Below, one piece after another: positions 1-40,386 of a DNA stretch of 40,386 nt (position 1 is its first letter; every line of letters begins with the position of its first letter). The position numbers were made by a program, and so were the translations under genes. The notes beneath the pieces were generated by a model. The model worked only from the letters and a program-made list of their open reading frames with translations. It had not been told where the DNA came from and did not search any database. This DNA is from Ignavibacteria bacterium RIFOXYB12_FULL_35_14 (GTDB lineage: Bacteria; Bacteroidota; Ignavibacteria; Ignavibacteriales; Ignavibacteriaceae): the NCBI GenBank assembly GCA_001803045.1, contig MHAR01000030.1, forward strand, positions 1 to 40,386, read 5' to 3'.

Positions 1-76
1 ATTAGAGTAATACAAAGAAGGGCTTATGGCCTACGAGACGAGGAATATCTCCGCTTAAAAATTCTCACTTGTATGC

Positions 77-349
77 TCAAGAAGATATAAAATCACCCAC
101 TCGATTACGCGAAGACCCAGTTTTATAACCTGAAATTTCTTTGCCGTTATCTTCCTTATATGAGGTGAATTCTGATTTAACATTTCGGTTGAATTCTTCT
201 CTCTGAGCATCTGTAATATCGGGAATAACAATTAATTTTTGCAGAGGATAAAGCTCGTTATCGAATGTTTCAACTGAACCACAATTTATTCCAGAAATTG
301 AAATGGAAAGGAATCCCAAAACTCCGGTTGCAGTTAATATTATCCTCAT
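77..349 (-). CDS. small exported hypothetical protein
   Basis: A 90-residue protein that I do not recognise. Residues 1-22 form a hydrophobic N-terminus ending in GINCG, which looks like a signal peptide; the Cys could be a degenerate lipobox, but the -3 position is not a good match. The rest is charged and probably helical (ITDAQREEFNRNVKSEF). Its ATG overlaps the TGA of the DUF116 gene by 4 bases, and an AAAAGGG stretch lies about 10 bases upstream, so translational coupling is likely. The overlap is the main reason to believe the gene. Function unknown; a small periplasmic or lipid-anchored protein is the most that can be inferred. Confidence 0.5.
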   Translation of the reverse strand: MRIILTATGVLGFLSISISGINCGSVETFDNELYPLQKLIVIPDITDAQREEFNRNVKSEFTSYKEDNGKEISGYKTGSSRNRVGDFISS

Positions 350-1155
350 GAAATTAACCCTTTTAATTTATCCAAATTTACGGTATTGGGATGAAATTCC
401 CCCATCCATCTTGCACAACGATTCGCATCAAGAGGAATTCCAACTACAGGAATATTTTTTCTCATACACATTCTCATTCCTCTTATCAGCTCAGGAATAC
501 ATGCAATTCCCAGAACACCAATATCTTTTCTACTATCTGTTTGCTTCTTAAATAATGCTCTTTGACTTGCAGTCATCCAAATGAATGGCTCTACTTCAAA
601 CTCTTTTAAGATATTGCTGGCAAAATTAATATAACAATTCTTAGAGCAAGATTTACAAACGTAATCCATACCTGACGGCGCTGACATACATTTTCGGTTT
701 AAGTCTCGTAAACAATGCGGAAGAAGGGCAATTTTCCTTTTTCTCTTTAGAAACTCATCTTTATAAATTCTATTGACTAATTCGAACTCAATCATATAAA
801 GATAATATTGATACTCCTTGGTAGATAATACTCCATCAAAACGTTTACTGAATGATAGCTGAGCAAGGTGATCGTCAATACCGGTTATGTAAATTCCAAG
901 AAAAGATATTAGGTTTTGAAGTAATTCGTATAAACGTGGATTTTTATCTCTCTTAATTGCTTTGTGAAGAAAGGATGAACTCCTGCTCGCTTTCTGAAGT
1001 ATTTTTAATAAATCACTTTTATTAGGATAAAGATGAAGGCATAAACCGGTAATATTTCGTATTTGTTCATAGAAATGAGAAGAGCTGTTTTCTTTTGCGC
1101 AAAGAGAGTAAGTTCTTCCGATTATCTGTTTTGGTATTTCGCTTTGCTGATACAT
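346..1155 (-). CDS. DUF116 family protein
   Basis: A 269-residue protein. The C-terminal half carries the DUF116 signature: LPHCLR near residue 143, a Cys-rich segment (C-K-S-C-S-K-N-C, about residues 167-174), then GIACIPELIRGMRMCM and IPVVGIPLDANRCARWMGEF near the end. The conserved cysteines suggest metal or Fe-S binding, but the biochemical role of DUF116 is not established. The N-terminal 130 residues are helical and less recognisable. The start is the ATG at 1155. It is the upstream partner of the overlapping small gene at 77-349. Family assignment is from motif recognition; function is unknown. Confidence 0.8.
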   Translation of the reverse strand: MYQQSEIPKQIIGRTYSLCAKENSSSHFYEQIRNITGLCLHLYPNKSDLLKILQKASRSSSFLHKAIKRDKNPRLYELLQNLISFLGIYITGIDDHLAQLSFSKRFDGVLSTKEYQYYLYMIEFELVNRIYKDEFLKRKRKIALLPHCLRDLNRKCMSAPSGMDYVCKSCSKNCYINFASNILKEFEVEPFIWMTASQRALFKKQTDSRKDIGVLGIACIPELIRGMRMCMRKNIPVVGIPLDANRCARWMGEFHPNTVNLDKLKGLIS

Positions 1156-1553
1156 TATTAAATATTTGGTTTAAACAGTTATTCTTTCACAAGCAGTTAG
1201 TTTTCCATTAGCTAATTGCTATTCAATAGCTTTGGGACCAGCTCCAACGCTTGCGTTTTCACGTCGCATGAAGAAATCAAGAACTTTGTTTAACAGTGAC
1301 ACTTCATTCCGTAAGATTATTTTAAATGGGAATCACTTCCTTGGATGAAAGATAAAAAAAAGAAATGAATATAGTTGAATTATTAACTCATATTACTCAA
1401 AGTAGAGAGATGACATCTTTTTATTCGTTAGCCAACGGATAAATAAGTGCACAAACAGAAATAAAAATGTTACTTTTTACATTAATTTGTAAAAAATAAA
1501 GATGTCATCTCTTTGTTAATTTCTTTTTCTGCGTAAGGTGTGCTACTAAATAA
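1156..1553. other. intergenic region with one MITE-like element
   Basis: 398 bases with no convincing coding frame. The right part (1384-1545) is a repeat element described separately. The left part, 1156-1383, is AT-rich; I see no tRNA, clear terminator or family repeat in it. It presumably holds the promoter for the minus-strand DUF116 gene, but I cannot pick a promoter with confidence. Confidence 0.5.
1384..1545. repeat. MITE-like element A (shared TIRs, internal inverted repeat)
   Basis: The left end TAACTCATATTACTCAAA (1384-1401) nearly matches the left end of the copy at 26617. The right end TGCGTAAGGTGTGCTA (1530-1545) matches the right ends at 26751 and 33395. Inside, AGAGATGACATCTTT (1406-1420) is the exact reverse complement of AAAGATGTCATCTCT (1498-1512); each arm contains an 11-base odd-centred palindrome. 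No ORF is inside. It ends 8 bases before the stop codon of the minus-strand DUF190 gene, so it lies just 3' of that gene. Non-autonomous mobile element or REP-like unit by inference. Confidence 0.7.
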
Positions 1554-1901
1554 TCACCTGCCCGGGGTATATTTTATTACCTCAGCTTTTTCCATGGTTA
1601 TTAAAACCCCACAGTTTGCTTTTGTAATAATCTCATCAAGAACTGGTATAGCTTCTTTTATTTTTTGTTCAGAATCAACAATTTCAATTAAAACAGGAAG
1701 GTCTTCGGATAATTCTAAAAATTTTGCCTTGTGAATGACCGATTTTGCACCAAAACCTTCCAGCCCGCGAAAAACAGTTGCTCCTGCCAGTTTTAGTTCT
1801 CTTGCTTTTCTCACAATTACCTCGTAAAGAGGTTTGCCATCATATTTATCAAGCTCACCAAGAAATATTCTTAATAGTTTGCCTTCACCTTCTATTTTCA
1901 T
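1554..1901 (-). CDS. DUF190 family protein (CrcB-associated)
   Basis: A 115-residue soluble protein. It starts MKIEGEGKLLRIFLGELDKYDGKPLYE and contains the family pattern of a PII-like ferredoxin fold: ARELKLAGATVFRGLEGFG, then LPVLIEIVDSEQKIKEAIPVLDEII, and a C-terminal GVLITMEKAEVI strand. DUF190 genes are very often found beside crcB/fluC, as here, where the fluoride channel lies 18 bases upstream in the same direction. A role with fluoride export or regulation is inferred from linkage only. A TTTGGAGA ribosome-binding site sits about 5 bases before the ATG at 1901. Confidence 0.88.
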   Translation of the reverse strand: MKIEGEGKLLRIFLGELDKYDGKPLYEVIVRKARELKLAGATVFRGLEGFGAKSVIHKAKFLELSEDLPVLIEIVDSEQKIKEAIPVLDEIITKANCGVLITMEKAEVIKYTPGR

Positions 1902-1919
1902 ACAGTCTCCAAAATTTTA

Positions 1920-2294
1920 TTAAAACAATTTTGCTATTAAAGTTCCTATCCACACAGAAGCAAGACAAATAACTACACTTAAAAGAATATTCAGAAAAGC
2001 TGTCAGGTAATCTTTGTCTTGCAATAAAACAAAAGTTTCGTAACCAAATGTTGAAAAAGTTGTGTAACCACCTAAAAAACCTATCATCAAAAAAATTCTG
2101 ATCTCAGGACTGACGAGAAAGCGATTCTCAGATATCTCGGCTATGAATCCTATAAGAAGACAACCTAATGTATTTACCACAAAAGTTCCGTAAGGAAATT
2201 CCTCGCCAAAAATTTTATAAGCATTTACTGAAGTCCAGTATCTTAAAACTGAACCTAAAAAACCACCGGTGCCGATTAACAAATATTTAAGCAA
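1920..2294 (-). CDS. crcB: CrcB/FluC fluoride ion channel
   Basis: A 124-residue inner-membrane protein with four predicted helices, the usual length for a dual-topology Fluc channel that lets fluoride leave the cell. Family motifs are visible: GGFLGSVLRYW near the N-terminus, PYGTFVVNTLGCLLIGF (about residues 34-50), and GFLGGYTTFSTFGYE (about 73-87), with the Thr/Ser/Phe track of the pore. The start appears to be TTG at 2294, with AAGGAAAAGAG a few bases upstream; no in-frame ATG fits better. It sits between the SulP gene upstream and DUF190 downstream on the same strand. I looked for a crcB fluoride riboswitch in the 82-base gap upstream and did not see one. Confidence 0.93.
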   Translation of the reverse strand: MLKYLLIGTGGFLGSVLRYWTSVNAYKIFGEEFPYGTFVVNTLGCLLIGFIAEISENRFLVSPEIRIFLMIGFLGGYTTFSTFGYETFVLLQDKDYLTAFLNILLSVVICLASVWIGTLIAKLF

Positions 2295-2376
2295 ATTCTC
2301 TTTTCCTTAAATGATCAATGAAAATTATAATAATTATAAATAAACGAAATTAAATTCAATCTTAGGCTTAAATAAA

Positions 2377-4059
2377 TTATTCATTTATCAATCTGCGAGC
2401 TTTAACCAAGGCTTCATCAAGATCACAAAAAAAGTTCTCTTCCTTAATTTTATCAAACAAGCCTGCACGGATTAATTCAAACATCGGCTGCTTGTGCAGA
2501 CCGGAAACTAACAGAATTGTTTTTTCTTTTTGAAGCTGAACAAATAAATCCTCGAGTGCTTTTAATCCGCTGCCATCAATTACAAGCAAATGATGTGTTT
2601 GAAGAATAATTACTTTAGGCGCTTTTTCAAGCTGTCTAATTGTTTCTCTGAATTGATCAACTGCGCCGAAAAATAAGGTACCGTAAACTTCAAATATCTC
2701 TACCCCTTTAGGAATTTCCTTAGAGGCAATCTCAATAGAGTCATTTCCCTCTTCAGCGGCACGCATAGATTCAGTCAATAGGCGAGCCTCCGTAACATCC
2801 GACATCTTCTTAATAAATGATAATGCGGCGAACACTAATCCAACCTCAATTGCAACCGTTAAATCAACGAACACAGTAAGTAAGAATGTATTGATTAGAA
2901 TTACTCTATCGCTTATTGGTGCTTTAAATGTTTTTACAAATGACTGCCATTCACTCATTTTATAAGAAATGTAAATTAAAATAGCTGCAAGTGCGGATAA
3001 CGGAATAAGCGAAGCATATGGTGCAAAGAACAACATGATAAGTATAAGAACAATTGAATGAATTATTCCGGCAACAGGAGTTTTGCCACCGTTTTTAATG
3101 TTTGTTGCGGTTCGCGCAATCGCACCTGTAACTGGAATTCCGGAAAATATTGGAGATATCATATTCCCAATCCCTTGTGCAACAAGTTCCATATTTGATC
3201 TATGTCGTGTGCCCATCATTCCATCAGCAACAACCGCAGATAATAGTGATTCGATCGCAGCTAAAATTGCTATTGTAAAAGCAGGTGAAAACATTTTTGT
3301 TATCACCACCCAGTTTAAATGTGGCAATGATGGTGCTGGAAAGGTATTTGGTACATTTCCAAATTTCGAACCGATAGTCTCTACAGGTAATTGAAAAATC
3401 TGTACAACTAATGTTGCAACAATAAGAGCAACCAATGAACCGGGAATCTTTAAATTAAATCTCTGCCAAACAAATATTAAGATTAGTGATACCACTCCGA
3501 TAGCCAACGCGGAAATATTATATGAATCAAAATTCTGAAAGTACACTGTCCACTTATCTAAAAATTCTGCTGGAAGAGATTTTATATTTAAACCAAATAA
3601 ATCATTTATTTGACTCGAAAAAATTATTACAGCTATTCCGCTTGTAAATCCAATCGTAAGCGAATAAGGAATGAATCGCAATAAAATTCCGAATCGAAAT
3701 AAACCTAAGATTACTAAAAATATTCCTGCGAGAATTGTTGCTATTGCTAAGCCATCATACCCATACTGCTGAACAATTCCATAGATGATTACAATAAAAG
3801 CCCCTGTTGGACCGGATATTTGGAAACGTGAGCCTGTAAATAACGAGACAACAATTCCTGCAATAATAGCAGAGAATAATCCTTGCTCGGGTTTTACGCC
3901 GGATGCAATTCCAAAAGCTATTGCCAGAGGAAGCGCAACTATTCCAATTATTACACCGGAAATTAAATCTGCAGTGAATGTCTGTTTCGAATAACCTTCT
4001 TTAAATATGGTTATTAATTTAGGAGTAAGATCAGTCGGGAGCTTAAAATTAATTTTCAT
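2377..4059 (-). CDS. SulP/SLC26 family anion permease with STAS domain
   Basis: A 560-residue secondary transporter. Residues about 30-420 are the SulP membrane core, with family motifs GIVALPLAIAFGIASGVKPEQGLFSAIIAG near the start, SGPTGAFIVII (about 79-89) and a TGFTSGIA-like segment. Residues about 447-555 form a cytoplasmic STAS domain (GVEIFEVYGTLFFGAVDQF, then VIILQTHHLLVIDGSGLKALEDL). SulP proteins carry sulfate, bicarbonate, dicarboxylates or other anions; the substrate cannot be read from sequence. It is the first gene of a minus-strand run SulP - CrcB - DUF190, and a 239-base gap separates it from the divergent island to its right. The start is ATG at 4059. Confidence 0.93.
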   Translation of the reverse strand: MKINFKLPTDLTPKLITIFKEGYSKQTFTADLISGVIIGIVALPLAIAFGIASGVKPEQGLFSAIIAGIVVSLFTGSRFQISGPTGAFIVIIYGIVQQYGYDGLAIATILAGIFLVILGLFRFGILLRFIPYSLTIGFTSGIAVIIFSSQINDLFGLNIKSLPAEFLDKWTVYFQNFDSYNISALAIGVVSLILIFVWQRFNLKIPGSLVALIVATLVVQIFQLPVETIGSKFGNVPNTFPAPSLPHLNWVVITKMFSPAFTIAILAAIESLLSAVVADGMMGTRHRSNMELVAQGIGNMISPIFSGIPVTGAIARTATNIKNGGKTPVAGIIHSIVLILIMLFFAPYASLIPLSALAAILIYISYKMSEWQSFVKTFKAPISDRVILINTFLLTVFVDLTVAIEVGLVFAALSFIKKMSDVTEARLLTESMRAAEEGNDSIEIASKEIPKGVEIFEVYGTLFFGAVDQFRETIRQLEKAPKVIILQTHHLLVIDGSGLKALEDLFVQLQKEKTILLVSGLHKQPMFELIRAGLFDKIKEENFFCDLDEALVKARRLINE

Positions 4060-4298
4060 TATTTCATAAAAGTAAACGACAAAAAATACTGGATGATTTT
4101 GAACCCGTTATTACGATAAAACTAATAACTTAAAATAACCAAAATTTATATTTTAGAAAAAGAATTGATAATACTTTGATTTTAATGTAACAATTTACCT
4201 CGTCTCTATTTAATTTGGTATAACTTTATAGCTCATATAATCACTGAGCAGAAATATTTTTATGGGAATCATTTTTAGATTTTTTAAATAGGCCTTTT

Positions 4299-5348
4299 TT
4301 GTTTCAACAGAATGAACAAAACATAATCCCGATTACACGTTTAACAGCACTTTGGGCTTTAAGCGAGTCGATGCTCGGCGGATTGCTTCATGCAGCGCAT
4401 ATTCCATTTAGAGGTATGATAATTTCATCGGCAGCCGTAATAATTATTTGCCTTATCGCTTATTTTTCCGTGAGAAGAGGTGAAATTCTTAAAGCCACGA
4501 TGATTGTTCTTATGATAAAAGCCGCTATTAGTCCGCACACACCTGTAGCCGCTTATGGAGCAGTTTTTCTGCAGGGATTGATTGGTGAAGGTCTATTCTT
4601 CAACAAAAGGATTTTTGCATTTTCATCTATAATGCTGGGATTAATTGTTGGAATCCTAACGGGACTACAAAAACTGATTATGCTGACACTGATTTTTGGA
4701 ATTAATTTTTGGGATGCCATAAATCAGTTTCTGAATTATGTAATTAAGGAATTTTTTATTTCATCATCTGAAACTTCGGTTTTTAATTTCAGCATTGTTT
4801 TAATGGGTTTATATGTTCTGATTCATTTACTGTTTGGATTTTGTGCGGGACTTTTCGCTTCAAAGATGCCGGCAAAAATTAATTCTGAAAGTGCAAACAA
4901 TCATATAGTTCCAGAAATTTATTCATTCAACCAAAAAGAAGCTGAAGCAGTTAAGAAAAAGAAACAAAAGCATTGGTGGAGAAAACCGTCATATCTCCTC
5001 ATTTTTATTCTTTCATCAGGTCTTCTGATAATTTCTTATATAGATCCTAATGAAGTAAATCTTAGTCAGAAATCCATTCTGCTAATGCTGCTTAGAGCCC
5101 TGCTCATAATATTGATTTGGTTTTACTTTTTATCTCCAATTTTAATGAATATCATCCAGAAATTACTTCACAAAAAAAGTAATGAATACACGAATGAAAT
5201 GAACAACATGATCAATCATTTTCCACTTTATAAAAGCACCGCAGTGGTCATCTGGAGATTATCGACGAAACAAAAAGGATTTGGCAGGTTAAACTATTTT
5301 ATGGTTACGCTGATTATCAATGTTTTAACTTTAAAATTTCCGGATTAG
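4299..5348 (+). CDS. multi-spanning membrane protein of unknown function
   Basis: A 349-residue protein I cannot name. Residues about 10-190 contain roughly five to six hydrophobic segments. A cytoplasmic-looking Lys-rich linker follows (KKKKQKHWWRKP, about 214-225), then two more strong membrane spans (about 228-246 and 257-285) and a basic tail. The layout loosely recalls an ECF-type S component joined to a small energising-type domain, but I see no decisive motif. The apparent start is TTG at 4299 without a good ribosome-binding site; the frame is open back to 4248, so the start is uncertain, and Met25 is an alternative. It lies 56 bases before the Mo-hydroxylase genes on the same strand, so a transport role for the island is possible but inferred only. 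Confidence 0.65.
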   Translation: MFQQNEQNIIPITRLTALWALSESMLGGLLHAAHIPFRGMIISSAAVIIICLIAYFSVRRGEILKATMIVLMIKAAISPHTPVAAYGAVFLQGLIGEGLFFNKRIFAFSSIMLGLIVGILTGLQKLIMLTLIFGINFWDAINQFLNYVIKEFFISSSETSVFNFSIVLMGLYVLIHLLFGFCAGLFASKMPAKINSESANNHIVPEIYSFNQKEAEAVKKKKQKHWWRKPSYLLIFILSSGLLIISYIDPNEVNLSQKSILLMLLRALLIILIWFYFLSPILMNIIQKLLHKKSNEYTNEMNNMINHFPLYKSTAVVIWRLSTKQKGFGRLNYFMVTLIINVLTLKFPD

Positions 5349-5404
5349 CAAAGGATATTTGTCAATAATTTATTTATTTTCCGTTAGACAAAACTTTTTC
5401 TATA

Positions 5405-6829
5405 ATGTTTAAAACAATCACTTTCATCTGCAATCAAAAAAAAATTGAGGCCACTCTTCATTCAGCCACCACAGTATTAGATTACCTTAGAAAGCATCAG
5501 CACTTAACCGGCACAAAAGAGGGATGCCGTGAAGGTGATTGCGGAGCTTGCACAGTTTTAGTCGGCACACTCTCCGGCAAAAAAGTTAAATATCAAAACG
5601 TCAATTCGTGTCTCTTGCCGATTGCTCAAGCTGAAGGTAAGCACATAGTTACAATTGAAGGACTGAATTCCTCTGATCTTTCCATCATTCAGCAATCGTT
5701 TGTTGATGAAGGTGGAACGCAATGTGGTTTTTGTACTCCAGGCTTTATTGTTTCACTGACAGGTTATCTTTTATCTTCCAACAATTATAATCTTGATGAC
5801 GCTGTGGATTCCATCGGCGGAAATGTTTGCAGATGCACAGGTCATACAACAATTAAACGTGCAGTTGATAAAATAATAAATGAACTTTCAGTTAAAAATT
5901 CCGCTGATAGTAATAATTTGAGTTCACTCATAAACCTGGGTATCATTCCTAAATATTTTGAAGAGATTCCAAAGCAGCTCACTGAAATAAAGAAGAAAAT
6001 TATTTCACTAGAATATGAACAAAGAGCAGATTTTCTAATTGCCGGTGGAACCGATTTATTTGTACAGAGAGAAGACGACCTTTTGAAATCGAATATAAAA
6101 TTTTTCTTCGGTGAGAACGGTGCTGATAGAATTTGGATCGATGGTAATCAATGCTGTATTGATGCAAGAGCAACCGTAAGCAATTTTGGTGATTCTGAAA
6201 TCATACAGAAATATTTTCCTGAGATGACAAACTTCATTCGACTATTTGGATCGCTACCAATACGCAACCGGGCTACTATCGGAGGGAATATAATCAACGC
6301 CTCACCAATTGGCGATATGACAATTATCCTGCTAGCATTAAATTCAACTCTTCATTTACAAAACAACAAAGCAACTCGGCAAGTTTCGCTTAAGGATTTT
6401 TTTACAGGATACAAAACTCTTGATAAGAAAGAGGATGAAATCTTAACTAAAATTACATTTGATATTCCGAAGCAAAATAATTTCTTTAATTTTGAAAAGG
6501 TCGCTAAGAGAATTCATCTTGATATTGCTAGTGTGAATACTGCAATGCTGTTAACAGTTGATGACAGAATTATTACTCAAGCAAATATTTCCGCCGGTGG
6601 TGTCTCACCAATTCCGCTTTATCTTTCTGAAATGCGTAAATCATTACTTGGTAAAAAAGTAAGTGAGGAAAATATTAGTGAAGCTATTGAAGTGGCACTA
6701 TCAGAAATAAGTCCTATCACGGATGTGCGTGGATCGGAAGAGTATAAAACGCTTTTGCTTAGACAATTGCTTCTTGCTCATTTTTATAAGTTATCACCCG
6801 AAATAATTCAAGCAGAAATTTTGTTATGA
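5405..6829 (+). CDS. xanthine dehydrogenase-like small subunit, 2Fe-2S + FAD fusion
   Basis: A 474-residue electron-transfer subunit of a xanthine oxidase-family molybdenum hydroxylase. Residues 1-85 are a plant-type 2Fe-2S domain (C41, C46, C49, C69). Residues 86-160 are the second 2Fe-2S domain (CGFCTPGF with C107 and C110; CRCTG with C142 and C144). Residues about 205-380 are the FAD domain (IAGGTDLF at 212-219, RNRATIGGNI at 287-296) and about 370-470 its C-terminal CO-dehydrogenase-flavoprotein domain. This is the S+M fusion seen in XdhA-type bacterial XDH. It overlaps the Mo-subunit gene by 4 bases (ATGA). With it, the enzyme would pass electrons from purine oxidation through Fe-S to FAD. 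Substrate not proven. Confidence 0.92.
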   Translation: MFKTITFICNQKKIEATLHSATTVLDYLRKHQHLTGTKEGCREGDCGACTVLVGTLSGKKVKYQNVNSCLLPIAQAEGKHIVTIEGLNSSDLSIIQQSFVDEGGTQCGFCTPGFIVSLTGYLLSSNNYNLDDAVDSIGGNVCRCTGHTTIKRAVDKIINELSVKNSADSNNLSSLINLGIIPKYFEEIPKQLTEIKKKIISLEYEQRADFLIAGGTDLFVQREDDLLKSNIKFFFGENGADRIWIDGNQCCIDARATVSNFGDSEIIQKYFPEMTNFIRLFGSLPIRNRATIGGNIINASPIGDMTIILLALNSTLHLQNNKATRQVSLKDFFTGYKTLDKKEDEILTKITFDIPKQNNFFNFEKVAKRIHLDIASVNTAMLLTVDDRIITQANISAGGVSPIPLYLSEMRKSLLGKKVSEENISEAIEVALSEISPITDVRGSEEYKTLLLRQLLLAHFYKLSPEIIQAEILL

Positions 6830-9129
6830 AAAATTACGATTGGATACAACACGTTCGGGGAGAATCGCTTTTTGTGGATGACATTACTCCGCCGGAAGGA
6901 ACTTTGCATGCCGCAGTTTTTTCATCTCCAATTGCGCATGGAAAAATTATCAACTTAGATCTTGAAATAGCAAAAAAATTAAATGATGTGATTGAAATTT
7001 TCACCGCTAAAGATATTCCCGGTGAAAATCAAATCGGTGCAATCATACCGGACGAACAGTTGTTAGCCGATGGTATTCTTGATTTCTGCGGACAACCAAT
7101 CGCAATTGTTGTTGCAAAAGATAATTTCTCGGCACATCAAGCGGTCAAACAAATCAAATTAGAGTTTCAAGAATATTCGGCCGTTACTGATGCTCGTGAA
7201 GCTTTTCAAAAGGGACAACTTATAATTCCCCCTCAAACTTTCTCTCTTGGTGATGCTGATTCTGCTTGGAAAGACTGCGATCTGATTGTGGAAGGTACTG
7301 CTGAATCAGGCGGACAAGAACATATCTATCTCGAAACTCAAGGCTCATTCGCATTTCCAGTGGAGGGTGGAGGAATTAAAATTATTTCCTCGACTCAAGC
7401 TCCAACAACTGTTCAAAGAGCAGCGGCAAGAATTCTTAATTTACCAATGAATAAAGTTGAGGTTGATGTACTTCGGCTTGGCGGCGGCTTTGGCGGTAAA
7501 GAAGATCAAGCTACTGCATGGGCTTGCATGACAGCACTCGCCGCATTCAAATTGAAAAGACCGGTGAAAATTATTTTAAACAGACAAGAAGATATTCGAA
7601 TGACCGGTAAACGTCATCCTTATTCATCCGATTTCAAAATAGGATTGACGAAAGAAGGCAAAATTTTAGCATACGAAGTAACGTTTTATCAGAACGCAGG
7701 TGCAGCAGCAGATCTTGCAACTGCAATTCTCGACAGAACTTTGTTTCACTGCACAAATTCATATTTCATTCCGAATGTGAAAGCAACTGCTTATTGCTGT
7801 AAGACTAATTTGCCTCCGAACACTGCGTTTAGAGGATTTGGCGGACCGCAAGGAATGTTCGTAATTGAAAGCGCCATTTATAAAGCTGCGGAAAAGTTAG
7901 GCGTTGATCCTATGGTCATTCAAGAAAAGAATTTATTAAGCGAAGATGATGAATTCCCATATGGCCAGAAGACAAAATATTGTATGGCCCGACCTAGCTG
8001 GAAAAAAGCAATAGGTAAATACAACCTTGGTGAAATGAAAAACCAGGTTGAGAAATTCAACCTTGAAAATAAGATTTTTAAAAAAGGATTAGCTTTAATG
8101 CCGATTTGCTTTGGCATTTCATTCACCAACACGATGTTGAATCAAGCTAATGCTCTTGTTCATGTTTACACTGATGGAAGTATTGGAATCAGCACCGGGG
8201 CAATTGAAATGGGTCAGGGTGTGAATATGAAGCTTCGGCAAGTGGCAGCGACGATTTTCTCCGTCGATATCAGCAGAGTAAAAATCGAAACAACAAACAC
8301 GAGTCGTGCTGCAAACACTTCTGCAACAGCGGCAAGCAGCGGCGCCGATCTTAATGGTAAAGCGGTTCAAATTGCCTGCAATAATATCTTAGAAAGACTG
8401 ATAAAATCTGCGCAGCAGGAGTTGAAGTCAAACGAAACAGACCAAATCGAAGTGAAGGATGAAATTGTTTATCTGAATGGTAATCAAACAGAATTGACAT
8501 GGAATATTTTGGTTCAGAAATCTTATGCTAAAAGAACGAGCTTATCCTCTCAAGCTCATTACGCTACACCGGGAATCCACTTTGACAAATCAAAAGTTAA
8601 AGGTGAGCCATTCGCTTATCATGTTTATGGTACTGCCATTATTCAGGTTACGGTTGATTGCCTGAGAGGAACTTATGAAATTGATTTTGTAAAAGTTGTT
8701 CACGATTTCGGAAAAAGCATGAATCCGATTATAGATCGAAGCCAGGCAGAAGGTGCGATAATGCAAGGCATCGGCTGGATGACGATTGAGGAAGTGATTT
8801 ACACGAAGTATGGGAAACTTTTAACTGATTCAATGTCAACTTATAAAGTACCTGATGTTTATTTCACTCCAAAAGAAATTGAAGTTGATTTCCTTGATAA
8901 TCCAAATCCTTCGGCAGCAATTTTCAATTCAAAAGCGATTGGAGAACCTCCGCTAATGTATGGAATAGGAATTTATTTTTCACTTTGTAATGCAATCAAA
9001 GCATTCAGATCCAATGCTGAAATTAAGAACTCTGCACCGATGACTAATGAAAAGCTTTTGTTGATGCTGTATGAACCTGCAGGCCAAAATTTGAAGCGTA
9101 AATTAAAAAATAAAATGACTGTGAAATAA
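6826..9129 (+). CDS. xanthine dehydrogenase-like molybdenum-binding subunit
   Basis: A 767-residue catalytic subunit. All residues I checked against bovine XDH are kept: Gln in GGQEHIYLE (Q164), Glu in GGGFGGKE (E226, equivalent to E802), Arg in AFRGFGGPQG (R336, equivalent to R880), and the catalytic Glu in KAIGEPPL (E707). E226 plus R336 is the pair that orients purine substrates in XDH, so a xanthine/hypoxanthine-type hydroxylase is a reasonable inference. Aldehyde oxidases usually lack this pair. Molybdopterin-loop motifs GAIEMGQGVN and TAASSGADLNGKAV are present. It is translationally coupled to the 2Fe-2S/FAD gene. No XdhC-type maturation gene is nearby. Cytoplasmic; no Tat signal. Confidence 0.92.
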   Translation: MKNYDWIQHVRGESLFVDDITPPEGTLHAAVFSSPIAHGKIINLDLEIAKKLNDVIEIFTAKDIPGENQIGAIIPDEQLLADGILDFCGQPIAIVVAKDNFSAHQAVKQIKLEFQEYSAVTDAREAFQKGQLIIPPQTFSLGDADSAWKDCDLIVEGTAESGGQEHIYLETQGSFAFPVEGGGIKIISSTQAPTTVQRAAARILNLPMNKVEVDVLRLGGGFGGKEDQATAWACMTALAAFKLKRPVKIILNRQEDIRMTGKRHPYSSDFKIGLTKEGKILAYEVTFYQNAGAAADLATAILDRTLFHCTNSYFIPNVKATAYCCKTNLPPNTAFRGFGGPQGMFVIESAIYKAAEKLGVDPMVIQEKNLLSEDDEFPYGQKTKYCMARPSWKKAIGKYNLGEMKNQVEKFNLENKIFKKGLALMPICFGISFTNTMLNQANALVHVYTDGSIGISTGAIEMGQGVNMKLRQVAATIFSVDISRVKIETTNTSRAANTSATAASSGADLNGKAVQIACNNILERLIKSAQQELKSNETDQIEVKDEIVYLNGNQTELTWNILVQKSYAKRTSLSSQAHYATPGIHFDKSKVKGEPFAYHVYGTAIIQVTVDCLRGTYEIDFVKVVHDFGKSMNPIIDRSQAEGAIMQGIGWMTIEEVIYTKYGKLLTDSMSTYKVPDVYFTPKEIEVDFLDNPNPSAAIFNSKAIGEPPLMYGIGIYFSLCNAIKAFRSNAEIKNSAPMTNEKLLLMLYEPAGQNLKRKLKNKMTVK

Positions 9130-9160
9130 TAAGAGATGTTTTAATATTCTTAATAAAACT

Positions 9161-9230
9161 TAGCGACTTTGCGACTTGGCGGTGAAATTTTTATCTTCTT
9201 TACCGCAAAGACACTGAGACGCAAAGAGGC
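9161..9230. repeat. degenerate dispersed intergenic inverted repeat
   Basis: Between the Mo-subunit and PLP-enzyme genes, TAGCGACTTTGCGACTTGG then GGTGAAAT (9161-9188) is followed by TACCGCAAAGACACTGAGAC and GCAAAG (9201-9226). The second part is roughly the reverse complement of the first (CTTTGCG.../...CGCAAAG; GGTGAAA/TACCG). The wording resembles degenerate GCAAAG-type intergenic repeats seen in many Bacteroidota-group genomes. It may act as a hairpin or processing site inside the operon; function not known. Confidence 0.45.
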
Positions 9231-9297
9231 ACAAAAAATTTTCAAGAATTCAAAAAATTAACACAAATAATCAAATTTTTTAACAAGTTAGGAACTT

Positions 9298-10770
9298 ATG
9301 AACAACTGGAACTGGCAATTACAAGACAAATCTTTTCTTGAAAAATCAATTAAACGATGCAGAGAAAAAGAAATCATCCTTCCAACTTTCAAACAGTTAA
9401 AAGATCCCGAATCAATTCCGAAAAAAATTCAAGAGCAACTTGAAACTATTGATCTGAATGCACTCCATCCGTTAAATCTTTTTAGAATAAATTGGCGGAA
9501 TGATAAATCAACAGGGAAAATTGGGGAGATAAACTATTTGGAAATTCCAAGAGAAATTACCGGAGTAAAAGCAAGAATAATTGGACTAATCGGGAAATAT
9601 TTTCCGACCGGAGCGCACAAAGTCGGGGCAACTTATGGCTGCTTGGTTCCCTACTTAGTCACTGGGAGATTTAATCCCGAATACCACAAAGCTGTTTGGC
9701 CATCAACTGGAAATTATTGCAGAGGCGGTGCTTTCAACTCAGCTTTGCTTGCGGTACATGCTGTTGCAATTCTGCCAGAAGAAATGAGCAAAGAACGGTT
9801 TGATTGGCTCAGGGAAATAGGAGCAGAAGTTTTTGCAACTTATGGATGTGAAAGCAACGTGAAAGAAATTTACGACAAGTGTCATGAGTTAGAAAAGCAA
9901 AGTGATGAGTATTTAATCTTCAATCAGTTTAATCAATTTGGAAATTCAATCTGGCATTACAATGTGACAGGCTCAACGATCGAAACGCTGTTCAATCAAA
10001 TTAAAAAAGATGGACAAAGACTAAGCGGATTTGTCAGTGCAACCGGCTCAGCAGGTACAATTGGTGCAGGAGATTATCTCAGAGAAAAATTCCCTTTAAT
10101 AAACGTTACCGCGGCAGAAGCTTTACAATGCCCAACGCTACTGATGAATGGATTTGGCGCTCACCGAATCGAAGGAATTGGGGACAAGCATGTTCCGTGG
10201 ATTCACAATGTTAAAAACACAAATTCCGTTGCAGCAATTGATGACGAACAGCCTTTACGGATACTGCGATTATTCAATGAACCGGAGGGGCAAAAATATT
10301 TATCGCGTTTAGGTGTTGATGAGCAAACCATCAATAAGCTTCCTGATCTTGGAATTTCAAGCATAGCAAATCTCCTTGCTGCCATTAAGCTCACGAAATA
10401 TAATGAGTACAACGAAAACGATGTCATATTCACAATCTTTACTGACTCGTCAGATATGTACCAGTCGCGGTTAAAGGAAATGAATGATGGCTGGGGAAAT
10501 TATTCGTTAAACCAAGCCGGGATTGATTGGAATGTCGCATTGAAAAATCAAAGTATAGATTACTTCAAAGAATTATCATACTACGATAAGAAAGCAATTC
10601 ACAATCTAAAATACTTTACCTGGGTTGAGCAGCAAGGAAAAACCGTTGAAGAGCTCAACACTCAATGGTATGATGAAAATTACTGGAAAGAAAGATTTGC
10701 TGTCGTTCCCAAGTGGGATAAATTGATTGAAGAGTTTAATTCTGAATGTGGAATTGAAAAAAATTTGTAA
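9298..10770 (+). CDS. fold-type II PLP-dependent enzyme (cysteine synthase/TrpB-like), island-associated
   Basis: A 490-residue PLP enzyme of the tryptophan synthase beta superfamily. The Schiff-base lysine is K108 in PTGAHKVGAT, the carboxylate-binding loop is STGNYCRGGAFNS (136-148), and the phosphate-binding Gly loop is TGSAGTIG (249-256). It is about 90 residues longer than E. coli YgeX (2,3-diaminopropionate ammonia-lyase), and its lysine and Asn-loop motifs differ from YgeX, so I do not call it ygeX. Its place between Mo-hydroxylase and ssnA genes suggests it does a beta-elimination or replacement on an amino acid released by purine breakdown; this is inference. AGGAAC lies shortly before the ATG at 9298. 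Chemistry and substrate are unknown. Confidence 0.85.
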   Translation: MNNWNWQLQDKSFLEKSIKRCREKEIILPTFKQLKDPESIPKKIQEQLETIDLNALHPLNLFRINWRNDKSTGKIGEINYLEIPREITGVKARIIGLIGKYFPTGAHKVGATYGCLVPYLVTGRFNPEYHKAVWPSTGNYCRGGAFNSALLAVHAVAILPEEMSKERFDWLREIGAEVFATYGCESNVKEIYDKCHELEKQSDEYLIFNQFNQFGNSIWHYNVTGSTIETLFNQIKKDGQRLSGFVSATGSAGTIGAGDYLREKFPLINVTAAEALQCPTLLMNGFGAHRIEGIGDKHVPWIHNVKNTNSVAAIDDEQPLRILRLFNEPEGQKYLSRLGVDEQTINKLPDLGISSIANLLAAIKLTKYNEYNENDVIFTIFTDSSDMYQSRLKEMNDGWGNYSLNQAGIDWNVALKNQSIDYFKELSYYDKKAIHNLKYFTWVEQQGKTVEELNTQWYDENYWKERFAVVPKWDKLIEEFNSECGIEKNL

Positions 10771-10853
10771 TTCGACATGAGTTCAACAAATGTTAAATTC
10801 ATTCAAAAGGTTTTCAGTTGTCTTAAGGATTATCTTTTAAAGCTTGTCAATAA

Positions 10854-12161
10854 ATGAATACTAGACCATTACTCATTAAAAATGCCTGGATTTGTCAGAT
10901 CGAATCTTATAGTGTTGATCCCGCTTTCGGAAATATGATTATTGAAAATGGGATCATCTCTGAAATCCATGATAAGAGTCCTGAAAAAGATTTTGAAATA
11001 ATTGATGCAGGCGGAAGAGTTGTTACTGTTCCAAATGTGAATTTCCATGATCATATTTACTCTCGCTTAGCAAAAGGTTTACCGCTTCACGGTTCAATGC
11101 AGAATTTTCCGGAGATACTTCAAAATCTTTGGTGGAAAATAGATGTACTTTTAGATCACGACATGATAAAAGCATCTACATACATGGCAGCAATGGAATC
11201 AATTCGAAATGGAGTCACTTATATTTTTGATCATCATTCTTCCCCTTCTCATTCGCTTGGCAGCCTGAACATTATAAAAGATTCACTCGGAGAGTTCAAC
11301 ATACGAAATGTTTTATGCTTTGAAACGACTGATCGTAATGGTGAGCTATTAAAACTAGAAGCGCTGAAAGAGAATACGGATTTTTACCTCTACAACACTG
11401 ATGAAAACTCAAAAGCTGCATTCGGGCTGCACGCATCATTTACTTTGGAGGATTCAACTCTTACTGCCGTAAAAAAATTTCTTGAGAAGAATGACCTCGG
11501 AATTCATATTCACCTCTGCGAGGATGAATCTGACAAAAATATAAGTCTGAAAAAGTATGGGAAACTTCCCGTTCAAAGGTTATTGGATTTTAATTTGTTA
11601 AATGAGAAAAGCATTTTGGTTCATGGTGTTCATTTAACAAAAGAGGAATTTGATTTAATAAAAAGTAAACATCCAGCATTAGTTGTAAATTTAGATTCTA
11701 ACCTTAATAATGCAGTCGGAACACCAAAGTTTGAAAATATACCTGAGGCAATTTCTGTTCTCTGCGGAACAGATGGAATGCATGCAAACATCGCTCGTTC
11801 ACAAAATCAAATGTTTCTGATGATGCGAAACCAAAAGCTAAGTTTTGACAAGGCATTCTATCATTTCAGAAAAATGTATTTTGATCAGCATAGATTTGTT
11901 AAAAAATATTTTCCGGATTTTTCTTCTCTTCAAATAGGGGATAGAGCAGATTTAATTATCTGGGATTACGTTCCTCCGACTCCGATAAGTCAAAGCAATT
12001 TCTTCGGTCATTACATTTATGGAATTTTGGAACGGCAAGTTCATTCGGTTATTCAAAACAGAAAAGTGCTGATGAATAATTTTTCTTTAACCGATATAGA
12101 CGAAACCAAAATTAATAATTACATTTACGAGCAAGGAAAAAGGTTAGTTGAATCACTGTAG
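10854..12161 (+). CDS. ssnA: SsnA-like amidohydrolase/aminohydrolase
   Basis: A 435-residue metal-dependent hydrolase of the amidohydrolase superfamily, close to the 442 residues of E. coli SsnA. Metal ligands are visible: HDH (H65 and H67), His in HIHLCEDESD and in LVHGVHL, and Asp in CGTDGMHAN (D307). The N- and C-terminal parts form the usual small beta-sandwich (IIDAGGRVVTVPNVNFHDH; IGDRADLIIWDYVPPTPI). In the anaerobic purine/urate cluster SsnA is a required hydrolase, thought to deaminate or open a purine-derived ring. The ATG at 10854 lacks a strong ribosome-binding site. Its TAG stop is part of a perfect palindrome (12158-12184). Assignment rests on family motifs plus the xdhD-ygfM-ygfK context. 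Confidence 0.88.
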   Translation: MNTRPLLIKNAWICQIESYSVDPAFGNMIIENGIISEIHDKSPEKDFEIIDAGGRVVTVPNVNFHDHIYSRLAKGLPLHGSMQNFPEILQNLWWKIDVLLDHDMIKASTYMAAMESIRNGVTYIFDHHSSPSHSLGSLNIIKDSLGEFNIRNVLCFETTDRNGELLKLEALKENTDFYLYNTDENSKAAFGLHASFTLEDSTLTAVKKFLEKNDLGIHIHLCEDESDKNISLKKYGKLPVQRLLDFNLLNEKSILVHGVHLTKEEFDLIKSKHPALVVNLDSNLNNAVGTPKFENIPEAISVLCGTDGMHANIARSQNQMFLMMRNQKLSFDKAFYHFRKMYFDQHRFVKKYFPDFSSLQIGDRADLIIWDYVPPTPISQSNFFGHYIYGILERQVHSVIQNRKVLMNNFSLTDIDETKINNYIYEQGKRLVESL

Positions 12162-12184
12162 AACAGATTAGTAATCTGTTCTAC
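12158..12184. repeat. perfect 13+1+13 palindrome overlapping the ssnA stop codon
   Basis: GTAGAACAGATTA, one central G, then TAATCTGTTCTAC. The two 13-base arms are exact reverse complements. The TAG stop of ssnA (12159-12161) lies in the left arm, and the next start codon is 17 bases beyond the right arm. There is no T-run, so it is not a classic intrinsic terminator; a REP-like unit or mRNA-stabilising hairpin in the operon is more likely. Confidence 0.7.
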
Positions 12185-12201
12185 GATTTATATTTGAATT
12201 C

Positions 12202-14607
12202 ATGGATAATTCTTTCAACATAGTCGGTAAAGCAGTCATTAGGCAGGATGCTTTAGAAAAAGTAACCGGCAGAGCTAAGTTCGCTGATGATATTAACGAA
12301 CCCGGACAGCTTTATGGCGTTATGGTTCGAGTTCCAACTGTTCATGCAACGATTGATGAAATTGATTACTCTGAATTATTACGAGTCAAACCGGATTCAA
12401 TTATTGTTGATTCAACTGATATCAAAGGATCAAAAAAAATTGGAGCCATCCGACAAGACCAGCCGATTTTTTCTTTTGATAAAATTGTAACTCCCGGTGA
12501 TGTTATTGCAATGCTTGTTGGAGAATCAGAGGATGAGTTAAAATCGCTATCCAAAAAAGTAAAAATAAAATTCACCGAGCTGCCGGCTCTAACTGATCCC
12601 ACAAGATCTCTTGAACCAAATGCGCCAAAGATTCATCCCCAATATGAAAGTAATTTGATCGTTCACTACCCTCTCCGCAAAGGTGATGTTGAAAAAGGAT
12701 TTAAAGAAAGCGATTTCATTCATGAAGAAACTTACACCACTCAGCTTGTTGAGCATGCTTACATTGAACCGGAGACGGTGCTGGCAATTCCTCTCGAAGG
12801 AAATAAAGGAATAAAAATTATCGGTAGCATTCAAAACCCATTCACAGCCAGAAAAGTAGTTGCATCAGTTTTAAATTGGCCTCTAACAAAGGTTCGAATA
12901 GTCCAGGCAGAGTTGGGCGGATCATTCGGAGGTAAAGATGACACAATGAACATTCTTTCTGCACGTGCGGCAGTTGCGGCTTTAAAGATTGGCAAACCGA
13001 TAAAGATCCATTATTCACGCGAGGAATCAATTCTCGAATCATACAAACGGCATCCCTACATTTTAAAGTACAAAGTTGGCTGCATGAAGAACGGGAAAAT
13101 CATCGCAATGAAAATTGATATCCTTGCTGACGGCGGTGCGTATTCATCAATGAGTCCATTTGTGACATGGCGGAGCGTAGTTCAGGCAACTGGTCCTTAT
13201 GATATTGAAAATGTTTGGACAGATGTAAGAGCAGTCTATACTAACAATCCTTACACGGGTGCAATGCGCGGATTTGGCTCGCCGCAGCCAATCTTTGCAC
13301 AAGAGTCAATTATGGATGAAATAGCAATCAAGCTGAACTTAACTCCGGATGAGTTTCGAAGAATAAATGGTTTCAAAGCTGGTTCGTTTACTGCGAGCGG
13401 ACAGAAATTAGAGAATCACGATGTCAATCTTCTCGACGTTTTAGACACTGCAATTAAAGAAACTAACTTCACTTCAAAGTGGAAAGAGTACAAAAGTAAA
13501 ACAAGCTTCAATGGTTACCAGCTCGATAAAATTTCCGATACAAATGCTGAGCAGTTGATCCTAAAGAAAAAAGATTACATCAATCCGAATAAATTGCTTT
13601 GGAAAGGAATCGGACTTTCTATCAGCTATCGCGGATGTTCATTAGGTGCCGAGGGAATTGATGCAGCCGAAGCTTATCTCTCTGTTCAGAATGACGGCTC
13701 AGCTTACTTACTTTCCGGTTTAGCCGAAAATGGACAGGGCATGAGAACAACACATTCAATTATTGCCGCTGAAGTTCTTGGAATTTCACCCGATAAAATT
13801 TACTACTTAGAAACTGATACTGGTTTAATTCCAGACAGCGGCCCAACCGTAGCATCACGCTCGACCCTTATGGGGGGAGGTGCAGTGAAAGCCGCTTCCG
13901 ACATTCTTAGAAATCGTTTTGAGGATTTTTTAAGATTAGAATGGAAATTAAAATCACAATCCGAATTCATTTTCAAAGATGGTTTTGTTTCTGTGAATGG
14001 TAATCCTCAGCAAAAAATCTCGTTTTCCGATTTATGTTCATTAGCTTATAAAAACGGTATTTGCTTGGCTGCAATTGGCTGGTATAAAAGTCCTGAAGTA
14101 AATTGGGATGAGCATACCGGACAAGGTTCGGCTTACTTCACTTACGTGTATGGCTGTCAGGTTGCAGAAGTAACAGTTAACATTGGAACCGGACAAGTTT
14201 ATATCGATAAGATTACCGCTGTTCACAATCCCGGTAAAGTAATTAATCTACTTGGCGCTGAAGGGCAAGTCTATGGCGGAGTAACTCAAGGTGCCGGTTA
14301 TGGTTTATGGGAACAAGTAACAACAGATGGCGGGAAAATTCGTGAATTAAATTTCGATCAATATCTAATTCCCACTGCAAAAGATTTAAAGGAAATAAAA
14401 CCCGTCTTTGTTGAAGGCAAAGATGTTTATGGAGCCTGGGGCGGGAAATCTTTGGGCGAACCAACTCTCGAATTAACTTCTGCAGCAATCGCCAATGCAA
14501 TTAGAAATGCGACGGGAAAAAGATTTTACAATCTTCCGATAAATTTGGAGGAACTTCTTTTGCGCCGAAAACTATTTCCGAAAGATTTGAAGAGAGGAAG
14601 TTCGTAA
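12202..14607 (+). CDS. xdhD: XdhD-like molybdenum hydroxylase large subunit
   Basis: An 801-residue Mo subunit of a second xanthine oxidase-family enzyme. Motifs: GGSFGGKDD (about 240-247), AMRGFGSPQP with R356, DSGPTVASRST in the cofactor region, and catalytic Glu E753 in KSLGEPTLE. It differs from the first Mo subunit at two sites: the Gln of the GQEH motif is Val (V183 in QLVEH), and the Glu equivalent to bovine E802 is Asp (D246). This suggests a different substrate from plain xanthine. In E. coli xdhD sits with ygfM, ssnA and ygfK, the same partners as here. It overlaps the FAD gene by one base (TAATGA). No separate selenium-insertion genes are in the window. Confidence 0.88.
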   Translation: MDNSFNIVGKAVIRQDALEKVTGRAKFADDINEPGQLYGVMVRVPTVHATIDEIDYSELLRVKPDSIIVDSTDIKGSKKIGAIRQDQPIFSFDKIVTPGDVIAMLVGESEDELKSLSKKVKIKFTELPALTDPTRSLEPNAPKIHPQYESNLIVHYPLRKGDVEKGFKESDFIHEETYTTQLVEHAYIEPETVLAIPLEGNKGIKIIGSIQNPFTARKVVASVLNWPLTKVRIVQAELGGSFGGKDDTMNILSARAAVAALKIGKPIKIHYSREESILESYKRHPYILKYKVGCMKNGKIIAMKIDILADGGAYSSMSPFVTWRSVVQATGPYDIENVWTDVRAVYTNNPYTGAMRGFGSPQPIFAQESIMDEIAIKLNLTPDEFRRINGFKAGSFTASGQKLENHDVNLLDVLDTAIKETNFTSKWKEYKSKTSFNGYQLDKISDTNAEQLILKKKDYINPNKLLWKGIGLSISYRGCSLGAEGIDAAEAYLSVQNDGSAYLLSGLAENGQGMRTTHSIIAAEVLGISPDKIYYLETDTGLIPDSGPTVASRSTLMGGGAVKAASDILRNRFEDFLRLEWKLKSQSEFIFKDGFVSVNGNPQQKISFSDLCSLAYKNGICLAAIGWYKSPEVNWDEHTGQGSAYFTYVYGCQVAEVTVNIGTGQVYIDKITAVHNPGKVINLLGAEGQVYGGVTQGAGYGLWEQVTTDGGKIRELNFDQYLIPTAKDLKEIKPVFVEGKDVYGAWGGKSLGEPTLELTSAAIANAIRNATGKRFYNLPINLEELLLRRKLFPKDLKRGSS

Positions 14608-15482
14608 TGATACCTCAGTTCAAATACTATCGACCGAAATCCATCAACGAGTTAAAAAGCATTTTGGGTGATATGCAAGACAACTCGCGGATTCTTGCTG
14701 GTGGAACTGACATTGTTCCGGGATTCATTCAACAGTCAAGTCGTTTTACTTCAATTACAAATTTGATTGATATAAACTGCATTGCCGATCTGAAAGCTAT
14801 CAAAAATGTTGACGGGCAAGTTTTGATTGGGTCGGCCATTACGTTTGCCGAGATTATGAAAAATGAACTCATTCAAACGCATTTCCCATTGCTTACTAAA
14901 GCCGCTTCAACAGTTGGAAGCATACAGATAAGAAATAGAGCTACCGTTGTTGGCAACTTTGTAAATAATGCTCCTTGTGCTGACAGCGTTCCACCGCTTT
15001 TAGTTTACGATGCCTCCATAAAAATTATTTCACCTAACGGAGAGCGCAATATCCCGCTCAATGAATTTCTATTGAATCCTTATGAAACTCAGTTAAAGAA
15101 AAACGAGTGTGTCACCGAAATCATAATTCCTGCTCCTAAAGAAAATTTTATCGGAGATTTTTACAAGCTAGGAAGACGAAGCGCAGTATCAATTAGCCGG
15201 ATCTCGCTTGCATTTTTAATGCACGAAGAAAATAAATTTATTAAAGAATTTAAAATTGCAAGCGGTGCGATTACCCCCATTGGTAAAAGATTTTATGAAA
15301 TAGAGAACGCATTTGTGGGAAAAGAAATTTCTTCAGAAACTTTTATGGAGATTGCATCAACCCTTGGTGAAAAAGTTTTGGAGACTACTGGTTTAAGGTG
15401 GTCAACTGATTACAAGCTGCCCGTAGTTCAGCAAATGCTGTATCAACTGCTTGAGAGGAATGTGGGAGGGATTTCCGGATGA
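14607..15482 (+). CDS. ygfM: YgfM-like FAD-binding subunit of molybdenum hydroxylase
   Basis: A 291-residue FAD subunit (CoxM/KdhA type). LAGGTDIVPG (30-39) is the first FAD-binding loop and IRNRATVVGNFVNNAPCADS (about 109-128) the second; a C-terminal CO-dehydrogenase-flavoprotein domain covers about 175-280. It sits between the XdhD-like Mo gene (1-base overlap) and the 2Fe-2S gene (4-base ATGA overlap), so the three are translated as a set and form an L/M/S heterotrimer type. Electrons from the Mo subunit go through 2Fe-2S to this FAD; the downstream acceptor is not known, though YgfK is a candidate. Confidence 0.9.
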   Translation: MIPQFKYYRPKSINELKSILGDMQDNSRILAGGTDIVPGFIQQSSRFTSITNLIDINCIADLKAIKNVDGQVLIGSAITFAEIMKNELIQTHFPLLTKAASTVGSIQIRNRATVVGNFVNNAPCADSVPPLLVYDASIKIISPNGERNIPLNEFLLNPYETQLKKNECVTEIIIPAPKENFIGDFYKLGRRSAVSISRISLAFLMHEENKFIKEFKIASGAITPIGKRFYEIENAFVGKEISSETFMEIASTLGEKVLETTGLRWSTDYKLPVVQQMLYQLLERNVGGISG

Positions 15483-15937
15483 TTATCAACTTCAAAATTA
15501 ACGGAAAAGAAACCTTAATCAATCTAACCAAAAACAAACGATTGATTGATTTGTTGCGCGATGACTTGAAACTCACCGGAACAAAAGAGGGCTGCAGTAT
15601 TGGTGAATGTGGTGCATGCACTGTAATCGTAAATGGCAAAGCTGTAAACTCATGCTTAGTTCTAGCTCAGCAAGTTGATGAATGCGATGTCATAACGGTT
15701 GAAGGTTTAGCTGAAGGAAATAAATTAAGCGAACTACAGCAAAATTTTTTGAAATATGGAGCTATTCAATGCGGTTTCTGCACCCCGGGAATGCTGATGT
15801 CTGCTTATGCTTTGTTCTTAGAAAACCCCACACCCTCTCGTGAAGAAATAGAAACAGCTATCGAAGGTAATTTGTGCAGATGCACAGGTTACAAACCAAT
15901 CATCCAAGCAATAACTTCTACTGTGTCTGGGGAATAA
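15479..15937 (+). CDS. 2Fe-2S subunit of molybdenum hydroxylase
   Basis: A 152-residue iron-sulfur subunit. The N-terminal plant-type cluster uses C39, C44, C47 and C59 (CSIGECGAC ... C); the C-terminal helical domain has CGFC (C98, C101) and CRC (C133, C135). Length is normal for the separate small subunit of xanthine oxidase-family enzymes. It is the last gene of the plus-strand run and ends before a hairpin facing the convergent ygfK gene. In E. coli the equivalent Fe-S function near xdhD is not encoded by an adjacent dedicated gene, so the three-gene arrangement here is a complete enzyme. Confidence 0.92.
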   Translation: MIINFKINGKETLINLTKNKRLIDLLRDDLKLTGTKEGCSIGECGACTVIVNGKAVNSCLVLAQQVDECDVITVEGLAEGNKLSELQQNFLKYGAIQCGFCTPGMLMSAYALFLENPTPSREEIETAIEGNLCRCTGYKPIIQAITSTVSGE

Positions 15938-15945
15938 AATCAATG

Positions 15946-16019
15946 GCACACGGATTCAACTGATCAAACGGATCTTAAATGATCTGTTTTAATCAGTTCA
16001 ATCCGTTAAATCCGCGTGC
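15946..16019. terminator. long imperfect hairpin between convergent genes
   Basis: The left arm, beginning GCACACGGATTCAACTGATC, pairs with the right arm ending CAATCCGTTAAATCCGCGTGC apart from an 8-base insertion; the loop is about TTAAAT. It fills the gap between the 2Fe-2S gene and the convergent ygfK gene and probably ends transcription from both sides. Its CACGGATT-type wording also looks like a dispersed repeat. Confidence 0.6.
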
Positions 16020-16021
16020 AA

Positions 16022-19000
16022 TTAACTAAGTAAGTAATGGTAATCACTTAAAATTTTTCCGGCAAGCTTTGTAAATCTAATTCGTTCTTCATCTTTATCT
16101 TTATCATAATCTAAACGCTCACCATTATTATAAAATTTCATTTTTTCAATCTTCGAATCAATCCTCGACACTAATTCAATTTCTCCGTTTCTTTTTAATA
16201 TATAGAATCCATCTTTTTGTGAATGATAAAATTCATATTCGTTTCTAAAAAGAGTTATTTTATCTTTATATGGTGAGCCAGCGTGGGGACAAAAAGTCTC
16301 GCAGTTACCACACTCATTACACATCCAATCAATATGCAGAATTTGATTTACATCTTTGAAATAATCTCCGTCAATTGTAATTAGTATGTTGGCACGATTT
16401 GGACAAACATCGACACACTTGTTGCATATGAAATTACACTCAAGACAGCGTGTTGACTCAAGATTTGATATTTGAGTTAAGGAAAAAATATTCCCCTTTT
16501 GTGCAGCTATTCTTTTCTTTCTTTGCTCTTTGTCAAAAAGATGCTGAAAACTTTTATCAAAAATAATATCAAGCTTTTCTTTTTTTATGATTGCCTCAGC
16601 AGCTTTCTTTCCATCAGCAATGGATTCGACAACAGTTGAAGGACCTCGCAAAGCATCCCCGCCAATGAAAACATTCTCAAGCAATGTTTCATTTGTAGCT
16701 ATATTCGTTTCAGCTTTTCCATATTTATTAATTGAGATTTGATTTTGACCGAGAATATCAAGATCAACTTTTTCTCCAATTGCTGAGATAATAAAATCAA
16801 TTTTATGTTCTTCAAATTCATTTCCAATCGAGACAACATTTCTACGTCCGTCGCTTCCAATTTCACCTAACTTCATTTTTTGAGAGCGTAAAATCTTACC
16901 ATCAAATTCAATTGGTAATAGAAGCTCTTTGAAAACGACACCATCTTCAATCGTATTGTCAAATTCTTCTTTATCTGCGGGCATGAATTCTTTTGTACGG
17001 CGGTAAAGTATGTAAACTTTATCAACGCCATCAATCCTTTTAGCAGCACGTGCTGCATCCATTGCCGAGTTGCCACCGCCAATTACTGCAACACTCTTAC
17101 CTAAAGCTATTTTATCTTTATGATGATACTTCCACAAAAAGTCTAAAGCGTTTATAACATTCTTGGCTTCTCCATTTAGATTAAGCTCTGTTGATTTGCC
17201 AGCACCAATTGCGATGTAAACATATTTGAATCCTTTTTGCTTAAGCTCTTCAACTGAAAAATTTGGATCAACATTAAACTCAAATTTTACTCCAAGCTGC
17301 TTTATGAATTCAACATCATTGTCTATTGCTGATTGTGGCAATCTAAAATCCGGAATAATATTTTGAACAACTCCACCCGCTTTATCGTGTTTTTCAAAAA
17401 CAGTTACATCAAACCCTGCTTGAGCTAAAAAGTAACTTGCTGCAAGACCCGATGGACCAGCACCAATTACCGCACATTTTATTTCATTCGATTTTTTTAA
17501 GTCTTTTTTATAATGTGCTAAAAATTCTTCTCTCCCCTTTTCCACAGCAATCTTTTTAAGATCGCGTATCTTCACCGATTCATCATAATCCCATCGCGTG
17601 CAATGAAACTGACATTGATGATCGCAGATATGTGCGGTGATACTCGGTAAAGCATTCTTAGAAATAATGACTTCGTATGCCTCTCGATACCTTTCTCCCT
17701 CAATCAGTTTAACGTATTCGGGAACATCTTGATGAATTGGACAAGCTACAACGCATGGTGCGGTAAAACAGTTAAAAGTTTCAAGCTTGGTTGGAATCTT
17801 TATTGATTCAACAAGACGAATTTCTTTTTTATAGTGCGAATTTATTAACGAATCATCTGCTAATTTTTTTAAATTCTCAAGATTAATTTTTCTGCTGGTA
17901 AAATCGGTTTGAAAACTTTCAGTAATGTTTCTCCCTATTTGATTTAAGCGGCGGTAACCTCCGGGTTTTAAGAGATCGGTCGCATACGTAACTGGATATA
18001 TTCCACACTTTAGAATAACCGGCGTGTTATAAACTGCGGCACCTCCGGAATATGAAATGCTTAGATTGCCGTTTAAAGCTTCAGCTAATTTCCATGCTGC
18101 ATTTATTGTAAGCGGGAAGAGTGATCGCCCAGACATGTACATTTCATCACCAGCCAGCATGTTCTTTCTGTTTTTAACCGGCAGTGTATTGGAAAGCTTT
18201 ACACCAAACCTTCGATTTATATTACCTGCAAAGTCTTGCAGCCGAGAGATTATTGAGACAGCACTCTCGAACTTCAAATCACTTTTAAATGAATGTTCAT
18301 CCAGTTCCACATTTTTGAAGCCGAGTATTTGGAGAATCTCATGAACTTTTTCATATCCAAGAAGTGTTGGATTTAACTTCACATAAGTATGCAGCTTTTT
18401 TTCTTCGAGTAAGTACTTAGTTATTACCTCAATCTCATCTGCAGGACATCCGTGCATTGTTGATAGTGTTACTGAGTTAGAAATTTTCGACGAAATATTT
18501 TTTATCGTATCATTTAACTTTGGCTTAACATCTAAACTTTGCGGGAATTTCCGGGATAATATTTCTGCGAAGCGATCACTTTCAATGAACTTCAACATTT
18601 TATCTTGATAAATTTTGAATGAAGGATTTTCGGTGGCATCAATCAATGAATTAATAAACGTCTGCATCTTATCGCCTTTTATTCCTTCAAGATTATAACC
18701 AACACTCATGTTAAAAATAAATCCGCGGGGAGAGCTTGAGTCGGGATACAGCAATTGTTTCAACAAGTGAAGAATCATCCATGCTTTCAAGTATTCGTCT
18801 AAGGATTCTTCTAGCCTTAACTCTTGAGACCACTCAACATTGTAACACTCATCCTGAGCATCAATACACGGCTTATCGATGTTTAAATCATCTTTTACCT
18901 GAACGGTTTTCAATTCAAAGAATCGCCCGCCAGCTAAATAAGAAGCAACAATGTTCTGTGAAAGCTGCGTATGCGGTCCGGCTGCTGGTCCGATAGGTAA

Positions 19001-19156
19001 ATCGAGCTGTTCGTCCAAAAAATGAAGAGACGAAATCTTTTTGAGTGAAAGAAAATCAATCGACGGGATTCCGAAAATCGAATCTTCTTGTGCATACTCG
19101 CTGAAAATCCATTTTAACAAGTGATCGAACCCGATTGTGCTCATTCGTTCTGCCAT
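16022..19156 (-). CDS. ygfK: YgfK-like flavin/iron-sulfur oxidoreductase
   Basis: A 1044-residue multidomain protein, close to E. coli YgfK (1032). Residues about 50-400 resemble a dihydroorotate/dihydropyrimidine dehydrogenase-type barrel (LPIGPAAGPHTQLSQNI; HGCPADEIEVITKYLL). Residues about 460-900 are a GltD-type NAD(P)H/FAD module: CFTAPCVVACP Fe-S segment near 465, FAD loop VIGAGPSGLAASYF near 560 and NAD(P) loop VIGGGNSAMDAARAAKR near 690. Residues about 905-970 are a 4Fe-4S ferredoxin domain (CLECNFICNKCVDVCP; CNECGNCETFCPHAG). It was named a putative selenate reductase subunit, but is now tied to anaerobic urate/purine catabolism. It is the only island gene on the minus strand. Domain content is clear; exact reaction is not. 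Confidence 0.92.
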   Translation of the reverse strand: MAERMSTIGFDHLLKWIFSEYAQEDSIFGIPSIDFLSLKKISSLHFLDEQLDLPIGPAAGPHTQLSQNIVASYLAGGRFFELKTVQVKDDLNIDKPCIDAQDECYNVEWSQELRLEESLDEYLKAWMILHLLKQLLYPDSSSPRGFIFNMSVGYNLEGIKGDKMQTFINSLIDATENPSFKIYQDKMLKFIESDRFAEILSRKFPQSLDVKPKLNDTIKNISSKISNSVTLSTMHGCPADEIEVITKYLLEEKKLHTYVKLNPTLLGYEKVHEILQILGFKNVELDEHSFKSDLKFESAVSIISRLQDFAGNINRRFGVKLSNTLPVKNRKNMLAGDEMYMSGRSLFPLTINAAWKLAEALNGNLSISYSGGAAVYNTPVILKCGIYPVTYATDLLKPGGYRRLNQIGRNITESFQTDFTSRKINLENLKKLADDSLINSHYKKEIRLVESIKIPTKLETFNCFTAPCVVACPIHQDVPEYVKLIEGERYREAYEVIISKNALPSITAHICDHQCQFHCTRWDYDESVKIRDLKKIAVEKGREEFLAHYKKDLKKSNEIKCAVIGAGPSGLAASYFLAQAGFDVTVFEKHDKAGGVVQNIIPDFRLPQSAIDNDVEFIKQLGVKFEFNVDPNFSVEELKQKGFKYVYIAIGAGKSTELNLNGEAKNVINALDFLWKYHHKDKIALGKSVAVIGGGNSAMDAARAAKRIDGVDKVYILYRRTKEFMPADKEEFDNTIEDGVVFKELLLPIEFDGKILRSQKMKLGEIGSDGRRNVVSIGNEFEEHKIDFIISAIGEKVDLDILGQNQISINKYGKAETNIATNETLLENVFIGGDALRGPSTVVESIADGKKAAEAIIKKEKLDIIFDKSFQHLFDKEQRKKRIAAQKGNIFSLTQISNLESTRCLECNFICNKCVDVCPNRANILITIDGDYFKDVNQILHIDWMCNECGNCETFCPHAGSPYKDKITLFRNEYEFYHSQKDGFYILKRNGEIELVSRIDSKIEKMKFYNNGERLDYDKDKDEERIRFTKLAGKILSDYHYLLS

Positions 19157-19513
19157 GTTTTCGATTCAGATAGTTTGTTAGAAATATTCGTTCTAAAATT
19201 ACACAAGTTGAATTCATTTATAAACCTTTATATTCCGTCCCTACGGGAGTCGATAAATTTATTGTTTTATTTTTTTATAAAGATATTGTTCCTAACGGGA
19301 CAAAAACATAATGGTAAGATAAGAATCGGTTTTCGTCCCATCGGGACGTTATGTTTATAGAACATATTTTGAAGCTTGAATCAAAGCCCCATTAGGAACG
19401 AAATAAAAAATTAATTGTTAACAAATTAGCAATTAATAAAAAATGGATTCATAGAATATCATTAACCAAAAATATGTTTAATTTTAAACAGCAATTTTTA
19501 AGGAATAATCTTC
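19157..19513. other. intergenic region between divergent ygfK and ygeY
   Basis: 357 bases without a gene. It should hold promoters for both divergent genes. Most of it is taken up by the REP-like palindromes at 19234-19400. The part nearest ygeY (19401-19513) is very AT-rich, with AAGGA about 9 bases before the ygeY ATG. I could not assign a promoter or an operator with confidence. Confidence 0.55.
19234..19400. repeat. cluster of REP-like GTCCC..GGGAC palindromes
   Basis: Four related small hairpins lie in 167 bases: GTCCCTACGGGAG (19237-19249), GTTCCTAACGGGAC (19288-19301), CGTCCCATCGGGACG (19334-19348, perfect apart from the centre), and a decayed GCCCCATTAGGAACG (19386-19400). Flanks also share words such as ACATAATG and its inverse CGTTATGT, as in dispersed REP elements. 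They lie between divergent ygfK and ygeY. Confidence 0.65.
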
Positions 19514-20698
19514 ATGAACCTAGCACAAACCATAAATGAAAAGGCAAAGCAATATCAAGATTATACAGCCAACAATCTCTCCGAATTAGTAAAAATAAAA
19601 TCGTTAAGCGCCAAGGAAGGTACAGTCGTTAAAAAGCTTAGGGAGATGATGGCAGAAGCCGGTTTCGATGAAATAAAGATTGACGGACTCGGAAACATTA
19701 TCGGACGATTGCGCAGCGGCAAAAAAATAATCGCAATTGATGGCCACATTGATACAGTTGATGTTGGGAACATTCAGAATTGGACATTCGATCCTTTTGG
19801 AGGTGAAATTAATAACGGATTTGTACACGGCCGTGGAAGCACCGATCAAAAAGGCGGAGTGGCTTCCGCAATTACAGCAGCAAGAATTCTTAAGGAAATC
19901 GGCTTACCAAAAGATGTTACGCTGTATGTTACCGGAACTGTCATTGAAGAAGATTGCGATGGACTTTGCTGGAAATACATCATCGAAGAGGATAAAATAA
20001 TACCTGATTGTGTAGTCGTTACGGAACCAACTAATTTGAATATATATCGTGGACATCGCGGACGAATGGAAATTGAAGTTTCGTTTTACGGAAGGTCAGC
20101 ACATGGTTCCGCTCCGGAAAGAGGAATTAACGCAATTTACATGGCTTCAAAGGCTGCTTTGGAAATTGAGAAACTGAATGAACGATTAGCTTTTGATGAA
20201 TTCCTCGGAAAAGGTTCTGTTGCTATTTCTGAATTTGTCTCAGGAAGCCCTTCGCTTTGTGCTGTAGCAGACTTTGCAAAAATCCATCTTGATAGAAGAT
20301 TGACCTGGGGAGAAAATAAAGAACTTGCGGTTAAAGAAGTCGAAGAGATTGTTAGAGACATGAATGCAAAAGTTGAAGTGATTAACTACAATGAGAAAGC
20401 ATTTACAGGCAAAGAATACGGAATGGAAAAATATTACCCAACATGGAAGCTTGAGGAAAATCATTCCGTGATTGAAACCGGGAAAAAAGTTTATAAAGAA
20501 CTTTTTAAAACCGATGCAGTCGTGGATAAATGGACATTCTCCACGAATGGTGTTACAATAAATGGAATTTATGGAATACCGGTAATTGGATTTGGTCCCG
20601 GCAACGAAGTCTTGGCTCATGCACCAGATGAGAAAGTACCAGTAGAACATCTAGTTAAAGCGAGTGCGTTTTACGCGATGTTTGTGATGTCGTACTAA
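19514..20698 (+). CDS. ygeY: YgeY-like M20 family metallohydrolase
   Basis: A 394-residue di-zinc hydrolase of the M20/ArgE/DapE family. The metal and catalytic residues are in place: H78 and D80 in DGHIDTVD, bridging D111 in GRGSTDQKGG, catalytic and ligand Glu pair E145-E146 in VIEED, EPTNLNIYRGHRGR for the Asp/Glu ligand and substrate region, and H369 in HAPDEKVP. Length is as in E. coli YgeY. In the urate/purine cluster it is expected to cut an amide or N-carbamoyl-type bond of a ring-opened intermediate; the precise substrate is not known from sequence. AAGGA precedes the ATG at 19514. It starts the second plus-strand run, which continues with the broken HrgA-like gene and ygeW. Confidence 0.9.
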   Translation: MNLAQTINEKAKQYQDYTANNLSELVKIKSLSAKEGTVVKKLREMMAEAGFDEIKIDGLGNIIGRLRSGKKIIAIDGHIDTVDVGNIQNWTFDPFGGEINNGFVHGRGSTDQKGGVASAITAARILKEIGLPKDVTLYVTGTVIEEDCDGLCWKYIIEEDKIIPDCVVVTEPTNLNIYRGHRGRMEIEVSFYGRSAHGSAPERGINAIYMASKAALEIEKLNERLAFDEFLGKGSVAISEFVSGSPSLCAVADFAKIHLDRRLTWGENKELAVKEVEEIVRDMNAKVEVINYNEKAFTGKEYGMEKYYPTWKLEENHSVIETGKKVYKELFKTDAVVDKWTFSTNGVTINGIYGIPVIGFGPGNEVLAHAPDEKVPVEHLVKASAFYAMFVMSY

Positions 20699-20700
20699 AA

Positions 20701-20752
20701 TTTCATACATTGGTAATGAATAAAAATTGAGATTTTATACATTAGTAATGAA
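20701..20752. repeat. tandem direct repeat upstream of the HrgA-like gene
   Basis: TTTCATACATTGGTAATGAA (20701-20720) and TTTTATACATTAGTAATGAA (20733-20752) match at 18 of 20 bases, 32 bases apart, about three DNA turns. They lie just after the ygeY stop and 28 bases before the next start codon. A regulator-binding pair or a duplication left by insertion are both possible. Confidence 0.5.
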
Positions 20753-20780
20753 CAATTCTAAACTCACAAGGAGCTAGAAA

Positions 20781-21743
20781 ATGGCTTACACAATGCTTGA
20801 TTTTGCAGAAGATATTTTAGCAAAAGTTGAAAAGCCCCTTACCTACCAAGAAATTTGGGCGGCTGGAATGGAAAAAAATTTAACCAATAAATTGTCAATT
20901 ACTGGAAAGACTCCATGGCAAACATTAGGCGCTAGATTGTATGTGGATACAAAAGAAAACCCGAACACAAAATTTATTAAGGTGGGGAAAAATCCCGTTA
21001 GATTTTTCTTGGCTGCAAGAAGTTCTGAAGTTTCTCAAGACCTTATCGAAAAAATTAATTTAGAACAAAGAAAGGAAAAACGAGAATCTGATCATTATGA
21101 AGAACGAGATTTACATCCTCTCTTAACTTACTTCGCGTACTCTAATCCAGCGTTTAATCGCGGTCGAAATATATTCACAAAAACAATTTTTCATGAAAAA
21201 TCAAAAAAGAGCGGTTATAGCGAATGGTTACATCCCGATTTGGTTGGTTTCTATCTTCCTATTGAAGAATGGAACGAAAATCTAGTTGAGTTCAACCGAA
21301 TTTCTGATAATAATGCATTAAAATTATTTTCGTTTGAGTTATAGAAAAGCATTAATAAAGGAAATTACAGGGAAAATTATTTTCAGGCTGTTTCAAATTC
21401 ATCATGGGCACATGAAGGCTATTTGGTTTCTGCCCAAATAGTTCAAGATGATGATCTACTCGCCGAGTTGGAAAGATTAACTATGTCTTTCGGAATTGGA
21501 ATCATTCAGTTGGAGTTGAAAGATATTGATTCCTCTAAGGTATTATTTCCTGCAAGACAAAGACCCTCGCTCGACTGGGAGACCATGAACAAACTGACCG
21601 AACAGAATAAAGATTTCAACAAATTTATTAAGGATGTAAAAATAGACTTTAATTCAAAAGTAATTCATAAATCGGAATACGATCCAATAATTCCTAATCC
21701 AGAAGATTACATCAAAAAAAATATTTTTAGGACCAAGAAATAA
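20781..21743 (+). pseudogene. HrgA-like HARE-HTH protein interrupted by an in-frame TAG
   Basis: Two halves of one protein in the same reading frame. Residues 1-187 start MAYTMLDFAEDILAKVEKPLTYQEIW, a HARE-HTH winged-helix domain of the type linked to restriction and DNA-modification proteins (COG2958/HrgA), ending KLFSFEL. TAG follows at 21342-21344. The frame then continues KSINKGNYRENYFQAVSNSS and WAHEGYLVSAQI to the TAA at 21741-21743, about 320 codons in all. The residues on both sides of the TAG read as an unbroken family sequence, and TAG is one base from AAG (Lys), so a recent nonsense mutation or a sequencing error fits best. A good ribosome-binding site, AAGGAG (20768-20773), is kept. 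It splits ygeY from ygeW and has no obvious link to purine use. Confidence 0.85.
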
Positions 21744-21756
21744 TTTCGGAGTAACA

Positions 21757-22767
21757 ATGACCAACGCATTCAAAGGCAAACACTTTTTAACAGAAGACAA
21801 TTGGACAAAAGAAGAACTCGATATAGTTTTCAAAACTTCATTCGAGCTGAAAGAAAAATTTTATAACGAAGAGCCAACTCTCCACCTCCCTCACAAGACT
21901 TTATTCATGATGTTCTTTGAGCAGTCAACACGTACAAGAAACAGCATGGAAGCGGGAATGACACAGCTTGGTGGACACGCACATGATTTGACTCCCGACA
22001 AAATGCAGATCACTCACGGCGAAGTTGTAAAAGATACTGCAATAATTCTCTCACGAATGGGACATGGAATCGCATGCAGAAACTGTTTCTACGGAGCTGG
22101 TAAAAAATATCTTGATGAAATGGCGCAATACTCAAAGCGTCCTGTTATGTCTCTTCAAGATGATGTTTATCACCCGTTTCAAGGGCTGGCAGATTTGATG
22201 ACAATCTTCGAACACTTCGATAAAAATCCCAAGGGGTTAAAAGTAACCATCTCATGGGCATATGCAACAACTCATTCAAAGCCTTTGAGCGTACCACAAA
22301 CTCAAATTTTACTTTTCCCTCGGTATGGAATTAATGTTACGGTCGCTCATCCCAAAGAATTTCCTTTAAGCAAAAACATTGTTGAGAAAGCACAGCAAAA
22401 TGCAAAAGTCGGGGGCGGAAGTCTGAAATTCACGAGTAATATGGATGAAGCATTTGAAGGCGCGCAAATTGTTATTCCAAAAAATTGGGGCGGCTTCGGC
22501 TATTACGATGTTGATTATTACTTACAAAATGAAGATGCCTGCAAGAAAGAGATGAAGTTAAATTTGGAAAAGTATAAATCCTGGATTTGCGATGCCAAAC
22601 GAATTAATCTTGCCGATAAAAATGTTAAGCTGATGCATGCTCTTCCTGCTGATCGGGGAAATGAAGTGACCGATGAAATTCTGGATGATCCGAATATCTC
22701 AATCGTCTTCGATGAAGCGGAGAACCGTCTTCACACAGCTAAAGCAATTATGGCGCTGACGATGTGA
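21757..22767 (+). CDS. ygeW: YgeW-like carbamoyltransferase
   Basis: A 336-residue member of the aspartate/ornithine carbamoyltransferase family. The carbamoyl-phosphate loop STRTR is at 57-61 (FEQSTRTRNSMEAGMTQLGGHAHDL), and the second-domain motif HALPADRGNEVTDE starts at H294, where ornithine enzymes have HCLP. DDVYHPFQGLADLMTIFEHF marks the middle of the first domain. The overall pattern matches YgeW rather than OTC or ATC. In the purine/urate cluster it is expected to run toward phosphorolysis of a ureido compound, giving carbamoyl phosphate for ATP formation; no carbamate kinase is in the window. Start ATG at 21757 with GGAG upstream, 13 bases after the broken HrgA-like gene. Confidence 0.9.
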   Translation: MTNAFKGKHFLTEDNWTKEELDIVFKTSFELKEKFYNEEPTLHLPHKTLFMMFFEQSTRTRNSMEAGMTQLGGHAHDLTPDKMQITHGEVVKDTAIILSRMGHGIACRNCFYGAGKKYLDEMAQYSKRPVMSLQDDVYHPFQGLADLMTIFEHFDKNPKGLKVTISWAYATTHSKPLSVPQTQILLFPRYGINVTVAHPKEFPLSKNIVEKAQQNAKVGGGSLKFTSNMDEAFEGAQIVIPKNWGGFGYYDVDYYLQNEDACKKEMKLNLEKYKSWICDAKRINLADKNVKLMHALPADRGNEVTDEILDDPNISIVFDEAENRLHTAKAIMALTM

Positions 22768-22778
22768 GCTTTGTTGTC

Positions 22779-22833
22779 ATGCTGAACTTGTTTCAGCATC
22801 TTACGAGATTCCGAATGGCCATGCCATCGGAAT
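22779..22833. terminator. two hairpins between convergent genes
   Basis: ATGCTGAACTTGTTTCAGCAT (22779-22799) has a 7-base stem, and ATTCCGAATGGC/GCCATCGGAAT (22808-22833) has an 11-base stem with one mismatch. They separate ygeW from the convergent peptidase gene and probably act on both strands. The first also resembles a dispersed ATGCTGAA..TTCAGCAT repeat common in related genomes. Confidence 0.55.
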
Positions 22834-22839
22834 AACTCT

Positions 22840-25800
22840 TTATCGCTCGGATAAAGTTACAATTACTTCTTTCTTCTCACCATTTCTGTCAATTGTAAGC
22901 TTTACGGTATCACCTGGCTTATGTTCTTTCAAGAAATTAGAATAATCTTTTAAGCTTTTAACTTGCTTACCATCGAAGGCAACTATCACATCGCCTTTTT
23001 GCAATTTAGCAACAGCGGCAGGTGAATTTTCCGAAACATCAGCAATTCTTACACCCTCTCCAGAGAAAGCAAAATCGGGCATAGCTCCGGTGCTTGCCTT
23101 TCGTTCAATTGTGCTCTGGGTTTCTGTCGGCTTACCGGAAGCATCATTTGGTTTTTTGCCTGTGAAAGGCATAGGATCTTTACGGTCAGCTAAGTATTCT
23201 AAAACCTCACGGGAGACAGTCGCAACTTTAACCAAACCATCAGCATCAATTTTATCAGCATCATCATCAGGAACGTGGTAATCGGATTTAATTCCGGTAT
23301 AGAAAAGCTGCACACCGGGAATTCCTTTTTCGATGAACGCAGTTTGATCGCTTGCATCTAAATCCTGCGTAACTTGTTCTGTTGGAATACCGGTGGTAAA
23401 ATCCGTACCCATGAATATAAACTTCCACTCACGTGCAGTGTTAGTGTTGAGAACCATCAACTTATTGCTGAATAATCTCCCAACAGTATCCAAATTTAAC
23501 ACGGCAAAAATTTTATTAGCCGGATACTTTTTGTAATTGGCTACAAAGTATCTCGATCCGACAAGTCCAGCCTCTTCCGCCGTGAATGCAATAAAAATTA
23601 TTGTCCTTGCCGGTTTATGAGATTTTCCCAAAGTTTTAGCAAGCTCGAGCAGAACAGCTATGCCACTTGCATTATCATCTGCACCGTTATGAATTTTTCC
23701 TTCGTTCCCTTTTTTAAAATTGGGCCAACCTAAACCGAGGTGATCGTAATGTGCCGAGATAATAACTGCTTCGGTTAAGCTGGGGTCTGTACCTTGAATA
23801 ATCCCGATAACATTTTTGAGTTTGATATTTTTCTTTTCGAGAACATCTTGAGACCATTCTTGAAAATATGTGCCGTTATCACTGCCGGGAAGTAATCCGT
23901 ACTCTTCAAACTTTTTAGCAATATAATCTGCTGCTATATCCAGTTCTGAAGTTCCAATTCCTCTTCCCTTTAAATTATCCGAAGCAAGAAATTTCACAGC
24001 TTCCATCATTCTATCTGCCGAAAAAACCGGTTCTAAATTGGCGAGCGCTTTTCTAGTCTCAAGTTTTACTTCAACGTCTGACGCTGATAAATTTTTAAAT
24101 AGAGGAGAGCCTGTAATCGGCCATACACCTTTATCAATGTTTGTGGGTTCACTTCCGTTGAACGCAAGATAGCTGTACTTACCATAGTGCGGAAGCTTGT
24201 TATTTAAACCTTCAACTGAGGCTGCATTGCCAATCGAAAGTAATGTTATTACTTCTTTTATGTTTTTAGGATTAGAAATCGATATGAAAAAGCTGTTATC
24301 TTCAAGTGGAATTTCTCTTTTGCCATATTTTACAGCATGCTTTAAAATTTCTGATCCATAATCTTTCATTGCTGTATTGACGACAGAGGCAAATTTGTTA
24401 GTGAGACTTAAAAGCATTACTGTTTGATTTTCAGGAAGCTCATCAATCTCATCTTCCGATTTAACTACAAACTTTGCTTCATTACCTTTGATCCATAAAT
24501 CAACAAATTTTTTATAAAGTTGAAAACTTGGTTCAGCTTCTGCCGGAAGTACAATTAGGGTGTTTTCCGAACCATAAGCTTTTGTAAATGTTGGCGGCGA
24601 TTCTCTTGGATCAAGCTTTCTCATCAAATCAAATTGCGGATCGACGAGAATCTTAAGAGGTTCATCACTAACCGAAATGCTGTAGTTCGCTTCCTTCTCA
24701 TTCATCTCCACAATTTCTGTTTTACTTCCTCCTTTTGTTACAACAACTATTGGAACATCGAGATAAAAAACATCTTCGGGCTGAACTTGCTTTAAAGTGA
24801 AGGAGATATTATTTGTTCCTCTAACCGAATTTACTTTCACATCTTCAAGAGCTAGCTGCGGTGCACCGGTTCTCTCAATCCACTGATCAAAAAACCATTT
24901 TAAATCTTTGCCGGTAACTTCTTCAAAAGCTGTACGGATATCATTGAATGAAGCTCGTTTAAATTTATTTTCACGATTAAATGTCTGGAATCCCTTCATA
25001 AACTCTTCATCTCCAACTTTACATCGCAGCATATGAAAGACCATTGAAGTTTTTCCATAACCTATTGCCTCACTTGGTGAATCATGCCGGGATAGAAACT
25101 TTGAGAGTGGAAAATCGTTTTCAGAAGTTACGTAATCGGTAAATTTCTGAAGTGTTTCGCTTCTGTATTCTGCAGCTTGTCCACGCTGTTCTTTAATTAA
25201 ATGATCTGCCATGTAGGCTGTAAGGCCCTCGCACCAATTACCGGTTTTGAAATCCACATAAACAGAATTTCCCCAATAGTTGTGAAGAAGTTCATGAGGA
25301 TAGGACGAGTGAAGAATAAAAGGAAAACGAATTATCTTTTCGCCGAGAAGCGTGAAAGAGGGCATGCCGTAACCTGTTTCCCAAAAATTTTCCACGAGAG
25401 CAAACTTGGTGTAAGGGAATGGCCCAACAAGCTTCCGATACATTTCCATGTACTGTGCCGTGGTTTCAAGATACTTATTTGCCAATGCTTCATCCGCCGT
25501 ACGCAGGAATGCATACGCAGTAACAGCACCCATTGCGTAGGAATACTCATGAAATGGAGCTGCAATTAAAAATACTTCTTCTTGTGGTGAAGGCGATTCC
25601 CATTTGTCAATGTGTGTATCACCTTTATTTTCATCAAGAGTTCTTGTTCCTATCGAAACAGTTTTCCAATCTTTAGGTGAAGTGGTCGTAAGGTTAAATG
25701 AGACAAACTCATCACCGAAATACGGAACCCAGTATGTTGATCCTGCAAGGTAAACACCCTGTTCCCAAATAATTCCAGGTGATTCACTAAATCCTCTCGC

Positions 25801-26199
25801 ATAATTTTCTTTACTTTGCTTTATTGGTGATTGTATTTCGCCTTTATATTTTACAGTAAATTTTAGATCACCAGAGAGACTGCCTGGCAGCTTGACCTCA
25901 TAAACATCAAGTTTCAAACTGCTTTTTGATCCAGCATCATCTATATCCATACCGATATCTTTTGCATCAACTGATTCATCAAGCCTCTTAATCATATCAG
26001 TTGGTTCAACTACAAGAGCATGGTGAAGCTTAAACTTTAGTCCATCTTTAACTAATGATTTGTCAACCGTTATTTGATCCGTAACTTCTATGAATGATGC
26101 ATCGGGTTTGATTAATGCGTTAAGCTCATGGTGAATTAAAGTATTCTGCGCATTGACCGTTAACGCTGCAAATGCAAGGATTAATATTTTTTTTATCAT
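22840..26199 (-). CDS. exported M1-M28 peptidase fusion with C-terminal PDZ domain
   Basis: A 1119-residue secreted or periplasmic protein. Residues 1-17 are a signal peptide (MIKKILILAFAALTVNA). Residues about 20-450 are an M1-type aminopeptidase: HELLH at 302-306 and the third zinc ligand E324 in NWCEGLTAYM, one residue closer than the classic HEXXH-X18-E; the GAMEN exopeptidase motif is replaced by GYGMPSF. Residues about 730-1000 are an M28 metallopeptidase (AHYDHLGLG near 813, HNGADDNASG, FTAEEAGLVGS). Residues about 1035-1115 are a PDZ domain (GVRIADVSENSPAAVAKLQKGDVI). Probably degrades peptides in the envelope. No sorting domain is seen. It may stand alone, with a 587-base gap upstream. 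Confidence 0.9.
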   Translation of the reverse strand: MIKKILILAFAALTVNAQNTLIHHELNALIKPDASFIEVTDQITVDKSLVKDGLKFKLHHALVVEPTDMIKRLDESVDAKDIGMDIDDAGSKSSLKLDVYEVKLPGSLSGDLKFTVKYKGEIQSPIKQSKENYARGFSESPGIIWEQGVYLAGSTYWVPYFGDEFVSFNLTTTSPKDWKTVSIGTRTLDENKGDTHIDKWESPSPQEEVFLIAAPFHEYSYAMGAVTAYAFLRTADEALANKYLETTAQYMEMYRKLVGPFPYTKFALVENFWETGYGMPSFTLLGEKIIRFPFILHSSYPHELLHNYWGNSVYVDFKTGNWCEGLTAYMADHLIKEQRGQAAEYRSETLQKFTDYVTSENDFPLSKFLSRHDSPSEAIGYGKTSMVFHMLRCKVGDEEFMKGFQTFNRENKFKRASFNDIRTAFEEVTGKDLKWFFDQWIERTGAPQLALEDVKVNSVRGTNNISFTLKQVQPEDVFYLDVPIVVVTKGGSKTEIVEMNEKEANYSISVSDEPLKILVDPQFDLMRKLDPRESPPTFTKAYGSENTLIVLPAEAEPSFQLYKKFVDLWIKGNEAKFVVKSEDEIDELPENQTVMLLSLTNKFASVVNTAMKDYGSEILKHAVKYGKREIPLEDNSFFISISNPKNIKEVITLLSIGNAASVEGLNNKLPHYGKYSYLAFNGSEPTNIDKGVWPITGSPLFKNLSASDVEVKLETRKALANLEPVFSADRMMEAVKFLASDNLKGRGIGTSELDIAADYIAKKFEEYGLLPGSDNGTYFQEWSQDVLEKKNIKLKNVIGIIQGTDPSLTEAVIISAHYDHLGLGWPNFKKGNEGKIHNGADDNASGIAVLLELAKTLGKSHKPARTIIFIAFTAEEAGLVGSRYFVANYKKYPANKIFAVLNLDTVGRLFSNKLMVLNTNTAREWKFIFMGTDFTTGIPTEQVTQDLDASDQTAFIEKGIPGVQLFYTGIKSDYHVPDDDADKIDADGLVKVATVSREVLEYLADRKDPMPFTGKKPNDASGKPTETQSTIERKASTGAMPDFAFSGEGVRIADVSENSPAAVAKLQKGDVIVAFDGKQVKSLKDYSNFLKEHKPGDTVKLTIDRNGEKKEVIVTLSER

Positions 26200-26786
26200 G
26201 GCGATTCCTTTCAGAAATAAAAAGTTATCTTACACGTATGCTATGGTTTTTATATAACCCCACCATTTTTACATTGCGATGCCTTTAGCAATGGTGGTGG
26301 ACAAGTAAACACTAAACTTCGGTCCTTAGTCAATAATGAAATGTTCTTCATGGCTAAAGGTATTATTTGTAAAGTTAATAATCCGCCTCCTAAAGGGAGT
26401 ACCGCATAAATCTTTCTTCGTGGAACTCCGTATTTTCCTCAAACGTGTCAAATGACTGACTCCGTGTAAGGACAAATCCTTTCACAAAGTAACACGAAGA
26501 ACAACGAAGGAGAAACACGAAGCAAATTTAAAGATATATGTCTTGCAACAAGCACTAAAGGAGATGGCTAATCCATTCAGCATCACGTAGCATTACGAAA
26601 CAAAAGTGTTTTTTAATAACTCATGTTACGCAAACTACCAAACCTCCGAGGTTTCATTGAATGCTTTTATTTGAATATTCTTGATTTTTTAACTACAAAA
26701 AAAGTTGAAGGATATGCAATTGACAAAACCTCGGAGGTTTTCAACTCACCTGCGTAAGGTGAGTTAATAATAATCAAAAGTGAATT
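26200..26786. other. repeat-rich intergenic region
   Basis: 587 bases with no convincing gene. It holds a hairpin CCACCATT/AATGGTGG (26260-26267 and 26290-26297) upstream of the peptidase gene, a degenerate inverted repeat made of CTTCGTG and CACGAAG words (about 26415-26523, including AACACGAAGAACAACGAAGG), and MITE-like element B (26617-26766). The 26300-26410 part shows nothing I can name. The promoter of the peptidase gene should lie near 26200-26260. Confidence 0.55.
26617..26766. repeat. MITE-like element B (shared TIRs, internal inverted repeat)
   Basis: Left end TAACTCATGTTACGCAAA (26617-26634); right end TGCGTAAGGTGAGTTA (26751-26766). The internal arms are AAACCTCCGAGGTTT (26640-26654) and its exact reverse complement AAACCTCGGAGGTTT (26726-26740), each a 7+1+7 palindrome in itself. 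The right end also forms a small hairpin AACTCACC/GGTGAGTT. It lies 20 bases 3' of the ChaN-PDZ gene stop. It contains no ORF. Confidence 0.75.
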
Positions 26787-28118
26787 TTATTCTTCATGCT
26801 TCACCGGTTTGATCACGAAAGATAATTCAACTTTCTCTTCACCTCTTAAAAGCGAAAATGTTATTTGCTCGTCCCAATTTTTAAATTGTAAATGCTTCTT
26901 TAAAGCGGTTGAATTTTCAAATGACTTCCCATCAATTGCAAGAACAATATCATTTTTCTTCAAGCCATTTTCAAAAGCAATTGTATTTGGCAAAACACGT
27001 TCGACTACGTATCCGCCGCTTTTTAATGTGTCCTTAATGCTGAAACCAAAAGCAGGATAAAGCTCCTGCTCCATTTCTTTAACGCCCCAAATAAAGTCAG
27101 CATAACTTTTAACAACTATTTTGTAAGGAGTTTCGTCCATCATCATCATTGCATGAGGATTTGCGGGTCTCTCTTTCTCTGTCATTTCTTGTTTTTTCTC
27201 ATCGGGCTTAGCTTCTTTTTCCTTTTTTATTTCTTTTCTAATCTCCATCATTCCACCCTCTTTCTTTTTCTGAGGAATATCAACGGGAACAACTGAAGCG
27301 AAAGGTAAATTACTTCTATCCTGAATTATTCTACCGATTCCGATATTGTAAATCACATGTCCGCTTCCTGCCAAAAGAACAACAGTTGCATCCGGATGTT
27401 TTTCTGCCGCACGTATAGCACCCTCACCCATCGCAGCATCCCATAGACTTTGAGCCGGATACATATTATTGAATTGATCGGGCATCGTTACATCCATTCC
27501 CTGCATCATTACTTTTATTAAGAATTTATGCTCAATGGTCATGGTATCAATTTCCGGAATCGCTTGCAAGTCTTCTTCGGTAAGGCTGCCGACTCCACCC
27601 CTTCCGATTTTTGAAGTGTATTTTTTATCTATGTTGGCACCGTATATTGGAATATGCTTTTCTCTAGCATAGTCAAATATCGCTTTATAGTATCTATAAT
27701 TGTGGCCCCATGTAGTTAAGAATTCAGTTTGTTCCATGAATGTATTTGGATCTGTTGAACCGCTGACCCACTTAGTTAACGCTTCGTCCTGTTTAGGATT
27801 GTACATTTCCAAAGCCAGCACAACTGGTTTTCCAGCCTCAAATAATCCTTTAATTACTTCCAGCTCAACATCATGATAAAGCTGGTTGGTGTGGGATTCT
27901 CCAACCATTACTATCCGATACTTTTTAAGTTCATCAATCATCTCGTTGTAGGTTACTTCTTTGCTTGCTTTTGTATCGTAAATTTTATCCAGCTTAACGG
28001 TACAAAAATCATATTTGCGATTTTTATCGCCGAGCGGAAGTTTTTCGGGATCAAAATCCTGAGCAAAATTTGAGTTGAAGCAGAGAAGAAGAATTGTTAA
28101 TAAAATAATAGTTTTCAA
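26787..28118 (-). CDS. ChaN-like (Tiki superfamily) protein with C-terminal PDZ domain
   Basis: A 443-residue exported protein; residues 1-19 are a signal peptide (MKTIILLTILLLCFNSNFA). Residues about 60-270 match the ChaN/DUF399 haem-binding uptake family: VGESHTNQLYHDVE near 72-85, LALEMYNPKQDEAL, WGHNYRYYKAIFDYA, and VVLLAGSGHVIYNIGIGRII. A charged Glu/Lys-rich linker covers about 285-325. Residues about 355-435 are a PDZ domain (GFSIKDTLKSGGYVVERVLPNTIA; GLKKNDIVLAIDGKSF). ChaN is usually a short lipoprotein tied to iron or haem; here there is no lipobox, and the PDZ addition suggests a docking or protease-like role. Substrate unknown. Confidence 0.85.
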   Translation of the reverse strand: MKTIILLTILLLCFNSNFAQDFDPEKLPLGDKNRKYDFCTVKLDKIYDTKASKEVTYNEMIDELKKYRIVMVGESHTNQLYHDVELEVIKGLFEAGKPVVLALEMYNPKQDEALTKWVSGSTDPNTFMEQTEFLTTWGHNYRYYKAIFDYAREKHIPIYGANIDKKYTSKIGRGGVGSLTEEDLQAIPEIDTMTIEHKFLIKVMMQGMDVTMPDQFNNMYPAQSLWDAAMGEGAIRAAEKHPDATVVLLAGSGHVIYNIGIGRIIQDRSNLPFASVVPVDIPQKKKEGGMMEIRKEIKKEKEAKPDEKKQEMTEKERPANPHAMMMMDETPYKIVVKSYADFIWGVKEMEQELYPAFGFSIKDTLKSGGYVVERVLPNTIAFENGLKKNDIVLAIDGKSFENSTALKKHLQFKNWDEQITFSLLRGEEKVELSFVIKPVKHEE

Positions 28119-28154
28119 TTTAGTCTCCCTTTCAAATTATTCGAGAGTAAATAT

Positions 28155-29156
28155 TTAGTTATTTAATTTTAAAATTTTTATTTGATGATTTTCCAGGTCA
28201 GCTATCCATAAATAACCGTTATGAACAAGCACTGCAGCCGGTTTGTACAATTCATTCACGCTGGAACCGGCATTTCCTGTACCGGCCAAAGCTGTAACAC
28301 CGCCATCGTTATCAATCTTTAATATTCTATGAGAACCCATATCGGCAATATAGAGATTATCATGCTCATCAACGGCTATACCGTGTGGAGTATTTAGAGT
28401 ATCATTCAATCTTACGGTAGTCACGCCAATGTTTGGAACTACTTTCCGGACTAAATTGCTTCCGGCGTCCGCAACAAAAATATTTTCACCGTCAGAAACT
28501 ATATCTATTGCATAAACAAAGCTTGCTTTATCACACTCTCCATCCTCATTACCTGATTTGCCGCTTCCAGCTACGGTTGATACTATTCCATCCTTTATTA
28601 AGCGAACTCGAGCATTGCCAATATCAACCACATAAACTCCGCCGTTCTTAGCTAAAATAACAGCATGAGGAGAATTAAATAAAGCCGAATCACTCCTGCC
28701 ATCTCTAAATCCTTTTTCATTAGGAATACCCGCTAATATGCTAACTATGAATTTTCCTCCCTGTGTTTTTGAGATGGTTCTAATCAAATTGCTTCCAGCT
28801 TCGGCAGCATAGATAATATCATTAATTTCATCGTAGGCAACTCCATGAGGTGAATTAAATTTTGCTACAGAAGCATCTCCATCCTGGTATCCTTTTTTAT
28901 CTGGACCTCCAGCAATAGTTGTAACTTCACCATCTAATGTGGTAATTCTAATTGCATGGTTATTTATGTCTGCAAATACTACCGAATTATTTTTGTACGT
29001 CGCCAAACGGATTGGTTTATTTAGTTCAGCTTGTTTTCCATCTTTAAAACCAGCTTTACCGATACCTGCAACTATTAGCAAAGTTTCACTTTTCTCCGGG
29101 GCGCATGAAAACAAAAGCGGAAGTAATATTAAAAAGAATGATAGCTGTTTTTTCAT
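28155..29156 (-). CDS. NHL-repeat beta-propeller lipoprotein
   Basis: A protein of 333 residues from the ATG at 29156. I chose this start over the ATG at 29195 because it gives a proper lipoprotein signal, MKKQLSFFLILLPLLFSCAPEKS, with Cys at residue 18. The remainder is about six NHL repeats of the form TIAGGPDKKGYQDGDASVAKFNSPHGVAYD and VYVVDIGNARVRLIKDGIVSTVAGSG, giving a beta-propeller likely bound to the outer membrane or periplasm. NHL propellers bind proteins or ligands; no enzyme residues are recognisable. It lies 36 bases upstream of the ChaN-PDZ gene on the same strand, so the two may be cotranscribed. Confidence 0.85.
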   Translation of the reverse strand: MKKQLSFFLILLPLLFSCAPEKSETLLIVAGIGKAGFKDGKQAELNKPIRLATYKNNSVVFADINNHAIRITTLDGEVTTIAGGPDKKGYQDGDASVAKFNSPHGVAYDEINDIIYAAEAGSNLIRTISKTQGGKFIVSILAGIPNEKGFRDGRSDSALFNSPHAVILAKNGGVYVVDIGNARVRLIKDGIVSTVAGSGKSGNEDGECDKASFVYAIDIVSDGENIFVADAGSNLVRKVVPNIGVTTVRLNDTLNTPHGIAVDEHDNLYIADMGSHRILKIDNDGGVTALAGTGNAGSSVNELYKPAAVLVHNGYLWIADLENHQIKILKLNN

Positions 29157-29273
29157 TCCAATCAATCTTAAATTGAGTATTAAATAACGTCCCATGTATT
29201 ATTTAATTATTTTTTTGTTTCAAGGTTATACAAATAATCAATTGTTAGTTGAAAAATTATCAATAGCTACAAA

Positions 29274-29657
29274 TCAGCGCCTAAATATTGATACAATAAC
29301 ACCTGTAATAAAAGCGATCAGCCACCAGTAATAAGCTATTTTAGAATATACATACAAAGGTTTACTTATTAATGTCTCAGCTCCATATTTTATTCTGTAT
29401 TTTAGAAGAAGAATGTAATCAATTACCATGAGTAACAAACCGATATAACCCATAATTCCATGAAATGTAAAATAGGTTCTCGTTGTACCAATCATCATGC
29501 ACGCGGTCGCAATTATATCGAACAAAACTGCAAATGTGATTAGCAGTAAAACGATATTAGCTGCACGCTGCTTTTTACCTTCGAGCAATATAAATAGAGT
29601 GTAAAAAATCAGTGCCAAATGAACAAATAATATTCCGACTTTTGTAATTTCTGCCAT
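29274..29657 (-). CDS. four-helix membrane protein, HsmA/TIGR03987-like
   Basis: A 127-residue inner-membrane protein with four predicted helices (about 7-24, 34-57, 68-86, 107-124). FDIIATACMM in helix 2 and FHGIMGYIGLLLMVIDYILLL in helix 3 recall the HsmA/TIGR03987 family, whose role is poorly known. Histidines in helices 1 and 3 (H13 and H70) could bind haem, but that is speculation. Start ATG at 29657. It is probably a single gene: the neighbours are about 78-120 bases away. Confidence 0.55.
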   Translation of the reverse strand: MAEITKVGILFVHLALIFYTLFILLEGKKQRAANIVLLLITFAVLFDIIATACMMIGTTRTYFTFHGIMGYIGLLLMVIDYILLLKYRIKYGAETLISKPLYVYSKIAYYWWLIAFITGVIVSIFRR

Positions 29658-29771
29658 AAACTATTCTTAATTTGTTTTTGAGTGATTGTTGAACAATGAA
29701 GTTGCTAAAAGAATACACAAAATATAATTAAAATTTGCTTATTACATATGTTTTTAAGGCTATAAAAAATT

Positions 29772-31088
29772 CTACTTGATCAGATAGGATAAAGCAATTG
29801 TAAAATCATCCCTAGAGGGATAATGTACCGCTTCGATCAGAAAGCTGTTAAATATTTTAAACCCAACTTGATACGAAAAATATTTTTCTTTCTTATCTAC
29901 TAAAAAAAAAGTTTTAGTGTCAAAGATTGGATTAATTTCTTCCGTATAAAATAATCCGATTACAGGATCGGAAAAAACATAAAATTTAATATCCGATAGT
30001 AATTTATAAAACTGAAAAGCAGTAAAACCGACATTATTTGAATTATTTATTTTCTGATTGAGATGAACATAAAAAAATGAATGGTCAAAATTCTCATAGT
30101 CTTCGGAGATTGCTAACAGCTTTCTCTGTCTTAATTGACTATTAACCCTAAGTGTAACGCTGCTGATAAACATTCCAGTAATCATGCCAACAGCGGCTGG
30201 CTGAATAAAAAGATTTCGATTACCAAAGAACAATCCTCCAAGTTGAAAATCGTAATCGGGTTTATGCTTCCATATGAAAAAACCAGATGGTATATCATCC
30301 AGACGGAAAGGAGCCCATCTTCCTATTGCCAATGTACGAACATCCTCTATTTCATCCGTACTTTTGATATAGCCCCCGAATGCATACGTATTCCAGGGTC
30401 CCATTATGAAAACACCGCCGCCAAACTGATTATTTGTTTTTTCATCCACTTTACCTCCTCCGATTACACCAATCGGAGAGATGAATCCAATTTTATATTT
30501 AGCAGAAAGATAGTACGAATTAAGAGTCGAGTTGACATAAAGGTTTCTCGCATGACCTGGCTGATAACCATCGTAGTATTCATATCCCACTCGCAGCCAA
30601 AGTTCCGGAGTAGGTCTATAAGTGAACCGTGAGAACAAAGTAGAATTATAGAGAGTGGTATCATTAATGTCATCAAATGTTCCACCTAATTCAAATTGAT
30701 ATCTATCATCGTCGTTAAAAGGAAATAAAACAGCCGCTCCCGAAATCTGCTTGACTCTGTACTGACTGGTATTATCTAATCCATTATTAATTAACGAGAG
30801 GAAAATAGTTTTATCTCTTTGATTCTTTTTGTAAAAATTAAAAGCAGATACATTCTCATGATCAGCATTCATAAATGATGCTTGAATTTTCCACTGATCA
30901 GATGCAGGCGGACCAAATACAGAATACCTTGGATCAGCATTACTTTGATGAGAATGTTTCTGCAAGGAAAGAGTATCGATTTTATCAGTCCCTTCATCCT
31001 GAGCAAATAACGAAGGTGTATAAATAAAAATGATTAAATATCCAACGATGATAATAATTTTATTGTGAATAGAATTTCTAAGGTTCAT
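29772..31088 (-). CDS. exported beta-barrel-like outer-membrane protein
   Basis: A 438-residue protein I do not recognise. Residues 1-29 form a signal peptide (IIIIVGYLIIFIYTPSLFAQD). The rest is rich in alternating aromatic/polar strands, such as RYQFELGGTFDDI, LWLRVGYEYYDGY and NTYAFGGYIKSTDE, and ends in FTIALSYLIK, as expected for a barrel of about 16 or more strands with an aromatic last strand. DPRYSVFGPPASDQW near residue 55 is unusually conserved-looking. A TIGR-style porin or a hypothetical barrel is likely; ligand not known. It stands between the HsmA-like gene and the PD40 gene on the same strand. Confidence 0.65.
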   Translation of the reverse strand: MNLRNSIHNKIIIIVGYLIIFIYTPSLFAQDEGTDKIDTLSLQKHSHQSNADPRYSVFGPPASDQWKIQASFMNADHENVSAFNFYKKNQRDKTIFLSLINNGLDNTSQYRVKQISGAAVLFPFNDDDRYQFELGGTFDDINDTTLYNSTLFSRFTYRPTPELWLRVGYEYYDGYQPGHARNLYVNSTLNSYYLSAKYKIGFISPIGVIGGGKVDEKTNNQFGGGVFIMGPWNTYAFGGYIKSTDEIEDVRTLAIGRWAPFRLDDIPSGFFIWKHKPDYDFQLGGLFFGNRNLFIQPAAVGMITGMFISSVTLRVNSQLRQRKLLAISEDYENFDHSFFYVHLNQKINNSNNVGFTAFQFYKLLSDIKFYVFSDPVIGLFYTEEINPIFDTKTFFLVDKKEKYFSYQVGFKIFNSFLIEAVHYPSRDDFTIALSYLIK

Positions 31089-31172
31089 GTGAAATTAAGC
31101 TTTAGATTAATCTTAGAATAATCATATCCCTGGCTGCAATCCTAAGATAAAAACCTCATGGAATAAACTGAG

Positions 31173-32195
31173 CTACTCTTTCGGATCGAGATTCAATGAA
31201 GAAATATCCATCAAATAAGGAGATAATTTTCTAACCCCCTTTGCTTCATCTCTGTTAGAAGAAAATGCTAAAAGCTTTCCGTCAGGTGAAATTACCGGGA
31301 AGCCATCAAATGCATCATTATAGGTCAAGCGAGTCTGTTCTCCGGTCTTTATGCTCATCAAATAAATCTCAAAGTTGAATGGAGGCAGAATGCGAATAAA
31401 AGCAAAGTGATCGCCATCCGGAGCAGGATGAGGAGCCCAGTTAGTTCCCTCATCGAAAGTAATTTGTTTTAAATCTGTACCATCGTCTTTGATAGTAAAA
31501 ATAGTCATTGGAGTTCCACGCTTACCATCATCCTTGCGCAGCCATGCTCTGTAAATTATTGTTTCATTATCATTCAAGTAGAAAGAACCACCTTCCTGCC
31601 ATTCCTCTGTAAATGTGACTTGATGTTCGTCTGTTCCATCTGCATTCATTACCCACAAATCGCATTTCCCATCAATCTGTCTTGTAAACAAGATTTTCTT
31701 TCCATCCGGTGAAACCGAAACTTCAGCATCATAATATTTATTGCTGGTCAGTCGAACAACGTTTCCGCCGTCGAGATCACTTGTGTAAAGTTCTGCACCG
31801 GTTGGATATTCTTTTGCATTTGACCAATCTCCTTTGAGCAAATCGAGGTTATCACGTGTTGATGTCCAAATTAATTTCTGTCCATCCGGAAAATAATATG
31901 AGCATGCATCCTCACCTATGCCATTGATCTTCTTTATATTTGTTCCGTCAATCTTCATCGTATAAACTTGGTGCGACGAGTCGCCTTCGAATTTTGCATT
32001 TCCGATCATGCTTTTACCATCGGGAGAAAAATAAAACTCAGCACCGTTACTAACATTCGGAATCTTCCACACTTTAAATTCTTTACCTTCTTCATTACTG
32101 TTTTCAGTTTGCGCCTTAATATTTACAGTAAATAAGAAGGCAGTAATAAAAGACATAATAATCACTAAGCATAGCCGTTGAATTTGAAAGTTCAT
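31173..32195 (-). CDS. exported PD40/TolB-like beta-propeller protein
   Basis: A 340-residue protein with an N-terminal signal peptide (LCLVIIMSFITAFLFTVNIKAQ) and about five PD40 (WD40-like) repeats, for example FYFSPDGKSMIGNAKF, VSVSPDGKKILFTRQIDGKCDLWVMNADG and PVISPDGKLLAFSSNRDE. It resembles the propeller of TolB without the N-terminal TolB domain. Such proteins are common in the envelope of Bacteroidota-group bacteria. It is 50 bases downstream of the PorV/PorQ gene and probably in its operon; a binding or assembly role in the envelope is inferred. Confidence 0.85.
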   Translation of the reverse strand: MNFQIQRLCLVIIMSFITAFLFTVNIKAQTENSNEEGKEFKVWKIPNVSNGAEFYFSPDGKSMIGNAKFEGDSSHQVYTMKIDGTNIKKINGIGEDACSYYFPDGQKLIWTSTRDNLDLLKGDWSNAKEYPTGAELYTSDLDGGNVVRLTSNKYYDAEVSVSPDGKKILFTRQIDGKCDLWVMNADGTDEHQVTFTEEWQEGGSFYLNDNETIIYRAWLRKDDGKRGTPMTIFTIKDDGTDLKQITFDEGTNWAPHPAPDGDHFAFIRILPPFNFEIYLMSIKTGEQTRLTYNDAFDGFPVISPDGKLLAFSSNRDEAKGVRKLSPYLMDISSLNLDPKE

Positions 32196-32245
32196 TTATG
32201 AGTTCTCCACATTTAAATAATTCTGTTATCGATGAGGTATTAAAT

Positions 32246-33262
32246 CTACAATTGCAATTCAAGAGAAAATTGTGAGACATTACCGAGGTTATCAAACTCG
32301 ATGTAGGCATAATCAAAAACTACTTCCTGATTACCAAAAGGGATATGAACACCAACACCCAAAGTCCATTTCTCAGTATCATAATTAACTTTGTATCCTG
32401 CTCGAACAAAAACGGTTTCTGTCCACGATAATTCACTACCTATGTTAAACCGTTCATTATTATCATTAAGATGAGTTCCTTCAGTGGCTAAAGTAAAACG
32501 GTAATCGTCCGACTGAATTACAGGATCTTTACCACCAACAACATCCATTGCAAGCCCAACTCTAAAAATTAGGGGGAGAGGATATTCCTGTGTAGTTAAC
32601 CGGGCATCAGGATTGTAATTACCTCTAAACGAAGAATTGACATCGGCAATTGTGATTAGATCCCGTCCATCTAACTGCATCGATCCGCCAAAATTAGAAA
32701 TTGCCATGCCGATGATGAGGTTATGAAAACCTGTTCTCAAATACGAGCCGATGTCCAACGTAAGGGAAGATGCTTGCACATTATAAAGTGTTTGCATAAC
32801 ATATTTTGCAGAAAGCCCTACAGCGAATCTATCCGTTAATTGTCTGGAATACGATACTCCAATTGCTAAATCCCTCACATCGTAAAAAATTCCTGTTCCA
32901 TCGGGATTAGCTACTGTAGTAACTTCTTGCTCGCCGGTGTTAAGTGTTGTTGCATGAACAGCAAGAAAATCTGAAGATGAAACTGGAACAACAACTCCAG
33001 CGAAATCGTGGGATATATCTGCAAACCACTGGGAGTGTGTAAATCCAATTGATGTTCGATCTAAATTTGCAATGCCAGCAGGGTTCCAGTAAATCGTACT
33101 AACATCATTGGCAATTGCTGTAAATGAACCACCCATTCCCATAGCTCTTGCACCAACTCCAATTTTTAAAAATTGTGCGGCAGCAGTTCCAACTTTTGAA
33201 AAACCACCGGCTAGAATAGAGGTTGGTAAAAGGAGCAAGATTATTAAAATATACTTTTTCAT
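32246..33262 (-). CDS. PorV/PorQ family outer-membrane protein
   Basis: A 338-residue outer-membrane barrel of the PorV/PorQ family, known from type IX secretion. The signal peptide MKKYILIILLLLPTSILA is followed by the family signature GTAAAQFLKIGVGARAMGMGGSFTAIANDVSTIYWNPAGIANLD, as in FadL-like barrels, and the protein ends VSQFSLELQL. PorV proteins carry sorting-domain cargo to the attachment complex. It stands downstream of a TonB-dependent receptor and a large secreted protein on the same strand, which suggests a dedicated route for that protein; this is inference. Start ATG at 33262. MITE-like element C lies between it and the upstream gene. Confidence 0.9.
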   Translation of the reverse strand: MKKYILIILLLLPTSILAGGFSKVGTAAAQFLKIGVGARAMGMGGSFTAIANDVSTIYWNPAGIANLDRTSIGFTHSQWFADISHDFAGVVVPVSSSDFLAVHATTLNTGEQEVTTVANPDGTGIFYDVRDLAIGVSYSRQLTDRFAVGLSAKYVMQTLYNVQASSLTLDIGSYLRTGFHNLIIGMAISNFGGSMQLDGRDLITIADVNSSFRGNYNPDARLTTQEYPLPLIFRVGLAMDVVGGKDPVIQSDDYRFTLATEGTHLNDNNERFNIGSELSWTETVFVRAGYKVNYDTEKWTLGVGVHIPFGNQEVVFDYAYIEFDNLGNVSQFSLELQL

Positions 33263-33292
33263 TTTTCTACCTGAGAAATTTCTATTGCTTAC

Positions 33293-33410
33293 TAACTCAC
33301 CTTACGCAAGTTAATGCTGAAAATTCGTAAACAAACCCAGTTCCTTTTATTTTTAGGACTATACTTTAGGAACTGGGTTTGTATTCTTCACTTTTGCGTA
33401 AGGTGACTTA
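33293..33410. repeat. MITE-like element C (shared TIRs, internal inverted repeat)
   Basis: Left end TAACTCACCTTACGCAAG (33293-33310); right end TGCGTAAGGTGACTTA (33395-33410). The internal arms are ACAAACCCAGTTCCT (33331-33345) and its exact reverse complement AGGAACTGGGTTTGT (33368-33382). Its inner sequence is unlike elements A and B although the ends match. It lies 4 bases 3' of the stop of the CxxCH secreted protein gene, inside a likely operon. It contains no ORF. Confidence 0.75.
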
Positions 33411-33414
33411 CTAA

Positions 33415-36400
33415 CTATTTTATCACTAAAAATTTCCCGACATGCTGCTGTCCATCGGGAAGCTTAACTACGAAAACGTACAAACCATATGCTATGTATT
33501 GATCATTGTAAGTCCTTATATCCCAAAAATCAAAACCTCTGCTATCGTTATGATAAATCTCATCAACAAAATCGCCGGCAAGAGTATATATTAAGATTGT
33601 ACATTCCTTCGGTAAATGGTTGAACATCAATCTCTTTCCAAATTGAGAAGTCTCATATTCATTGGACACGATATATGGATCTGGAACTGCTCGAATCTTT
33701 TTTAAATCTACATTGTTGGTATTTGTATATCCAACCTTTTTAGTAGAAAACTCATATTTAATTTCTTTCCTGAAGGGTTTATAAGTTCTGATTGTAAACT
33801 GGTCACCGTGAGATGGAGGTATAGCATGTCTTCTGACAGTATCGCCATCTGCATTTACGTACACATCGGGAAAGTTATTTGTAAAAAGATACAGGCCTGT
33901 ATACGTAGTATCATGTTTAATAGGATCAATGATGATGCGCTCCAGATTAAGCACATCGGTGTACATCTCATAGAATCCAGGACTTCCTTGATTGTAACCT
34001 TTCCCTCCAGGAATAAGATCCCAACCAAGTGCGCTGTAATAGAATTGCCTGTACGTATCCCAAGGAGCTTTTACAGCAAATTCCAACAGCCATGTATTGT
34101 TGCTGACATCAATTGGATTTTGTGGATCAGTTACCACTTCAATCTTAAGCGGCAAATGCTGAAGAGAATCCTGTTCAATTCCTGTAAAGAAATCATACCA
34201 TCGTGCCATAAGTCCACCTGGCTGAACAGTGTCAATTGTGATACGGTAATCATCCACCGTATATATTGTTTCTTGCAGAACCTGAGATGGAGGACGGTCC
34301 CTGTATTTCAGTGCAGATTTTGTCCGCCAATCAAAAGTACACGTATCACCACTTACTTCAGTCCACCCAATGAATTCAACACCTGATGGAGAATTAAGTG
34401 CTGTCAAACGAAAACCATCTGTAATAGGCAAGTTATCTTCCGATTCGTTTGAAAATAAATGATGATCGAGAAGAATCGTAGTATCGCGTGTTTGCGCATC
34501 TATTTTGTAAAGATTGAAACCGAGGACATAACTTGTATCGTTCCCCACAATCTCAAGAGTGGAATCGACAAATGTAACCAGGTAATCATCGCCTGTAATT
34601 AAATCCGGTTCAACAATATCGATAGAAACAATTCCTTGACACACTCCTCCAATTGGCGGGAATGATCCCTCTGGAGTCAAGGCCGGATAATATTCAGGAG
34701 GTAAATAATTTTGAGACCGAACACCAGCTATAACCGAATCAGTGTGACTTTCTAATATTGAACGCCCCAGAGGAGATTGATAGGATTGTTCAAGGCTATC
34801 AGGATTCTGATTTCCTTTATCAAAGGCTGTAACACAATACCAATATTCAACTCCATTAAGCAGATTCTTATCGATATAACTATGTTCGATTCCCGTATCA
34901 TCACCAAGAGATTGATTGAACGCCGGATCTGGTCCTTTTATTCCGTCGATCAAATCAAAAATCTTAATCGGTTTATAACCTATCACATTACCAAACTGAT
35001 CGGTGATTGGATTACCCCATGTTTTACCGAGATTATCACTTCTATAAATCTTATATCCTTCAAAATCCTTTTTACCGGTTAGAGCATCCTTCGAATCTTC
35101 GGCATCCGAATCCCAAACCAACCTTGCCTGCCTATTGCTGGCAGTAACTTTAAGCGTCGGAGTTTTAGGTGGTCCTGATCCTTGGAAAGCCCGGTCATAC
35201 ATTTGCTGTAACACTCTCATATTTTTCATAAGATCGGAAGTATCGGGCTGATTGGGAATATTGCCTGCATTTCCCATAACTAATCCAATAGATGAACTAA
35301 CAGTTTCTCCTGGATTCAAAGTAAATGGTCCTGTCATAATGAAATAGTTTATCGGCGCACCACTTGGATAATATTTTTTTAGACTATCAGGATGCGTTGT
35401 ATCAATCCTTTTATTTGTTCCATGAAAAAATGCTGAAGGAACGGTTAAGTTCGGATCATTGGGATTGCTGCTAATTATCGGCCACATTTCTTCATCTATC
35501 TTAGGTGCAAACTCCCGACTGAAATAGTGGAAATCCGTAACACCCATATTTTTAGGAGTATTCAGAATATTAATTCCCACAATCCCCAAATCGACAGGGT
35601 CATTTGTCCATGCTCCATCTTTGGTGTTGTTAATATCATAAACGTAAACAAAATCACCGTTCTGATGTTCATCATTTGGATCGGTATCGATAAGGTTAAG
35701 ATAGTCTGCATTGTCAAAATCGGGTCTAAAAATTCCATAATAACCAAGATAAACGCTATCTAACAGGCTACTGCTTGTATTGAAAATTCTGTAATTCCAA
35801 ATCAACAAATCTTCTGCATAAGATCTTCCATAAGAGTAAGCAGTTTGTTCGACTTCAATACCTAACGGTCCTTTTGGATTTGAATTTTCCTGATCATCAA
35901 AGACAGAATAAATATCTCTATCGGATACAAATTCACCTTTAACCTCTTTGCCATAATTCGTGGAAGCAGGATCAATATCAAGCCGGTAGTTTCCAGGCCA
36001 GTGTCTTTCGTTTGGAGTATCAACCCAACTGCCGCTTTCATCAAAGTATCCTTTTGGCCAGGTTTCCGGATTGTCGCTCAATGCAAGGAAAGGAGTTTCA
36101 TCGGGCGGGGGTGCTGTAACATCTCCGGAAAAAATTTTTCCTCTCGATCCATCCTTAGGTGCCCAATCGTATTTTCCCGTTGGGCCGCCGATTACGGATG
36201 TAATTACATTTCCTTTGGAAGCTACTACTAATCCTAAACCAAAGCAGTAATGTATTACTTCAGATGCTTCAGCAGGCCACCGAATAGCTTCATTGAAATA
36301 CTCATGGAAGTTTGATAAAATGCCAAAGTTACCAAGATAGTTTGCTATTTGGCCTTTATCCATAATACCTAATCCTCGTTCAACACTTGAGGAAGTTTTC

Positions 36401-36531
36401 ATTAACGGTTTTAATTGACCCGGCTTAACATCTTTGTGACAGCTGCGGCAATCCGATTGAGCTGTAACATCGATGATTGAAAAATTAAAAATTAAGTATG
36501 CAAATAATATTTTAATCAAAACTCTAAACAT
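33415..36531 (-). CDS. large secreted protein with N-terminal CxxCH motif and C-terminal FlgD/T9SS-like domain
   Basis: A 1038-residue exported protein. A signal peptide (1-24) is followed at once by DCRSCHKD, a c-type haem attachment motif with C28, C31 and H32; only one such motif is seen. The middle holds a long, poorly classified region and a fibronectin-type III-like part near 460-580 (GYKIYRSDNLGKTWG; VEYWYCVTAFDKGN). The end (about 945-1038) is an Ig-like FlgD/sorting-type module, with DPYIVSNEYE, LMFNHLPKECTILIYTLAGDFV and final GKFLVIK. Likely surface or extracellular. It lies 12 bases downstream of the TonB-dependent receptor and upstream of PorV, so all three probably form one operon. 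Function unknown. Confidence 0.8.
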   Translation of the reverse strand: MFRVLIKILFAYLIFNFSIIDVTAQSDCRSCHKDVKPGQLKPLMKTSSSVERGLGIMDKGQIANYLGNFGILSNFHEYFNEAIRWPAEASEVIHYCFGLGLVVASKGNVITSVIGGPTGKYDWAPKDGSRGKIFSGDVTAPPPDETPFLALSDNPETWPKGYFDESGSWVDTPNERHWPGNYRLDIDPASTNYGKEVKGEFVSDRDIYSVFDDQENSNPKGPLGIEVEQTAYSYGRSYAEDLLIWNYRIFNTSSSLLDSVYLGYYGIFRPDFDNADYLNLIDTDPNDEHQNGDFVYVYDINNTKDGAWTNDPVDLGIVGINILNTPKNMGVTDFHYFSREFAPKIDEEMWPIISSNPNDPNLTVPSAFFHGTNKRIDTTHPDSLKKYYPSGAPINYFIMTGPFTLNPGETVSSSIGLVMGNAGNIPNQPDTSDLMKNMRVLQQMYDRAFQGSGPPKTPTLKVTASNRQARLVWDSDAEDSKDALTGKKDFEGYKIYRSDNLGKTWGNPITDQFGNVIGYKPIKIFDLIDGIKGPDPAFNQSLGDDTGIEHSYIDKNLLNGVEYWYCVTAFDKGNQNPDSLEQSYQSPLGRSILESHTDSVIAGVRSQNYLPPEYYPALTPEGSFPPIGGVCQGIVSIDIVEPDLITGDDYLVTFVDSTLEIVGNDTSYVLGFNLYKIDAQTRDTTILLDHHLFSNESEDNLPITDGFRLTALNSPSGVEFIGWTEVSGDTCTFDWRTKSALKYRDRPPSQVLQETIYTVDDYRITIDTVQPGGLMARWYDFFTGIEQDSLQHLPLKIEVVTDPQNPIDVSNNTWLLEFAVKAPWDTYRQFYYSALGWDLIPGGKGYNQGSPGFYEMYTDVLNLERIIIDPIKHDTTYTGLYLFTNNFPDVYVNADGDTVRRHAIPPSHGDQFTIRTYKPFRKEIKYEFSTKKVGYTNTNNVDLKKIRAVPDPYIVSNEYETSQFGKRLMFNHLPKECTILIYTLAGDFVDEIYHNDSRGFDFWDIRTYNDQYIAYGLYVFVVKLPDGQQHVGKFLVIK

Positions 36532-36543
36532 GAATTTCTCCAG

Positions 36544-39132
36544 TTACCATATTAATTGGATTCCGGTTGTGATTGATCTTGGTGGTCCTACATGAGCCGG
36601 ATTATGATTAGCGTCGGGTGAAGACCCGACCAACCCTGGCTGACCATTATCAAACGGTTTACCTGTACGTGAATAAACAAACAGAACATTTTCATTATTA
36701 AATAAGTTTGTTATTTCCAAAAACCAGGCAAGAGATAAAAATGAAATAGGAAATTGTTTTTGTAACCTAAAATCAAGCGAAGATGTCCAGGGTTTACGCG
36801 CAGAGTTAATATCAATTCTAACGGTTGGATCAACATACGGAGTGTAAGGCAAACCGCTGCTTGCTCTAAAAATAAAATTAAAGTTTATGTCTGAGAATAC
36901 ACCGTGATCTTGCGGAATATAAAAATTAAAGTTGGCAGCAAAACTATGGCGCTGATCAAAATCCAGGAAATACTCTTGATGAGGAATTTCCTCTTTTGTA
37001 TACGCACTTAAATATCCGCCAAGCGGCTGTGAATTGTTACCTTTGGCAATCATGTAAGAATAATCCAATGAACCGGAAAAATAGTTGGCAAATCTCTTCA
37101 ATATTGTTAAATCTATACCTTTAACGCTTGCGTAATCGGAGTTATAATAAACTACATAGTCTTTAGAGAGATAACTTATTTGCAGCGTTGAAAGCAAATC
37201 TGTAATATCTTTATACCATGCAGTTAAATCGAATACCCAATTATCTCCAAGCTGCTGTTTAAGCCCTGCTTCAAATGATACTGTTTTCTGTGCATTAACT
37301 GTAGGATTTCCAATCAGTGGCAAAGATGTTGACAAATCTTTTTGAACATTATAATAGAGCGCATTATAATTTGGATTTTGGAAAAAATGCCCATACGCAA
37401 AATGTAAAACAGATTGATCTGTTATAGGGTATGCTAATCCCACTCTTGGACTGAATGCATACTGCGGATCAATAGAGACTTCCTGCGCGGGAATAAAATT
37501 ATTATTCGCGTCAAAAGTACCAAACCGTCTTATATCGGGCCACATAGTAGCTTCGGGATTGATATAGTCTAATCTCATTCCAACATTAACAATAAGATAA
37601 TCATACTCAATTTTATCTTGCACATAAGCTGAAAACTCTGTTGGCTTTTTAGAGTAAATGTCTTTAAAATTAGCACCGGAAGGCCAGGGTTCAGACTCTT
37701 CATGTACATCAATTACATGCTTAACAAATTCAAGCCCGCTTTTAAACTGATGATAATTATTAGCCTGCCAGGTTGCATCATATTTTCCACGGTACGTTAC
37801 AGTTTTGTTATCAGCATACCTTGAATCATCCCCATCGATATAAAAATAAACGGTTTCCCCTGTCTTGCCTATTCTATAATCAGAAGGAGGTAGATCTCCA
37901 ACCTGTACTTTAGATTTATTGTCAAATCGTGAAAGATTTGCATTGTAGAACAAATTCCCATTTATCGTATGTGTAACAGTAATAATTTGCCTATTCATTT
38001 TCGTGGTGGTATGAGCTTGATGCTCGCTTCTATATTTCCATGCGTGGCTGTAACCTTGCTGCTTGGTATTAGTAAACTGGCTTGATAATGCAAACTTCAT
38101 TGTGGGTGATGCAAAATATGTTAGCTTTCCAAAGCCATCAACAGAAGTGTTATAGCCATGCGGTAAGTAACTATCTTTGTTAAGAGTATAACCTGATAAA
38201 AAGAATCTTAATTCAGGTAATATCGGGCCGCTTAACGATGCTCTTAATTGCCCTGGAATTGAGATCCAAGCTTCATCCATTACGCTTCGTTCTTTATATT
38301 CTAGTTGATCTTGAACACCGGAAAATGCATTTATTCTTCTGTACTTAGATTTTTCCAGGGTCGGAGTAGTATACTCCACTCTTCCTTTAAAATCACGTCC
38401 ACCATCCTGAGTTGTGATGTTAACTATTCCGGACATTGCATCACCATACTCTGCATTGAAAGTACCGCTAATAATAACCATTTCATTTATGGCATCTTTG
38501 TTGAAATTATTATTGGTTTCTCGATATAGCGGATCTTCCAATTTGACCCCATCAACCATATATGAAATCTCACCTGATCTTCCGCCTCTAACATGAAGAT
38601 CACCGTTGGCATCTAAAGTAAACCCGGCTTTGGTTGTTAGAATTTCGCTTAAACTATTAATTGGCATGTTCATAATTTCATCATAACTAACTGTAGCTTG
38701 CTTAGATGTTTCATCAAGTTGAACGAGCGGGCGTTCTGCAGTTACAACAATATCACCTTCAATTTGAACAGAAGCAATTTCCATTTTGAAATCGATCTGT
38801 GTAGTCAAATCGGCAATAACCTGAACATTATCAACCGTATAGCTTCTATAACCAACCATTGAAGCTTTAACAGTATATTTACCTGAAGTTACATTAATAA
38901 TGAAGTACTGACCATTCACATCACTTGCTGCACCGGTGGTTGTTCCAACAATAGTTATGTTACAGCCTGGTATGGGTTCTCCTGTCGCAGCGTCTATAAC
39001 AATTCCAGCTATCTTGCCAGTTGTACCGGAATAAATTTGAGCGGATAATAAAAAGAAAAGTATTTCAATAAGAAAAATAACAAGGTTATTTACTCGTTTA
39101 GGATTGGTATAATTTTGCACATTTAATACCAT
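36544..39132 (-). CDS. TonB-dependent outer-membrane receptor
   Basis: An 862-residue receptor. Residues about 15-34 are a signal peptide or anchor, about 38-120 a carboxypeptidase-regulatory-like Ig domain (GKIAGIVIDAATGEPIPGCNITIVGT), about 130-240 the plug (VVTAERPLVQLDET; LHVRGGRSGEISYMVDGV; FNAEYGDAMSGIVNITTQDG), and the rest a 22-strand barrel ending ITTGIQLIW with an aromatic last residue. It moves an unknown ligand in a TonB/ExbBD-driven way; no siderophore or sugar hallmark is visible. It heads the likely operon with the CxxCH protein and PorV/PorQ. The ATG at 39132 gives a slightly long N-terminus before the signal peptide; a later start cannot be excluded. Confidence 0.92.
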   Translation of the reverse strand: MVLNVQNYTNPKRVNNLVIFLIEILFFLLSAQIYSGTTGKIAGIVIDAATGEPIPGCNITIVGTTTGAASDVNGQYFIINVTSGKYTVKASMVGYRSYTVDNVQVIADLTTQIDFKMEIASVQIEGDIVVTAERPLVQLDETSKQATVSYDEIMNMPINSLSEILTTKAGFTLDANGDLHVRGGRSGEISYMVDGVKLEDPLYRETNNNFNKDAINEMVIISGTFNAEYGDAMSGIVNITTQDGGRDFKGRVEYTTPTLEKSKYRRINAFSGVQDQLEYKERSVMDEAWISIPGQLRASLSGPILPELRFFLSGYTLNKDSYLPHGYNTSVDGFGKLTYFASPTMKFALSSQFTNTKQQGYSHAWKYRSEHQAHTTTKMNRQIITVTHTINGNLFYNANLSRFDNKSKVQVGDLPPSDYRIGKTGETVYFYIDGDDSRYADNKTVTYRGKYDATWQANNYHQFKSGLEFVKHVIDVHEESEPWPSGANFKDIYSKKPTEFSAYVQDKIEYDYLIVNVGMRLDYINPEATMWPDIRRFGTFDANNNFIPAQEVSIDPQYAFSPRVGLAYPITDQSVLHFAYGHFFQNPNYNALYYNVQKDLSTSLPLIGNPTVNAQKTVSFEAGLKQQLGDNWVFDLTAWYKDITDLLSTLQISYLSKDYVVYYNSDYASVKGIDLTILKRFANYFSGSLDYSYMIAKGNNSQPLGGYLSAYTKEEIPHQEYFLDFDQRHSFAANFNFYIPQDHGVFSDINFNFIFRASSGLPYTPYVDPTVRIDINSARKPWTSSLDFRLQKQFPISFLSLAWFLEITNLFNNENVLFVYSRTGKPFDNGQPGLVGSSPDANHNPAHVGPPRSITTGIQLIW

Positions 39133-39193
39133 GTTAAAATCTAAAAAATAAATTTATTTAATTTTATTAACTCCAACACTCCATTTATAGTTA

Positions 39194-39224
39194 TAGGGTG
39201 CTAACTAAAAAAATTAGCACCCTA
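39194..39224 (-). terminator. intrinsic-type hairpin after the sorting-domain gene
   Basis: TAGGGTGCTAA (39194-39204) and TTAGCACCCTA (39214-39224) are exact reverse complements, 11 bases each, with a 9-base loop. It lies about 66 bases beyond the stop of the minus-strand gene at 39290. There is no long T-run after it, so efficiency is uncertain. Confidence 0.6.
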
Positions 39225-39289
39225 AGCTTAAATCATCGTACCAATATCAAACATTAAATCTTCTGTGAATAAAATAAGTCTAAGCTCGA

Positions 39290-40386
39290 TTACTTCACCA
39301 TTAACATCTTCTTACTTACGAATACATCGCCTGCTTTTAATGTATAAATATAAATTCCCGATTTTACTTTGTTGCCGGCATCATTTTGACCATTCCAGCT
39401 AATTGTATATTGACCTGGTGATTGATACTGTGAAACAAGTGTCTTTACCTTTTCACCTAAAATATCATAAATAACAAGCTGAACATCTTGTGCTTCCTTT
39501 AAATTATAAATAATATTTGTCGTTGGGTTAAAAGGATTAGGATAATTCTGAGATAAATACATGTTTTCAGGAATTTCTGGAGCATCATAGTCTTCGACTG
39601 ATGTTGGTGATTGAAATTGTTTTACAACGATGTTATCAAAATAACCTGCTATTCCATCAGCATCCATTTGAAATGTATATAATCCAAAACTACCTGAAGT
39701 ATTTCGTGTTGAAGTTGTATCGGCTATGGGACATCCAGCTAAAAGAGTACCATCGAAATAACACCAGAAACTTGTTTCATTCGGACTGGTTGCAAAAACT
39801 TCAATTTTCATTTTATGCCATCCATCTGCAGTAGGAAATATACCAGGATTATCTACTCCTTTAAAATCTTTACTGAACAGTGGTAGAAAAGTGTTCGGAT
39901 CGGATTTAAGACCAGAAAAGTTAATGCGGTTGCTCGCATCAAAATCTGCGCGAAGTTTGTAGAAATCCCTCTTACCACCTGCAGTATCTGGATTTGCATA
40001 AACAACTAATCCAGTATAAGCAGATCCCTGAGGATGATTTACATAACAATATACATCAGCCTCAATTGAATAATTTGCTAAATTTGAAGCCCCATTAATA
40101 ACGACAGAAGAACCTGTGTAAGAGGCATTAACGTCTTGGACCCACGCCAAATAATTTCCTCCACCTGTAAGAGCTTGAGGAGCATCAGTCATTGGTTTAG
40201 AAGTTATATTTTCTTCCCCAGCATAAAAAGGAAACCAACCTGCATCTGCAGTACCAGACTCGAAATCTTCAGTAAATATGGTTGACGAAGGTTTCTGGAA
40301 TTTTTGTATTGCAGGAAGAGATGTTGCTCCAAAACATGTTACATATGCATATTGACCATCCGGACTAAAATCCAGCCCTCGCGGTC
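39290..40386 (-). CDS. T9SS sorting-domain protein, 5' end outside window
   Basis: The frame is open to the right edge, so this is the C-terminal part (about 365 residues) of a larger protein. At the edge it reads RGLDFSPDGQYAYVTCFGA, the end of a YVTN/PD40 beta-propeller, then a lectin or LamG-like jelly-roll (EDFESGTADAGWFPFYAG ... FDNIVVKQF). It ends in a type A sorting domain: MYLSQNYPNPFNPTTNII, VQLVIYDILGEKVKTLV, GIYIYTLKAGDVFVSKKMLMVK. It would be exported by the type IX secretion system and attached or released at the cell surface. The ATG at 40192 is internal, not the true start. Function beyond carbohydrate or surface binding is not known. Confidence 0.88.
   Translation of the reverse strand, partial: PRGLDFSPDGQYAYVTCFGATSLPAIQKFQKPSSTIFTEDFESGTADAGWFPFYAGEENITSKPMTDAPQALTGGGNYLAWVQDVNASYTGSSVVINGASNLANYSIEADVYCYVNHPQGSAYTGLVVYANPDTAGGKRDFYKLRADFDASNRINFSGLKSDPNTFLPLFSKDFKGVDNPGIFPTADGWHKMKIEVFATSPNETSFWCYFDGTLLAGCPIADTTSTRNTSGSFGLYTFQMDADGIAGYFDNIVVKQFQSPTSVEDYDAPEIPENMYLSQNYPNPFNPTTNIIYNLKEAQDVQLVIYDILGEKVKTLVSQYQSPGQYTISWNGQNDAGNKVKSGIYIYTLKAGDVFVSKKMLMVK

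Follow-up and report, generated by a model that had tools for sequence, protein, structure and literature searches.

Gene content of the island

The window, the whole stretch of DNA analysed here, is the complete 40,386-base contig C30 of the Ignavibacteria genome G000 (4.1 Mb in 95 contigs, with a stated completeness of 100% and contamination of 0.24%); since it is one contig of 95, a gene absent from the window is not thereby absent from the genome. Positions 5405–22767 hold a two-gene xanthine dehydrogenase (XDH), SsnA, a three-gene molybdenum hydroxylase, YgfK, YgeY, a YgeW-like carbamoyltransferase and a 490-aa PLP enzyme that we call PALP490, every one of these enzymes being an intact open reading frame:

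4299–5348, + strand: membrane protein, 349 aa; homologues in PALP490 loci L047, L050, L057, L123, L131 and L165
5405–6829, + strand: xanthine dehydrogenase small subunit ([2Fe-2S] + FAD); TIGR02963 357.5 bits (cut-off 467), 1–465 of 468; domains Fer2, Fer2_2, FAD_binding_5, CO_deh_flav_C
6826–9129, + strand: xanthine dehydrogenase large (Mo) subunit; TIGR02965 801.6 bits (cut-off 849.5)
9298–10770, + strand: PALP490, fold-type II PLP enzyme, CysK/CBS-like, not YgeX; PF00291 57 bits; 490 aa
10854–12161, + strand: SsnA family aminohydrolase; NF005540 372.7 bits (cut-off 444); 30.5% to E. coli SsnA
12202–14607, + strand: second molybdenum hydroxylase, Mo subunit; MoCoBD_1, MoCoBD_2, Ald_Xan_dh_C; under all NCBIfam cut-offs
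14607–15482, + strand: second molybdenum hydroxylase, FAD subunit; FAD_binding_5 151 bits; 30.7% to E. coli XdhB
15479–15937, + strand: second molybdenum hydroxylase, [2Fe-2S] subunit; Fer2_2 110 bits; 43.9% to E. coli XdhC Fe-S subunit
16022–19156, − strand: YgfK; TIGR03315 1340 bits (cut-off 835.3); 47% to E. coli YgfK over 992 columns
19514–20698, + strand: YgeY (M20); NF009555 528 bits (cut-off 321); 50% to E. coli YgeY
20781–21743, + strand: HARE-HTH gene, split by an in-frame TAG (21342–21344); PF05066 45.3 bits
21757–22767, + strand: YgeW-like carbamoyltransferase, 336 aa; OTCace_N/OTCace

The genes named in a preliminary description of this DNA, made from its letters, are present as open reading frames where it had placed them, with family scores far past chance, but PALP490 (PF00291) had been overlooked inside the island. 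Its view of the host as Ignavibacteria-like agrees with the closest PALP490 locus among the best 80 of at least 580, which belongs to an Ignavibacteriaceae MAG (86% identity). YgfK and YgeY score above their curated cut-offs; SsnA falls below its own, yet this is its best model, 244 bits above the next non-SsnA one (128.5). The 349-aa membrane protein, for which we found no meaningful family match in Pfam or NCBIfam, is a possible member of the island. The HARE-HTH gene, whose reading frame is open on both sides of the TAG, probably lies outside the pathway.

The identification of a YgeW homologue stands in part. The enzyme reaches 185 bits against a YgeW cut-off of 453 (33.6% to E. coli YgeW), and its ornithine carbamoyltransferase (OTC) score is higher than its YgeW score, still under the OTC cut-off. 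A phylogeny against the purine-cluster clades had been suggested, and for YgeW, the one gene to which it was applied, the window copy falls together with E. coli YgeW at a support of 94/91, short of the level that the tool stars, and apart from the OTC and ATC of G000 itself. A role as ArgF or PyrB was rejected, because G000 encodes a true OTC on C85 (440 bits, cut-off 281) as well as a true ATC on C69 (324 bits, cut-off 237).

The two molybdenum hydroxylases and the pathway genes outside the island

The first XDH had been assigned to xanthine and the second hydroxylase to another specificity, and the active sites are consistent with both assignments. In the XDH large subunit, E226, R304, F338, F433 and E707 align with E803, R881, F915, F1010 and E1262 of human XOR, which we take to be the active-site Glu, Arg, two Phe and the catalytic Glu; all five residues are kept, and the curated family cut-offs are narrowly missed. 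In the Mo subunit of the second hydroxylase these positions are occupied by D246, R324, F358, L481 and E753; three of the five are kept and two are changed, which makes a specificity different from that of the first XDH plausible. The labels XdhD-like and YgfM-like did not hold for this enzyme: its subunits resemble E. coli XdhA/B/C (27.9/30.7/43.9%) more than XdhD (24.4% for the Mo part), and its FAD gene matched XdhB, not YgfM, at E 1e-5. Glu606 has been proposed to steer E. coli XdhD, as outlined in PMC12507026. There is no Glu at that position in the second hydroxylase, and the E. coli stretch aligns poorly there; we rejected Glu606 as a marker of a urate reductase, the alignment being uninformative.

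Among solved structures, nicotinate dehydrogenase comes closest to the second hydroxylase (264 bits). This match, the two changed XOR positions and the absence of the Glu606 feature would suit an island that degrades another N-heterocycle (nicotinate-like, a modified purine or a hydantoin) and not urate. We consider this unlikely: XOR scores nearly as well (260 bits), the adjacent two-gene XDH has a complete xanthine site, YgfK and YgeY pass the curated cut-offs of proven urate genes, and a related cluster from Acidobacteria (L172) includes a homologue, at 56%, of UacT, the urate carrier. We propose the second hydroxylase (12202–15937) as a candidate urate/yanthine reductase.

Most of the parts that had been listed as missing turned up elsewhere in G000. 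A carbamate kinase over its cut-off lies on C85, adjoining the true OTC; an XdhC family gene and a MocA-like gene lie on C17, beside a ThrC-like gene; and a dihydropyrimidinase (640 bits), the sole hydantoinase-family match over cut-off in G000, lies on C47 within a complete-looking reductive pyrimidine set (PreT-PreA-dihydropyrimidinase). The latter follows the same chemistry logic at a separate locus, and we infer that its hydantoinase may also serve purine breakdown. A UacT-type permease had also been listed as missing: G000 has two PF00860 permeases, whose best match is GhxQ (about 33%), not UacT. Since PF00860 also matches in 11 of 14 control genomes, these permeases give weak support.

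The absence of ygeX and hyuA was borne out as far as YgeX has no match at E 1e-30 in G000 and hyuA is absent from the island, where 83 bases separate PALP490 from SsnA; YgeX, however, appears to have been replaced and not lost. A hyuA homologue sits between PALP490 and SsnA in L123, the closest relative among the best 80 of at least 580 loci. Together with the interrupted HARE-HTH gene, this could be read as decay, hyuA having been lost and the remaining genes forming no working route. We find this reading hard to credit, since all island enzymes have intact open frames, most relatives also lack hyuA (11 of the 33 loci of a smaller PALP490 set have one, within the stretch covered) and G000 has the dihydropyrimidinase. 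It is further disfavoured by the C. difficile HyuA, which according to the account in PMC12507026 cleaves both ring-opening products.

PALP490, the ThrC-like enzyme and YgeX

PALP490 contains the motif FPTGAHK, from which K108 is the likely PLP lysine. It stays under every curated cut-off, reaching 105.6 bits with the cysK model (cut-off 351) and failing both diaminopropionate ammonia-lyase models (14.0 against 276 for NF006058, 11.8 against 274 for TIGR01747). The best PDB folds for its AlphaFold2 model (pLDDT 87.6) are beta-cyanoalanine synthase (E 1.6e-16) and cystathionine beta-synthase (CBS). It shares the fold of the cysteine synthase/CBS family of fold-type II PLP enzymes but differs in its identity of about 24%, its extra N- and C-terminal regions and its length of 490 aa. 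A plasmid search returned only two distant relatives, from Bosea and Rhizobium.

PALP490 could on these grounds be a sulfur-handling enzyme, a cysteine beta-lyase or synthase acting, for example, in molybdenum cofactor sulfuration for both hydroxylases: in fold and sequence it is nearest to CysK, CBS, beta-cyanoalanine synthase and H2S-producing enzymes, it adjoins the XDH genes in the island, and the Rhizobium relative directly follows a TauE/SafE gene while the Bosea relative lies about 7 kb from one. We hold this to be very unlikely, as PALP490 co-occurs with YgeY in 33 of its 34 genomes, and as L149, L150 (21-kb stretches) and L184 (4.8 kb) combine PALP490 with carbamoyltransferase homologues and carbamate kinase with no molybdenum gene seen in those stretches.

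Searching with PALP490 matched at least 594 stretches, of which at least 580 were confirmed; locus counts for this set rest on the best 80. Titles among these best 80 of at least 580 name Bacteroidota, Ignavibacteria, Elusimicrobiota, Acidobacteriota, Cloacimonadota, Spirochaetota and others, and groundwater, bog and marine samples among other sources. One carrier of the cluster is Candidatus Syntrophosphaera thermopropionivorans, at locus L187. At least one other pathway-type gene lies near PALP490 in 31 of the 33 loci of the smaller set and in 59 of these 80, and none lies beside it in 2 of 33 and 21 of 80, respectively. Neighbours were counted at E 1e-10 and 70 bits within the stretch covered with family homologues included, so that GltD-like, OTC/ATC-like and other amidohydrolase genes may count as YgfK, YgeW and HyuA; the two sets are not independent, sharing at least five contigs (L127/G172, L128/G047, L131/G349, L135/G152, L154/G224). 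Several class-level relatives have only a GltD-like match in place of a full YgfK, and L140 has a PreA-type (UacX-like) enzyme with a GltD-like protein. YgeY was absent at E 1e-80 in 10 of 43 genomes searched (L143 was left out of this search, and L137 was left out of alignment A4 for a stop codon in its translated stretch); these 43 genomes, like the 59 described below, were reached via their loci and carry no completeness figure. A literature search for Ignavibacteria with urate or purine genes gave nothing relevant by title among the matches listed.

Three observations bear on the replacement of YgeX. Firstly, no genome among 395 of the phylum has YgeX over the cut-off (a control on 14 genomes recovers E. 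coli), and PALP490 almost always accompanies this YgeX-less version of the pathway: PALP490 and YgeY are each found in 34 of the 395 genomes, 33 having both, one PALP490 only, one YgeY only and 360 neither. The ThrC-like enzyme is found at E 1e-60 in 33 of the 395, all of them with PALP490. This distribution led us to reject it as the housekeeping threonine synthase. Threonine synthase is the best model for the C17 enzyme, which falls just under one cut-off (TIGR00260, 161.5 against 167.1) and well under others (NF006050, 226.4 against 303), and a modelled relative from L170 shares the threonine synthase fold, with 37% identity to the Aquifex structure. Secondly, a ThrC-like enzyme of at least 424 bits occurs in 52 of 59 further PALP490 genomes, and a diaminopropionate lyase homologue of at least 360 bits in five of the seven PALP490 genomes that lack it, against one of the 52 that have it; both lines were set in this analysis, at gaps in the scores (424.8 to 323.7 and 363.8 to 250.4). 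Over 93 pooled genomes the exclusion between the two gives p = 0.003 (Fisher, related genomes counted as independent), and it is not strict: G424 has both, and a ThrC-like gene is accompanied by a YgeX homologue of 437–511 bits in G031, G070, G124, G349 and G357, of 302–313 bits in G055 and G247, and of about 250 bits in G422, G441 and G442. Thirdly, in the Bacteroidota locus L162 the gene directly after PALP490 passes NF006058 (416.7 over 276) and TIGR01747 (321.9 over 274), its genome, G414, gives no ThrC-like match, and the same slot is held by a ThrC-like gene in 14 other loci. Since lyase and ThrC-like enzyme share this slot, the latter is likely the stand-in for YgeX and PALP490 an extra step.

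Our first hypothesis had been that PALP490 itself is the diaminopropionate ammonia-lyase, a direct replacement of YgeX, with the ThrC-like enzyme in another pathway role. It shares the Pfam family PF00291 with YgeX, lies inside the island, and co-occurs near-perfectly with YgeY in a phylum where YgeX does not pass its cut-off; a 43% relative on the Bosea plasmid lies near RidA (in the E. coli annotation, enamine/imine deaminase), which fits a beta-elimination. The hypothesis was weakened by the ThrC-like enzyme, which co-occurs equally well and shares its slot with the true lyase. In addition, L162 has a curated lyase adjoining PALP490, nine of the 59 PALP490 genomes also carry a lyase homologue, so that PALP490 is not simply its substitute, and the lyase model gives PALP490 just 14 bits. 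We keep it as a rival that is rather doubtful but deserves to be taken seriously.

A proposed variant of the reductive urate pathway

Elucidated recently in gut bacteria, with enzymes of E. coli and C. difficile, the reductive urate pathway is being pursued against gout, as PMC12507026 presents it. The gene set fits that pathway, in line with the purine/urate reading of the preliminary description. We estimate a probability of about 0.68 that the island specifies the greater part of a purine/urate pathway of the reductive, oxygen-independent kind, with the ThrC-like enzyme for the last step and PALP490 as an addition. What we observed is gene content, homology, patterns of co-occurrence and a swap of genes at one position; from these we infer all reactions, the hydroxylase substrate and the roles of the PLP enzymes. 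XDH (5405–9129) would convert hypoxanthine/xanthine to urate and the three-subunit hydroxylase (12202–15937) urate to yanthine; YgfK, as the putative dihydro-yanthine-forming reductase, would reduce the ring and SsnA would open it. The second ring, for which the island has no gene, would be opened by a hydantoinase, probably the C47 dihydropyrimidinase. The two ureido groups would then be taken off by the YgeW-like enzyme, working with the carbamate kinase of C85, and by YgeY as the proposed ureido-group hydrolase, leaving 2,3-diaminopropionate. The final step, taken by YgeX in E. coli, would most likely fall to the ThrC-like PLP enzyme (C17), and PALP490 may be a racemase or a stereospecific beta-lyase acting on the same C3 amino acid.

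Compared with the E. coli cluster as described in PMC12507026, the locus is alike in YgfK, SsnA, YgeY, the YgeW-like enzyme and two molybdenum hydroxylases, and the genome in carbamate kinase, XdhC family, MocA-like and dihydropyrimidinase genes, which lie outside the island. In contrast, G000 has no YgeX match, and PALP490 and the ThrC-like enzyme instead; its second hydroxylase is XdhABC-like, not XdhD-YgfM; its YgeW-like enzyme is shorter and below the YgeW cut-offs; the island has no hyuA and the genes are spread over several contigs. The UacX/UacY variant of C. difficile, in the same account, likewise has single steps swapped for unrelated enzymes, whereas in the window YgfK and a YgeW-type enzyme are retained and it is the last step that appears replaced. 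The new part, judged from sequence, would be the replacement of YgeX, and the whole would be a new form of reductive uric-acid breakdown. More tentatively, and at somewhat less than even odds, this may be a second widespread version of the pathway outside gut Pseudomonadota and Bacillota, in which a ThrC-like lyase displaced YgeX and PALP490 performs a step that the E. coli scheme lacks, for instance racemising diaminopropionate or albizziin or cleaving one of them stereospecifically.

If true, a version with two PLP enzymes would mean that many uncultured phyla also recycle purines anaerobically, and would raise the question of which diaminopropionate stereoisomer is made and which enzyme uses it. 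PALP490 together with the ThrC-like gene would then be a marker from which the trait could be predicted even where YgeX searches find nothing.

Gene content of the island and its molybdenum hydroxylases

Contig C30, which is the window in full, belongs to a genome of 4.1 Mb in 95 contigs. The purine island claimed in the preliminary description is real and was for the most part read correctly, its genes being present at 5405-22767:

5405-6829 and 6826-9129, xanthine dehydrogenase (XDH), two genes
9298-10770, PALP490, a PLP enzyme of 490 residues
10854-12161, SsnA
12202-14607, 14607-15482 and 15479-15937, three-gene molybdenum hydroxylase
16022-19156, minus strand, YgfK
19514-20698, YgeY
20781-21743, HARE-HTH (PF05066) gene with an in-frame TAG, between ygeY and the ygeW-like gene
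21757-22767, YgeW-like carbamoyltransferase

YgfK and YgeY score above the curated thresholds of their families. SsnA, the YgeW-like gene and the two XDH subunits fall short of theirs, yet no other family comes nearly as close to SsnA and XDH as their own. Compared with the E. coli K-12 cluster, identity is 47% for YgfK, 50% for YgeY, 33.6% for YgeW and 30.5% for SsnA, and the second (three-gene) hydroxylase is nearer to XdhA than to XdhD. The reading frame of the HARE-HTH gene is open on both sides of the TAG. A membrane protein of 349 residues without a family match (4299-5348), possibly a transporter part, has homologues in PALP490 loci L047, L050, L057, L123, L131 and L165.

PMC12507026 demonstrates, using enzymes from E. 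coli and C. difficile, conversion of urate to yanthine by XdhD, ring reduction and opening by YgfK or UacX and then SsnA, and later steps by HyuA, YgeW or UacY, YgeY and finally YgeX, which yields pyruvate; UacX and UacY replace YgfK and YgeW in C. difficile. A passage of PMC12990295 treats the stereochemistry and order of ureido cleavage as unsettled, and ygeW, ssnA and xdh genes were tied to purines earlier in part of PMC4016543. The main text of PMC12507026 contains neither the string "bacteroid" nor "ignavibacter". The island is a variant of this known reductive urate pathway, and its unexpected part is a pair of PLP enzymes tied to the pathway: PALP490 and a threonine-synthase-like (ThrC-like) enzyme encoded on contig C17.

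XDH residues Glu226, Arg304, Phe338, Phe433 and Glu707 align with Glu803, Arg881, Phe915, Phe1010 and Glu1262 of human xanthine oxidoreductase (XOR), which we take to be active-site residues. The second hydroxylase keeps Arg324, Phe358 and Glu753 and has Asp246 and Leu481 at the remaining two positions; this change at two of the five positions agrees with the specificity difference previously claimed and, as judged from the alignment, fits a purine-type site of altered specificity. Among solved structures, the second hydroxylase matches nicotinate dehydrogenase best (264 bits, against 260 for XOR), and XdhD Glu606 has no counterpart in it, the E. coli stretch there being poorly alignable. We propose that XDH would oxidise xanthine to urate and that the second hydroxylase would then reduce urate at a different carbon; if so, the two steps would amount to a net isomerisation.

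Parts encoded elsewhere and variant loci

For most of the parts described earlier as missing, a match was found elsewhere in the genome: carbamate kinase, an XdhC family protein, a MocA-like protein and two PF00860 permeases. The absence of hyuA from the island stands. Carbamate kinase on contig C85 (372.6 bits, cut-off 358.25) may be shared with arginine metabolism, since it adjoins a true ornithine carbamoyltransferase (OTC). The XdhC family member (123 bits with PF13478, whose cut-off is 29.7) and the MocA-like protein (115.7 bits, below the cut-off of 186.45) are grouped with the ThrC-like enzyme on C17. The two PF00860 permeases (contigs C93 and C47) each best match GhxQ, at about 33-34%, and the family also occurs in 11 of 14 control genomes. 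C47 encodes a dihydropyrimidinase (639.7 bits, cut-off 393) and, at loci L118 and L119, comprises PreT-like, PreA, dihydropyrimidinase, amidase, aminotransferase, semialdehyde dehydrogenase and NCS1 carrier genes, an apparently complete set for reductive pyrimidine breakdown. The PALP490-SsnA gap of the island measures 83 bases, whereas in L123, the closest named relative and an otherwise identically ordered locus, a HyuA homologue lies between the two genes; one is present in 11 of 33 phylum-set PALP490 loci, any homologue above 70 bits in the stretch searched being counted, and the L052 copy is allantoinase/hydantoinase-like.

In a tree of 38 carbamoyltransferases, which carries a warning of long branches, the window gene groups with Ignavibacteria-side copies (100/100), and these join class-level relatives and E. 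coli YgeW at an unstarred fork (94/91). ArgI and PyrB of E. coli lie elsewhere in the tree, as do the OTC and aspartate carbamoyltransferase (ATC) of this genome. In PALP490 loci the gene is either of this form or a true YgeW (57-69% identity to E. coli), an alternation suggesting the same job.

Loci L146, L149, L150 and L184 combine PALP490 with diverged carbamoyltransferase homologues (that of L150 groups with ATC) and carbamate kinase; no SsnA or molybdenum genes were seen in their retrieved stretches, and the set may be an independent module that handles compounds like diureidopropionate. In class-level relatives (L140, L063, L065-L067) a GltD-like protein takes the place of full YgfK, followed in L140 by a PreA-type (UacX-like) dehydrogenase over cut-off, which is matched in 7 of 33 phylum-set PALP490 loci. 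YgfK is apparently split or shortened in L069, L070, L148 and L178, with separate matches beside a distinct 2Fe-2S/molybdenum hydroxylase.

Two PLP enzymes and the YgeX step

Across 395 phylum genomes, PALP490 relatives (E 1e-40) and YgeY over cut-off each occur in 34, and 33 have the ThrC-like enzyme at E 1e-60; PALP490 shares 33 genomes with YgeY and likewise 33 with the ThrC-like enzyme. Three genomes break the pattern: G322 lacks YgeY and has a PALP490 truncated at the end of a contig, G146 has YgeY without PALP490, and G152 has PALP490 without ThrC-like. YgeX over cut-off was found in none of the 395, the same search detecting E. coli among 14 control genomes; sub-cut-off homologues occur in 10, 7 of them with PALP490. 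A species-genome scan confirmed at least 580 PALP490 loci, the best 80 of which, from many phyla, were kept. YgeY is present at E 1e-80 in 33 of 43 genomes reached through PALP490 loci (32 over cut-off), and three of the other ten hold a diverged homologue (30-34%) inside the locus (L159, L172, L180). Counting any homologue above 70 bits (GltD-like, OTC/ATC-like and other amidohydrolases included), at least one other pathway-type gene accompanies PALP490 in 59 of the best 80 of at least 580 loci, at least two in 42 and none in 21. The neighbourhood survey of PMC12507026 scored YgeX through Pfam PF00291, which would not separate it from either PLP enzyme; among the open-access matches listed, no title or abstract opening ties either family to the urate pathway.

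To separate the two candidates, we searched 59 PALP490 genomes for the ThrC-like enzyme and diaminopropionate lyase. The former, at 424 bits or more, is present in 52; a lyase homologue scoring 360 bits or higher occurs in 5 of the 7 genomes lacking it versus 1 of the 52 (p = 2e-5; 5e-4 including weaker homologues; 0.003 pooled with the 34 phylum genomes), p-values that treat related genomes as independent. In L162 the gene directly after PALP490 exceeds two curated diaminopropionate ammonia-lyase cut-offs, and among the best 80 of at least 580 loci the ThrC-like gene fills that slot in 14 others (L145, L157, L158, L160, L164, L169, L177, L181, L188, L191, L192, L195, L197, L200). With this shared slot and the tendency of the two enzymes to exclude each other across genomes, diaminopropionate is a likely intermediate in these clusters and the ThrC-like enzyme the strongest candidate to stand in for YgeX, PALP490 probably having a further function. 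Contrary to replacement, a ThrC-like gene coexists with a YgeX homologue in L172 and G424, with one of 437-511 bits in G031, G070, G124, G349 and G357, and with weaker ones in G055 and G247 (302-313 bits) and G422, G441 and G442 (about 250 bits).

Cysteine synthase, cystathionine beta-synthase and beta-cyanoalanine synthase are the best matches of PALP490, both by its AlphaFold2 model (29 rows, pLDDT 87.6) and by its profile. A 43% relative lies on Rhizobium and Bosea plasmids (L280, 13965-15464; L281, 14070-15404), and on both plasmids its 14-kb flanks contain M20 and TauE/SafE exporter genes, joined in Bosea by RidA. These flanks hint at a beta-lyase or sulfur role; for PALP490 itself we consider a sulfur role, which the TauE/SafE neighbours favour, improbable. 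The model of the ThrC-like enzyme, built for the L170 protein (22 rows, pLDDT 93.2), is nearest to threonine synthase, then to dehydratases and serine racemase. E. coli YgeX accepts both diaminopropionate isomers, as stated in a passage of PMC12507026, and part of PMC12990295 proposes an R configuration for the ureido intermediates. Two enzymes for one non-stereospecific YgeX would be sensible if one were a racemase or an isomer-specific lyase.
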